64,000 nt of DNA, from positions 8,099,227-8,163,226 of the forward strand of contig NC_023758.2 of NCBI RefSeq assembly GCF_000499845.2. The letters are read 5' to 3'. The notes under the pieces were generated by a model. That model did not search any database, was not told the origin of the DNA, and saw only the letters and a list, made by a program, of their open reading frames with translations. Positions 1 through 64,000 of this stretch are shown here, in pieces (positions within the stretch are counted from its first letter, which is position 1; every line of letters begins with the position of its first letter). Made by a program: the position numbers and the translations under genes. The stretch comes from Phaseolus vulgaris (Eukaryota > Streptophyta > Magnoliopsida > Fabales > Fabaceae).

Positions 1-66
1 ATCTGAATAACAAATTAAATGAATTGGAGAGTCAGAATCCTTTTTGCAGCTTTGAAGTGTGACTCT

Positions 67-947
67 TTAGGATTTGTTTGATATCTTGCAATAGACAACC
101 GCAAACATGATGTCCGACCTACTAGCTGTTAGATAAAGCAAAGAGCCAATCAATCCTCTGTATTTTGTTTGATCTACACTCTTTCCAGCAGCATCAGCAT
201 CCATGTAACAACTTGATGACATTGGAGTGCTTGCTTCTTTGCAACTCTCAATTTCAAATTTCTTGAGAATCTCTTTGCTATACTTTGATTGACATAGAAA
301 GATTCCACCCTTTGTTTGCTTAACCTGCAATCCAAGAAAGAAAGATAGTTATCCATCATAGACATTTCAAACTCACCTTTCATTGCAACCACAAACTCTT
401 CACACAAACTATCTTGTGTAGCACAAAGATGATGTCATCTACATAGATTTGCACAAGAATTATTTCTGCATTTGACTTTTTGATGAAGAGAGTCTTGTCT
501 ACCATTCCCCTTTCATAACCATGAGATAGCAGAAAATTGCTAAGCCTCTCATACCACTGTCTTGGAGCTTGCTTCAGTCCATACAAAGCTTTCTTCAACT
601 CTAAGACATGGTTGGGGGATACTTATGATCTTCAAAGCCCGGTGGTTGATCTACATAAACTTCCTCATTGATGTAGCCATTCAAGAAGACACTCTTGACA
701 TCCATTTGGAAGAGTTTGAAACCACTCATACAAGCAAAAGCCAGCAGCAACCTCACAGCCTCCAATCTATGCCCTCCTCTTGATTGTAGCCCTTGGCAAC
801 TAGCCTTGCTTTGTTCCTTGTGATCACACCATCTTCATCTAGCTTGTTCCTGAAAACCCATTTCAAACCAATAATATTCATTTCATCAGTTTTAGGGACA
901 AGAAACCATACCTCATTCCTTGCAAACTGATTCAACTCTTCATGCAT
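67..947 (-). pseudogene. copia reverse transcriptase / RNase H start, broken
   Basis: The minus-strand pieces at 753-947, 380-598, 174-407 and 67-330 together cover the copia reverse transcriptase. Visible landmarks are VFRNKLDEDGVITRNKARLV at the start, KKALYGLKQAPRQWY, the catalytic YVDD box in QIYVDDIIF, and RGLIGSLLYLTASR leading to RNase H. The pieces lie in different frames. A short deletion near 750-775 removes the conserved GETFAPVARLEA block, and further frameshifts fall near 400 and 330. The aligned enzyme in copy 2 is open except for stop codons. Not functional. Confidence 0.85.
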
Positions 948-1141
948 AGCTTCAACCCACTTCTCATCCTTGAGAGCTTCCTCAATTGACTTTGGTTCAA
1001 TTTGAGAGACAAAAGTTGTGTGCCTGTAGAAGTTGGAGATGGAGCTACGTGTGGAGACACCTTACTTTATCTGCCCTATGATGTTATCCACTGACAGATC
1101 TCTAGGAATCCTCCACTCCTTAGGCAGCTCACTCTATTGCA

Positions 1142-1233
1142 GAATTTCAATCGGTTGTTTCTGCGAATCAACCGGTTGTTTTTCTGCGAATCAACCGGTT
1201 GTTTTTCTGCGAATCAACCGATTATTTTTCTGC
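1142..1233 (-). repeat. Four tandem 23-bp units carrying the CAAYCGRTTG palindrome
   Basis: Four units at 1142-1164, 1165-1187, 1188-1210 and 1211-1233 each hold one palindromic core (starts 1148, 1169, 1192, 1215). Copy 2 has only two units at the equivalent place (62245-62290), where they encode a repeated KQP motif between integrase and reverse transcriptase. Because 23 is not a multiple of three, the expansion also shifts the frame. The original pair keeps a 21-bp spacing and the added cores are 23 bp apart. Confidence 0.9.
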
Positions 1234-1956
1234 ACAGATTTCCAGCTTCTCCAAACTGATGCTCTGTTCATCTTCTTCAGCACTGGTCTTTGAGATTAGA
1301 TTGATTCTGCGATCTACCTCATCAAAGACAACGTGAACTGATTCTTCTACAGTCATCAATCTCTTGTTGTAGACTCTATATGCATGACTTGTGAGAGAAT
1401 ACCCTATGAAGACGCCAAGATTCGCTTTCTCATCAAACTTTCCCAAGTTTTCCTTTCCATTGTTGAGAACGAAACAACTGCAGCTAAAAACTCTGAGATG
1501 GTTGATGTTAGGCTTCCTTCCATTGAAGAGTTCATATGGAGTTTTCTTCAAAATGGGCCTAATAAGCACCTTATTCATCACATAACATGAGGTGCTCACT
1601 ACATCTGCCCAAAAGTACTTAGGAAGAGATGATTCACTAAGAATTGTCCTTGCTAGCTCTTCAAGAGACCTGTTCTTCCTCTCTACCACTCCATTATGCT
1701 GTGGTATTCTTGGAGCAGAGAAGTTGTGCAGAATTCCCATATTCTCACAGAATTTGTTGAACTTCTCATTTTGAAATTCTCCTCCATGATCACTTCTAAT
1801 AGAGCCTATGTTGCTGTTCTTTATATTTTGCAACCTTCTTGCTAGCTTCTTGAATGCAGAAAAGGCATCACTCTTTGATTCCAAGAAAAGAGTCCAAGTG
1901 TACCTAGAATAGTCATCAACAATAACAAGAGCATAATAATTTCCACCAAGACTCAT
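1222..1956 (-). pseudogene. copia integrase core, fragment
   Basis: An open stretch of 244 codons covers the rve integrase core, which joins retroelement cDNA to the host chromosome. The catalytic triad is visible: Asp in IVDDYSRYTW, Asp in RSDHGGEFQN and Glu in GVVERKNRSLEEL. It continues into the copia-specific C-terminal region (KKTPYELFNGRKPN, YRVYNKRLMTVEESVHVVFD). A frameshift just upstream (about 1957-1970) cuts it from the zinc-binding N-terminus, and the repeat array at 1142-1233 shifts the frame downstream. Part of a dead gag-pol. Confidence 0.88.
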
Positions 1957-2585
1957 AGTTTTGAGGGTCCAAAGAGATCCATGTGAAGAAGTTCAAGAGG
2001 TTTCAAAGATGAAACAACATTTTTAATTTTGAAGGAACTTTTCACTTATTTCCCTTTTTGGCATGCTTCACAAATGTGATCCCTCTCAAACTTGAGTTTT
2101 GGCAGCCCAAACACAAGATCCCTTGAAATTAGCTTGTTCAAGTGATTCATGTGAATATGAGCAATTCTTCTATGCCAAAGTCAAGATTTATCTTGCTTGG
2201 ATAGAAGACATCCAATTAAACATGGTGAAGAAATATCTAGAAGATACACATTATTAACTCTCTTACCTACCAACATTACCTCTTTGGTGTTGGGTAGACA
2301 GATTTCACATGTGTTTGACTTGAACATCACTTGATATCCCTTGTCACATAGTTGGCTAATGCTCAGCAGATTATGCTTTAGGCCTTCTACATAAAGCACA
2401 TCATGGATGACCAAGATGTCTTTGTCTCCTATGGATCCTCTCCCAAGAATCCTTCTTTTGTTGTTGTCCCCACAGGTGACATGACCCTCTTGCTTAAAGG
2501 AGATGCTCAGGAACTTTGGTTTGTCCCCTGTCATGTGCTTGGAGCATCCACTATCCAAGTACCACAGTTGTTTGGTCTCCTCCAA
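1957..2585 (-). pseudogene. copia aspartic protease and pre-integrase region, broken
   Basis: The open part (2181-2585) starts with QLWYLDSGCSKHMTGD, the active-site motif of copia aspartic protease, which cleaves the polyprotein. It continues through the gag-pre-integrase segment ([20 protein letters not shown]). At 2181-2183 a TGA stop replaces the Trp codon of the LWHR motif that is intact in copy 2. The next stretch to 1957 can still be recognised by similarity to copy 2 (plus-strand 61310-61530) before a frameshift at the start of the integrase core. Confidence 0.85.
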
Positions 2586-2605
2586 GATTCCCTACAAAAA
2601 AAATT

Positions 2606-3014
2606 TCAAGTACAAAGATTTGGCCCCCTTATGAATGTGGGTCCATTTGGTTTACACTCATCAATTAAAGCTTTATTACCCTTAGGAACCCACTTCATAA
2701 GACCTTTAGGAACAACATATTTTCTGATTTTACAGAACCTCATAGAATGGCCTCTTTTCATGCAATAGAAGCATGTAACAATCGGTTGTTTCGATGGTCC
2801 AATCGGTTGTTTTTCTGGCATTTTCGAAAATGATTTTCAAAATCTATCTTATTTGTATTGTGGATTAAAACCCAATCCAGCTTTTCCAAAAACACAGTTT
2901 TGAGATGCTAGAACACTCTCAATGTTGGATTGGCCTTTAGAAAGCTTATCCACAATTTTAACAAGATAGTGGACCTTCTTTTCAAGATTTTTGCAATTTT
3001 CACAAACTAGAGTA
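2606..3014 (-). pseudogene. copia gag C-terminal part with second zinc knuckle
   Basis: Two open stretches read ENCKNLEKKVHYLVKIVDKL and then a CX2CX4HX4C zinc knuckle (CFYCMKRGHSMRFC), an RNA-binding motif of Sirevirus gag. Just before the knuckle the 7-residue repeat KQPIGPS-KQPI is encoded by a pair of palindromes 21 bp apart (2779, 2800). The ORF ends in GPNLCT plus TGA, 18-21 bp before the protease frame, with a pyrimidine tract and TAG between. The same stop occurs in copy 2. The 2931-2950 segment preserves the uninterrupted target site of the solo LTR found in copy 2 at 59621. Confidence 0.85.
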
Positions 3015-3019
3015 TCACA

Positions 3020-3716
3020 TGATGGAAGAGGCCCAAGCACAAGCCCACATGCAAGCCCACCAAAGGGTAGATTTGGGCCAACCATAGAGTTATGGCCAAG
3101 AGGATCCAAGAAGACGTTCTTTTACATGTTCAAATGCCATAAACTCTAGTGTAGAGTAGACTTTAATTTCTTGTCAAAATTAGCATAGGAACTTTATTTG
3201 TAATTTTCTTAGAATTAATTTTGGCACCTAAAACACCAACCTAGGTAAACTTAGAGTTTCTAAAAAACCTCTAAATTTACCAAGGCCGGTCTAGAAAGCC
3301 CATGGAGGGGGTGAGCATAAAAACTAGACACACCCCTCCCCATGTGCTCATTTGTGCACCCATGTGCCATGTGCACCCATGTGCTTCACATTTACATTTC
3401 ATTTGGCTAGCATTAGGGTTGCATTATGGTCCTCCTTAGCCTATAAAAGGAGGAGCCTACACCTTGTATTTTCAAGTTTAATTGAGTATTGTTATGCTGC
3501 CCATTTTGTGCACTAGCTTTACTTCTCCTAGAAATCTAGGCTATAAACTTCAATCCCTTCATCTTTCTCCCTTGAGCTGGCCAAACCTCTCAAAACCATA
3601 CTCATCATGCACCTTCAAAGCCAACATAACTCCTGGGAGGGCTTTGTTTCACTCACCCATTGCTTCCGCATCACTTTCACTACTTTGATTCAAGAAGAAC
3701 ACATGAAATGCCATCA
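3020..3716 (+). mobile_element. Solo LTR, 697 bp, unassigned family, TSD TCACA
   Basis: It begins TGATGG and ends CCATCA, with TCACA on both sides (3015-3019 and 3717-3721). Copy 2 has the uninterrupted gag sequence at the same place. A TATAAAAG box near 3440 with a following leader suggests plus-strand orientation. No internal region, PBS or PPT is present, so it is the product of recombination between two LTRs. It resembles no other LTR in the window; gypsy origin is likely from the 5-bp duplication and TGATGG end, but unproved. Confidence 0.88.
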
Positions 3717-3721
3717 TCACA

Positions 3722-4408
3722 CTTACAAGAGGAGTTTTTGTATATGATTTCAAGGTTTTCAAAATCTGTTTTTGAATTTTCTAATTCCTCTTCCAGTGTC
3801 TTTACTCTGTTTTCAAGCCAGCTATTCTTTTCCTTTAACCGATTGTTCAGGAGAGCTAATCGGTTGGCTTCTTCATGTGTTTCTTGAAAGGCTTGAAGCA
3901 ATTGACCATAATTTTCAGAGTTTTAGGAGTTTGATGAACTTACACTACTTTAGTCATCTTCCTTTCTGGCCATGAAGCAAAGGTTGAGGCTCTTCTTATT
4001 TTGCCTTCTTTTTCTTCTTGCTTGATTCTTTGACATTGCCTCCTTTGGTTCATTGTTTCCATGAGCAGCCTTGAGTGTGTCCCACATATCTTTAGCAGTT
4101 TTGCATTTTGATATCCTGAAAAACTCATTAGTATCTAGTGCAGAAGCTATTATGTTTTGAGCAGTACAATCAAGCTTGGCCATCTTACATTCATCACTGG
4201 TCCATTGAGACCAAGGTTTTGCAATGAAAGAACCATTCTTTTTAAACTTTGGAATGTAAGGACCATTCTCAATTGAATCCCAAAATCCTTGGTCAATAGA
4301 TTCCACAAAGATTTTCATTCGGGCTTTCCAGTATTTGTAATTCAATCCACAGAATAAAGGTGGTTTGTAGATTGAAGCACCTTCCTCAAAAGATAGTTTT
4401 CCAGCCAT
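3722..4408 (-). pseudogene. copia gag N-terminal part with large internal deletion
   Basis: The ORF 3950-4408 starts MAGKLSFEEGASIYKPPLF, the N-terminal DUF4219-like segment of Sirevirus gag, and runs to KTAKDMWDTLKAAH. There it jumps directly to RRKRRQNKKSLNLCFMARKE, which normally lies past the UBN2 core and the first zinc knuckle. Copy 4 (27674-28522) still has the UBN2 core, so about 200 codons are missing. Copy 2 has the same junction. After a frame break comes the coiled-coil stretch LLNNRLKEKNSWLENRVKTL (3722-3901). Capsid function should be lost. The solo LTR ends this segment. Confidence 0.86.
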
Positions 4409-4449
4409 AGAAAAAAATTATTTTGGATCAACTTGAATAATTTTCAAGA

Positions 4450-4468
4450 ACCAAGCTCTTGATTCCAA
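4450..4468 (-). other. Primer-binding site of Sirevirus copy 1
   Basis: Read on the minus strand, the sequence just inside the 5' LTR is TTGGAATCAAGAGCTTGG, a mutated form of the TGGTATCAGAGC site complementary to initiator tRNA-Met, preserved at 19840 in copy 4. It fixes the LTR edge at 4470. Confidence 0.8.
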
Positions 4469-4469
4469 T

Positions 4470-4998
4470 TGTTAGAATATATGGCTTTAAACTAGAGGGG
4501 GGGGTGAATTGTTTAAAGAGAGTTTTCGCAATCTTTTAAGCCTGGAATGAAATTACTTCGAGAATACCTTGATTTAGAAATCAGATTTTCAAAACACAAA
4601 GCTTAAAGCACTACACCAGCAAAACAATCGGTTGTTTCGCAAAAACAATCGATTGTTTATACTAGTAAACAAATATCAAAACTAAAATTAAAGAGTTAGG
4701 AATAGAGAAAATGTACACAAATGTTTATACTGGTTCACTCTAAACCCATAGCTACATCCAGTCTTCTTGGAAACCTCTGAGGAAATCCACTAAGCAATCA
4801 CACTTTGATCACTTACACCACAAACAAGAAAGTGACCTTGATCCCCTCAAGACACACACTTCTCTTGGCCAACACACCAACACTAAGATTGCTGATCTTG
4901 ATCCCCTCAAGAACACACAACAAATCTCAGCAAAACACAAACGAAACTTGTTCAACAAAGTACAAGGATTACACTTATTACAGAAGATAATATGAAAC
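4470..4998 (-). mobile_element. Truncated 5' LTR of Sirevirus copy 1
   Basis: It starts at the TGTTAGAAT terminus, next to the primer-binding site, with a G-run near 4497-4503. It aligns with the solo LTR at 18099-18640, including a palindrome pair at 4625 and 4646. About half of the roughly 1.1-kb LTR is present. The match stops around 4998, where gypsy A pol begins abruptly; no duplication is seen, so the joint is a deletion breakpoint. Confidence 0.88.
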
Positions 4999-5004
4999 TC
5001 AGGA

Positions 5005-6408
5005 GCACATGTGCCATTTCCCGTTACTCTTCTTCACCAGCACGACATTCACCAGCCATTCAGGGTACTGGACTTCCCTGATGTGGCCTGTAGCAAGGAG
5101 CTTCTGAGTTTCATCTCTAATCGCCTGCCTCCTCTCCTCGTTAAACTTTCTTCTTCTTTGTCGCACCGGCCTCACCAAGTTGTCCATCGCCAGATGATGG
5201 CACAGGAAGTCGGGATCAATCCCGGGCATGTCCAAAGCGGACCATGCAAACGCGTCCAGATGCCGCTCAATCACCTTGGCGATCTGGTCCTGGAGCTCAA
5301 CCTCCAGAGATCTTCCCAGCTTGAAGATTTTTCCCCCGATCTCTTTCTCGAGCCACTGCTCGACAGGTTTTGGCCTGGATTCTCGGGCGATCACCGCCCT
5401 GGCGATTCCCTGTTCTCTCGCTTCCTCAGGGCGATTCCGCGCCTCTTCCTCCTCCAGACCAGCGTCTCCCTCCACTAGCTCAGCGTCCACCATCTCCACG
5501 TCCCTTTCGGCGGTCTCGTCCGCTACCGTCGATCTAGGCTTCACACCGGGAGGTGGGGTGGTTGTTACATAACTCACTGATCTCTTGTTTTTCAGGCTAT
5601 TCTCATAGCACTTTTTTGCTTCTTTCTGATCAGACTTGATCGTGATCACCACCCCCTCCATGGACGACAACTTTACCTTCATGTGCCGAGTCGACGGAAT
5701 GGCGCCTATCCTGTTAAGCGTGGGCCTTCCCAACAGGATGTTATATGCTGAAGGAGCGTTTACGATGAGGTACTTGATTTTCTCCGTCCTCGAACCAGCC
5801 TCATCTGTAAACGTGGTTCTCAGCTCAATATATCCCCTGACCTCCACCTGGTCACCAGCGAACCCATATAGGCACCCTCCATAGGGCCTTAGCTGGTCAA
5901 GGGGTAACTCCAGCTGCGTGAAAGTCGACCAGAACATCACATCTGCCGAACTTCCCTGGTCCACCAGAACCCGGTGGACCTTCCTTCCCGCCGTAACCAA
6001 CGAAATGACTATGGGATCGTTGTCATGGGGCACAACGTCCCGAAGATCCTGCTTGGTGAACGTAATGTCCACTTCCGGCGAATGATCTTCAAACATATCC
6101 ACTGTCATCACCGACCGCGCGTACTTCTTCCTCTGCGATGCGGTGCATCCACCACCTGAGAAGCCTCCTGCGATGGTGTGGATTTCCCCGTGGATAGGCA
6201 TTTCGTGTTGCTGGGCTTCTCCACCTGCTGGCTGGGAACTCGACGCTCCCCCCGTCCTCCTATCCAGCAGATAGTCATTTAGGAATCCGCTCTTAACCAG
6301 ATCATCGAGCTGATACCCTAAGGACAAACACGAGTCCAAAGTGTGGCCAAAGCCCTGGTGAAACTCGCACCAGGCGTCTGGCTTTGGTCCCAACACCTTG
6401 TCGCCCAC
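5005..6408 (-). pseudogene. gypsy A gag end, protease and start of reverse transcriptase
   Basis: The frame runs 469 codons from GDKVLGPKPDAWCEFH, the gag tail, through the aspartic protease core VLVDQGSSADVMFW to the reverse transcriptase start (WLEKEIGGKIFKLGRSL; NEERRQAIRDETQKLLATGH). It ends at GKWHMC, where the element is truncated. The equivalent in gypsy C continues with the reverse transcriptase palm. A small deletion near 6410 puts this segment out of frame with gag. The protease motif looks intact but the enzyme set is incomplete. Confidence 0.87.
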
Positions 6409-6412
6409 CTTC

Positions 6413-7426
6413 TCATTTCAACCTGGCTGATATGTTGGGAATGGCGATCAGGTCCGCTAATCCCATAACAAACTTGTGCTTAGGCGGGCGATTGTATTCC
6501 CGGCGTGCTGGTTGTTGGCGTCCCTGGCCCCTCCCCTTGTTTCTCCTATCGTAAGGATGGCGAGCCCTCTGGTCCTTCCTGGCCGCCGCCACGCTCCCTC
6601 TCTTCTCAGCGACCTCACTTTCGTCGGCGATGTGAGCCACCGCAAGTCGCCTGACCTCAGCAAACGTCGCAGGGTGAGCCCTGATCAAGGCCTCGCAGAA
6701 TGGTCCCGGCAGCACGCCCTTCTTGAATGCATAGACCAGCATTTCTTCATCTTTGGCCGGCGATCTGACCATCTGCGCTCCAAAGCGATTCAGGTAGTCT
6801 CTGAGGGACTCTCCCTGGTACTGCCTTATATCAAACAAATCATAAGACACCCTAGGCGGTGCCTTGTTCACGATGTATTGCTCGACGAAAACCTTCGAAA
6901 ACTGCTGAAAACTGGTTATGTGACCGTTAGGTAGGCTCACAAACCACTCCAACGCCGTTCTCTGGAGCGTGCTTACAAACATCTTGCAATACACGGCGTC
7001 TGACCCTCCCGACAGCATCATCTGCGTATGGAACGTGGTCAGATGGGCCTCTGGATCCTCCACGCCGGTAAAGACAGCCTTGACAGGGACCACGCTCGTA
7101 GGAATGGGCGTGTCAGTAATCGCCTGAACAAAAGGCATAGGGAAAACGCGAGGTGGCGATGACGGCGCCACCTCTTCAGCAGAAGAACGCCCTTGCTGCT
7201 CCTGAAGAGCTTGACGCAGCTCCTCAGTTACCTTGCTGAGCTCCTCATTCCTGGCGCGAGAGGCGACCGGGTCCTCATGCATTCTCGCCTGCTCTATGCG
7301 TGAGGCTTCCACAGTTGCCTGCAACGAACGCATCATCTCTGCCATCTGTGCCATGGTCATGGCAGCGGCGCCTTCGGCAGCGACGGGCGCAACTGGACTT
7401 GAGCGATTGCTTCTCATTTTTCTCAT
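6413..7426 (-). pseudogene. gypsy A gag
   Basis: Gag forms the particle that packages element RNA. The likely start is the ATG at 7426 (MRKMRSNRSS), also used in gypsy C at 7 kb scale equivalence (57703). A coiled stretch (EELSKVTEELRQALQEQQ) precedes the retrotransposon gag core (AHLTTFHTQMMLSGGSD, ALEWFVSLPNGHITSFQQFS, YQGESLRDYLNRFGAQM). The C-terminus is basic (RRNKGRGQGRQQPARREYNR). The frame closes at 6413 just after ADLIAIPNISARLK because a few bases present in gypsy C are missing. Otherwise intact. Confidence 0.88.
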
Positions 7427-7815
7427 GAAACTCAGCGAATCACAGAATGCAGCGGACAACACTTACTTCAGCGACGATTGAGTCAGCGATCAATCGGAAA
7501 AACTGTGCGAAACTCCGGGAGAAAAACTCAAGAACACCGTAAACCTTCAAAGAAACTTGTAACTTCACCAGCGACCACTGCTCTTCCCGCGGACAACCGA
7601 ACGGACGAAAGAACTCAACTCCACCGAACAAATCGCACGAAAACAGCAGGAAAACCTCACTTCACCGATCGAAAACCCAAACGAACGGTGTAAGACGCGA
7701 ATTCACCGAACAAATTTCAAGCAAACAGCGAACGATGGTTGCACCAGCACACAACCACGCAGAAAACTTCGAAAACCTCCAAGAACTCCTGCTGTGGATG
7801 GGAGCAAGTTTTACA
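7427..7815 (-). other. gypsy A untranslated leader
   Basis: It lies between the primer-binding site and gag. It contains two degenerate units with ACCG and CGGT arms (about 7663-7730) that match the longer tandem array in gypsy C (57890-58165). Plus-strand ORFs here look like shadows without recognisable protein. Confidence 0.6.
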
Positions 7816-7816
7816 C

Positions 7817-7835
7817 GGCCCCACGGTGGGCGCCT
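7817..7835 (-). other. Primer-binding site of gypsy A
   Basis: Minus-strand reading just inside the LTR gives GGCGCCCACCGTGGGGCC. Gypsy B has TGGCGCCCACCGTGGGACC at 41101-41119 and gypsy C a mutated copy near 58258-58276. The tRNA partner is not assigned here. Confidence 0.75.
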
Positions 7836-7837
7836 GA

Positions 7838-8634
7838 TGATCCTGCCTGTTGACCAGAACGCTGGAAACTGCCTCGTCAAAGGATCGACGTGTGCACCGC
7901 TTCACACCTCCGTTCCTCTTCGAGATCCACCTCAAGAACCTGCAAAGAAACAGAGCGGCGCCGCTGCGGCCGATCGCACTCCAACGCCCAAGTCAGTGAC
8001 TGAATCACCAAATACTAAGAGAACAAGAACCGTGCAAATCCTCTCTCACAGTCAGCTTTATAACTCGCAAGCGTAAAGAGTATAATCTGAACGCGCGTAC
8101 CTTAGAAAGTTCGTTGAGAACTCTTATATACCTGGTTACTTTCTCTCTCCTGGCAGTTACAGACTTGGACACGTGGCTCGTATCCAACTGTACACGTGCC
8201 ATCATCTGGAGACTCCTTGACTTGGGCGCTGCTTCTACTCTGGTTTTACTAAGTTACCTATGCATGGTACTGCCCAGTACATAGCCAACTTGGGAGTGCG
8301 ATCTCTACTGGAACTGGCGAGTTAGGGAGCCTTCATACACCTTCCCTGTGGTCTCGTCGGCCGCCTTCATAATCTGCTTCTCCTTCATCTTCGGCGATGT
8401 GCTTTCTCTGGCGATCTCCAATCGCTTGGTCGCCTGAATTACATCTGGCGACTTCATCTTTAACCCGGTGATCGCCTATCTTGGTATGCTGGAGATCGGA
8501 ACACGCCAACTTAATAACTGGCGACTTCACGAGCCCCCCCGACTTACTTCCCTTTTGCTAACCTGGCGCCTTGCCAACACACCTATACTGTAGCGGGATG
8601 CCACGTCATCACTTCCGACTACCAGGGCGGTACA
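7838..8634 (-). mobile_element. 5' LTR of gypsy A, 797 bp
   Basis: Runs from TGATCCTGCC to GGCGGTACA in plus coordinates, ending in the TG/CA pair. It matches the solo LTR at 59621-60532 and, less closely, the gypsy C LTRs. The boundary on the left is fixed by the primer-binding site and on the right by the start of CRM-like leader sequence. Confidence 0.9.
8123..8198 (-). promoter_or_regulatory. LTR promoter: TATA box with two upstream G-boxes
   Basis: Read on the minus strand, TATATAAG lies at about 8123-8131. Two CACGTG G-boxes at 8193-8198 and 8170-8175, 23 bp apart, lie upstream of it. The same arrangement occurs in the related LTRs. CACGTG is a bZIP/bHLH binding site in plants; actual use is inferred. 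Confidence 0.6.
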
Positions 8635-9016
8635 ATGACACTAAAGCAAGAAACAATAGAAAGCAATAAAAGTACTACTAGAAGTAATGACAATTATGGG
8701 ATAACATGACTAAGACAAATCTTGACATGATTACAAAATTAAAAGACATATCACAAGATATAACAAGAAGTGAAAGGAAGCTTAAGGTCAGCTTATGGAA
8801 GTAGAATGCCGTTCCAAAAAGCAGCCAAACTCATATGAAGAGCGAGTGCCATAAACCTTTTCACAAACACTTGGTGTAACAAAGAAAAACAGCAAGGAAA
8901 CTCAAAATAAAGCCTAAAACAGAACCTTAAATTGCAAGAAATTAAAGAGCTCTTGAAATAAAGTGCTACACAACTCAACAATTAAACAAGAACACACCTA
9001 AACTCTTGATACCACA
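8635..9016 (-). mobile_element. CRM-like copy 2: fragment of untranslated leader
   Basis: It aligns with the leader of the intact CRM-like element at about 26284-26662. The primer-binding site next to the LTR reads TGGTATCAAGAG on the minus strand, close to the initiator tRNA-Met type. Gypsy A inserted at its left edge; the rest of this copy is deleted. No coding sequence. Confidence 0.85.
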
Positions 9017-10005
9017 TGATGTGATTCCAATAGCATAGAAGAGAAAGATTCTTGATCTTCTTAGGAATCAACTTGAGTTGGACAATAGTTAGGCACTTTT
9101 CTTAGAATTGGATCAATGTTCTAAGTCAAGAACTCACCAAAACTAGCACCAAATCCAAAACTCATATGGAAGTTCCAATTTAATCAAATTGAACCGAAAA
9201 GAATGGAACAAAAGATAAGCAAACTGAATTAGAAGTGCTGGAAATTAAACACACCGAACCAAATCAAACAAAGGAAGAAAAGCTTGCTGGAAAATGGAAA
9301 TGACCGAACCAAAAAAGGCAAGAACAATCATACTAGACATGAAAAAGAATAAGGCACAAAGCTAGAGAAGAGAACACTTATGGAGATGGAAGAGAAGGTG
9401 ATTGATCGCGCCACTTGGAGTATGGCTGCTCCAAGATTAGTGTGTTGCCGCCACTTGAGGACACCATGGATCCATCAAGATAAGACTAGAGAAGAAGGCT
9501 CAAAAGCTCTCCAATGCTCACTCAAAATTTGAGTATAGTTTCTTTACTCTAAATTCCAATCTGAATTTTACAAAGGGAGCACCTCTATTTATAGCCTAAG
9601 GTGCTGAAATGCAAGCTACACAAATTCAAAAACTCCCTCCTAGAAAGCTTCTAGAATCGGCGCCAAAAACAATGCATGAGGAAGGTGTGACCTCTTCCTT
9701 CACTTTGGCACCTCCTATTCTACTCCTACACCTATCTACTAACGCACCCCCCTCCTAAAGCTCCTAACTAAAGCCTAAAAGATGCTATAACAATAGAGGT
9801 TTCTAATGTTTCCCTCTAAGCACCTTCAACCGAAGAAATTACAAAACGAGAAAATAATTGTCCCCTAGCTCCTAAAGCTTTGAACATGCTTCTTGTAAGC
9901 CTTTGAGGTGGGCTTTGACCTCCATGGGCGTCCTCCATTTGCGCCTCTACCTCTTCTTGATCTTGTTGATTGGCCTCCATGTCCACTTGAGCTTGATCTC
10001 CATCA
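9017..10005 (-). mobile_element. CRM-like copy 2: 5' LTR, 989 bp
   Basis: Starts TGATGTGATT and ends CTCCATCA in plus coordinates, like both LTRs of the intact element at 19878-27648 but clearly diverged from them. A minus-strand TATAAATAG box lies near 9588. The LTR end also encodes a degenerate version of the polyprotein C-terminus. It sits in a Sirevirus copy-3-type LTR, of which 10006-10080 remains. Confidence 0.9.
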
Positions 10006-10080
10006 CATTACAAACTTCAAAGCAAACTAGCTATTTTCTACATCAAACACACACTAAGACTAGATAGAGAGGAAAAGCAG
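10006..10080 (-). mobile_element. Scrap of a Sirevirus copy-3-type LTR
   Basis: Matches 44036-44105, near the right end of the LTR at 42155-44120. It is the remaining right flank of CRM-like copy 2, and it stops where the next LTR starts with TGTCTAAG. Confidence 0.75.
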
Positions 10081-11539
10081 TGTCTAAGATCAAGAGGGGA
10101 GGGGTGAATTGAGCTTATCAAATTTTCGCAAACAATCTAATTTACCATGTAACAGAGGTGAAAAGAACATATTGATATTAAAAGGAACAAATTGTTTTTA
10201 CAGATGAATCTGACACAATTATAACAAAATCAGCACAGTTTAGATCAACCAGCAGCAATACCAGAACCAAATTGATTAACCTACACTGTTTATAAAGTTG
10301 CAGTTTAAGGTACAAAATTAATCAATTTTTACTTAACATAAGCCATCTAGAGTAATGAACCAAATGTCACAGTTTAGTTAAAGGAACCAGTTTACCCTTC
10401 TTATCTTATTACAGATTCACACAACAACTTGATTTATGATTGAAGGGTTGATTAACAAGTTATAACAGCAGATCTTAACCAGGTCCAGAATTAACAGATT
10501 TAGTTTCAATATAACAGATTCCTTTCTTGACAGATTATGTGAAATTACAGAATTAAGTGCAGAGATGAGAGAAGAACCACACAAGAATTTTTATACTGGT
10601 TCACTCATCAAGAGCTACGTCTAGTTCACCTCACTCCAAGGTGTAATCCACTAAAAAACTGATACAATCAATTACAAACACACAGCAGTTCTTGAACCCT
10701 TCAAGAACCTCAACTATCAAGGCTGAAAAACACTATTCCAACATACCTTGCACTCCAAGAAACCCTATCTAGAGTGACTAACGCTCAAAACCAATACAAG
10801 AATGAATAAGGAAAAGATTACACCTGAAACAAAGTTGCAAGAACATAAACCAGTTGTTCTATTTGCTCCAAGACAGTACCAACACCTTCATCTAGCACAA
10901 GGTTCTTCAAGAACAAGCTCACATGTATTTCACTTTTTAAAAACCTTTGCAAAACCTTTTCAATTCACTTTTTCACCCACAGAATGTTGTATCTCTGTTA
11001 AAACTGTGATTGTTCAGCATCCCTTTACGTGAGAATGACATTTTCTTTTATAGAGAACAGTTTCTAACCACTTTAAAAAAACAGTTATAGACCAGTTAGC
11101 AAAACAACAAATTGATTTTGAAAAACAACAGGTTAAAAGATGATAAAGCTGCCAGCTCAGCTTAACTGAAACAACAGACTGAGTTGTACCTTTGGTGCCC
11201 TAACAGAATTTCGAAAAGCCTTTAACAGAGAAGAAATAAACCGATTGCTTTTTCATAAAACAGATTTATTTTTGTACTGAATCAAACCATTTAAGAAAAC
11301 TTTCAAAAGCTTTTCCAAAACCGTTTAACCACATCATGAGCTTGACCTTACTACCTTGATTTGGTAACTAGGATGGGTCATGCAGCAAAAGGCAACCTTG
11401 AATTACACACAACCCTAAAGAATGAGATCATCTAAGACATATAGCAACCTACAAATCAACCTAGCTAACATCTACATCAAACACACTAAAACTAGGTGGA
11501 GATGAGCTTCATCCATCTTCAACACATCCATCTTCAACA
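10081..11539 (-). mobile_element. 3' LTR of Sirevirus copy 3, 1459 bp
   Basis: Runs from TGTCTAAG to CTTCAACA in plus coordinates. It starts with the G-run and TGAATTG block shared with the other Sirevirus LTRs (10093-10115) and is similar along most of its length to the LTR at 42155-44120. The right edge abuts a polypurine tract. Small ORFs inside (for example 10802-11032 plus) have no recognisable product. Confidence 0.85.
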
Positions 11540-12049
11540 ATTTTCCTCTGTTTGATGGAGACAAATTCCCTTTGCTTTGCATAGCTTTGAAGGAAAGTCA
11601 TGATCAATACCTGCACTGCACTAGGTTCCAGTATATGCACAGAAAACTGTTAGATGTAAAACAAAACATAACAGATTTGAGTATTGTTATACCTCCTTGA
11701 AGGTTTAATGCTTGAACCACATTAGCAACATACATGAGCTATTCTTCAACTATCATAACCTTTATCAAGCTATTTTTCTCCCCCTTTGGATTCATCAAAC
11801 AAAATGGGAGCATGGGCTAAAAGAAATACAGCATAGCCATACATGATAGTTTTAGAAATATAACTAGTACAGAAAATTAGAAACCAAATTGTTCAACAAG
11901 ACATAAAAGAAAAAGATTTGGAAAGAATCACATGTGCTTATAGTAAAGCTTAGCTAGCTGCTTCTGGACCCCTTCAATCTGATAGTCTAAGTGTTGAAAC
12001 CTAGCTTGAGTCATTTCGAAATATGTCTTTTGATCATCTGTGAGTGTGT
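11540..12049 (-). other. Region between envelope-like ORF and 3' LTR, with two polypurine tracts
   Basis: On the minus strand AAAGGGGGAGAAAAA (about 11771-11785) is a clear polypurine tract, and a second purine-rich run AACAGAGGAAAATT directly abuts the LTR (11540-11553). Multiple polypurine tracts are known in Sireviruses. The rest has no coding signal. Confidence 0.65.
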
Positions 12050-13167
12050 CTAGCCTGTGCAGAACCTGTCTATCGAACATTGATAGGGGTTCACCAGGGG
12101 TTCACCTCTATATTCAGGTGCTTGGTATGCAACCAGTGCATTGTAATTTGTGGCAGCAACATCTTCATTCATGAAGGAGTGGATTGGTGATTCGTCTATG
12201 GGTTGCACAAATGGTTGAGCTAGTGATTCCACCCTGTGTGATGATGAATGATGCATCCTATAGAATGATGCTTCTGCAGCTTGCACAGTTTCATCTTCCC
12301 TATGCATTCCAACATTCTCTTATTCTCCATCTCCATGGTTAAAGGCTTCATGCTCAGGTCTATGGGCAGTATTCCTTCTGAAAATCCAACCATCTTCCTC
12401 CTTATGAAATCCCATTTTCATGAGAGTAGAATTGTCTATCTCACTTGTTGCTTTGATAGTATCATTTCTTTCATTTCTTTGATAGAATCAGGGAGCCTTG
12501 TGGATTTGAGCATGTGTTCCACCATAGTACTCACCCAATTTACCTTGAGCTGATTCATTATGCAATAAAGCAGTATCAAATCTTCCTCATGAAGAACATC
12601 ATGATTGCTTCCTCTAGGAGTGAGTTGCCAAGTAATGATGTGAGCTAAGAGTCTTGGAATTAAAGTAAGATTACCTGCATGAAACCTAACCACTGGTTCA
12701 GTAGGATTCCTCACACAACTTCTATAGAACTGCATCTTGTTGAACCCTTGAATTCCAGCAGTGTTCCCTTTGCTCACTTTCAGCCCTGAGTATTTGATTC
12801 CACCAACATTGTTCCAGATTTCTCTAGTGACTTTCAACTTTACACCTTTCACATAGGAGACAAGACTCTTGCCATCTTGTTCAAGGTTGCTATAGAACAC
12901 CTTCACTAGGTCTGGATAAACATTTCCAGTCATTTCCAGAAAACTTTTCAGTTTTTCTATGCTTGAGCAGAGTTTTTGCTTCTGTCAAATTTTCATCTCT
13001 CGCCATGAGAATTCCAGCACCTTAGGTACATTGATTTGCTTCCTGCTTGTCTCATGTATGAACCTTGTCATAGCTTTAGAATCTCCAGCAAACCAATTTT
13101 CCAGAATACCTTGGTTGCTGTTAGGTTGCTCTTTGGACTTCTTCTTTCTGAGTGAAGAGGATGCCAT
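12050..13167 (-). pseudogene. Sirevirus envelope-like ORF, broken
   Basis: The start is the ATG at 13167 (MASSSLRKKKSKEQPNSNQG). A single TGA at 12985-12987 interrupts the frame, which then continues with PDLVKVFYSNLEQDGKSLVS, VKLKVTREIWNNVGGIKYSG and HIITWQLTPRGSNHDVLHEE. A frameshift near 12436 leads to the tail at 12050-12307. Position after RNase H and the wording match the envelope-like proteins annotated in legume Sireviruses. The role of that protein is unproven, and I see no clear signal peptide or membrane anchor. It could equally be an uncharacterised accessory protein. Confidence 0.72.
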
Positions 13168-13713
13168 TGCTTAGTCTATTGTTACATGTACCTATTCACC
13201 AATGGACAGTTCCAGCTAAAAAGAAAGTTAGTATGCAATTTATATGATCAATAATAACAGAAACAACACTCATAGAGTATCAGTTTTGAACCTGGACAGC
13301 TTATAGCAAAGATGAGAAACTGTGAAATGCAATTGATATAAGCCAAATTTATATAGAGCTCAAGTCAGATTTCAAGGATCACGGGTTTTGAAAACTAAAT
13401 CAATGAAACCAGATGCAGTACAAATTTGATTCTTTATTTAGTACAGCAGGTGCAATTTTGAATGATGCAAGAATATATTGGAAACATATTTCAGCTTAGC
13501 AAATCAAATCTGTTGCACAATCAAGATATCAAATTAGTTAGGATATCCACACATGAATGTCATAAACCTGCTAGTCAATAACCATAAAAGCAGTCAATGG
13601 TCAAGGAGAGAGAAAAGTGATTGTTTCTCTTTCCTAGTCACAATTGTAATTCTGAAACAGAAAAAGAACACGTTAAAACATAAGATAACATATTGAAATT
13701 TTTACTGCAGTGA
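13168..13713. other. Spacer between RNase H and envelope-like ORF
   Basis: About 545 bp of AT-rich sequence inside Sirevirus copy 3. No ORF, repeat or regulatory motif that I can support. Confidence 0.5.
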
Positions 13714-14463
13714 TCAATTTAAGCTAATGATACCCAATTCATTTAGAAGAAAGTAAAACTTATCTTTAGCAAGAGGTTTAGTAAAGAAATCAGCCAATTG
13801 AGATTCAGTACCAATGAATTTAATATCACAAGTTCCGTTAGCTATATGCTCTCTTAGGAAATGATGTCTAATTTCAATATGTTTAGTTCTTGAATGCATA
13901 ACAGGATTCTGAGACAGATTTATAACACTAGTATTATCACAGTTGATAGGTATCTTATTCAAAAGAATTCCAAAGTCACTTAGTTGTTGCCTTAGCCAGA
14001 GTGTTTGAGCACAACAACTTCCAACTGCTATGTATTCTGCCTCTATTGTAGAGAAAGCAACACAGGCTTGTTTCTTGCAATGCCAAGAGATTAGAGTTGA
14101 CCCAAGCATGTGACAAGTCCCACTTGTGCTCTTCCTATCAACCTTGCAACCTGCAAAATCAGAATCTGAAAAAGCTGTCAAGTTTAAAGAAACATTGTTT
14201 GGATACCATAGTCCAACATCTTTAGTCCCTTCTAAGTATTTTAGAATCCTCTTAGTTGCATTGTAATGTGATTCCCTTGGATCAGATTGATATCTAGCAC
14301 ATAAGCATACAACAAACATAATGTCAGGCCTGCTAGCTGTTAAGTATAACAAAGAACCAATTAAACCCCTGTATTTTGATTGATCCACTGATTTTCCTAC
14401 ACAATCCTGGTCCAGTTGGCAGCTTGTTGAAATAGGAGTGTTGATAGCTTTGCATTGATCCAT
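13714..14463 (-). pseudogene. copia reverse transcriptase end and RNase H
   Basis: An open stretch of 249 codons covers the end of the reverse transcriptase (VDQSKYRGLIGSLLYLTASR) and a full copia RNase H: TAFSDSDFAGCKVDRKSTSG, AFSTIEAEYIAVGSCC, PINCDNTSVINLSQNP and HSRTKHIEIRHHF, ending in ADFFTKPLAKDKF. RNase H removes the RNA strand during reverse transcription. The catalytic Asp, Glu and Asp appear present. It is separated by a frameshift near 14465-14520 from the rest of the enzyme. Confidence 0.87.
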
Positions 14464-14520
14464 ATCAAACTTCCTAAGAAACTCCTTGCAGTACTTTGCT
14501 TATTTATGAAGATTCCATTC

Positions 14521-15150
14521 TTAAGCTGTTTCACTTGCAATCCAAGGAAAAAATTTCATTTCTCCTAACATTGACATTTCAAATTCACTTTTCATTGCAT
14601 CTACAAAAGTTTCACACATTTCTTTTTTTTTGGATCCGAAGATGATATCATCCACATAGACTTGCACAAATATAATGTCTTCTCTTTTCTTATTTATGAA
14701 CAAGGTTTTATCAGAGGTGCCACGATCATAACCATGAGAAAGCATAAACTCACTTAGCCTCTCATACCATTGTCTAGGTGCCTGCATTAATCCATACAGT
14801 GCCTTCTTGAGCTTGTACACATGCTCTGGATTTTTGTAGTCTTCGAACCCTGGAGGCTGAGATACAAACACTTCTTCATTAATATAACCATTCAAGAATG
14901 CACTCTTAACATCCATTTGGAATAACCTAAATCCTTTTATGCTAGAAAATTCTAAGAGTTATCTGATTGCTTCAAGACGTGCTACTGGTGCATAGGTTTC
15001 ACCAAAATCTATTCCCTCTTCTTGGTTGTAGCCTTTAGCAACCAACCTTGCTTTATTTCTGGTGATAGCCCCATGTCCATCCATCTTGTTCATGTACACC
15101 CATTTGGTTCCTATGATATTCATCTCATGTGTTCTTGAACTGAAGACCAT
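14521..15150 (-). pseudogene. copia reverse transcriptase palm, broken
   Basis: The piece at 14521-14916 carries MDVKSAFLNGYINEEVFV, KKALYGLMQAPRQWYERLSE and the catalytic YVDD in VQVYVDDIIFGS. The piece at 14959-15150 carries the upstream fingers region (NKARLVAKGYNQEEGIDF, GETYAPVARLEAIR). A stop or shift lies between them, and another ends the palm at 14521. Together with 13714-14463 this is a recognisable but dead enzyme. Confidence 0.85.
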
Positions 15151-15732
15151 ACTTCATTGTATTCAAACAGGTTCAGTTATTCCTGCATTGTTGTTATCCA
15201 GTTGCTATGTTGTAGAGCTTCTTCATGATTTTTAGGCTCAACTTGTGAAACAAAGGCCATTGTCTTGCAGAAGTTGTTAAGAGAATTCCTTGTTGAGACT
15301 CATTTCTCAATTTTCCCAATCACATTGTCAAGTGTGAAATCCCTGGGAGTTTTCCACTCTTTAGGCAATCCTGCATTCACAATAGATTCTTTGACAACAC
15401 TTGGATTAGCTGCATCAAGATCACTGGATTGATTCTTTTGAAGAATGGTTCTTAAATCATCTATATCAGGTTCATCCAGAACAGATTTAGGCACAATACA
15501 ATCAGATTCATCAAACACCACATGCATAGATTCTTCTACAGTAAGCAATCTTTTGTTATACACCCTATAAGCATCTCCATTTATAGCATAGCCAATATGT
15601 ATTCCTTTCATCGGATTTGGGATCAAATTTGCCCAGATTATCTTTTCCATTATTCAGAATAAAACATTTGCAACCAAAGACCATAAGATGACTGATGCTA
15701 GGCTTCCTACCTTTATAAAATTCATAGGGAGT
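15151..15732 (-). pseudogene. copia integrase C-terminal region, broken
   Basis: The ORF 15300-15650 contains YRVYNKRLLTVEESMHVVFD, the conserved segment after the integrase core, and LPKEWKTPRDFTLDNVIGKI, the linker before reverse transcriptase. The remainder to 15732 encodes a degraded GRKPN-type region that stops at the solo LTR. No palindrome pair like that of copies 1 and 2 is visible in this linker. Confidence 0.8.
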
Positions 15733-16722
15733 TGATATGATTCCAATAGCAAGTTATAGATGATTCTTTGACATTTTATGGAATCAACTTGAGCTGGAAT
15801 ATGATTAGGCACTTTTATAGAATTGGATCAATGTTCTATCATTCAAGAACTCACCAAAACTTAAGTAACCAAGCCAAAACTCATATGGAAGTCCATTTCT
15901 TGCCAATTGAATTGATTGGAATGCTTAAGAACTCAAATGAACCGATTAAAAAGCTTTAGAAATGAAATGAACCGAATAAAATCTTAGAAAAGGAAGATGA
16001 ACCGATTATATTCAGCAAAGAAGAAGATGAACCGAACAAAACCACCAAAGAAACTAAAACACCGATTAGAATTGCAAGACAAGTCCTAAAACATGTTTAT
16101 GGAATTCAAATGGACATGGAAATGGAAGAAATAGATGGAGAAGAGAGAAGACTTTTGTGGTTTTCGTTCTTGGTTGATGAACACGCCACTTGAAGTGTGA
16201 ATGCTCCAAGATAAGTGTGAATTGCCGCCACTTGAGGAACAAAGGCACTCAAGATGAGACTAGGAAGAGGAGAAGGCAAGTTCTCACACCACTCAATCAC
16301 CAATTTGGGAGAGTTTTGTTACTTCAAAAATCAATTCTATTATTTGAAGGACCTAAGCCCTCCTTTTATAGGAGCAAGGGCCGGTCATAAGACTACAAAG
16401 CTTGCACTACAAGCTAACCAAAGGTCCTCTTTCACTCACTATTAACGCCTATAGTGAGTCAAGAAGAGTCACCTTCTAGAAAATTCTAAACTAAAGCCTA
16501 AAGATGCTTTTATAAAAGAGGTATCTAATGTTTCCCTCCAAGTACCTTCCTAAAAGCTATATATTTAAACATTCTACAAAAGACACTATAAAAAGAGAAA
16601 ACATTCTACCACTACTTCCTAATTCTTTGATCTTGCTCCTTGTAAGCCTTTGAGGTGGGCTAATGTCTTCTTGAGCCTCTTCAACTTCAGCCTCTACTTC
16701 TACTTGCTCTTGATCTCCATCA
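15733..16722 (-). mobile_element. CRM-family solo LTR, 990 bp, TSD GGAGT
   Basis: Starts TGATATGATT and ends CTCCATCA, with GGAGT on both sides (15728-15732 and 16723-16727). Removing it rejoins the integrase codons for the KKTPYE motif. It is related to the CRM-like LTRs at 9017 and 19878 but diverged, so it is older. The small ORF near its right end (16557-16720, minus) is the LTR-encoded tail of the CRM-like polyprotein, QRLTRSKIKELGSS. Confidence 0.93.
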
Positions 16723-16727
16723 GGAGT

Positions 16728-17257
16728 TTTCTTAAGAATAGGTTTAATCAAAATTCTGTTAAGCACATAAGAGGCCGTGTATACTGCATATGCCTATAAA
16801 TATTTAGGTAGATTAGATTCATTTAACATGGTCCTAGCTAATTCCTCTAGTGATCTATTCTTCCTTTCAACTACACCATTTTGTTGGGGTGTCCTTGGAG
16901 CAGGATAGCTATGTATGATCCCATGTTTTTCACAAAACCTATCAAACTTTGCATTTTGAAACTCTCCCCCATGATCACTACGAATATGTTTTATGCTATT
17001 TTCATTTTCATTATACAAAACCTTAGTCAGTTTCTTAAAAGCTTTATATGCATCATTTTTAGAAGCAAGAAACAGAGTCCATGTATATCTTAAGAAGTCA
17101 TCAACAATTACCAAAGCATAGAAGTTTCCAGCTAAACTAGCAGTCCTAGAAGGTCCAAACAAATCCATATGCAAAACATCTAAATCCTTATTTGTAGAGA
17201 CCACATCCTTTGTTTTAAAAGAAATTCTTATTTGCTTACCCTTTACGCATGCATCAC
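16728..17257 (-). pseudogene. copia integrase core, N-terminal side
   Basis: The ORF 16794-17204 holds DVLHMDLFGPSRTASLAGNF, IVDDFLRYTWTLF, IRSDHGGEFQNAKF and NGVVERKNRSLEELART, so all three catalytic acids are present. A TAG at 16794-16796 replaces the Trp codon of the KYFWAD motif. The zinc-finger side is cut at about 17257 after CVKGKQIRISFK. Confidence 0.86.
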
Positions 17258-17554
17258 TGATAGCTGTCGTTTTGCTGCCAAATTAATATTATTCTAGCGT
17301 AGACTTGTCTAACACTAGAGAGATGATAGTATAATTGTGGCCAGATGACCCCAAGTCGTCTCCCAACGAATGCAATAGTGATTCAGTTAACCAAATTCAA
17401 AATCTATCTATCAGCAATGAAAAGTTAGTAATAACAATAATAATAAAAAGGGGATTAGATAGTTGTGCAGAAAAATATAAAAAAGATTAAAATAACAAAT
17501 AAAAAGCGGTTGATCCCAAGTTCTTCGACCATTGAATTCTTCACAGGTTCTCTA
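17258..17554. other. Unassigned 297-bp scrap, possibly part of another LTR
   Basis: Begins TGATAGCTGTCG at the point where copia integrase stops, and ends where the copy 4 LTR starts. It matches nothing else in the window and has no coding capacity. A TG start right at the break suggests an LTR end, but no matching duplication or CA end can be shown. Confidence 0.4.
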
Positions 17555-19837
17555 TGTTGAATCAAGTGTGTTCAAGCTTTGAAGAATCCAAATCCTTTGA
17601 GTGTGATGGAAGGCTGGATGTGCTTGTTGTTGCTGAGGTGTTTTAGAATAGGATCTGGGGTAGATTCTCTGTGTAAATCCACTCTTGATTGAATCCAAAG
17701 CTTAAGTATTCTCAAACCTTTTGAATTGAAAGTATTTTTGAAACTAAGTGAAAAACAACCTGTTGTTTTGTCGAAACAACCGATTGTTTTATACTTAGGT
17801 GTTTTGAGAAAGGTTGAAAACTATTTTTGGTGGTTGACTTATTGTCAAACCAAAACAACCGATTGATTCGAGCATTCAACCTATTGTTTGTTTTGAAACC
17901 ATAACAAAAAACTGTTTTGTGCTTTGACTGAGTTTTAAATGATTTTATAACTGAATGCACTCCAGTTTTAAATGCTTTGACCAGTCTTTGAAAGCTATAA
18001 AGAGTTTGTTCAGATTATGTAACAAACTAGAACTGAGATTTAATCATAGAAAAACATATATGAGTTTTTTACTAATTTTGCTTTTCAAGAGTTAAATATG
18101 TTAGAATGGATGGCTTTAAAATAGAGGGGGGGGGGTGAATTGTTTAAAGAGGGTTTTCGCAATATTTTAAAACAAGAATGAAATTATCTCAAGAAACAAT
18201 TGATAAGAAATTCAGTTTGCCAAAACAGCAATAAAAAACAGCAGCACCAGAAAAATAATCGGTTGTTTCACATAAACAATCGGTTGTTTATATTAGCAAA
18301 CAACAAACAAACTGAATTTAAAGAGTTAGGGATAGAGAGATTTCACACAGATCTTTATACTGGTTCACTCCAAACCCAGAGCTACATCTAGTCTTCTCAG
18401 AAACCCTGAGGAAATCCACTAAGCAATCACAACTTGATCACTTACACCACAACGAAGAAAGTGACCTTGAACACCTCAAGACACACACTCTTCTTGCCCA
18501 ACACACCAACACTAAGATTGATGATCTTGATCCCCTCAAGAACACACAACCAATCTCAGCAAACACAGAAACGAAAACTTGTTTCACAAAGTACACGGAT
18601 TACACTTGTTACAGAAGATAATCTGAAATCAATACAAGCAGAATCCTACTCCACAAACTTTGATCAATCACAAATTTAAGCAATCTCAGCTCTTTGAAAA
18701 ACTCAAAAACTCTTAGTAAAAAAACTTGTAAAAGATTAATTCTCAAATCTGTTTTTCTGAATATATTCAAAGATGTAGTTTGTTATCAAATCTTAACAAA
18801 CTCTTAAATTGCATTAAAAGATTGGTCAAAGCATTTAATGACTGGAGCGTAAGCAGTTAAATCATTTAAAGCTCAGTCAAAGATAAAATAGTTTTTCTGT
18901 TATGGTCCCAAAACAAACAATCGGTTGTTTCCTCGAATCAATCGGTTGTTTTGGTTTTAACAGTTCAACCATTTGAAAAATAGTTTTCAATCTTTTCTCA
19001 AAACATCTAAGTATAAACAATCGGTTGTTTCGACAAAACAATCAGTTGTTTTTAACTTAGTTTTGAAAAACATTTTACTTTCAAAAAGATTGAGAATGCC
19101 TATGCTTTAGATTCGATCAACGGGTGGATTACAACACTCAAACTACCCCAGAACTAGACTAAACCAGCACAGCAACAGCAAGCACAACCAAGGCTTCAAC
19201 ATCCTTCAATGGGTATGGATTCTTCAAAGCTTGAACACCACTTGGTTCAACAAAATATTGCTTAGAGATTGCTTTGATCAAGATAGAGTGGAATAGGATT
19301 TTCATTTGTATTGATTTCAGATTATTCTGTAACAAGTGTAATCCTTTTGTACTTTGTGTAAACTCTAGTGTGTGAGGTCGAGAAGTGTTGTGTCCTCCTG
19401 AGGTTGTCAAGATCAACATTCTTGGTGGTGTATGTGCTTAGCCAAAGGAAATGTGTGTCTTGAGGGGATCAAGGTCACTTCTTTGGTGGTGTGTGAGAGT
19501 AATCTAGGTTTGGTTACTTAGTGGATTCCCCAGTGGTTTCTGGGAAGACTGGAAGTAGCTCCTGGTTTAAGAGTGAACCAATATAAATTGTGTGTGCAAT
19601 CTCTCTATCCCTTAAACTCTTTAATTTCAATTTATATTTGTTAACTGGTATAAACAACCGATTGTTTTGTGAAACAACCGATTGTTTTTCTGGTGCTGTG
19701 CTAAATTGCTTTGTGTTTTTGGCAAACTGAATTCTAAATCAATTTTTCTACAAGGAATTTCATTCTAGACTAAAAAGTTTGCGAAAATCCTCTTTAAACC
19801 ATTCACCCCCTCTAGTTTAAAGCCATACATTCTAACA
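17555..19837 (+). mobile_element. 5' LTR of Sirevirus copy 4, split by a solo LTR
   Basis: Left part 17555-18098 begins TGTTGAATC; right part 19253-19837 ends TCTAACA, next to the primer-binding site. Without the insert the LTR is about 1.12 kb, matching the LTR at 45088-46206 (1119 bp). It holds palindrome pairs at 17756/17777, 17856/17877 and 19655/19675, the last spaced 20 bp. Confidence 0.9.
18099..19252 (-). mobile_element. Sirevirus solo LTR inside a sister LTR, TSD AAATA
   Basis: A 1154-bp LTR of the copy 1/2/4 family in the opposite orientation to its host LTR. AAATA flanks it at 18094-18098 and 19253-19257. It has no internal region. Palindrome pairs lie at 18256/18277, 18918/18939 and 19018/19039, each 21 bp apart. 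Host and insert form inverted LTR arms, which can be mistaken for a palindromic duplication. Confidence 0.93.
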
Positions 19838-19877
19838 ATTGGTATCAGAGCTTGGTTCTTGAAATTTATTCAAGTGT
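19838..19877 (+). other. Primer-binding site and leader start of Sirevirus copy 4
   Basis: TGGTATCAGAGC at 19840-19851 is the canonical site complementary to plant initiator tRNA-Met. The leader is cut by the CRM-like element at 19877, after the first copy of AGTGT, and resumes at 27654, 20 bp before gag. Confidence 0.92.
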
Positions 19878-20862
19878 TGATGTGATTCCAATAGCCACAT
19901 AGAACAAGATTCTTGACACTTTGAGGAATCACCTTGAGCTGGAAAATATAGAGGCACTTTCTTAGAAGTTGGATCATGGTTCTAAAATCAAGAACTCACC
20001 AATAACAAGTACCAAATCCCAAACTCATTTGGATGAACCAAATATTGTCAAATTGAATCAACAAAGGAGAAGGAAAAGAAGAAACCGAACAGAATTGAAT
20101 TAAAAACAAAAGTACCGAACAGAATTAAGAAGCAAACAGAAAATAGGTGCTGGAAAATTAAAGGAACCGAAACAAAAACAACTCAAAACTCAAAGCTACA
20201 TGAACAAATTGAAGAAGAAGAAAGGAAGGAGAAGAGAATGCTCATGAAGATGGAGGAATGGTTGGATGATCACGCCACTAGAAGAATGGATGCTCCTAGA
20301 TGAGTGTGCAAGCCGCCACTTGAGGAAACCATGGTCCTTCAAGATAAGACTAGAGTAGAAGCTCAAAAGCTCTCCAAATGCTCACTCCAATTTTGAGTAT
20401 AGTTTCTTTAGATAAAATCAAATCTGAAATTTACAAGGAAGGCACCTCTATTTATAGCCTAAGGTGCTGAAAAAGAAAGCTAAAACAATTCAAAATTCCC
20501 TCCTAATTCAAACTAGAACCGGCGCCTATTTGCAAAGCAAGGAAGGTGTGATCCTTTCCTTCACTTTGGCACCCCCTATTCTACTTCTACACCTATCTAC
20601 TAATACACCCCCTAAAGCTCCTAACTAAAGCCTAAAAGATGCTATAACAAAAGAGGTTTCTAAGGTTTCCCTCTAAGCACCTTCAACTAAAGACACTACA
20701 AAAAGAGAAAATAAATGTCCTCTAGCTCCCAAGGCTTTGAACATGCTTCTTGTAATCCTTTGAGGTGGACTTTGACCTCCATGGGCGTCCTCCATTTGTG
20801 CCTCCACCTCTTCTTGAGCTTGATGAGTGGCCTCCATGTTCTCTTGGGCTTGATCTCCATCA
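19878..20862 (-). mobile_element. 3' LTR of the CRM-like element, 985 bp
   Basis: TGATGTGATT to CTCCATCA. Bases 20673-20862 also encode about the last 62 residues of the polyprotein. A minus-strand TATAAATAG box lies near 20450-20460. Just internal to it, GGGGAGTA on the minus strand (20863-20872) is the polypurine tract. Confidence 0.93.
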
Positions 20863-23800
20863 TACTCCCCGAGTTGGAGAGAATTCGACCACGAATTCTG
20901 GAGACCTACAGAAAAAGGAGTTAGATCGCTGATATTAAAAGTATGACTACCTAAGAATGTATCAGGCATATCTAACTCATAAGCATTGTCATTAATCCTC
21001 TTGAGGACTTGGAAAGGTCCATCCCCTCGAGGCATTAGTTTGGACTTCCTTTGAGTAGGAAAACGATCCTTCCTCAAGTGAAGCCAAACCCAATCGCCCT
21101 CATCAAACAACAATGCTTTTCTCCTCTTATTGGCAAGTTCAGCATACTTGCCAACCTTCTTCTCAATTCTCTTCTTGATGTCTTTATGCAAAGTTTTCAC
21201 AAAAGAAGCCTTTTCATCCCCATCTTTGCACAAGACATCGTCAAGAAGGGGAATAGGAAGAAGATCAAGAGGTGTTAGGGGATTAAACCCATAGACCACC
21301 TCAAAAGGAGAATGGGAGGTGGTAGAATTTACTACTCGGTTATATGCAAACTCAACATGGGGTAGTAAATTCTCCCACACTCTAGGATTCCCCGAAATAA
21401 AGCATCTCAATAGTTGTCCCAAAGTTCTATTCACTACCTCGGTTTGACCATCGGTTTGTGGGTGGCAAGTGGTAGAAAATAAAAGCTTAGTTCCAAGCTT
21501 GCCCCACAAGGTCTTCCAAAAGTGACTCAAGAACTTAGGATCTCTATCGGACACTATAGACCTAGGAATCCCATGCAAGCGAACCACTTCTTGGAAGAAG
21601 AGGTTTGCAATGTGGCATGCATCATCCACTTTGTGGCAAGGAATAAAGTGAGCCATCTTTGAAAAACGATCCACTACCACAAAAATGGAGTCCTTTCCCT
21701 TTGATGTCTTGGGTAAGCCTAAGATGAAATCCATAGATATATCTACCCAAGGCATTGAAGGGATAGGAAGAGGAGTATAAAGACCATGGGGATGCATTTT
21801 AGATTTAGCTTTGCGGCAAGCTATGCATTTATCACACAAACTATGAACATGTTTATGCATATGAGGCCAAAAGAAATGTTCATGCAACACATCCAAAGTT
21901 TTAGCAACCCCAAAATGTCCCATTAAGCCCCCCTCATGAGCTTCTCTAACAAGAGATAATCTAATAGAGCATTGGGGAACACAAAGACGTTTTCCTTTAA
22001 AAAGAAAGCCATCTTGAATAAAAAAATCTTTGTGTCCTCCCTTAAGACACTCTTGATAGAGGAGAGAAAAATCAAGGTCATCATGATAAAGTTCCTTAAT
22101 TTGATCAAAACCAAGATATTGAGAGGTTAAAAGATTTAGCAAGGTGTATCTTCTAGAAAGAGCATCCGCCACAATATTTATTTTGCCTTGCTTGTGTTTG
22201 ATCACATAAGGAAATTGCTCAATGAATTCCACCCACTTAGCATGCCTCTTGTTAAGTTTGTTTTGGCTTTTCAAATATTTAAGAGATTCATGACCACTAT
22301 GTATCACAAACTCTTTGGGAAAAAGATAGTGTTGCCAAGTAAACAAAGCCCTAACAAGTGCATATAATTCCTTATCATAGGTGGAATAGTTGAGATGACT
22401 TCCCTTCAATTTCTCACTAAAATAGGCTATGGGGTGGCCCTCTTGAAGGAGAACAGCCCCAATACCTATGCTTGAAGCATCACACTCAATCTCAAATGTC
22501 TTAGTGAAATTAGGAAGGGCCAAGATGGGAGCATTAGTCAATTTTTCTTTCAAAGTATCAAAAGCATTTTGTTGTGCTTCTCCCCAATGAAAGACCACAT
22601 CCTTTTTCACTATGTCATTGAGTGGTGCGGCAATGGTACCAAAGTTTGGGACAAATCTTCTATAGAAAGAAGCAAGCCCATGAAAACTTCGGACCTCAAT
22701 CAAAGATTTCGGTGTAGGCCAATTTTGAATGGCCACCACCTTGGTTTTGTCCACATGGACCCCTTTACAACTCACAACAAACCCTAGGAATTCTATATGA
22801 TCAAGAGCAAACATACATTTAGCAAGGTTAGCATACAAATGTTCCTTCCTAAGGGTTTCCAAAACTTGCCTAACATGCAACCTATGGTCATTCAAAGATA
22901 AGCTATAAATGAGAATGTCATCAAAGTAAACCACAACAAACTTACCAATGAAAGGTCTAAGAACATGATGCATGAGGCGCATGAAGGTACTTGGTGCATT
23001 AGTTAAACCAAAAGGCATAACTAACCACTCATATAAACCAAAGTTGGTCTTAAAAGCCGTCTTCCATTCATCACCCGGTTTGATACGGATTTGATTGTAG
23101 CCGCTTTTAAGATCAATCTTTGAAAAGATTTTTGAACCATGTAATTCATCCAACAAATCATCTAGTCTAGGTATGGGATGCCTATACTTAATGGTTATGT
23201 TATTTATGGCCCTACAATCCGAACACATTCGCCATGTGCCATCCTTTTTTGGCACTAAGATGATAGGCATAGCACAAGGACTCATGCTATCTTGCACCCA
23301 CCCTTTTTCAATCAAAGCCTCAACTTGTTGGCGAATTTCCTTGGTTTCACTTGGATTGGTCCTATATGCGGGACGATTTGGTAAAGAAGAGCCCGGTATC
23401 AAATCAATTTGGTGCTCAATCCCTCTCAAAGGTGGAAGTCCATTTGGAGGATCTTGAAACACATCTTTGAACTCTTCTACCAAATTTTCCAAGCAATGAG
23501 GACTATCAACAAGTGTTTCTATGCTAAGAGTTCTAGGGATGGCTAAAAAAAGAGGATGATGAGCCACTATTTCCCTTTCAATGTCACGCCTAGACACAAG
23601 GAGTGTAGGCTTAGAACTCTTATCTTTTTTATCTTTTTTATCTTTTTCACTCTCCCTCTTTTTCTTCATGATAACTTGGTCCTCATGGACTTCTCTTGGA
23701 GAGAGAGATTTTAAAGTAACCTTGTGACCATGGAATTCAAAAGATAATTTGTTGGTAAAGCCATCATGTAAAACTTTTCTATCAAATTGCCAAGGCCTTC

Positions 23801-25310
23801 CTAAAAGAACATGAGTGGCTTCCATGGGCACAACATCACATAATACCTCATCTTTGTATTTTCCAATGGAGAAATGGATGAGGACTTGTTTATTAACAAT
23901 TATTTCTCCTACTTCACTAAGCCATTGTAATTTGTAGGGCTTTGTATGAGAGATAGTAGGCAAACCAAGCTTATCTACTACTCTTGTACTAGCCACATTT
24001 GCACAACTACCCCCATCCACTATCAAGGAACAAATGTTGTTTTGAATAAGACATCTTGTATGGAAAATATTTTCCCTTTGACTTTCATCAAAAGGTTGTG
24101 AAACTTGTCCAAGAAGTCTTCTCACAACTAACAAGTCCCCTTCAAGTGGACATTCACTCTCTTCCTCACTAGATGCATGAGAATGCAATGAATGCTTTGA
24201 AGAATCCGAATCATGCTCACTAACTACAATGCCCTCATGCATGTACATACTTCGTTTTGAAGGACAATTTGCAGCAATATGACCATAACCCATACATTTA
24301 AAGCATTTAGTGTTAGATGTTATAGTGGGAGACTTAGGTCTAGATGTTGATGGCTTAGATTCCTTGGGTTTGAAAGAAGAATCTTTGGAAGGATGTTTTG
24401 AAAAAGAAGTTTTGTTTCTCCAAGACTTGGAGTAGTATCCATTATTGGAAGCATTTTTAAAAGAGTTTTTCTTAGCAAGTTGGGCTTCCACCTTCATTGC
24501 AAGATGAACTAAAGAGCCCAATGATGAATACTCTTGTAACTCAACAATGTCTTGGATATCCTTCCTAAGACCACTCACAAACCTAGCAACCATGGCTTCT
24601 TCACTTTCTTCTAATTCAATTTTAAGCACAAGCGTCTCAAGCTCCTTATAATATTCATCCACATTTAGCGTGCCTTGTTGAAACCGTTGGAGTCTCAACA
24701 TGAGGTCTTTCCTAAAATGTGGGGGCACAAACCTAGCGCGCATATGATCCTTTAAAGAGTTCCAAGAGTCCACGGGAGGACCCTTGTGATAGATAATGTC
24801 CTTTACAATCCAATGCCACCATTTCATGGCATAATCACTAAACTCTAGGGTGGCTAGCTTGAGCTTATGCTCATCTTGGATCTCATGGATCTCAAAAATT
24901 TGTTCACACTTAGCCTCCCAATCTAAATACACATTTGGATCACTAGAACCATTAAAACAAGGTAGTTTGACCGAAGGAAGCTTGGACTTTGCATCATGGT
25001 AGAAGCCATTGCCGTAGTGAATTCTTTCCCCTTGGTGATGATGTCTTTGTCCATGGACTTGGGGTGGAGGTCTCCTTCTCCTATGCTCATCTTCACGGCC
25101 AACATCATTTGAAGAAGCTCTTGAAGATGGTCTATGAGAATGATGTCCATCATGGATAGAAGGAGATGGTCTAGTTTGTTGGACCTCCATCTTTTGCAAT
25201 TTCTCCTCCAACCTTCTAATTGTTCTTTGAGCTTCATGTAATTCACCAAGAATTGAAGCTTTGGAAGGAGAATTCTGCTTGTAGGATGCATCACTTGAAG
25301 ATCCAGCCAT
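20673..25310 (-). CDS. CRM-like gag-pol polyprotein, 1545 aa
   Basis: A single open frame from ATG at 25310. Order by approximate residue: coiled coil (20-55), gag core (about 115-280), zinc knuckle [14 protein letters not shown] (335-349), protease [12 protein letters not shown] (about 427), reverse transcriptase with YFDDILIYS (about 793), RNase H (about 900-1030), integrase zinc-binding HEGGLMGHF...CDKCIAC (1120-1165) and core acids in [16 protein letters not shown] and [10 protein letters not shown] (1185-1290). The C-terminus is [20 protein letters not shown] plus a tail encoded in the LTR. The RNase H motif usually written HTDH reads HSGH here, so one catalytic Asp is Gly. I see no canonical chromodomain. 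Structurally complete; activity doubtful because of that substitution. Confidence 0.93.
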
Positions 25311-26662
25311 TTGTAATTAAAAAAAAAAACAGCAAACACACAAAACAGCAAACAAGTTAAAAATTAGCAAAAACAGTGAGCTTTGCAATTGAAACTGCCG
25401 AAGTGAATTTAAGGTTGAAAAAGATATCACTCTCAAAGAAATAATGTTCTTGCTCCAATCTGATCTTGAGGCCTTGGAATCCTCAAATGAAATATGTCAA
25501 AGCAAGCACACCAATCTTAAGAGCAAACCACCACAAAACCAAAGAAACAATAAAGACAAACAAGAAAAGGTATAAGCAAGGAAAGGTAATTGCAAAAGGA
25601 AAACTATATGTAAGACAAACTCAAAGAGTAAGAATGAAAGACAATCAAGAAAATAAAGAACTCAATGAGAAAAGTAGGCACACAAAAGAATACCTAAGGA
25701 AAAGCACTAGAGTAGATGAAGAAAACAAAAATTTTAGCTACTAGAAATTTTTTTTTTTTTTATGCAAACTGTGTTTGATATTCACTGATTTAACTGGAAC
25801 GTTGTAGAGCGAACTGGATTATGAAATTTATACCACAGAAACTTCAAGATGTTAACTCAATAATGGCACTGGAATCAATTAAAAACAGTAAGCCAATTGA
25901 GAGAAATAAATTTTTTAAAATCACTGCCAGATTACCGTATTTTTTTCGGCAGGAATGTACACTTTTTTTATTTTATTTATCATTTTTTGTGTACTTCATA
26001 TTTTTGAATGATTCTTTTTTCTATTCTTTGCTAACACTTTGAATATCTCAAATCCAGAATTTCAGAATTTTACAGTACGTAAATCAGTTGCAATAAGGAA
26101 AAACAGTAAGCACTCTTTTCAGAAACAGAGGAATCCTAATAGGAATAAAAAACAGAATGATGAACTAGCAAAGACATAATAGAAAATGATGTATTGGAAC
26201 TTGTATAGGTCTAGAATACAAGTATGAACTCAATGCTAAAAAGAAAATGCTCAAAGGATCAACATCAATTCAGAAAATTATATGACACCAAAGCAAGAAA
26301 CAATCAAAACAATAAAAGTACTACTAGAAGTAATGACATATATGGAATAACATGACTAAGACAAAACTTAACATGATTCAAAAAATTAAAAGACACAACA
26401 CAAATTGTAACAAGTGGAAGGAAGCTTAAGGTAAACTCTAGGAAGGATAATGCCATTCCAAAAGAGCAACCATACTCATAAGAATGATGAGTGCCATAAA
26501 CCTTTCCACAAACACTTGGAGCAAAAGAAAAAACAGCAAGAAAACTCAATTAAAATTCTAAAACAGAAACTTAAATTGCAAGAAATTAAAAAGAGTTCTT
26601 GAAATAAAGTGCACACAACTCAACAATTAAACAAGAATGAACCTAAGACTCATGATACCACA
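25311..26662 (-). other. CRM-like untranslated leader and primer-binding site
   Basis: About 1.35 kb between LTR and polyprotein, AT-rich, with a T-run at about 25748-25761. The primer-binding site beside the LTR reads TGGTATCATGAG on the minus strand (about 26649-26660), close to the initiator tRNA-Met site. The part near the LTR matches 8635-9016. Small plus-strand ORFs look like chance. Confidence 0.75.
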
Positions 26663-27648
26663 TGATGTGATTCCAATAGCCACATAGAACAAGATTCTTG
26701 ACACTTTGAGGAATCACCTTGAGCTGGAAAATATAGAGGCACTTTCTTAGAAGTTGGATCATGGTTCTAAAATCAAGAACTCACCAATAACAAGTACCAA
26801 ATCCCAAACTCATTTGGATGAACCAAATATTGTCAAATTGAATCAACAAAGGAGAAGGAAAAGAAGAAACCGAACAGAATTGAATTAAAAACAAAAGTAC
26901 CGAACAGAATTAAGAAGCAAACAGAAAATAGGTGCTGGAAAATTAAAGGAACCGAAACAAAAACAACTCAAAACTCAAAGCTACATGAACAAATTGAAGA
27001 AGAAGAAAGGAAGGAGAAGAGAATGCTCATGAAGATGGAGGAATGGTTGGATGATCACGCCACTAGAAGAATGGATGCTCCTAGATGAGTGTGCAAGCCG
27101 CCACTTGAGGAAACCATGGTCCTTCAAGATAAGACTAGAGTAGAAGCTCAAAAGCTCTCCAAATGCTCACTCCAATTTTGAGTATAGTTTCTTTAGATAA
27201 AATCAAATCTGAAATTTACAAGGAAGGCACCTCTATTTATAGCCTAAGGTGCTGAAAAAGAAAGCTAAAACAATTCAAAATTCCCTCCTAATTCAAACTA
27301 GAACCGGCGCCTATTTGCAAAGCAAGGAAGGTGTGATCCTTTCCTTCACTTTGGCACCCCCTATTCTACTTCTACACCTATCTACTAATACACCCCCCTA
27401 AAGCTCCTAACTAAAGCCTAAAAGATGCTATAACAAAAGAGGTTTCTAAGGTTTCCCTCTAAGCACCTTCAACTAAAGACACTACAAAAAGAGAAAATAA
27501 ATGTCCTCTAGCTCCCAAGGCTTTGAACATGCTTCTTGTAATCCTTTGAGGTGGACTTTGACCTCCATGGGCGTCCTCCATTTGTGCCTCCACCTCTTCT
27601 TGAGCTTGATGAGTGGCCTCCATGTTCTCTTGGGCTTGATCTCCATCA
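26663..27648 (-). mobile_element. 5' LTR of the CRM-like element, 986 bp
   Basis: Matches the 3' LTR except for one extra C in the run near 27389. It contains the promoter side for the minus-strand transcript, with a TATAAATAG box near 27235. The ORF at 27459-27648 is the untranslated duplicate of the polyprotein tail. Confidence 0.93.
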
Positions 27649-27653
27649 AGTGT

Positions 27654-28557
27654 GATCCTAAAACTGTTTTTATATGGCTGATAAATTACCCTTTGGGAAG
27701 GGTGCTTCAATCAACAGACTACCTCTGTTTTGTGGTTTGAACTACCAATTTTGGAAAGTCAGAATGAAAATCTTTATTGAATCCCTTGACAAAGGAATTT
27801 GGGATGCAATTGAAAATTGCCCCTTTGTTCCAAAATTTGAAAAAGATAAATCTTCCATTGAAAAACCTTGGTCTCAATGGACTGATCCTGAAAGCAAAAA
27901 GGCCAAATTTGATTGCATTGCTAAAAACATAATAACTTCTGCCTTGAATTCAGATGAATTTTTCAGGGTCTCTCAATGCAAATCAGCAAAGGAAATGTGG
28001 AACACCTTGGAGGTAACTCATGAAGGTACCAATGAGGTGAAAAGAGCCAGAAAGCATACTCTAATCCAAGAGTATGAAATGTTCAGAATGCTCAAGGGTG
28101 AGACTATTGCTGAAGTTCAGAAAAGGTTCACTCACATCATCAACCACCTTATGAACCTTGAGAAAACCTTTGAAAAAGAAGAGCTAAACATCAAGATCCT
28201 CAAATGTCTTTATAGGTCTTGGCAACCTAAGGTAACTGCTATCTTTGAATCAAAAGATCTAACATCATTAAGTATGACTTATTTGTTTGGCAAGCTTAGG
28301 GAACATGAGTTAGAGATGAATAGACTCAATGTAAAAGAAAGTGAAAACAAGCATGTGAGAAGCATTGCCTTAAACGCTGTCAAACACAAAAGCAAGCAAG
28401 AATCCAGTGATGAAAGTGATGAAGAGAACCTTAGTTTGCTATCTAGAAAGTTTAGCAAATTTTTGAAAAGAAACTGCAACAAAGACATCAACAAAGACAT
28501 CAAGAAGAACAATTTTTGTTAAGCCCAACATTAACAGGTTTAATTTCAAATGAACAT
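27654..28557 (+). pseudogene. Sirevirus copy 4 gag, truncated before the zinc knuckle
   Basis: Starts ATG 27674 (MADKLPFGKGASINRLPLFC). The N-terminal DUF4219-like segment is followed by the UBN2 core (RKHTLIQEYEMFRMLKGETI, RFTHIINHLMNLEKTFEKEE, LREHELEMNRLNVKESENKH). This is the only complete UBN2 region among the Sirevirus copies in the window. The frame closes at 28520-28522; a shift there leads on to KPNINRFNF, which precedes the first zinc knuckle in the family. Gypsy B starts at 28558 and the rest of copy 4 is not found on its right side. Confidence 0.88.
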
Positions 28558-29807
28558 TGTTCCGTCCGGTTGACCAGGACGTCTTCGTGCGCGACCTCAA
28601 CCGTCAGCTAGGGACTCCTTCCCACTGGTTGCCTGTGAATTCCTGCAAAAAAGAGGACAAAGAGGCGCCCTAGCGGCCGTGTGCACTCCGACGCTCAAGT
28701 CAGCCAGCAAGAAACACCAAAAACTGTCCACCTACGTGTCTGAGCACCGCGTATGGCACTCTGAAGGTGGTGAAAGAACTGTGTATATGTGTGTGTTGTC
28801 TCTTTCAGGCAAAAATATTTCCCAGTCACTTGTACGTAACCTTGAAGCACGAGCAAGCAACTAGAGAGTTCTCTGGTAAATTTGCCCAAAAGTTCCAACC
28901 CTTTTGCCAACATTCCCTGCGCTATTTAAACTACCCAAGCATTTAAAGCGCCTTAAAGCACTTTTAATTACAAACGTAACGCACTCATTAAAGCGCTTAA
29001 TTAGAAAACGTAGCGCATTTAAGACGTTGAAACGCTCGGGAGCCATTATAGTACCTGAATGCTCGAAACGGAAACTGTATTGAATGACTTTTAATTACCT
29101 GGCACCTGACTGAAGGGTGTTTCTATTCTGGCATGGTTGTCGTACACGTGGAGGGCCTCACGACGCCATGACCCCATCTGGGGGCGCTCCTGCCCACCTG
29201 GGGACGTTTCTACGTGTGAGTCCTCCTGCTGGGAGTGCTACTGCGCTAGGGGTGACTTTTTGGGTGCCAACTCATGCCCCCAAGTATCTAGCCACTTACT
29301 TTGAGAGCGTATCTGCCTTCCTTTTGTACCCTGCACCCGGTTGCCCTGGGCGTGACTTTCCTCTTGAGTCGTATCTGCCGCACAGGCGTCTCTGGGTCGG
29401 CAGGAGCACCTCACGAGTCAGGCTGCCCTTCACTGATACTATTACTATGGCCTTGAAGCCACCTTTTCCTTCTCTTTACTACTGCCCCGGGCTATTGGGA
29501 CCTGAGGCCTTCCCACGGCGTCGCTCCCTCCATGGTCTTTCCTACCCATGGGTATCGGGGAACCACACCGTGATTACCTTACTTTAGCACTGTTTGATCT
29601 GGCGACGCCCTGGTGGGGCGACGCGTTTACTTAGGCGACGCCCTGCCTTGGCAACGCTTCCTCTTGGCGTCTCTCCAACGAGGCGACGCCTTCACCTAGG
29701 CGACGCCTTGCCTTGGTGACGCTTCCTCTTGGCGTCTCTCCAGCTAGGCGACGCCTCGCGTTAACTTTGACTTTGACTTAGTCAACGCCCGGATACGGGA
29801 CGGTACA
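28558..29807 (-). mobile_element. 3' LTR of gypsy B, 1250 bp
   Basis: Begins TGTTCCGTCC and ends CGGTACA, followed by the polypurine tract. It has a minus-strand TTTAAATAG TATA-like box near 28923 and a CACGTG G-box near 29144. The terminal 220 bp (29590-29807), rich in GGCGACGCC units, are missing from the other LTR. The plus-strand 156-codon frames in both LTRs look like noncoding LTR sequence. Confidence 0.9.
29600..29765 (-). repeat. GGCGACGCC palindrome array in the gypsy B LTR
   Basis: About six copies of the odd palindrome GGCGACGCC or close variants, within two roughly 66-bp tandem units that also share CTCTTGGCGTCTCTCCA. The same short word recurs at 33410-33720 and 35414-35530 in the same element. 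Confidence 0.75.
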
Positions 29808-29823
29808 CAAGCCCCCCAGTCTT
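29808..29823 (-). other. Polypurine tract of gypsy B
   Basis: Minus-strand AAGACTGGGGGGCTTG directly inside the 3' LTR. An identical tract is at 47566-47581 in gypsy C. It primes plus-strand DNA synthesis in LTR elements. Confidence 0.88.
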
Positions 29824-30531
29824 AAGCTGAAGACTTGTCTTCAGCGTAAAGACTAAAGCCTCGCCTACGCCGTCCACTTGCCCTCCTGGTGACATGTCAT
29901 TCTCTGCTGACTCAGCAATTTTTCGAATTACTGACGTGACATTTTCTGAACCACAAGGGCATTCTTAATGACTGATTGGACATCCCCTGAAATGAGGATG
30001 ATAATACCTTTTGGGCTACTCTTGATCGCGCGCCACGTGGCCCATCGCGCGGCCATCCTCCAGGGACCTTTGCGTTTCCCTTGGGTAATTGATCCTCTGA
30101 CGCGTGGCACGATCCCACGGCCCTAGGTTAGCGCCTCTCGAGTTGCGAAATGTAATGTTTAAGTTACTCCAAACCCCGCGCTTACCCTACTGTTACATTC
30201 ATCCACTCTGCAACTTCACACTGTTCATCGCCTTCAAAATCCCTTCTGCAATCGCAATTCTCTCCTTGCTGCGCTCGTCTACTGCCTCCACTCCAACAAC
30301 AAAGGTACGATCTCGAGTATTCACGACTCTTCCCTTTCGTCGCATTATAGGATTCATTGAACTGCCTGGGACTGTTGTTATTCTCGTTATTACTGCATTT
30401 CTCCGCTTCTTCTTCCTCCTCTGATTTTTCTCGCGTGGGTGACGCTTCCTGGGGTTCTTTCCCCTTCTTGCCATGGCGAAACTTGCTAAACCCTTTTTCT
30501 TCTCTTCTTTCTCTAGCTATCTATTTTCACC
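29824..30531 (+). promoter_or_regulatory. Upstream region of antisense gene 1, with a G-box
   Basis: About 700 bp between polypurine tract and antisense gene 1, with no gene. CACGTGGC at 30034-30041 lies 490 bp before the ATG. Similar G-boxes precede antisense gene 2 (33810, 34030) and the gypsy C gene (47715). No clear TATA box is visible. A promoter here is an inference. Confidence 0.4.
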
Positions 30532-32813
30532 ATGATGCGCACGAACGCGGAGCCTGATCCTTCTCCCACGACCCCCGAGTCCAACTACAAAGCCTTCTAC
30601 CCCTGGGCCCCCGACGAGCTCCTGAGTGAGTGCACCAGCCTGACTTCCTTCCAGGACCTGGAAGCTCACCGGGGGGATTCTCATTTGTACAACTTTAACG
30701 CCTTCTGCCGCACCCACGACGCCCACATTTCCGTCCGTCCCGGCAGGCCTGGGGAACCTGTTTGTTTGGACGACAGAGCTAGAAAGGGGAAACCCTTTTT
30801 CTTCATGTACCAGACTGTGTTCAAGCGCGTAGGAGTGCGTCTCCCATTCACTCCCTTCGAACGGGAGCTTCTTACTGAAATCAACACTGCCCCCGCCCAG
30901 CTTCATCCCAACAGCTGGGCATTCGTGAGGGGCTTTCAAATTCTTTGTGGATACCTGGGCATCCCCCCTTCCGTAGACATCTTCCTACATTTCTTTGAGG
31001 TGAAGAAACAGAGGAAAAGCTTCTGGGTAAGCTTTTCCGGGATCGCAGGTAGGATCCTCCTATCCCTTTTCCAGAATTCTTATAAAAACTGGAAAGGGAA
31101 ATTCTTCAAGGTGTACAGCGCCAAGCACGATCCTACAGCTTTGGATGGCTTCCCCCTTTACTGGACGGAGCGCCCTAAATTCCTCAGGGCCAAAACCCTG
31201 GAAGAGCTATCTCCCGCCGATAGGGAGGTAAGCAAAGCCTTGGCGGGGTTGGGGATCGTCTTTGATACCTTGAAGCTGGTCGCTAGCGAGTACAATGCTC
31301 ACGCCCTGACCACCTATTTTGGTAAAGGGCTCTCCCCTCATCTTTCTTGCTGTGAACAACCTGCTATCGAGTGTTTGTTTCCCCATACAATTATGCTCGT
31401 TTTACGCTGTACAATGTTACTTGCATTTCACGTCTCTTCATGTATTGTGAATTCGCATAGCTGCTTTAGTACTAACCCTTGCTGTTTGGCCTGTCTTGAT
31501 GTAGGATCGGTGATGGGCGCTTCCAAGAGAATGATGCTGGCGAAGGCTATGAAGGAGGCACGCGCCGCCAGGGCGGGCGCCTCCTCCACCCCTGCTGCCG
31601 ATCCTGTTCCCCCACCGACCCTGTCACCGCCACCTCCCCTCACTGCTGAAGCTCCCTCTAACCCGTCTCTGTCATCTCCACATGGCCCTGAAACGCTTCC
31701 AACTCCCAACTCTCCTCCGCCTATCGTCGCCGTTCCCCTAGCTGCAGCCTCGTCACCGGCTCCAACCCCTCTTGACAAGGGAAAAAGGGTTTTGGAGATT
31801 CTATCAGATGACGAGGACTCAGAAGGCGTGGCACCCTTCAGAAGAAGAAAATCCACGCGGGTTCCTCTTCTGGTAGAGACATCGCCGCAGGGAGGGAACC
31901 CCTTCATGGACAACCCTCCGAGTGCAACCTCACTCCCTCCCCTGACACTCCAAGAGGAAAAGGGCGAAGGCGCCGAGTCTGCCTCGCCTCCGCCGCCAGA
32001 AACCACTGCTTCCCCGGCTCCCGACGCTGCCGCCCCCGATTTCATCGCCATCCCTCCTCCAATCATGCATCTGATGAGGGGTTTCAGTGGCGGGACTATG
32101 CCAGAGGGTACCGACATGAGGGAAGGCATGCCTTTCTACTTGGGGGCCTTCTTGGCGGTGGCTCTTGAATGGCGCTCCCAGGCCAGAAACGTGGTCTTGC
32201 AAGCTCAAACTCTCCAGGCCTTGGAAACAAAGGCAACTACCCTGGAAGAGGAAATGAGGACCCTGGACGCCAGAACGAAGCCTATCAAACTTCTCTGAAA
32301 CAAATACAAGAGTCCAAAGCAGAAATAGAGAGGCAACTGGCAGAGGCATTGGAGCTCCAGGCTGGCTTCTACACTCGGGAAGTTGCTCTCCAAGTACAGG
32401 TAACAGGTCTTCAGGAATTGGTCAAAGCGGATGCAGAAACTCAAAAGGACCTGAAGGACCGTTGCTGCGAACAGGTTGCCAAGATGGAGCGGATGGAGGG
32501 GGAAATGGCCACCCAGACCAAAGCTATGGACCTTCTCCGAGCTGACTACGACAAACTACAGGTCGAGGTTAGCCGGCTTCGCGTGGAGAACGAGGCTTTG
32601 GAGAAGCAGGTGACCTCTGGAGATGCCGCCATTGAGGAGCTGGAGAAGGAGAAAAAGTCTCTTATCCAGGAGATGGCGGGTACTTTCGAGGAGGGGTTCC
32701 AAGAGGCTCTGACCCAGGCGTCCTGTGAGAACCCTGGCATCAATATTTCAAATTGCGACCCCCTGCACCATGTCGTCGACGGGAAGGTCGTGCCCATGGA
32801 CGTGGACGACTGA
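30532..32813 (+). pseudogene. Antisense gene 1 of gypsy B (Transposase_28-like domain, coiled coil), one frameshift
   Basis: Runs opposite to gag-pol. The start is the tandem ATG at 30532. The N-terminal domain (about residues 20-260) reads YPWAPDELLSEC, GEPVCLDD, RELLTEINTAPAQLHPNSW and PSVDIFLHFFEVKKQ, resembling the Pfam Transposase_28 / putative gypsy-type transposon family (PF04195). A likely intron at 31322-31504 (GTAAAG...TGTAG) is 183 nt long, a multiple of three and free of stops, so spliced and retained forms are both open. After it come a Pro/Ser-rich linker and a coiled coil. A 1-base shift near 32275-32290 moves the coiled coil to another frame, ending VVDGKVVPMDVDD. Function unknown. 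Confidence 0.75.
31322..31504 (+). other. Probable intron in antisense gene 1
   Basis: Donor G|GTAAAG and acceptor TTGATGTAG|G. The intervening 183 bases are T-rich and encode Cys- and Leu-rich text with no likeness to the gypsy C protein. Introns occur at the same place in antisense gene 2 (35019-35116) and in gypsy C (48933-49132). Confidence 0.7.
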
Positions 32814-33282
32814 ACCGCTGCCTCTCAACCGCCACCTTCAGCTTCACGCTTAACTGCTTTATACCTTTCCTTCATTTTTGACTTTATCTGCTAAAATTTG
32901 TAATTCTTTGAACTATCCGCACTCTTGTTACTGATTTGGGATGTTCGTATGATTGCCTTTATGTTCTTGCCACATACGATTCTGCTTATGCGATCTCATT
33001 CTCATCTTTTCCCTTCACGCGCTTCGACTATTTTATCTGTGTTCCGCCCATTTCTTTCACTTTGTTGGGCGGTTTTGTATGATTGGGAAAGGTTGCACGT
33101 CAACCCTCACGCCCGTGGAGAGGCTCTCTTAGTGACGCCGTATCGTCCACGGGACGTTTCTGATACCTAAAGGTCCTTTCTTTGACCCTTAATGCTCGGC
33201 GCCCACGCCTAACGAGAGGACTGCTACAACAGCACCGTATCGTCCCCGGGTGTCTAAAACGTTGAGTGCTAGGGGGGGGGGG
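32814..33282. other. Noncoding spacer after antisense gene 1
   Basis: T-rich 3' flank of antisense gene 1 followed by a run of about 12 G at 33271-33282. No gene seen. The G run is a possible sequencing problem site. Confidence 0.5.
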
Positions 33283-33670
33283 GTCTGTTCCCTCCATGGT
33301 CTTTCCTTCCCATAGGTATCGGGGAACGCCCTGCCAGTGATTTGCTGGCGTTTGGCGGTCTCGTCTCCCTCCACAGTCTTTCCTACCTGTGGGCATCGGG
33401 GAGGCGACGCCTGTGTCTAACTTTGCCTTCTTTTATTTCGTCTCCCTCCACAGTCTTTCCTACCTGTGGGTATCGGGGAACGCCCTGCCAGTAATTCGCT
33501 GTCATTTGGCGATCTTATCTCCCTCCACAGTCTTTCCTACCCGTGGGTATCGGGGAAACAATGCCAGCAACTAACTCTGCTTCCTTCACTTTCGTCTCCC
33601 TCCGCAGTCTTTCCTACCTAGGGGTATCGGGGAAACGACGCCAGTTGGTATTTGGGTTGGCGACGCCCGT
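33283..33670. repeat. Five tandem 77-78-bp units, each with a short hairpin
   Basis: Units start near 33283, 33361, 33438, 33515 and 33592. Each has CTCCCTCC, a 6-bp inverted stem around a TCTTTCCTAC loop, and GTATCGGGGA. Stem arms change together: CCATGG with CCATAGG, CCACAG with CTGTGG, CCACAG with CCGTGG. A related copy lies in each gypsy B LTR (about 29524 and 42087) with CCATGG on both arms. Confidence 0.82.
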
Positions 33671-34251
33671 GACATCTCATGCTGGTGTCGCCCTTCACAT
33701 CCTTCCAGGCGACGCCTCGGGCGTTACCTTTACTTCGACATTGACTTTGATTTTTGCCTTGGTCGATGCCTGATGGCAGCGAAGAGCTCAAGACTTTGTC
33801 CGTGCCATCCACGTGGCGCTCCTTGTATAGCTGATGGGACGTTCCGTCATTCGACTTGATCCATGTGGCGCTGCTTGTATGGTTGATGGGGCATCTAGTC
33901 ATTCCATTTTCTGACTCCTGCTGTACCCCTGACTCACTCTCGACGGCGCATCGTACCACTGGACATTCTGCTGACACGACGTTTTCTGATTTAAACCAGT
34001 GGTGCCAGCGTCATCCTTTCATCTTCTGCCACGTGTATCGATCGTGCGGTGCATCCATTCACGTCGTTTGGCGCTCTAACCGCTTTATTTAACTCTTCAA
34101 GCTCTGGAACTATCTTCATCATTTTCTCACTCTTCATAACCTACTTGCGTTCTTTCTTCTTGCACCCTTTCTTCTCTGTCGAAGGTTCGTTCTAGCCTTC
34201 GCTCCCCTCACTCAACTCTTGCATTTCTGGCAATCCTGATCTTGTTAGAGA
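33671..34251 (+). promoter_or_regulatory. Upstream region of antisense gene 2, with G-boxes
   Basis: Contains two 53-bp direct-repeat units (about 33807-33910) and CACGTG at 33810-33815 and 34030-34035. A TTTATTTAA TATA-like run lies at about 34083-34091, some 160 bp before the ATG. A promoter is inferred only. Confidence 0.4.
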
Positions 34252-35218
34252 ATGTCATCTCACGCTGCTTCCTCGAGGGCTCGCCCCAAAGACTTGTACC
34301 CTTGGGCTTCGAATGAACTTCTTGACGAGTGTTCATGCTTACTTTCTACTAGGGCCATACGGGAGCACAAAGGGGAGTCATGTTCCTATGACCACCGGGC
34401 CTTCGCGAGGAGGCATGGCGACGACATCGCTGTGCTCCCCTGCACTCTAGGGGAGCCAGTATGTGGAGACGAACGGGCCAACGACGGGGTCCCTTTCTTT
34501 TACTTTTACCAGGTGGTGTTCAAGACCATCGGGGTGCGCTTACCCTTCTCCTGGTTCGAGAAAGAACTACTGACGGAGATCAACGTTGCTCCGGCCCAGT
34601 TATACCCCAACAGTTGGGCCTTTGTCAAAGCCTTCGATGTTCTCTTCGGGTTTTTGGGTTGTGCCCCTTCGGTTGACCTCTTTCTCCACTTCTTTGAGGT
34701 GAAGAGGCAGAGACACAACCTCTGGGTAACTCTCAGCAATGTACCCGAAAGAGTTCTCTTCACACCCTTTCAAAGCTCGTTTACGGGGTGGAAAGGCCGG
34801 TTCTTCAAGATCTGCCGTACCGATCTTGTTCCCGACGCCCTGGATGGGTTTCCGCTGTACTGGGTGAGAGAGGAAAAGGTCCTCAAAGCCAAACCCCCTC
34901 AAGAATCTAGCTCCAAGTGATCAAATAACTTGCCGGATTCTTGCTGAGGCGGGAGGTTTTGACTCTGCTACGGTGATCAGCCTGGAGTTCAACGCTGGGA
35001 CTCTTGAGAAGTACATACGTAAGAACCACTGCCTTTGGAAACTCGACCTTCGTTACTTTCTAACTGTGCCTGTCTTTCTTCATGGTGCCTCTAATGCGTC
35101 TTTTCCCCTGGTGCAGGTTCGAAGCTAAACCAAGAAAAGAGGACACGACTTACTCGAGCGCTACGGGCTGGAAAAGAGGCTTCGCCTTCCTCCAGTGATG
35201 ACTCTGATGAGCGCTGAG
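34252..35218 (+). pseudogene. Antisense gene 2 of gypsy B, truncated paralogue
   Basis: A diverged second copy of the Transposase_28-like gene. ATG at 34252; LYPWASNELLDECSCL, GEPVCGDE, KELLTEINVAPAQLYPNSW, PSVDLFLHFFEVKRQ and VPDALDGFPLYW align with gene 1 along the whole first exon. A frameshift near 34900 precedes SLEFNAGTLEKYI. A likely intron (35019-35116, GTAAG...GTGCAG) leads to a short last exon (35117-35218) ending SSSDDSDER. The Pro-rich linker and coiled coil of gene 1 and of gypsy C are absent. Duplication inside one element followed by decay is the simplest reading. Confidence 0.72.
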
Positions 35219-35686
35219 AAATGGCTTGTTCGTGTTTTTGCCGGATTTGTAGCGTTTGCTTCGTTTGTGTTGTTCCCATTGTACTGAACATTGCTTGTAA
35301 CAACAATTTTTCAATGTCATACTTGATTTTTGTAACGCTACTTTACTTTGCATATGCTTCATGTACTGCGCACTTTCTTTTCGTCTCGTTCTTCCAACGA
35401 TGCATGCCTTCACTTGGGCGACGCCTGCTCAGGGCGACGCCCTCATCTAGGTGGCGCCTTCGTTCTGGGCGACGCCCTGACCTGGGCGACGCCTTCTTTC
35501 TTGGCGACGCCATGGCCTAGGCGGCGCATCACATTACTTCTAACAAGGAAAGATAAAGGTTGAAAACCAAGGCACTTCTTTTTCTCAACTGGTTTTTCCT
35601 TTTATTAGGGTGACCTCGTTAAAAAACCCCCGAAAGGGAAAAAGAGCGTCCCCTTCAACTAAATTGTTACATACTGCTTACATAAG
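35219..35686. other. Convergent 3' region between antisense gene 2 and pol
   Basis: Contains a GGCGACGCC array of about five units (35414-35530) and a conserved block at about 35606-35665 with a CCC-CGAAA-GGG hairpin that recurs after gypsy C pol (52180-52235). No gene. Confidence 0.6.
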
Positions 35687-37812
35687 TCAACTGAAATAAA
35701 ATTTTAAGTTGGCTGCATTCCAACTGCGCGAGATAGGGCCTCCATCTAAGGTCTCCAGGCTGTACGAACCATTGCCCTTAGCCTCAGTAACCCTGAAGGG
35801 TCCAGTCCACTTGGGAGATAGCTTATTCTCCAACTCGTATGGGTGGGCTTTCCTCATCACTAGGTCGCCCACCTGAAACTGTCGCGGCTTTACCTTAGAG
35901 CTATATTGCCGCTCTACTCTTCTCTTCATCGCTTCAGCTTTATTCTAGCTTCTTCCCTGGCCTCTTCTAGCAGATCGAGGTTTACCCGCCTCTCTTCATT
36001 GGACTCCTCCACCACAAAGTTTTGAAAACGTGGTGAGCTTTCATGTATTTCTACTGGAATCATCGCGTCCGACCCGTAAACCAAACTGAAAGGCGTCTCC
36101 ATAGTAGAGGATTGGGGGGTGGTGTGATAGGCCCATACGATCCTTGGTACCTCTTCCGCCCACGCCCCTTTGGCTTTCTCCAACCTTCTTTTTAACCCCC
36201 TCAGCAGAACTCTGTTTGCCGATTCTACCTGCCCATTAGTCTGGGGGTGCTCAACTGATGCAAACACCTGTTTGATTCCTACTTCAGCACACAAATTTCT
36301 CAACTGCTGACTGGCAAACTGGGTCCCGTTGTCAGATATCAGGCGCCTAGGTACGCCGAAGCGACACACAATGTTTCTCCACACGAAATGCTGTACCTTA
36401 TGCGCAGTGATCTGTGCCACGGGCTCTGCCTCTATCCACTTAGTGAAGTATTCGATGGCGACGATCAGATACTTCATTTGCCTGATTGCCAGTGGGAAAG
36501 GGCCCAGGATGTCAATTCCCCATGTATGAAAAGGCCACGGGTTGTATATGGACCGCAACTCTTCTGGCGGCGCCTTGTGCCAGTCGGCGTGCTTTTGGCA
36601 TTGCTTACACCGCTGGGCATGCCGTGCGCAATCCTCTTTCACTGTTGGCCAGAAGAAACCTGCGCGTATTACCTTGGAGGCTAAGGACCTTCCTCCTACA
36701 TGGCTTCCGCAGATGCCTTCGTGTAGCTCCGCCATTATCCTGGTGCACTCATCGCCACTGACGCATGTTAGGATAGGGTGAGTGAAGCCGTGCCTGAACA
36801 ACACCCCATCCACCAAAGTATATCTTGCGGCATTTCTTTTGACTTTTTTACCCTCTTCAGGGTCCACTGGAAGAGCCCCATCCGCCAGGTATCGTTTATA
36901 GGGCGTCATCCAGGTGTCTCCCTTGGACAAAACGCAGACCTGCATCTGCTCTTCTTCAGGCACACCCGCGTATATGCTGATGCGGGGCGCCCTCAGCGTA
37001 TCTTGGGTCAAAGAGGAATGACTCCTCGGCCTTCCCCTTGATGCATAAATCTGGAGGACATCCACCCTGTTGTCTTCCACGAAACGACGCGGAGCTTTGA
37101 GGGTTTCCTGGATCACTGTCCTCTGTCTACCCCCCTTGCCTGAGCTGGCCAGCTTTGCAAGCAGGTCAGCTCTGGCATTCTGCTCCCTCGAGACGTGTAT
37201 CAGCTCAAGAGCGTTGAACGCCCCTCTCAACAACTGGACGTATTTTAGATACGCCGCCATCTGTGGGTCCTTCGCCTGGAACTCACCCGACACCTGCCCC
37301 GTAATCAACTGAGAGTCGCTCTTCACCAGGAGGTTCTGTGCGCCCATCTCCTTGGCCAAGAGCATTCCTGCTATCAGGGCCTCATATTTTGCCTGATTGT
37401 TACTTGCCTTGAAGGCGAAACGCAAGGCCTGCTCGATCAGTATGCCGTCGGGTCCCTCCAAGACTATTCCTGCACCGCTCCCTTGTTGGTTTGAAGAGCC
37501 ATCAACCGAGAGTAGCCACTGCGAACTCGCTTCCACCTCTTGCTCACCTCCGGGCGAAAGTTCTGCTACAAAATCCGCATACACCTGCCCTTTGATGGAT
37601 CCTCTAGGCTCGTACTGGATGTCGAATTCTGACAGTTCCACTGCCCAGCGTACCATTCTTCCTGCCACATCGGGTTTCTGCAGCACTTTCTGTATAAGGA
37701 GATTGGTCATCACCACCACCGTAAAACTGTGGAAGTAATGACGGAGCCTCCTAGCAGAGAACACTACCGCCAGCGCCGCCTTCTCTAGTGCTTGGTACCT
37801 CGTCTCAGCCCC
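35687..37812 (-). pseudogene. gypsy B RNase H domains and integrase
   Basis: The main frame 35926-37812 covers the end of the element's own RNase H, then the plant-type second RNase H (LSVDGSSNQQGSGAGIVLEG, NNQAKYEALIAGMLLAKEMG, HVSREQNARADLLAKLASS). It continues into integrase: HVGGRSLASKVIRAGFFWP, CKQCQKHADWHKAP, WGIDILGPF, SDNGTQFASQQ and TNGQVESANRVLLRG. The RNase H motif VDGSS is intact. A frameshift near 35930 separates the C-terminal tail (35687-35929, QVGDLVMRKAHPYE, LSPKWTGPFRV). Upstream a TAG at 37813-37815 replaces a Gln codon. Confidence 0.87.
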
Positions 37813-38345
37813 CTATAAGGCCTTACTTACGAAGTAGATGGGCTTCTGACTCTGGTCCTGCTCTTGGACCAACACAGAACTGATGGCCCGCTCCGTTACA
37901 GTAAAATACAACCGGAGGGGCACGCCCGTTACTGGCTTGCAGAGGACCGGTGGCGTCGCCAGGTACTCCTTCAGTTTAATGAAAGCCGCTTCGCATTCAT
38001 CAGTCCATGCAAAGCGACTGTTTCTCTTGAGGCACTGGAAGTATGGGTGCCCCTTTTCTCCTCCGGCGGAAACAAACCTCGAGAGCGCCGCCATCCGCCC
38101 TGTCAACTGTTGCACCTCCTTAACCGATGTCGGGCTCCGCATGGCGATAATAGCCGCACATTTGTCGGGGTTCAACTTGAGGCGGTACTTGGATATTGTG
38201 TGGAACAGCTCTTCCAGGTTTGCCATGTGCTGCACCTTATTTTGCGACGCCACCACCATGTCGTCTACATAAGCGTACACATTCCTCCCAAGCATTGGTG
38301 CTAGGACCTTGTCCATTAGTCTCTGGTATGTGGCGCCTGCATTTT
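37813..38345 (-). pseudogene. gypsy B reverse transcriptase palm with 78-bp deletion
   Basis: Carries the catalytic YVDD in VYAYVDDMVVASQNK, then LKLNPDKCAAIIAMRSP. In gypsy C, 26 residues including KFLGFLLTERGIEA lie between two NP(E/D)KC repeats; here one repeat and those 26 residues are gone, in frame. A 1-base deletion near 38345 (CCTTCGGG to CCTCGGG) cuts it from the upstream half. Confidence 0.86.
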
Positions 38346-39968
38346 TCAGCCCGAGGGCATCACCTTATAGCAGTAACTGCATGTCTCGGTCATGAATGCA
38401 GTCTTGCTCTCGTCTCTTGGGTGCATCTTAATTTGGTTGTACCCTGAAAAGGCGTCCAAGAAACTTAGCACCTTGCTGCCGGACGCATTGTCTACTAAGG
38501 CGTCAATGCTGGGCAACGGATACGAGTCCTTTGGGCATGCCTTATTCAGGTCCGTGAAGTCAACACACATCCTCCACTTTCCGTTCGCCTTTTTCACCAA
38601 GACGACGTTGGCGAGCCACTCAGGGTACTGAATCTCCCTGATGTGGCCAGCGCTCAGCAGCTTCTGCGTTTCGTCTTTCACCACCTGTTGTCGTTCCTCA
38701 TTGAACTTCCTCCTTCTCTGACGCACGGGGCGGACCGTGGCGTCCATGCTGAGGTGGTGACACAGGAAATCGGGGTCAATGCCTGGCATGTCCGAAGCGG
38801 ACCATGCGAAGGCGTCCAGGTGGCGCGAAATCACTCCTGCCACCCCCTCCTGTTCTTCTGGGCTTAGCGAATTTCCTAACTTGAAAGTTTTGCCGCCAAT
38901 CTCCCTTTCTATGGCGTTAGCTGCAGGCTGCTCCCTGCTATCATCTTCGACGGGCGCCGCATCTTCGACTGGCGCCGCCTCTTTCGCGAGCGCCACGTCG
39001 TCAGGGCCTTCCTCCATTGGCACATCTGCTTCGGGCATCGCCCTCTCCGCTATGGCCTCTTCAGGCGTCAGCCCAGCGGGCGTCGCCTCAATCATTGTCG
39101 CGTCCCCGCTTGGCGGACGCTCATACACCATGAATATGCCTCTCTTCGTTTTCAGGCTGTTTTCATAGCATTTCCTCGCCTCCTTCTGGTCTGACCTGAT
39201 GACTATCACCTGGCCACTGAGGTCCGGCAGCTTCATCTTCATGTGACGGATGGAGGACACCGCACTCAGACGGTTTAACGCCGGTCTGCCCAGCAGAATA
39301 TTGTAGGCAGAATTAGCATTCACGACGAGGTACCGGATGCTCTCGGTACGGGAGGCCTCTCCGTCTGTGAACGTAGTCCTCAACTCCAGGTACCCCCGGA
39401 CTTCTACCTGGTTATCCCCGAACCCATACAAACATCCCGTATAAGGACTCAGCAGATCGGGGGACAACCGTAACTTATTAAAGGTCGACAGAAACATGAC
39501 GTCTGCCGAGCTTCCTTGATCAACAAGCACTCTGTGGACCTTCCTTCCAGCTGTGACGACTGAGATGACCACGGGGTCGTTGTCGTGGGGTACCACATCT
39601 CGGAGGTCTCTTCTTGTGAACACAATATCTGACTCCCAAGGCTCCCCCGAGAGCCTTTCTTCGATTGAATTCACCCCCCTCGTGTATTTCTTCCGCTGGG
39701 AGGCGGTGGGTCCTCCGCCTGAAAAACCTCCAGCAATGGTGTGGACCTCGCCAAGCACAGGCATCTCGTGGGCTGGCTCCTCTGCCGGCGGCGGCAAGGT
39801 GGCGGTCGTTGTGGAATCTGTGACATAATCTTTCAGAAACCCAGTTCTCACCAGCTCATCTAGCTGGTAGCCCAACGACAGGCAATTATCAATCTGGTGC
39901 CCGAAAGCCTCGTGGAATTCGCACCAAGAGTCTTTACGGGGCCCTAACACCTTGTCGGTCTTCGCCGG
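38346..39968 (-). pseudogene. gypsy B protease and reverse transcriptase N-terminal half
   Basis: Starts in the gag tail (LGPRKDSWCEFHEAFGH), then protease VLVDQGSSADVMFLSTF, an acidic and Ala-rich linker (GPDDVALAKEAAPVEDAAPV), and reverse transcriptase fingers and palm start: FNEERQQVVKDETQKLLSAG, CVDFTDLNKACPKDSYPLPS, SFLDAFSGYNQIKMHPRDES. Here the Gln of GYNQIK is intact, unlike gypsy C. It ends by frameshift at 38346. It is in the same frame as gag, with a TGA at 39969-39971 between. Confidence 0.87.
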
Positions 39969-41027
39969 TCACCTCAGCCTCTCAGCTATGTTGGGCACGG
40001 CGATCAAATCCTTCAACTCAACCACGAAGTTGTACCTCGCCGGTCTTGCTCTTTCTCTGGCGGGGCGTTCGCCTCCTGCTGGGCCTCGGGGCTGGGGCTT
40101 TCTGGCCTCGTAGGGGCGTCTCGCCTCTGGCTTCTTTTTTCCCGTCGTGGTCTCATTGACTCTGACGGGTTGAATTCGCGCCGGTCCCCTCGGGCGTGAG
40201 GGCACGGTGCTGGTGCGCTTCACACAGACCTCCCCTTCCGATGCAATATGCTCTACCGCCCTGCGCTGTAATTCAGCGAAAGTCCTAGGGCGATTACGGA
40301 TAATGGATTCTCCGAAGGGGCCGGGGCACACGCCTTTTACAAATGCGTACACGATCATAGGCTCCTCTGTTGTGCCAACCTTCACGACCTAGGCCCCAAA
40401 GCGATTGATATACTCCTTCAGGGTCTCTCCCTGATACTGCTTCACATCGAACAGGTCGTAGGAGACCGGCGGCGGGGCCTTGTTGGCTAAGTACTGTTCT
40501 CGGAACAATCGCGACAATTGGCGGAAAGATGTGATATGACCTTCTGGGAGGCTAATGAACCAGTCCATAGCCATCCCGGTCAGGGTGCTCATGAATAGCT
40601 TGCACTTGGCAGCATCAGAACCGCCTATCAGGACCATCTGCGTGTGAAATGCAGCCAGGTGCGTCTCCGGGTCCTCCATCCCAGTGAAGATCACCTTGGG
40701 TCCCGCGAACGTGTTCGGGATCGCTGCGTCTAGGATCTCCTGTGAGAAAGGAGTGGAAAACTCCCTTGGTGGGGAATGGTTCTCCATCTCGTCATTCCCA
40801 GGCCGCCTCCTATCGTTTCTCAGGCCCTGGCGCAACTCCTCATTCACACGGTGGAGCTCTTCGTTCCACTCATGCGAGGTGTCAAGGTCTGCCTGCATGC
40901 GTTCCTGCTCCATTTTCGAATCCGCCATGTCCTGCTGCAGCCCCCTCATTATTTCCAGGACCTGCTGCATGGATAGGTCTGCTGGGGCTGCGCGTGCTGC
41001 TCTTCGTCTGGTGGGGGCCATTGTCAC
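39969..41027 (-). pseudogene. gypsy B gag with in-frame TAG
   Basis: The frame 40389-41027 starts near MTMAPTRRRAARAAPADLSM and includes HLAAFHTQMVLIGGSDAAKC, DWFISLPEGHITSFRQLSR and YDLFDVKQYQGETLKEYINR. A TAG at 40386-40388 replaces the Gln of RFGAQ, then the frame continues to 39969 with a basic tail (RPYEARKPQPRGPAGGERPA). The only defects are this stop and a TGA at 39969-39971, where R would be a single C-to-T change away. Confidence 0.86.
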
Positions 41028-41100
41028 TCCAACCTCCTTCAGCGCTACTGCAACCTGATAGATTTTCTCGAACTTGTGATGGGACTAATGTTTTATATCG

Positions 41101-41119
41101 GTCCCACGGTGGGCGCCAA
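41101..41119 (-). other. Primer-binding site of gypsy B
   Basis: Minus-strand TGGCGCCCACCGTGGGACC two bases inside the 5' LTR. It is the best-kept copy of the motif also seen in gypsy A. The tRNA partner is not assigned. Confidence 0.82.
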
Positions 41120-41120
41120 A

Positions 41121-42154
41121 TGTTCCGTCCGGTTGACTAGGACGTCTTCGTGCGCGACCTCAACCGTCAGCTAGGGACTCCTTCCCACTGGTTGCTTGTG
41201 AATTCCTGCGAAAAAGAGGACAAAGAGGCGCCCTAGCGGCCGTGTGCACTCCGACGCTTAAGTCAGCCAGCAAGAAACACCAAAAACTGTCCACCTACGT
41301 GTCTGAGCACCGCGTATGGCACTCTGAAGGTGGTGAAAGAACTGTGTATATGTGTGTGTTGTCTCTTTCAGGCAAAAATATTTCCCAGTCACTTGTACGT
41401 AACCTTGAAGCACGAGCAAGCAACTAGAGAGTTCTCTGGTAAATTTGCCCAAAAGTTCCAACCCTTTTTCCAACATTCCCTGCCCTATTTAAACTACCCA
41501 AGCATTTAAAGCGCCTTAAAGCGCTTTTAATTACAAACGTAACGCACTCATTAAAGCGCTTAATTAGAAAACGTAGCGCATTTAAGACGTTGAAACGCTC
41601 GGGAGCCATTATAGTACCTAAATGCTCGAAAGGGAAACTGTATTGAATGACTTTGAATTACCTGGCACCTGACTGAAGGGTGTTTCTATTCTGGCATGGC
41701 TGTCGTACACGTGGAGGGCCTCACGACGCCATGACCCCATTTGGGGGCGCTCCTACCCACCTGGGGACGTTTCTACGTGTGAGTCCTCCTGCTGGGAGTG
41801 CTACTGCGCTAGGGGTGACTTTTTGGGTGCCAACTCATGCCCCCAAGTATCTAGCCACTTACTTTGAGAGCGTATCTGCCTTCCTTTTGTACTCTGCACC
41901 CGGTTGCCCTGGGCGTGACTTTCCTCTTGAGTCGTATCTGCCCCACAGGCGTCTCTGGGTCGGCAGGAGCACCTCACGAGTCAGGCTGCCCTTCACTGGT
42001 ACTATTACTATGGCCTTGAAGCCACCTTTTCCTTCTCTTTACTACTGCCCCGGGCTATTGGGACCTGAGGCCTTCCCACGGCGTCGCTCCCTCCATGGTC
42101 TTTCCTACCCATGGGTATCGGGGAACCACACCGTGATTACCTTACTTTAGCACT
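41121..42154 (-). mobile_element. 5' LTR of gypsy B, truncated at its outer end
   Basis: Aligns with 28558-29591 and stops abruptly at 42154. The outer 216 bp holding the GGCGACGCC array are missing, replaced by copy-3-type LTR sequence. A deletion therefore spans this joint and explains the missing target-site duplication. Confidence 0.88.
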
Positions 42155-44120
42155 CATAATGAGCTAAATCCAGTTTCACCTTTCTCCAAGGTGGAATCCA
42201 CTAAAAGCAATTGCAATCAGTTGCAATACACAACAGTTCTTGAACCCTACAAGAACCATACAACCAAAGCTGGAAACTCTATTTCAGCACACCTTGCACT
42301 CCAAGAAACCCTACCAAAGAATGACTAACACTTACACCTTTTACAAGAAAGAGTAAAGGAAAGATAGCACCTGAAAGGAAGATGCAAGAACATAAACCAG
42401 TTGTCCCTATTGCAGCAAAAACAGTATCAACACCTTCACCAAGATCAAGGTTCTCTTAGAACAAGCACATTTGAAGATCCCTTTGGAAAACCTTTCAAAA
42501 ACTCTTTTCAATCCTTCTTTTCACACAGAAAATGTTTAAACTCTGTTAAAACCGTGATTTCTCAACAACATTTCATGTGAGAAAGACCTTTCAATTTATA
42601 GAAAATAGTTTCTGACAGCTTTTCAAAAAACATTTAGAAAGCTGTTATAAAACAACAGGCTAATTTAAAAACAAACAAATTGTTTTTCAGGAAAACTGCC
42701 AGCTCAACTTAACTGAAAAAACTAACTGAACTGCATTTTTGGTGCCCTAACCAACTTTCGAAAAACCTTTCATGATGAGAATCAACTAAATGTGGCTTTT
42801 TATAATGAAGAACAAGATCATTCGCCTTCATATTTAAAGTTTTTCTTGTTAATCTTTGCAAAAGATAAAGCCCAAGCCCAAGCCCACAAAAGCCCAAAGT
42901 CCATCCCATGAAGGGCAAGGCCAAGTATTAAATAAATATTGTTTAGAAAGGTGCTTAGAGGGAAACATTAGAAACCTCTATTGTTAAAGCATCTTTTAGT
43001 CTTTAGTTAGGAGTCTTAGGGGGGGTGTGTTAGTAGATAGGTGTAGGAGTAGAAAAGGAGGTGCCAAAGTGAAGGAAGAGGTCACACCTTCCTCATGCTT
43101 TGTTTTAGGCGCAAATTCTAGAAGCTTTTTGGGAGGGAGTTTTTGAATTTGTGTAGCTTATATTTCAGCACCTTAGGCTATAAATAGAGGTGCTCTCTTT
43201 GTATTTTTCAGATTTGAATTTATCTAAAGAAACTATACTCAAAATTGGAGTGAGCATTGGAGAGCTTTTGAGCCTTCTTCTCTAGTCTTATCTTGAAGGA
43301 TCATGGTTTCCTCAAGTGGCGGCTTGCACACTCATCTAGGAGCATCCATACTTCTAGTGGCGTGATCATCCAATCATTCTTCCATCTTCATAGCACTCTC
43401 TTCTCCTTCCTTTCTTCTCTTTCAATTGTTCATGTTGTCTTGTTTTCTTGAGTTTTTGGTTCGGTTCTTTGGTTTTTCCAGCAACTGTTCTTGTTTTTCT
43501 TGTGTTTTGGTTCGATACCTTTCATTTTCCAGCTTTCCTTCATAGTTTGGTTGCCTTTTACTTCATTTTGTTCGGTTCAAATGTGTTCTTATTCAATTCT
43601 ATTCAGTGCTTTTTAGTTTTACCTCTTTTTGTTGGTTCAATTTGACAATATGAGGAACTTCCATGTGAGTTTGGATTTGGTGCTAGTTTTGGTGAGTTCT
43701 TGTTCATAGAACCTTGATCCAATTCTATGAAAAAGTGTCTAACATTTGTCCAACTCAAGTTGATTCCCAAGAATGTCAAGAATCATTCTCTTCTATGCTA
43801 GTGGAATCACATCATTTTAGCAGAACAAAATTAAACCTATTCTTTTATAGAGAAACAAATTTATTTTGTGCAGTATCCTGATTTTTTGAGAAAACTCTAA
43901 AAAACTTTTTGAAAATCATTTGATCACTTTATGTGCTTGATCTTACTACCTTGATTAGGCATCTAGGATAGGTCATGTAGCAAAATGCAACCTAAAACAC
44001 ACACTAGCCTAAAAACAAGATCATCTAAAACACATTAAAAACTTCAAAGCAAACTAGCTATTTTCTACATCAAACACACACTAAGACTAAATAGAGAGGA
44101 AACTTCATTCATCTTCAACA
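42155..44120 (-). mobile_element. Sirevirus copy-3-type LTR, split by a CRM-family LTR
   Basis: 42155-42772 aligns with about 10610-11230 and 43815-44120 with about 11225-11539 of the copy 3 LTR. It ends CTTCAACA like that LTR. Its left part is cut at the gypsy B joint. The rest of its element is not seen; it is followed by CACTA sequence, so it may be a solo LTR or the outer end of a lost element. Confidence 0.85.
42773..43814 (+). mobile_element. CRM-family solo LTR, about 1042 bp, imperfect TSD
   Basis: From about 42945 it matches the reverse complement of the CRM-like LTRs, with TATAAATAG near 43180, and ends CACATCA. The first 170 bp, starting TGATGAGAATC, are diverged from the other copies. 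Flanks TTTCA (42768-42772) and TTTTA (43815-43819) differ at one base. Orientation is opposite to the other CRM-family LTRs in the window. Confidence 0.78.
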
Positions 44121-44286
44121 ATTTCGACATATGGTAACTTATCAAGTTATAGTGTTAAGGGTCACAAAGCATGTCCAATATGCGAAGAAGAAACTGCTTC
44201 TCAACAATTGAAACATGGAAGGAAGACAGTATATCTTTGGCATCGGAAGTTTCTTAGAAGTCATCATCCTTACAGAAGGTTGAAAT
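44121..44286 (+). pseudogene. CACTA (En/Spm) TNP2 transposase fragment
   Basis: The plus frame from 44121 reads about 55 residues without a stop: NLSSYSVKGHKACPICEEE, then QQLKHGRKTVYLWHRKFLRS and HHPYRRLK. This is the conserved block of TNP2-type transposases, including the CPIC pair, LKHGRK and the HRRFL-type motif. TNP2 catalyses excision and insertion of CACTA DNA transposons. The fragment begins directly at the copy-3-type LTR and ends at a Sirevirus RNase H fragment. No terminal CACTA repeats are present. It is the only DNA-transposon sequence I recognise here. Confidence 0.83.
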
Positions 44287-45087
44287 ACATTTAACTGGTT
44301 ATTCAGATTCTGACTTTGCAGGTTGCAAGCTAGATAGAAAGAGCACTAGTGGCACTTGTCACCTTCTTGGCTCAAGCCTAATCTCATGGCATAGCAAGAA
44401 GCAAGCATGTGTTGCTCTCTCTATTGCTGAGGCTGAATCTATAGCTGCTGGTAGCTGTTGTGCACAGATTCTCAAGCAACAACTTGCAGATTTTGGTTTA
44501 CATATCAGCAAAGTTCCCTTGATGTGTGATAACACAAGTGCAATCAATCTTACCAAAAATCATATTCAACACTCAAGGACCAAACATATTGAAATAAGAC
44601 ATCATTTCATCAGAGATCATGTGCAAAATCGGAACTGTGAAGTGAAGTTAGTGGAGACCAAACTGCAGCTAGCTGACATCTTCACAAAACCATTACCAAA
44701 AAAGAGGTTTTTCTTCTTAAGAAATGAGTTAGGTATTCTTGATCTTAATAATTTCTCTTAAATCTGTTTGTGGTACATGTTAAAGTCTATTTGTGAAGAC
44801 AAATAGGGGGAGTATTATTGGTTCTTGTATATCTTTGTCTGATATTGCACAAAATGTTAAAAACTCTGATATAAAAGTGTTTTCTGCTGCTGCTGATAGA
44901 AACAATCGATTGTTTCGTGTAAACAACCGATTGTTTATCTTGTTTAATTCTTTAAATGAGTTAAAATCTAACTAGCTGCTATAAGAAGCTTTGGATAGTA
45001 TAAATGTTGTTTCTGCAGGAACTGCTTCAGATTTAATCAGGTACAACACAAGCACCAGGGATTTGTCTTCATCAAATAGGGGAAGAT
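44287..45087 (+). mobile_element. 3' end of a further Sirevirus (RNase H to polypurine tract)
   Basis: Encodes the end of copia RNase H: SDSDFAGCKLDRKSTSG, GSCCAQILKQQLADFGLHIS, MCDNTSAINLTKNHIQHSRT, HIEIRHHFIRDHVQNRNCEV and LADIFTKPLPKKR, stopping at 44761. Two polypurine tracts follow: AAATAGGGGGAG near 44805-44816 and AAATAGGGGAAGAT near 45074-45087, the second abutting the LTR. A palindrome pair lies at 44903 and 44924. This is the part of RNase H that copy 2 lacks. Confidence 0.86.
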
Positions 45088-46206
45088 TGTTGAACCTTGT
45101 GATGTTCAATGTTTTGAAGAATCCAAATCCTTTGAAGGATGTTGAAGCCTCTGTTTTGCTTGATGTTGTTGTTCTGGTTTAAGCTTTGTTCTGGGGTAGT
45201 TCATATGTTGTAATCCACCCTTTGATTAAATCTCAAGCAATTAGCATCTCAATCTTTATGAAAGTAAAATGTTTTTCAAACTAAGTTGAAACAAACGATT
45301 GTTTATACTTAGGTGTTTTGAGAAAGATTGAAAACTGTTTTTGAATGGTTGAAACTGTTAAGTACCAAAACAACCGATTGATTCGAGCAAACAACCGATT
45401 GTTTGTTTTGGAACCATAACAGAAAAACTGTTTTGTGTTTGACTAAGCTTTAAATGATTTAACTGAATACGCTCCAGTCATTAAATGCTTTGACCAATCT
45501 TTTAAAGCAATTTAAGAGTTTGTTAAGATTTGATAACAAACTATATCTTTGTATAAATTCAGAAAAACAGATTTGAGAATTAAAAAAAAGAATCTTTTGA
45601 CAAAGTTTTTCTAAAGAGTTTTTCAAAGTGCTGAGATTGCTTAAGAGTTTGTGATTGATCAAGGTGCTGGAATAGGATTCTACTTGTATTGATTTCAGAT
45701 ATTCATCTGTGACAAGTGTAATCTTTGTAATCTGTTGATCAAATCGTTTCTGTGTTTGCTGAGATTGGCTGTGTGTTCTTGAGGTGTTCAAGATCAACAA
45801 TCTTAGTGTTGGCCAAGGAGAGTGTGTTTCTTGAGGTGTTCAAGGTCATTCTCTTGGTTGTTGTGTAAGTGATCAAGGTGTGATTACTTAGTGGATTTCC
45901 TCAGGGTTCTGAGAAGACTGGATGTAGCTCTGGATTTGGAGTGAACCAGTATAAACAACTGTGTACAATTTCTCTATCCCTATCTCTTTAAATTCAGTTT
46001 TCTCATTTTGAAACTGGTATAAACAACCGATTGTTTCGCTAAAACAACCGATTGTTTTTCCAGCTTTGTGCTTTTGCTGTTTGTTTTGAAAAACTGAATC
46101 CTTAATCAAGGTTCTTTTGAAGAATTTTCATTCTAAGGTTAAAAGTTTACTAAAATCTTTCTTAAACAATTCACCCCCCTCTCGTTTAAGGCCATATATT
46201 CTAACA
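45088..46206 (+). mobile_element. Sirevirus LTR shared by two tandem internal regions
   Basis: 1119 bp from TGTTGAACC to TCTAACA. On its left it has a polypurine tract, as a 3' LTR should; on its right a primer-binding site and gag leader, as a 5' LTR should. Palindrome pairs lie at 45371/45392 and 46024/46045, with a lone half near 45291. Confidence 0.9.
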
Positions 46207-46262
46207 ATTGGCATCAAGAGCTTGGTTCTTGAAAGTTATTCAAGTTGATCTAAAATTTCTTT
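46207..46262 (+). other. Primer-binding site and leader of Sirevirus copy 2
   Basis: TGGCATCAAGAGC at 46209-46221 is a mutated tRNA-Met-type site. The gag ATG follows at 46263. Confidence 0.85.
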
Positions 46263-46624
46263 ATGGCTGGAAAACTATCTTTTGAGGAGGGTGCTTCAAT
46301 CAACAAACCACCTTTTTTCTGTGGATTGAATTATAAGTTTTGGGAAGCAATAATGAAAATCTTTATTGAATCTATTGATCAAAGAATTTGGGACTCAATT
46401 GAGAATGGTCCTTACATTCCAAAGTTCAAAAAGGATAATTCTTTCATTGCAAAACCTTTGTCCAAATGGACAAATGATGAATCTAAGATGGCTCAGCTTG
46501 ATAGGTCTGCTCAAAACATTATAGCTTCTACACTAGATACTAATGAATTTTTCAGGATATCAAAGTGCAAAACTGCTAAGGAAATGTCGGAGACACTCAA
46601 GGCTGCTCATGAACCAAAGGAAGC
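46263..46624 (+). pseudogene. Sirevirus copy 2 gag, first part
   Basis: ATG 46263 starts MAGKLSFEEGASINKPPFFC and runs to KEMSETLKAAHEPKEA. Gypsy C inserts there, duplicating GAAGC, and gag continues at 59220. The EPKEA junction belongs to the internal gag deletion that copy 1 also carries. Same N-terminal DUF4219-like domain as copies 1 and 4. Confidence 0.88.
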
Positions 46625-47565
46625 TGATCCTGCCGGTTGACTCGAGTGCAAGAGTCTTGCCACGTCAAAGGTATCTTCTCTCGATCAGCTTCGCACCACG
46701 TTAGCTTCCGTCCTTCACACCTCGATTCTCCGCAAGAACCTGAAAAAGGCAGAGTGGCGCCGCTGCGGCCGATCGCGCTCCGACGCTCAAGTCAGTGACG
46801 GAATCACCAAATACTAAGAGAGAAAAGCTAAAACTCAAGAAACCGTGCAAATGCTCTCTCAGCGTACTCCAGTGTTCTCAAAAGCGTAAAGAAGTGTTCT
46901 AAACGTGCGCGTACCTCAGAAGTTCGTTAGAGTTCCTTATATACCTGAGCACTTTCTCTCTCCTGACGGTTACACCTCTGGACATGTGGCTCGCGTCCAG
47001 CTGTACACGTGTCACCATCTGGAGCCACCGTCTACTTGAGCGTCACCTCTACTCTTCAGGCTATTTGACTAAGTTACCCATGCCAGGAGTAACTACAGCT
47101 TCCTTGGAGCGCGACCCCTTAAGCGGCGAGTACGGGGTGTCACCACGTACACCTTCTCTGTGGTCTCGCCTGCTGCTATCACGATCTGTTTTACTTGCAC
47201 ATCGTGCATGTTCTGGTAAACTGTTCCCTTGCCTTAACCTCTGGGCAGGGAATGATCATCTGATAACCTCGTCCTTCGTACTCGTACCCCTTGAAGGCCC
47301 TAAACAAGCCTTCCTGATCCTTCGGCGATGTCCCCCTTTCGGCGGTCTCTGACCACTTGGTCGCCTAAGCTCACATGCGGCGACTATGACACAAGCCTGG
47401 TGACCGCCGACTAGATATGCTAGAGATCGAAGAACGCCAACTTAACAATTGGCGACTACACAGACTTCCCGATGTACTTCCCTTCTGTCAGCCAGGTGTT
47501 CCGCTCAACACGCCTATATTATCGTTTGCTGCCACGTCATCACTTTCGACCACCTGGTCGGTACA
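46625..47565 (-). mobile_element. 3' LTR of gypsy C, 941 bp
   Basis: TGATCCTGCC to CGGTACA, followed by the polypurine tract at 47566-47581. It has a minus-strand TATATAAG box near 46937. One of the paired G-boxes is mutated (CATGTG) and the other is intact. Confidence 0.93.
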
Positions 47566-48163
47566 CAAGCCCCCCAGTCTTAAGCTGAGACTTGACCAGC
47601 GAAAAGACTAAGAGGTCACATCATCGTCGATCTACGTGGCGCTGGTACGGATTTCCGTACATCCGTACCCTCTGCTTTTCTGACGCTCCACCAACCTCTT
47701 TTTCCATCACTCGACACGTGGCGTCATCAACGGTCATCTTCAGCTGTCGTTTGCGCTTCCGAAAACGTTCGATAAACCCTTAAACCCTTTGCGCTTCCAC
47801 TGTTCCATCATCTTTCTTCACTCTCAAGCGTTCTAAGTATTTTCTCTGCGAACCACGAAGCTTCTCGTCACTCTCAATCTCCAACTTTCTTCAACGCTCA
47901 TCCGATCACAAAAAGGTAACCCTTTTACTCCTTCTATGGATATTTGCTGCATTTTAATCGGTTTGCATCATCCATTATCTGTCTGAAGCATACGTTGTGG
48001 GCTGTTTTTTCCTTTTCTCCTTTTCTCGTAACCTAAGGCTTCGTTCTTCGTAACGTTTATCCCAGCGAACCCTTTTTTGCTCGCCCTATCTTCTTCGTCC
48101 TCAATCGAGTCGTTCTCTGTTGTCCTCATTTCATCCCTTTCTCTTTCCTTTGCAGTTCCTGCG
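47566..48163 (+). promoter_or_regulatory. Polypurine tract of gypsy C and upstream region of the antisense gene
   Basis: The minus-strand polypurine tract AAGACTGGGGGGCTTG at 47566-47581 is identical to that of gypsy B. A plus-strand CACGTGGC lies at 47715-47722, about 450 bp before the antisense ATG. A pyrimidine tract and TTTGCAG at 48149-48155, 9 bp before the ATG, look like a splice acceptor, so a 5' UTR intron is possible. Confidence 0.5.
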
Positions 48164-50559
48164 ATGGCTCACACGAAGTCCACCGCGAACCCTCCTCCTT
48201 CATCGCGAAACCCTCCACCCCAAGCGCGTAGGGTTGCTTCTGGGGCAAATCCTCCACCAGCGCGCAACCCACCACGAGCATCTGGTGCTCCTTCTAACCA
48301 GACTGAGAGGCCTGCTTCTTCTCACGCCAATCCCACTCAGGCAACTCCACCAGTCGTCGGAGGAGCTTCCCTTCCTCCACGAGACTATAAAGAACTCTAC
48401 CCTTGGGCCACCCCAACCTTGCTGAAAGAGACTTCTTCGATAAACACAGAGCTGGGCGTGCACCGATTGAGGAAAGGAGACCAGCCCGACCTTTCCTTCC
48501 ACAAGGAGAATGATAGCAAAGTGGCCGTGCTGCCCTGCTTCCCGGGTGAACCGGTCTGCGCGGACGATAAGGGGAGCAACGGCGAGTTGTTCTGCTTCAT
48601 CTACACCACCGTGTTCAAGAAAGTGAAGCTTAGGCTTCCTTTTACCCGCTTCGAGAGAGAGCTGCTAACCGAGCTCAATATCGCCCCCGCCCAGCTTCAT
48701 CCCAACAGCTGGGCGTTTATAAGGGCATTCCAAATTCTTTGTGTACATTTGTTGTTACCGGCCTCAGTCGACGTCTTTCTCTTCAGAAGACCAAGGAGCC
48801 CTGACAACATGGGGGAGTTGGACAAGGACCTTTGCCTCTTCTGGAAGAGTGTAGCTGCCGCCAACATCACCTTCCCCACTGCCTCAATCACTTCCTACGA
48901 GTTCTTCGAAAGCCAACTCGAAATACACATAGGTTAGCTCCTACCTCCACACCAAGTCCTTCGCTTCGAGTTAATACTTAACCTAGCGTCTTCCCCACTC
49001 TACTTTGGCATTCTATTACTCTGTGTTGACTCTGATCTTTCCATCTATGTATTGCTTATGTTGTCTTTGCATAAATATGCTTGTATTATCTGCTTCTGTT
49101 TTGATTTCTCATCCGTTCTTTACCTCATGCAGATAACATGTTGGGAAAAGGGAAATTAGCAGAATTGAGGGCGATCGCCCGATCCCATAAGCTAGCGGTG
49201 GGCTCCCAAGCCGTGCCTAACCCGGTGGTGGCGATCGCCGCCACTCAAGGCAAAACCCCACCCCGTGGTGCAACCTCTTCCGGGGTACTACCCGCCCCTC
49301 AAAGGAAAAAGCTTATCTTGAGGAAACCAAAGAGGAAAACCCCTCAAGTGGTACAAGAAGAAGAAGACGAAGAAACCACCGAGGATGGCCTCGTTACCAA
49401 GAGGACAAGGGTGGCCCCCTCTTCACCACCTGCAATCCAAACACCAACACCGCCCTCACCTCCAACTCTACTACCACCAGTCCAAGCGACACCCTTGGCC
49501 GCCGCACCCCCCGTGGTTGAAAGCAGCGACCCCAACTTCATAGAGAACCCTCCAAGCGCCTCCACACCGTTCGTATCTGCTGGAGAGGGTCCTCCTTCAA
49601 CCACCTCTATTGTTGGGGTCGCACCAGGAGGAGATGAGGGTGCTCACAACTCGCCAATACTCATAACGAAATCTCCGACCTCACCACCACGCCAAGAAGC
49701 CCCCCTTGCCCTTCAAACTCAAGAGGGTGGTGGTGAAAGTCAGCACCAAGCTCCTCCAGCACCTCCACCAGCAACAACCTCAAGCCTCCCAACCTCCTTC
49801 GAAGAGATCTTGGGGCCCTTCACAGCTAAACTGAAGATGATGGCGGAGGATCTTCCCTCTATAGTATCAAAAGCTGTGGAGGACGCACTCAAGAAGCTCC
49901 AAGACGAGAACTCAACGCTTAAGGAGTCAAATCGCCTGATAAGGATTGAGGCGGAAAAGCTTTCTTGCAACCTGATGATGGCGGAGATCGACCATTCAAG
50001 GCTGGAGGACGCCATGGACTCTGAGCTAAGGGGCGCGCGCAAGGAGGCCTTCGATCTGCGCCAAAAACTGCACCTCCAAGCTCAAGAGAAGATCGAGTTG
50101 GAGAGCAAACTGGTCCCTTACAGGCTCAAGGTGGCCAACTTGTTGGCTGCAATGAAAGCAGATGCGACCAAGGTGGAAAACCTTGAAAAAAGGTCGGCAG
50201 ATCGGGAGGTTCTCCTCGGGAAGGTCGAGAAGGCCAGGGATGATTCCATCGCCGAGCTTGCTGAAGCTCGAGAGGAAGCCACGAAGACTGTTGCAGAGCT
50301 GGCTCAGACTCGGGACGAAAACAAAAAGGCTGCTGAAGAACTTGCTCGGGCTCGTGAGGAGACCGAAGAGCTGAAGAAACAGACCGACGAGCTGAAGAAA
50401 CAAACACAAGAGCTCGACCAAAGCTCCGCCCAAGTCCTTGCCACCGGGTTCGACGCCGCTTTGGAGCAAGTCTCATGCCAATACGCTGAGCTTGACCTCT
50501 CCATGGTATCAATCTGCAACGAGGTGGTGGATGGGAAGATCGTTCCATCTGAAGACTAA
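48164..50559 (+). CDS. Spliced antisense gene of gypsy C (Transposase_28-like domain, coiled coil), 731 aa
   Basis: Two exons, 48164-48932 and 49133-50559, sum to 2196 nt, an exact open frame. Start at ATG 48164 (MAHTKSTANPPPSSRN); the longer frame upstream lacks an ATG. Residues 1-65 are Pro/Ala-rich. Then LYPWATPTLLKET, GEPVCADD, RELLTELNIAPAQLHPNSW and PASVDVFLF match PF04195-type proteins. After SVDVFLF about 90 residues present in gypsy B (from HFFEVK) are missing, still in frame. Exon 2 has a basic patch, a Pro/Thr/Ser-rich linker, and from about residue 510 a long coiled coil with repeated ELAxAREE units, ending EVVDGKIVPSED. Opposite strand to gag-pol. Function unknown; a chromatin or particle-associated accessory role is speculation. 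Confidence 0.78.
48933..49132 (+). other. Probable intron of the gypsy C antisense gene
   Basis: 200 bp, donor ATAG|GTTAGC and acceptor CTCATGCAG|AT, T-rich with stops in the reading frame. Splicing keeps the frame. Its position after the N-terminal domain matches both gypsy B genes. Confidence 0.75.
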
Positions 50560-52286
50560 CTGCCTCTCCCTACCACCTCTCTTTCGAAACTTGTCGCTTC
50601 ATCTTTCAATTGTAATAGCTGTTTTGTGTATAAACTTGAATAGCCACTCTTGTATAACTTTTAATGCTGGAAAGCTGTTTTCCGATACTTCTCTTTGAAT
50701 ACTTCTTACTCGCTGTGTGGTTAATCAATATAACCGGTGAAATTTGCTTAAACAAATTAACTCAGCGATTCCTCGGGCTTAACCGTCCATTCACTGCTTT
50801 GAACTTTGAACAAACTGTTAATCTTATAACAATTTATCAAATTGTTAACTCAAAGTAAAACTTGAGCAACTATTAACTCTCAAACGATGACATTTAATAC
50901 AACTTTCAAACTTAAGGCAATAAACCTCAACATAAGCTACTTACTAGGCAGCAGGTTTTAACTTAAACTGGTATCACAATACATTTTACCTGATCTTCCT
51001 GGCAAAGTTAGCCTTTACTCCTGTCATCGCCTGGAATTCTTCTGATCGTCGTAGGGTTCTGGCGATGTGAACTTTCTTTGCCTTCATAACTTGACTATTG
51101 TTCCCTCATCTGGGGGGTAGAGGCGCCTTTCGAATCCTTCTCTACCTCCTTGAGTTTCAGAACAATGAGCTGGATAGCGAGGTGTTCTCTTTGAACCTAC
51201 CTTAGCTATCCTTTTACCTTCTTTCACCCTTCATACCATACCTGAACTCGTTCAAGATGAGAAGGATTTTATCTGTCTCCACACCGCCTACAAGCGTGGA
51301 AGCTTTCTCTGGTCTTACTAAGTCAATATTGATGTTTCACTTAAATGGGGAAAGGCGTTTTCCTTCCCTTCCCGCCGTTTAAGGTTACGAACACCCCTGA
51401 CTTTTCAGTTCATCTTGCCTGAACTCACTCTGAGGTGAGAAGGACTTTTTCTGGTGCCTCAACTTGCCCAGGGCGTACATCTCCTCCCCCCTGGATGCAC
51501 TGAGGACTTTTAACCTTGCCTCTATCTGCTTGTGCAGAGAGGTCTTTCAATCTGTTCTCGCCTGCGCTCGCTCAAGGTCGAGGAGGACTTCATCTTGCCT
51601 GCACTCGCTCAAAGGCGAGAAGGACTTTTTCTTGCATGCACTCGCTCAAAGTCGAGGAGGACTTTATCTTGCATGAACTCACTCTGAGGTGAGAAGGACT
51701 TTATCTGGTGCCTCAACTTGCCCAGGGTGTACATCTCCTCCCCCCTGGATGCACTGAGGACTTTTTCTCTTTCTCGCCTTCGCTCACTCATAGGCGAGGA
51801 GGTCTTTTACTCTTTCTCGCCTCAAGACGCACGAGAGCGTGGAGGTCTTTAATCATCACTGGTGCCTCCGATCGCCGAAAGACGATGAGGACTTTAAAAC
51901 TTTAACTACTGTCGTCGATTGCCGAAAGGCGATGGGGACTTTAAAACTTTTAATTGGTGCCGTCAATCGCCGAAAGACGATGGGGACTTTAAACTTTTCA
52001 CTGATGCTGCCAATCGCCGAAAAATGATGGGGACTTTAAAACTTTTATTTAGAAAGCATGCAGCATAACTTTGAACTTGCCTTGAATCACGTACGAGTGA
52101 TAAGGTCTTTTTTCTAAAACTTTTGAAACAACAAGCATGCAATCTTAGAAGCTTTAAACTTTGAAAACTCTTCTTTATTGGGTGGCCTCATTAAAAACCC
52201 TCCTTAGGGAAAAAAGAGTGCCCCCTTCAAACTGTTTTAACAGGAAGCTTGTAAATCTCTTCATGTTCGTTTTTACTTACAAAGCT
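50560..52286. repeat. Convergent 3' region of gypsy C with tandem hairpin units
   Basis: Between the 3' ends of the antisense gene and pol. 51425-51800 holds imperfect repeats with short stems (CTCGC/GCGAG, CTCAC/GTGAG) followed by AGGACTTT. 51871-52040 holds four 47-48-bp units starting 51871, 51918, 51966 and 52013, with ATCGCC-GAAA-GACGAT-type hairpins followed by GGGGACTTT. A block at about 52180-52235 is shared with gypsy B. 50560-51400 shows no feature. Confidence 0.75.
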
Positions 52287-55200
52287 TTAACTGTAATATA
52301 ACTTGAGGTGTGTGGCGTTCCAGGTGCGATGAATCGCCCCTCCTTCTAACGTCTCTAAGCGGTAGGCGCCGTTCCCGAGCACCTCGGTTATTCTGAACGG
52401 TCCTGTCCACTTAGGCGATAACTTGTTCTCCATCTCGTACTGATGGGCCTTCCTCATCACCAGGTCGCCCTCTCTAAACTGCCTCGGCATCACCTTCGAG
52501 TTATACCTTCGCTCAATCCTCCTTTTCACTGCTTCGGCCTTTACCCTTGCCTCCTCCCTGACCTCATCCAGTAAATCCAGATTCAACCTTCTTTCTTCGT
52601 TCGAGTCTTCCGCCACAAAGTTCTGGAATCTCGGCGAGCTCTCCTGGATTTCAACTGGAATCATTGCATCACATCCATAGACCAAGCTAAACGGGGTCTT
52701 GTGGGTTCCTGACTGGTCGGTGGTATGGTACGCCCAAACTATGCGGGGTACCTCTTCAGCCCACGATCCCTTAGCTTTCTCTAGCCTTCTCTTCAAACCT
52801 CTCAGCAACACCCGATTGGCAGACTCTACTTGGCCATTTGTCTGTGGGTGCTCGACGGATGCGAACACCTGCTGTATTCCCACCTCTTCGCACAACTTAT
52901 TCAGCAGGTGACTTGCAAACTGAGTCCCATTGTCTGACACCAGGCGCTTAGGCACACCAAACCGGCACACGATGTTCTTCCATACAAAGCTCTCGATCTT
53001 GTGTGCGGTGATCTGGGCTACTGGTTCCGCTTCGATCCACTTGGTGAAGTATTCAATCGCCACCACCAAGTACTTCATCTGCCTGACCGCCAATGGGAAA
53101 GGTCCGAGAATGTCAATTCCCCAAGTATGAAACGGCCATGGGCTGTAAATTGACTTTAACTCTTCTGGAGGCGCCTTGTGCCAATCGGCGTGCTGCTGAC
53201 ATTGCTTGCAACACTATGCATACTTCTTGTAGTCCTCCCTCATCGTTGGCCAGTAATAACCTGCACGGAGGGTTCTTGCAGCCAGAGCTCGTCCCCCGAC
53301 GTGACTCCCACATATACCTTCATGGAGCTCGGCCATAATTCTAGTGCATTTTTCTCCGTGCACACATTCTAGGAGTGGGTGTGTAAACCCAAACCTGTAC
53401 AGCTCGCCATCAATCATGGTGAACTTGCTGGAGTTCTTCTTTATCTTCCTAGCCTCCGTCGGATCCAGCGAGAGAAGGCCATCTGCCAGGCAGCGCTGGT
53501 ATTGCGTTATCCATGTGTCTGGCTCATGTGTAGCGCAGACCTGCGTCATGTTCACCCTCTCCCCCCGACATGCTCTTATTCTCGGCGATCTCAAGGTCTC
53601 CTGGGTCAAGGACCTGTGACTCCTCGCCGCTTTCTCCGTCGACTTGCTTATCTGAAGAACCAGGTGGTCTGCCACAAATGCTCTAGGCGTCTTCAGAGTT
53701 TCTTGGATCACTGTCCTCTGCCTACCCCCCTTGCCCGAACTGGCGAGCTTGGCTAGCAAGTCAGCTCGGGCATTTTGCTCTCTGGGCACATGCACTACTT
53801 CAAATGAGACAAAGGAACTCTTCAACTCCTGCACATACTCCAAGTAAGCCGCCATTTGTGGATCCTTGGCCTGGAACTCGCCTGTTACTTGTCCCGTGAC
53901 CAATAACGAGTCACTCTTGGCCATCAACACCCTAGCCCCCATCTCCTTCGCCAACAAGATTCCGGCGATCAACGCTTCATACTCTGCTTGATTGTTGCTG
54001 GCTTTGAAGGCAAACCTCAGGGATTGTTCTATTAGCACGCCGTTGGGCCCTTCTAGAATGACTCCAACACCGCTACCCTGCTGGTTAGACGATCTTTCCA
54101 CCGAAAGTACCCAACGAAAATCGTCCCCTTCAACTCGTGCTGCTTCTGACGAGAGCTCGACCACAAAATCAGCGAAAATCTGCCCCTTGATCGGTCCTCG
54201 GGGCTCATATTTGATGTCGAACTCCGACAGCTCTACTGCCCACTTCACCATTCTCCCAGCCACATCAGGCTTCTTCAAGACTTTCTGGATGGGCAGGTCG
54301 GCCATCACCAGCACTGTAAAACTTTGGAAATAGTGGCGCAACCTCCTCGCCGAAAATACTACAGCGAGTGCAGCTTTCTCCAAGGCCTGATACCTTACCT
54401 CTGGGCCTTGTAATACCTTGCTGACGAAATAAATAGGCTTCTGAGCCTGGTCTTGATCTTGGGCGAGCACCGCACTCACCGCCCTCTCAGTCACAGCAAA
54501 ATACAACCTGAGAGGGGTTCCTACTAAGGGTTTGCACAAAACCGGCGGGCTCGCCAGGTACTCTTTAAGCTTCACGAAAGCTTCTTCACACTCCTTCGAC
54601 CAGACAAACTTGTTGTTTCGCCTCAAACATTGGAAATACGGATGGCCCTTCTCTCCACTAGCTGATACAAAACGAGACAGGGCGGCCATTCGACCTGTAA
54701 GCTGCTGCACCTCCTTTACGGTAGCCGGGCTCCTCATCGCCAAGATGGCAGCACACTTGTCAGGATTTGCCTCTATTCCCCTTTCAGTTAAGAGGAAACC
54801 TAAGAACTTCCCCGCCTCCACGCCAAAAATGCACTTCTCGGGGTTTAGCTTTAATCTGAACTTGGCAATCGTGGTAAACAGCTCCTCTAGATTTGAGACG
54901 TGCTTGTTTTTCTCTAGCGAGGTCACGACCATATCATCAACGTACGCTTGCACATTCCTTTCCAGCATCGATGCAAGTACCTTATCCATCAACCTTTGGT
55001 ACGTGGCCCCCGCATTCTTCAGCCCGAAGGGCATCACCTTGTAACAGTAGCACGATCTCTCAGTCATGAAGGCAGTTTTCTCTTCATCCATAGGATGCAT
55101 CTTTATCTAATTATACCCCGAGAAGGCGTCCAGAAAACTCAGCAACTTGCACCCTGCTGCACTGTCGACCAGGGCATCTATGCTTGGCAAAGGGTATGAA

Positions 55201-55724
55201 TCCTTTGGACAAGCCTTGTTCAGGTCTGTGAAGTCGACGCACATGCGCCATTTCCCGTTGCTCTTCTTCACCAGTACGACATTAGCTAACCATTCAGGAT
55301 ACTGGACCTCCCTGATATGGCCTGCGGCGAGGAGCTTCTGCGTTTCGTCCCTAATCTCCTGTCTCTTCTCCTCATTGAACTTCCTTCTTCTCTGTCGCAC
55401 CGGTCTAACCTGTGTGTCCATTGCCAAATGGTGACACAAGAAGTCGGGGTCAATTCCCGGCATGTCTGAAGCAGACCATGCAAAAGCATCCAGATGCTGT
55501 TCTATCACCTTGGCGATCTGGTCTTGAAGCCCACCTTCCAAAGATCTTCCCAACTTGAAGATCTTGCCCCTGATCTCCCTCTCGAGCCACTCCTCGACGG
55601 GCTTGGGTCTGGTTTCCCTAGCGATCACCGCCCTGGCGATTCCCGACTCCCTCGCTTCCTCTGGGCGATTTCTCGCTTCTTCTTCCCGTCCGACGCTCTT
55701 TCCCCCAACCTCACCGTCCACCAT
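52287..55724 (-). pseudogene. gypsy C reverse transcriptase, two RNase H domains and integrase, two TAG stops
   Basis: One frame from 55724 to 52287, interrupted only by TAG at 55107-55109 (Gln of GYNQIK) and at 53214-53216. Landmarks: CVDFTDLNKACPKDSYPLPS, YVDDMVVTSLEKN, KFLGFLLTERGIEANPDKC, the element's own RNase H (VFSARRLRHYFQSF), then the second plant-type RNase H (NNQAEYEALIAGILLAKEMG). Integrase has HVGGRALAARTLRAGYYWP, WGIDILGPF-like context, SDNGTQFASHLL and TNGQVESANRVLLRG, with a C-terminal LSPKWTGPFRI. In the second RNase H the usual VDGSS reads VERSS, so a catalytic Asp is Glu. At the integrase zinc finger, Gln-Arg became stop-Cys. Confidence 0.88.
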
Positions 55725-56827
55725 GGTGACATCGCCGCATCAACAACTCGCCATTCTGTTGGCCTGGGCTTCACACCGGGAGGCGGCGTCGTGGTGATGT
55801 AACTTACTGACCTTCTATTCTTGAGGCTATTTTCATAGCACTTCTTCGCCTCCTTCTGGTCAGATCTGATGGTGATCACCACCCCCTCCATTGATGGTAA
55901 CTTAACCTTCATGTGCCTGGTTGAGGGCACAGCTCCTATTCTGTTGAGGGTTGGCCTTCCCAACAGAATGTTATACGCTGAGGGGGCGTTCACAACGAGG
56001 TACTTGATCTTCTCCGTCCTCGAGGCCACCTCATCCGTGAACGTTGTTCTCAGCTCAATGTACCCCCTGACCTCCACCTGATCGCCAGCGAACCCATATA
56101 AGCATCCTCCATAGGGTCTTAGCTGGTCAAGGGGTAGTTGCAACTTGGTGAAAGTCGGCCAGAACATTACATCTGCCGAGCTTCCCTGGTCCACCAGCAC
56201 CCGATGGACCTTCCTTCCCGCTGTAACTAGCGAGACAACTATGGGATCGTTGTCGTGAGGCACAACGTCCCTGAGATCCTCCTTTGTGAACGTAATGTCC
56301 ACATCTGGCGAGTGATCTTCAAACACATCTACTGCCATCACAGACCTTGCATACTTCTTCTGTTGTGATGCAGTGCACCCACCACCCGAGAAACCTCCGG
56401 CGATGGTGTGGATCTCGCCATGAGTGGGCATCTCATGTTGCTGACCTTCACTACTCGCCGGCTGAGAGCTCGACGCACCCCCCGTCCTCTTGTCCAGCAG
56501 GTAATCATTCAAGAAACCGCTCTTGACCAGGTCGTCAAGCTGGTAACCCAGAGCCAAACACGAATCAACGGTGTGACCAAAACTCTGGTGGAACTCACAC
56601 CAGGCGTTTGGTTTTGGTCCTAACACCTTGTCGCCCACTTTCTCAGGCGCCTTAAGCCTGGCTGCTATGTTGGGAATGGCAATCAGATCCGCCAACCCCA
56701 TGACAAACTTGTACTTTGGTGGGCGATTGAACTCCCTCGGGCGCCCTAGGCCCCTTCCCTTGTTTTTCCTTGGATCATAAGGATGGCGATTCCTCTGATC
56801 CTTTTTCACCGCCATCGTCTCCAGCAC
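55725..56827 (-). pseudogene. gypsy C gag tail and protease
   Basis: An open frame (with 55625-55724 read out of frame beyond) from the basic gag tail (RHPYDPRKNKGRGLGRPRE) through MGLADLIAIPNIAARLKAPE, GPKPNAWCEFHQSFGH and protease VLVDQGSSADVMFWPTF. The protease centre is intact. A deletion near 55720-55760 shifts the frame before reverse transcriptase; gypsy A keeps the acidic linker that is lost here. Confidence 0.86.
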
Positions 56828-57703
56828 CCTCTGCGGCTGGATTCTAGTCTGGGCTCATGGCCTAGCAGGGGCCACGCTCCCTCTCTTCTCGGCGACCTCA
56901 CTCTCGTCGGCGATGTGGGCCACCACAAGTCGCCTAACTTCAGCAAACGTGGCGGGGTGGGCCCTAATCAGCGCCTCACATAAAGGTCCCGGCAGCACAC
57001 CCTTTTTGAAGGCGTATACCAACATCTCCTCGTCTTTGGCAGGCGAGCGGACCATCTGTGCTCCAAAACGATTCAAATAGTCCCTGAGGGACTCTCCCTG
57101 GTACTGCCTTACGTCGAACAAGTCATAAGACACCCTAGGTGGCGCCTTGTTCACAATGTACTGGTCGACGAAAAGTTTCGAAAACTGCTGGAAATTGGTT
57201 ATGTGACCTGTAGGCAGGCTAACAAACCATTCCAGCGCTGTTCCCTGGAGCGTGCTCACAAACATTTTGCAATATACAGCATCTGAGCCTCCTGACAACA
57301 TCATCTGCGTGTGGAACGTAGTGAGATGTGCCTCAGGATCCTCCACGCCGGTGAAAGAGGCTTTCACAGGTACCACGCTCGCAGGGATCGGCGTGTCCGT
57401 GATCGCCTGAGCAAACGGCATTGGGAAAACGCGCGGTGGCGATGACGGCGCAACTTCTTCAACAACTGTGCGTCCTCTCTGCTCTTGAAGAGCTTGACAC
57501 AACTCCTCAGTGACTTTGCTGAGCTCTTCATTCCTGGCCTGAGAGGCGACCAGGTCTTCATGCATCTTCGCCTGCTCTACGCGCGATGCTTCCACATTTG
57601 CCTACAACGCATGCATAATCTCCATCATCTGCGCCATGGTCATGGTGCCTTCTGCAGCAGCTGGCACAACGGGACTTGAACGTGTGCTTCTCATCTTTCT
57701 CAT
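56828..57703 (-). pseudogene. gypsy C gag with two stops
   Basis: Start ATG at 57703 (MRKMRS), as in gypsy A. A TAG at 57602-57604 replaces the Gln of the LQA motif present in gypsy A. The frame then runs through HLTTFHTQMMLSGGSDAVYC, LEWFVSLPTGHITNFQQFS and YQGESLRDYLNRFGAQM to a TGA at 56855-56857, after which it continues in the same frame. The coiled N-terminal part and the gag core are otherwise well kept. Confidence 0.87.
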
Positions 57704-58278
57704 GAAAAATCAACAGATCAAGCTTCAGCGAACAAAACCTTCACCAGCGAAACGATCGATCCAGCAATCAATCAGTAAAAAACTCGTCAATTCCAAAGAA
57801 CTTCCAAGAACGCAATCACAACAGCGGAAACCTCCACATAAACTTGCGATCTCAGCACGAACCTACTGCTTCTCCACCAAAACTCCCGATTCACCGATCA
57901 GAAACACGAACGAACGGTAAAGTCTTCGATTTACCGATTGAAACTCGTACAAACAGCGAAAAACTTCAACTCACCGAACAAGAGCTCAAACGAACGGAGA
58001 AAAACTTCAACCTACCGATCAAAACTCCGAACGAACGGTGAAAAACCTCAATCCACCGAACAAAAGCTCAAACGAACGATGAAGAACGTCAAACTACCGA
58101 TCGAAACTTCGAACGAACGGTAAAAAACGCCGATACACCGAATGGAAACTCAAACAATCGGTGGAAAACGCCGAAAATGGTTGCACAAGCACACAACCAC
58201 ACAAAAATCTCAGATACTTCAAGAACTCACGCTGAGGATGGGAAACAGGTTTTACACGGCCCCACAGTGGGTGCCTGA
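57704..58278 (-). repeat. gypsy C leader with tandem units of about 41 bp and primer-binding site
   Basis: From about 57890 to 58165 there are about seven units; several carry ACCG and CGGT arms around a purine-rich middle, alternating between ACCGATC and ACCGAAC starts. Gypsy A keeps two degenerate units. The array lies in the RNA leader between primer-binding site and gag. A mutated primer-binding site is at about 58258-58276. Confidence 0.75.
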
Positions 58279-59219
58279 TGATCCTGCCGGTTAACTCGAG
58301 TGCAAGAGTCTTGCCACGTCAAAGGTATCTTCTCTCGATCAGCTTCGCACCACGTTAGCTTCCGTCCTTCACACCTCGATTCTCCGGAAGAACCTGAAAA
58401 AGACAGAGTGGCGCCGCTGCGGCCGATCGCGCTCCGACGCTCAAGTCAGTGACGGAATCACCAAATACTAAGAGAGAAAAGCTAAAACTCAAGGAACCGT
58501 GCAAATGCTCTCTCAGCGTACTCCAGTGTTCTCAAAAGCGTAAAGAAGTGTTCTAAACGCGCGCGTACCTCAGAAGTTCGTTAGAGTTCGTTATATACTT
58601 GAGCACTTTCTCTCTCCTGACAGTTACACCTCTGGACACGTGGCTCGCATCCAGCTGTACACGTGTCACCATCTGGAGCCACCTTCTACTTGAGCGTCAC
58701 CTCTACTCTTCAGGCTATTTGACTAAGTTACCCATGCCAGGAGTAACTACAGCTTCCTTGGAGCGCGACCCCTTAAGCGGCGAGTACGGGGTGTCACCAC
58801 GTACACCTTCTCTGTGGTCTCACCTGCTGCTATCCCGATCTGCTTTACTTGCACATCGTGCATGTTCTGGTAAACTGTTCCCTTGCCTCAACCTCTGGCC
58901 AGGGAATGATCATCTGATAACCTCCTCCTTCGTACTCGTACCCCTTGAAGGCCCTAAACAAGCCTTCCGGATCCTTCGGCGATGTCCCCCTTTCGGCAGT
59001 CTCTAACCACTTGGTCGCCTAAGCTCACATGCGGCGACTATGACACAAGCCTGGTGACCGCTGGCTAGATATGCTAGAGATCGGAGAACGCCAACTTAAC
59101 AATTGGCGACTACACAGACTTCCCGATGTACTTCCCTTCTGTCAGCCAGGTGTTCCGCTCAACACGCCTATATTATCGTTTGCTACCACGTCATCACTTC
59201 CGAATACTTGGTCGGTACA
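58279..59219 (-). mobile_element. 5' LTR of gypsy C, 941 bp
   Basis: Same length as its partner. A minus-strand TATATAAC-type box lies near 58590, with CACGTG boxes near 58638 and 58660. It ends CGGTACA next to the second GAAGC. Plus-strand frames within it, such as 58599-59006, have no recognisable product. Confidence 0.93.
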
Positions 59220-59620
59220 GAAGCAATGACAAAAAGTCAAGGAAGAAGAAAGAGAAGACAAAATCAAAAAAGCCTTAATCTTTGCTTCATGGCCAGAAAA
59301 GAGGATGACTCAAGTAGTGTAAGTTCATCAAACTCTTCAAACTCTAAAAATTATGGCCAATTGCTTCAAGCCTTTCAAGAAACGCATGAAGAAGCTAACC
59401 GATTGGCTCTCTTGAACAATCGGTTAAAAGAAAAGAACAACTGGCTTGAAAACAGAGTAAAGGCACTGGAAGAGGATTTAGAACATTCAAAAACAGATTT
59501 TGAAAATCTGGAAATCATTTACAAAAATTCCTCTTGCAAGTGTGATACTCTAGTTTGTGAAAATTGCGAAAATCTTGAAAAGAAGGTCCATTATCTTGTT
59601 AAAACAGTGGATAAGCTTTC
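59220..59620 (+). pseudogene. Sirevirus copy 2 gag, middle part
   Basis: Continues gag after gypsy C: RRKRRQNQKSLNLCFMARKE, then a Ser/Asn-rich stretch, then the coiled coil LLNNRLKEKNNWLENRVKAL and CKCDTLVCENCENLEKK, to KTVDKLS. The repeat NRLALLN-NRL is encoded by a palindrome pair at 59396/59417, in a different reading frame from the other coding pairs. The gypsy solo LTR follows, after CTTTC. Confidence 0.87.
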
Positions 59621-60532
59621 TGATCCTGCCTGTTGACCAGAACGCTGGAGCTTTGCTTCGTTAAACTTGGATCGACGTGTGCGCCGCGTCAACCTCCGTC
59701 CTTCACCGCGATTCACCTCAAGAACCTGCAAAAGAACAGAACGGCGCCGCTGCGGCCGATCACGCTCCGACGCTCAAGTCAGCGACTGAACCACCAATCA
59801 CTAAGAGTAACACTCAAGAACTCGCAAGGAACCGTGAACCAGTTCTCTCTCAGTATACTCAAGAACTCGCAAGCGTAAAGAAGACAATCTGAACGTGCGT
59901 ACCTCAGAAGTTCGTTGGAAACTCTTATATACCTGGATACTTTCTCTCTCCTGGAAGTTACACATCTGGACACGTGGCTCGCATCCAGCTGTACACGTGG
60001 CTCGCATCCAGCTGTACACGTGCCTTCATCTGGAGCATCCTTGACTTGGGCGCTACTTCTGACTCTTCTTTGGCTAAGTTACTTATGCATGATACTACTC
60101 AGTGCATAGTTGCCTTGGAGCGTGATCTCTTCTGGATGGCGAGTTCGGGTGCCTTCGTACACACCTTCCCTGTGGTCTCGCCGGCCGCCTTCATGATCTG
60201 CCCTACCTGCGTCACCGTGCATGTTCAAGTGCGCTATCTCCCGGGCTCGTTCTCTGGCCAGCTGGGAAATGACCATCTGCCTTCATCTTCGGCGATGTCC
60301 TTGTTTCGGCGATCTCTAACCACTAGGTCGCCTGGATTCACATCTGGCGACTTCATCCTCAACTTGGTGACCGCCGGTCCTGGTGTGCTGGAGATCGGAG
60401 CACGCCAACTTAATAACTGGCGACTACACGAGCCCCCCGACTTCCTTCCCTTCTGCCAGCCAGGCGTCCCCTCAACACGCCTATACAATAGCTTGATGCC
60501 ACGTCATCACTTCCGACTACCAGGGCGGTACA
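59621..60532 (-). mobile_element. gypsy A-type solo LTR, 912 bp, TSD CTTTC
   Basis: TGATCCTGCC to CGGTACA with CTTTC at 59616-59620 and 60533-60537. Copy 1 keeps the uninterrupted site at 2931-2950. It is closer to the gypsy A LTR than to gypsy C. It carries a tandem duplication of a 23-bp G-box unit, giving CACGTG at 59971, 59994 and 60017, upstream of the minus-strand TATATAAG at 59925-59932. Confidence 0.95.
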
Positions 60533-60871
60533 CTTTCTAAAGGCCAATCAAACTTTGAGAGTGTGCTAGCATCTCAAAATTGTGTTTTTGGAAAATCTGG
60601 ATTGGGTTTTAATCCACAAAACAAACAAGATAAATTTTCAAAATCATTTTCGAAAATGCCAGAAAAACAATCGATTGGATCATCGAAACAATCGATTGTT
60701 ACATGCTTCTATTGCATGAAAAGAGGCCATTCTGTGCGATTCTGTAAAATCAGAAAACATACTGTTCCTAAAGGGCTTATGAAGTGGATTCCCAAGGGAA
60801 ATAAAGCTTTTATTGATGAGTATAAACCAGATGGACCCACATTCATAAGGGGACCAAACCTTTGTACTTGA
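60533..60871 (+). pseudogene. Sirevirus copy 2 gag, C-terminal part with zinc knuckle
   Basis: Resumes with KGQSNFESVLASQ-type text and contains KQSIGSS-KQSI, encoded by palindromes at 60668 and 60689, then the zinc knuckle CFYCMKRGHSVRFC. It stops at GPNLCT plus TGA, exactly as in copy 1, 21 bp before the pol frame and in the same frame. Confidence 0.87.
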
Positions 60872-63665
60872 AAATCTCTTTTGTAGGAAATCTTGGAGGA
60901 GAGTAAGCAACTTTGGTACTTGGACAGTGGATGCTCCAAGCATTTGACAGGGGACAAATCAAAGTTCCTGAGAATATCCTTCAAGCAGGAGGGTCATGTC
61001 ACCTATGGAGATAACAACAAAGGAAGAATTCTTGGAAGAGGATCCATAGGAGATGAAGACAACTTGGTAATCCATGATGTGCTCTTTGTTGAAGGCCTAA
61101 AGCATAATCTGCTGAGCATTAGCCAACTTTGTGACAAGGGATATCAAGTGATGTTCAAGACAAACACATGTGAAATCTGTCTACCCAACACCAAAGAGGT
61201 AATGTTGGTAGGTACGAGAGTTAATAATGTGTATCTTCTAGATATATCTTCACCATGTACAATTGGATGTCTTCTATCCAAGCAAGATGAATCTTGGCTT
61301 TGGCATAGAATAATTGCTCATATTCACATGAATCATTTAAACAAGCTAATATCAAAAGATCTTGTGATTGGGCTGCCAAAACTCAAGTTTGAGACGGATC
61401 ACATTTGTGAAGCATGCCAAAAAGGGAAACAAGTGAAAAGTTCTTTTAAAACCAAAAATGTTGTCTCTTCTTTGAGACCTCTTGAACTCCTTCACATGGA
61501 TCTCTTTGGACCCTCTAGAACTATGAGTCTTGGTGGAAATTATTATGCTCTTGTTATTGTTGATGATTTCTCTAGGTACACTTGGACCTTGTTCTTGGAA
61601 TCAAAGAGTGATGCCTTTGTTGCATTCAAAAAGCTAGCAAGAAGACTATAAAACACAAAGAACAGCAACATAGGTTCTATAAGGAGTGACCATGGAGGAG
61701 AATTTCAGAATGAGAAGTTTGTCAAGTTCTGTGAGAAGTTGGGGATTCTACACAATTTCTCTGCTCCAAGAACACCACAGCAAAATGGAGTTGTAGAGAG
61801 GAAGAACAGGTCTTTTGAAGAGCTTGCAAGAACAATGCTTAGTGAATCATCACTTCCTAAGTATTTTTGGGCAGATGCAGTGAGTACCTCTTGTTATGTG
61901 ATGAATAGGGTACTTATAAGGCCCATTTTGAAGAAAACTCCATATGAACTTTTCAATGGAAGGAAGCCCAACATCAGTCACCTCAAAGTCTTTGGCTGTA
62001 GTTGTTTTGTTCTCAACAATGGAAAGGAAAGCTTGGGAAAGTTTGATGAAAAAGCTGACCTTGGTATTTTCATTGGTTATTCACTCACAAGCCATGCATA
62101 TAGAGTCTACAACAAAAGGTTGATGATTGTAGAAGAATCAGTTCACATTGTCTTTGATGAGGTAGATCGTAGAATCAGTCAGATCCCAAAGATCAGGGCT
62201 GAGGAAGATGAACAGAGCATGAGTTTGGAGAAGCTGGAAATTTGTGCAGAAAAACAACCGGTTGATTCGCAGAAACAACCGATTGAAATTCTGCAACAGA
62301 GTGAGCTGCCCAAAGAGTGGAGGATTCCTAGAGATCTGTCAGTGGATAACATCATAGGGCAGATAAAGGAAGGTGTCTCCACACGTAGCTCCATCTCAAA
62401 CTACTACAGGCACACAACTTTTGTATCTCAAACTGAACCAAAGTCAATTGAGGAAGCTCTCAAGGATGAGAAGTGGGTTGAAGCTATGCATGAAGAGCTA
62501 AATCAGTTTGAAAGGAATGGGGTATGGTTTCTTGTCCCTAAAACTAATGAAATGAATATTATTGGTTCGAAATGGGTTTTCAGGAACAAGCTAGATGAGG
62601 ATGGAGTGATCACTAGGAACAAAGCAAGGCTAGTTGCTAAAGGCTACAATCAAGAAGAGGGCATAGATTATGGTGAAACCTTTGCTCCTGTGGCTAGATT
62701 GGAGGCTGTGAGGCTGCTGCTGGCCTTTGCTTGTATGAGTGGTTTTAAACTCTTCCAAATGGATGTAAAGAGTGCCTTCTTGAATGGCTACATCAATGAG
62801 GAAGTCTTTATAGATCAACCACCGGGTTTTGAAGATCACAAGTATCCTAACCATGTCTTCAAGTTGAAGAAAGCTTTGTATGGACTGAAATAAGCTCCAA
62901 GGCAGTGGTATGAGAGGCTTAGCAACTTTCTGCTATCTCATGGTTATGAAAGAGGAATGGTAGACAAGACTCTCTTCATCAAGAAGTCAAATGCAGAAAT
63001 AATTCTTGTGCAAATCTATCTTGATGACATCATCTTTGGTGCTACACAAGATAGATTGTGTGAAGAATTTGTGCCTGCAATGAAAGGTGAGTTTGAAATG
63101 TCTATGATGGGAGAACTATCTTTCTTTCTTGGATTGCAGGTTAAACAAACAAAGGATGGGATTTTCTTAAGTCAATCAAAGTATTGCAAGGAGATTCTCA
63201 AGAAGTTTGAAATGGAGAATTGCAAAGAAGCAAGCACTCCAATGCCATCAAGCTGCTACATGGATGCGGATGCTGCTGGAAAGAGTATAGATCAAACAAA
63301 ATACAGAGGTTTGATTGGATCTTTGCTTTATCTAACAGCTAGTAGGCCGTACATCATGTTTGCGATGTGTCTATGTGCAAGATATCAAGCAAATCCTAAA
63401 GAGTCACACTTCAAAGCTGCAAAAAGAATTCTGAAATATCTCAAAGGAATATCATCTATAGGACTATGGTATCCTTCTCACTCTTCAATACATTTAATTG
63501 GTTCTTCAGATTCTGACTTTGCAGGTTGCATGCTAGATAGAAAGAGAACTAGTGGCACTTGTCACCTTCTTGGCTCAAGCCTAATCTCATGGCATAGCAA
63601 GAAGCAAGCATGTGTTGCTCTCTCTACTGTTGAGGCTGAATATATAGCTGCTGGTAGGGGGAGAT
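60872..63665 (+). pseudogene. Sirevirus copy 2 pol: two Gln-to-stop changes and truncated RNase H
   Basis: One frame from about 60893. Protease YLDSGCSKHLTGD; pre-integrase WLWHRIIAHIHMNHLNKL; integrase IVDDFSRYTW, SDHGGEFQN and VVERKNRS; reverse transcriptase VFRNKLDEDGVITRNKARL and DVKSAFLNGYINEEVFI. TAA stops at 61649-61651 and 62891-62893 replace CAA codons that are intact in copy 1. The catalytic box reads YLDD (IYLDDIIFG) instead of YVDD. RNase H stops after VEAEYIAAG, fused directly to the polypurine tract and LTR by a deletion of about 1.4 kb relative to 44440-45080 minus its noncoding tail. Dead, but only lightly damaged. Confidence 0.88.
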
Positions 63666-64000
63666 TGTTGAACCTTGTGATGTTCAATGTTTTGAAGAAT
63701 CCAAATCCTTTGAAGGATGTTGAAGCCTCTGCTTTGCTTGATGTTGTTGTGCTGGTTTAAGCTTTGTTCTGGGGTAGTTTATATGTTGTAATCCACCCTT
63801 TGATTAAATCTCAAGCAATTAGCATCTCAATCTTTGTGAAAGTAAAATGTTTTTCAAACTAAGTTGAAACAACCGATTGTTTTGTCGACACAACCGATTG
63901 TTTATACTTAGGTGTTTTGAGAAAGATTGAAAACTGTTTTTGAATGGTTGAAACTGTTAAGTACCAAAACAACCGATTGATTCGAGGAAACAACCGATTG
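63666..64000 (+). mobile_element. 3' LTR of Sirevirus copy 2, cut by window end
   Basis: Begins TGTTGAACC after a GGGGGAGAT tract and aligns with 45088 onward. Palindrome pairs lie at 63870/63891 and 63970/63991, both 21 bp apart. The lone half at 45291 in the other LTR corresponds to the first of these pairs. Confidence 0.92.

What the first reader, a model, noticed from the sequence alone, without database searches (positions are those of the whole stretch)
1148..64000. Pairs of a short palindrome spaced exactly 21 bp in Sirevirus LTRs and coding regions
The core CAAYCGRTTG (perfect forms AAACAACCGGTTGTTT and AAACAATCGATTGTTT) occurs as pairs. Starts: 1148/1169, 2779/2800, 3837/3858 (AAYCG part), 4625/4646, 17756/17777, 17856/17877, 18256/18277, 18918/18939, 19018/19039, 19655/19675, 44903/44924, 45371/45392, 46024/46045, 59397/59418 (AAYCG part), 60668/60689, 62255/62276, 63870/63891, 63970/63991. 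Seventeen of 18 pairs are 21 bp apart, two helical turns; one is 20. Sireviruses are reported to have palindromic motifs in LTRs; what stands out is the fixed spacing and the reuse inside genes. A DNA- or RNA-binding dimer on one face of the helix is a possible explanation.
Basis: partly seen in the sequence, partly recalled or inferred. Interest (0 to 1): 0.9.

Follow-up and report, generated by a model that had tools for sequence, protein, structure and literature searches.

The report
Paired 21-bp boxes across Sirevirus retrotransposons
Related plant retrotransposons carry the same short DNA box in pairs 21 bases apart, in their control regions and also inside their genes, where each unit is read as seven amino acids; the pairs are likely docking sites for a plant DNA-binding protein, and they are a variant of a motif already described in this group of elements.

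Summary
All 18 listed pairs exist: 17 at 21 bp, one at 20. Chance predicts about 0.2 exact boxes; 29 are present, and simulated windows gave no pairs. By position the pairs collapse to seven places: two in U3, one behind a TATAAA, one in the 3' linker, three in genes (gag coiled coil, before the gag zinc knuckle, integrase-RT linker). Six share one module; the coiled-coil site looks ordinary.

The box is a directional 13-mer, AAACAAYCGRTTG, mostly CCGA on the sense strand, with a third CpG 9 bp from one box. In coding it reads K-Q-P/S-I/V seven residues apart, kept in 89 of 109 listed gag relatives. Copy number at the integrase-RT place runs from 1 to 4, so tandem duplication occurs.

The core is in print for the Sirevirus Tnd-1 (ACAATCGATTGT); I saw no fixed pairing and no gag or pol copies in what I read. 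LTR boxes are better conserved than their surroundings (borderline), but the spacing is not shown to be protected. The host-genome search did not complete. Best reading: a paired cis-regulatory motif whose binding protein is unknown.

The parts
17753..17789 (+). site L1 (U3), box pair, 21 bp, LTR-P
19015..19051 (-). site L1 (U3), box pair, 21 bp, LTR-Q
63867..63903 (+). site L1 (U3), box pair, 21 bp, LTR-S
45289..45304 (+). site L1 in LTR-R: single one-mismatch box; the neighbouring unit is missing here but present in LTR-S
17853..17889 (+). site L2 (U3), box pair, 21 bp, LTR-P
18915..18951 (-). site L2 (U3), box pair, 21 bp, LTR-Q
45368..45404 (+). site L2 (U3), box pair, 21 bp, LTR-R
63967..64000 (+). 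site L2 (U3), box pair, 21 bp, LTR-S, cut by the window end
19652..19687 (+). site L3 (directly behind a TATAAA), box pair, 20 bp, LTR-P
18253..18289 (-). site L3, box pair, 21 bp, LTR-Q
46021..46057 (+). site L3, box pair, 21 bp, LTR-R
4622..4658 (-). site L3, box pair, 21 bp, LTR-T
44900..44936 (+). site U1, box pair, 21 bp, between two polypurine-like runs (44803, 45076) in the 3' linker; seen once
2776..2812 (-). site G2, box pair in gag just before the CCHC knuckle (KQPIGPSKQPIVTC), element A
60665..60701 (+). site G2, box pair in gag (KQSIGSSKQSIVTC), element E
1145..1227 (-). site I1, integrase-RT linker of element A: four boxes, steps 21, 23, 23 (frame disturbed)
62252..62288 (+). site I1, integrase-RT linker of element E: box pair (KQPVDSQKQPIEIL)
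3833..3869 (-). site G1, gag coiled coil (NRLALLNNRL), element A; box-like, no third CpG
59393..59429 (+). site G1, gag coiled coil, element E; box-like, no third CpG
45088..46206 (+). LTR-R of a Sirevirus (ends approximate); primer-site match at 46209, poly-C run at 46174
18099..19253 (-). LTR-Q, lying inside LTR-P (17555-18098 and 19254-19875)

Best explanation
These pairs are a variant of the Sirevirus repeated motif: two copies of a directional 13-bp box (AAACAAYCGRTTG) set 21 bp apart form one module that recurs at six places across related elements, where it likely serves as a docking site for a host DNA-binding protein that would control transcription from the LTR. Shown: the module, its spacing, its third CpG, its recurrence at L1, L2, L3, U1, G2 and I1 (G1 is probably only coiled-coil sequence), and its reading as K-Q-P/S-I/V every seven residues in gag and in the integrase-RT linker. 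Inferred: that DNA binding is the function; that two bound proteins sit on the same side of the helix, two turns apart; and that ready-made modules were copied between places, because L2 and I1 share 30 of 34 bases including the spacer. Inferred too: the coding copies are tolerated because 21 bp is seven codons and both places are probably flexible linkers; they may or may not still bind.
For: In this window the Sirevirus boxes come in pairs or more, except the LTR-R remnant, while unpaired near-matches elsewhere are at chance level. Both TCGA 16-mers in the window contain ACAATCGATTGT, the repeated motif printed for the Sirevirus Tnd-1. L1 and L2 begin about 200 to 330 bp into the LTR, where published repeated motifs start (200-400 bp). 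Box columns are 92.5% and 95% identical against 82% and 81% elsewhere; circular-shift fractions 0.061 and 0.056, combined p 0.023, though both alignments use mostly the same LTR copies. CpGs are kept in 20 of 23 box cells against 24 of 52 elsewhere, Fisher p 0.0009, cells related by descent. 14 of 16 modules have a third CpG exactly 9 bp from one box's CpG; the other two have TG there. In gag relatives, 89 of 109 anchored proteins (120 listed of 397 hits) keep two Q-P/S/L-hydrophobic triplets seven residues apart. In the alignment of those 120 the P position changes almost only to L or S (66 of 73 non-P residues), as C-to-T change in a CCG would give.
Against: No protein is known here to bind the box; no binding or expression data were available. 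LTR spacing is not more protected from gaps than the rest of the LTR: 3 events against 3.9 expected. The conservation test is borderline and rests on four related LTRs per alignment; R and S are 97.8% identical. Published motifs lie shortly before the TATA box; L1 and L2 lie more than 500 bp before the TATAAA pair, and L3 lies behind it. Common descent of one pair would also give equal spacing. The third-CpG pattern was noticed after looking. The box residues in gag are no more conserved than the nearby zinc knuckle and the stretch before it, so coding copies could be kept for the protein alone.
Confidence: 0.5

Rival explanations
1. The pairs are a minisatellite-like repeat: a 21-bp unit duplicates by slippage or unequal exchange, and the pairs are inherited without function.
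For: Copy number at the integrase-RT place varies. Of 37 relatives read by eye, 27 have two boxes seven residues apart (substitutions allowed), 2 have one, 1 has two five residues apart, 1 three, 1 four, 2 are frameshifted and 3 are cut or not readable there. Element A has four boxes. LTR-R has lost one unit. Gap events in LTR modules are at the background rate.
Against: Two boxes are the rule at six unrelated places. The two boxes of a pair are hardly more alike than boxes of different places (14.33 against 13.96 of 16; 15 modules), so most pairs were not freshly duplicated in place. Box columns and their CpGs are better kept than surroundings, borderline.
Confidence: 0.25
2. The pair works as RNA or single-stranded DNA: each box can pair with the other to form a hairpin, feeding small RNAs or packaging.
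For: Two near-palindromes in tandem are also an inverted repeat. Antisense strands of the six modules folded have z -4.3 to -7.1, and four of the six sense strands also fold better than shuffles (z -3.2 to -5.3). Palindrome clusters in maize Sirevirus LTRs attract small RNAs (reported in passages of PMC10760457).
Against: The sense strand is the weaker one in 16 of 17 modules, since a CCGA/CCGA pair gives two C-A mismatches. Pairing between the boxes of one pair is no better than between boxes of different places (12.93 against 12.80 of 16; 15 modules).
Confidence: 0.12
3. Selection acts on the protein: KQPI heptads in gag and in the integrase-RT linker are the functional unit, and LTR copies are secondary.
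For: In 120 gag relatives K and Q of both boxes and I of the first are 94 to 100% conserved; 89 of 109 keep the seven-residue spacing.
Against: 11 of the 18 pairs are in LTRs and one in the 3' linker, outside coding. The P position drifts: 32 of 37 non-P residues in box 1 and 34 of 36 in box 2 are L or S; the second box's I/V position is V in 89 and I in 26 of 120.
Confidence: 0.1

Closest known systems
Sirevirus repeated motif (RM) of Tnd-1 and other elements, Bousios et al. 2010 (PMC2829016; section 9 and passages read)
   Same: Short symmetric box repeated in a Sirevirus LTR, starting 200-400 bp from its beginning; Tnd-1's ACAATCGATTGT is contained in the TCGA form found here. [quoted passage not shown]
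   Different: Here the boxes come in pairs 21 bp apart with a third CpG, up to six boxes per LTR rather than eight, one pair behind the TATAAA motifs, and copies in gag and in the integrase-RT linker; the passages I read give no fixed spacing and no gag or pol copies
Palindrome clusters of maize Sirevirus LTRs, Bousios et al. 2016 (not held; known from passages of PMC10760457)
   Same: Palindromic motifs in the LTR control region
   Different: Those are discussed as secondary structure drawing small RNAs; here the sense strand is the weaker folder
13-bp element of the tobacco retrotransposon Tto1 (title seen in the reference list of PMC8656106; sequence and MYB link only recalled)
   Same: A short cis-element in a plant copia LTR promoter
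   Different: Named there as responsive to wounding and other cues; nothing of the kind was tested here, and the sequences were not compared
Palindromic coding elements of microbes (Rickettsia elements, PARCELs; PMC2996958, passages read)
   Same: A palindromic DNA unit read in frame inside genes; Rickettsia elements sit in non-structured segments
   Different: Mostly bacterial and other microbes; PARCEL repeats are 75 nucleotides and amphipathic; no LTR copies

Membership tests
Sirevirus (Ty1/copia) | CA/ATTGG followed by TATCAGAGC at the 5' LTR junction | tested here: met
   exact at 19840; variants with a substitution and an extra A at 46209 and 4455
Sirevirus (Ty1/copia) | poly-C integrase signal near the LTR end | tested here: met
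   4 of the 5 matches to my C-run pattern lie near LTR ends: 19806, 46174, 18123 (-), 4494 (-); the fifth is at 49415
Sirevirus (Ty1/copia) | multiple identical polypurine-tract octamers before the 3' LTR | tested here: inconclusive
   AGGGGGAG at 44803 and 63655, AGGGGAAG at 45076; the octamer's letters were not in the passages read
Sirevirus (Ty1/copia) | copia-type gag and integrase | tested here: met
   PF14223, PF00665 and PF25597 in element A pieces
Sirevirus repeated motif (RM) | symmetric box matching a published RM | tested here: met
   AAACAATCGATTGTTT at 4643 and 44900 contains Tnd-1's ACAATCGATTGT
Sirevirus repeated motif (RM) | CGG-CCG core (absent in Tnd-1 too) | tested here: not met
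   cores are YCGR between CAA and TTG
Sirevirus repeated motif (RM) | at least eight copies per element | tested here: inconclusive
   up to six boxes per LTR; no uninterrupted element in the window was counted
Sirevirus repeated motif (RM) | found in LTR, linker and start of env only | tested here: not met
   pairs also in gag and in the integrase-RT linker
Sirevirus repeated motif (RM) | borders a CpG island shortly before the TATA box | not tested
   no CpG-island call was made; L1 and L2 lie over 500 bp before the TATAAA pair
RNA hairpin element | arms of one pair match better than arms of different places | tested here: not met
   12.93 against 12.80 pairs, 15 modules
R2R3-MYB site | CNGTTR core in every box (recalled consensus) | tested here: not met
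   4 of 32 boxes are TCGA forms without it
Tandem minisatellite | variable copy number at one place | tested here: met
   1 to 4 boxes at I1 in relatives; LTR places have two, bar one single

The most novel reading that the evidence does not exclude
The module is a double compromise: a paired DNA platform, two helical turns long, that binds a host regulator in either half-site form (CCG or TCG), and whose sense strand has settled on the one form, CCGA, that breaks the hairpin the two boxes would otherwise make in the element's own RNA, so that the element keeps its enhancer but hides it from RNA silencing; the same module is carried in gag and pol as a seven-residue repeat, placing binding sites along the whole element.
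Probability: 0.15. Interest if true: 0.75.

Novelty: new variant of a known kind. Interest (0 to 1): 0.5.

Why it matters
The 2010 paper that described repeated boxes in Sirevirus LTRs left their function to experiment. A fixed pair with a measurable spacing is a better bait for a binding protein than a single box, and one cis-module that is also written into gag and pol gives a natural test of whether DNA-level control can shape a retrotransposon's proteins. The sense-strand bias against hairpins gives a direct test of the proposed tug of war between promoter palindromes and small-RNA silencing (PMC10760457, passages read).

Tried and rejected
MYB dimer as the general answer: rejected as a universal explanation, because 4 of 32 boxes and Tnd-1 lack the recalled core. 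RNA hairpin as the selected form: not supported by arm matching or by sense-strand energies. Codon-usage test: the first version was circular, since boxes were defined by their DNA. The protein-defined version gives 6 of 6 units with CAA, NCG and ATT/GTT codons, against 8 of 152 CCN/TCN codons ending in CG outside boxes, but the six units come from two close relatives. Spacing protection in LTRs: not found.

DNA relatives: viral contigs gave 2 pattern matches, L001 and L002, looked at only around the match, and no tblastn relative; genome contigs gave one distant fragment, L003, 38% identical. Host: the only named protein among the 37 found with the linker is from Phaseolus vulgaris (86% over the 57 residues searched), so a bean relative is likely, not proven. 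Papers: Bousios 2016 is not held. The ten paper searches gave listings; of the listed papers I read section 9 and passages of PMC2829016, and passages only of PMC2996958, PMC10760457, PMC4093653, PMC3601003 and PMC8656106. In these I saw no report of a 21-bp pairing or of gag or pol copies. Supplementary files were not read.


Full report
What is there. The core CAAYCGRTTG occurs 29 times exactly in 64 kb, where about 0.2 are expected. Two further boxes follow the first pair at 23-bp steps. One lone box lies in LTR-R. The other 7 unpaired one-mismatch sites are about as many as chance gives (5.9 of such sites expected) and, by comparison, lie in none of the Sirevirus stretches that I aligned.

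Whose they are. Self-comparison and Pfam show several nested copia-type pieces. LTR-P (17555-18098 and 19254-19875, +) is interrupted by LTR-Q (18099-19253, -). LTR-R is at about 45088-46206 (+), the start of LTR-S at about 63665 (+), and part of LTR-T at 4431-4997 (-). Gag and pol pieces of element A lie between 32 and 4408 (-) and of element E between 59220 and 63657 (+). Primer site, poly-C signal and copia domains fit Sirevirus as described in PMC2829016. Among the 37 proteins found with the integrase-RT linker, the only named one is from Phaseolus vulgaris, so the host is probably a bean relative; this is inferred.

Seven places, not eighteen. Aligned by position the pairs fall into L1 and L2 (U3, boxes beginning about 200 to 330 bp into the LTR), L3 (directly behind a TATAAA that lies 67 or 68 bp after another in all four LTRs), U1 (3' linker between two polypurine-like runs, seen once), G1 (gag coiled coil), G2 (gag, just before the CCHC knuckle) and I1 (integrase-RT linker). 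No single element in the window shows all of them. G1 lacks the AAA flank and the third CpG and reads NRLALLNNRL, an ordinary-looking coiled-coil heptad; I leave it out of the module.

Anatomy of the module. In the 16 modules of the other six places, the left flank AAA is kept in 30 of 32 boxes and the right flank TTT in 19 of 31 readable ones. The box is therefore directional, AAACAAYCGRTTG, rather than a full palindrome; AAACAACCGGTTGTTT does not occur. On the element's sense strand the centre is CCGA in 25 of the 36 boxes of the 18 pairs and TCGG in 2, both in G1. A third CpG lies exactly 9 bp after the first box's CpG position or 9 bp before the second's in 14 of 16 modules; the other two carry TG there, as CpG decay would leave. 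I noticed this after looking, so its weight is limited. L2 (LTR-R) and I1 (element E) are alike in 30 of 34 bases, spacer included, which suggests that whole modules were copied from place to place. The two boxes of one pair are hardly more alike (14.33 of 16) than boxes of different places (13.96), over 15 modules, so most pairs are not fresh local duplications.

Coding copies. In frame, CAA-YCG-RTT reads Q-P/S-I/V, and 21 bp is seven residues. Of the 120 integrase-RT relatives listed (of 7,988 hits), 46 have such a triplet in the segment examined and 21 have two of them seven residues apart; the rest do not. Of 37 relatives found with the linker alone, read by eye, 27 have two boxes seven apart, 2 one, 1 three, 1 four, 1 two boxes five apart, 2 a frameshift, and 3 are cut or not readable there. 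For gag, 120 of 397 hits were listed; 109 could be anchored on the knuckle and 89 of these keep the seven-residue pair, L being allowed for P or S. In the alignment of all 120, K and Q of both boxes and I of the first are 94 to 100% conserved next to a few variable positions, but much of the surrounding gag is as conserved. The P position is P, L or S in 114 of 119 and 118 of 120, which is what C-to-T change in CCG would give. The DNA of these relatives was not available, so whether their boxes are intact as DNA is open.

Is it conserved beyond neutral expectation? In the two LTR alignments box columns average 92.5% and 95% identity against 82% and 81% elsewhere; 6.1% and 5.6% of circular shifts do as well, combined p 0.023, although the two alignments share most LTR copies. 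CpGs are retained in 20 of 23 box cells against 24 of 52 elsewhere (Fisher p 0.0009, cells related by descent). Against the reading: gap events touching modules are at background rate, 3 against 3.9 expected, so the spacing itself is not shown to be protected. R and S are 97.8% identical, so the effective number of LTR lineages is about four.

RNA structure. Tandem near-palindromes can pair with each other. Antisense strands of six modules fold well (z -4.3 to -7.1); sense strands range from z -0.5 to -5.3, four of the six below -3. Over 17 modules the sense strand is the weaker in 16, the exception being G2 in element E; by place it is weaker in all seven. With CCGG centres the same modules would fold at -11.5 to -22.3 kcal/mol instead of the -3.7 to -15.9 seen. 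Arms of one pair do not match each other better than arms of different places. So a selected hairpin is unlikely; avoidance of a sense hairpin is possible, but descent from one CCGA ancestor explains the bias equally well.

How it most likely works (inferred). A host protein would recognise the 13-mer; two copies two helical turns apart would let two molecules bind side by side in the LTR. The protein is unknown; MYB fits only part of the boxes. Coding copies probably arose by copying of the module during reverse transcription and were tolerated because 21 bp keeps the frame. The 23-bp steps in element A and the frameshifted repeats in P0249 and P0250 show what happens when it is not kept.

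What is known. PMC2829016 (section 9 and passages read) lists ACAATCGATTGT as the repeated motif of Tnd-1, eight copies in the LTR, and reports such motifs in LTRs, in the linker and, for two other elements, at the beginning of env, which is a precedent for coding copies. It places them shortly before the TATA box, which does not fit L1 and L2 (over 500 bp before) or L3 (behind). I saw no fixed spacing and no gag or pol copies there or in the ten search listings. The box is therefore known; the pairing rule and the gag and pol copies look new, at the level of a variant.

Noticed in passing
19878-27648: Ty3/gypsy element with 99.9% identical LTRs and a 1,545-codon open frame, directly behind LTR-P and in front of a Sirevirus gag: a young nested insertion.
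   Followed up: partly
46625-47570, 58279-59224, 59620-60533, 7838-8634: A repeat of about 0.95 kb (97% between the first two copies, about 69-85% in matches among the others) interrupts or abuts gag of Sirevirus copies.
   Followed up: no
2606 (-) and 60871 (+): Both gag pieces end in a stop right after ...GPTFIRGPNLCT, at the gag-pol border, in two separate elements; could be a real gag end or a readthrough point.
   Followed up: no
LTR-P, Q, R, T: Two TATAAA motifs 67 or 68 bp apart in all four LTRs, the second abutting the first box of L3.
   Followed up: partly
1145-1227: Integrase-RT linker of element A carries four boxes with 23-bp steps that break the frame; relatives P0249 and P0250 (the latter with 68 member sequences) show a similar frameshifted repeat.
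   Followed up: partly
33279-33645: Local tandem repetition with offsets of about 75, 154 and 231 bp.
   Followed up: no
L001, about 500-540: A viral contig with three AACCGGTT cores in a row, two of them 21 bp apart; no Sirevirus relative was found in that collection.
   Followed up: no
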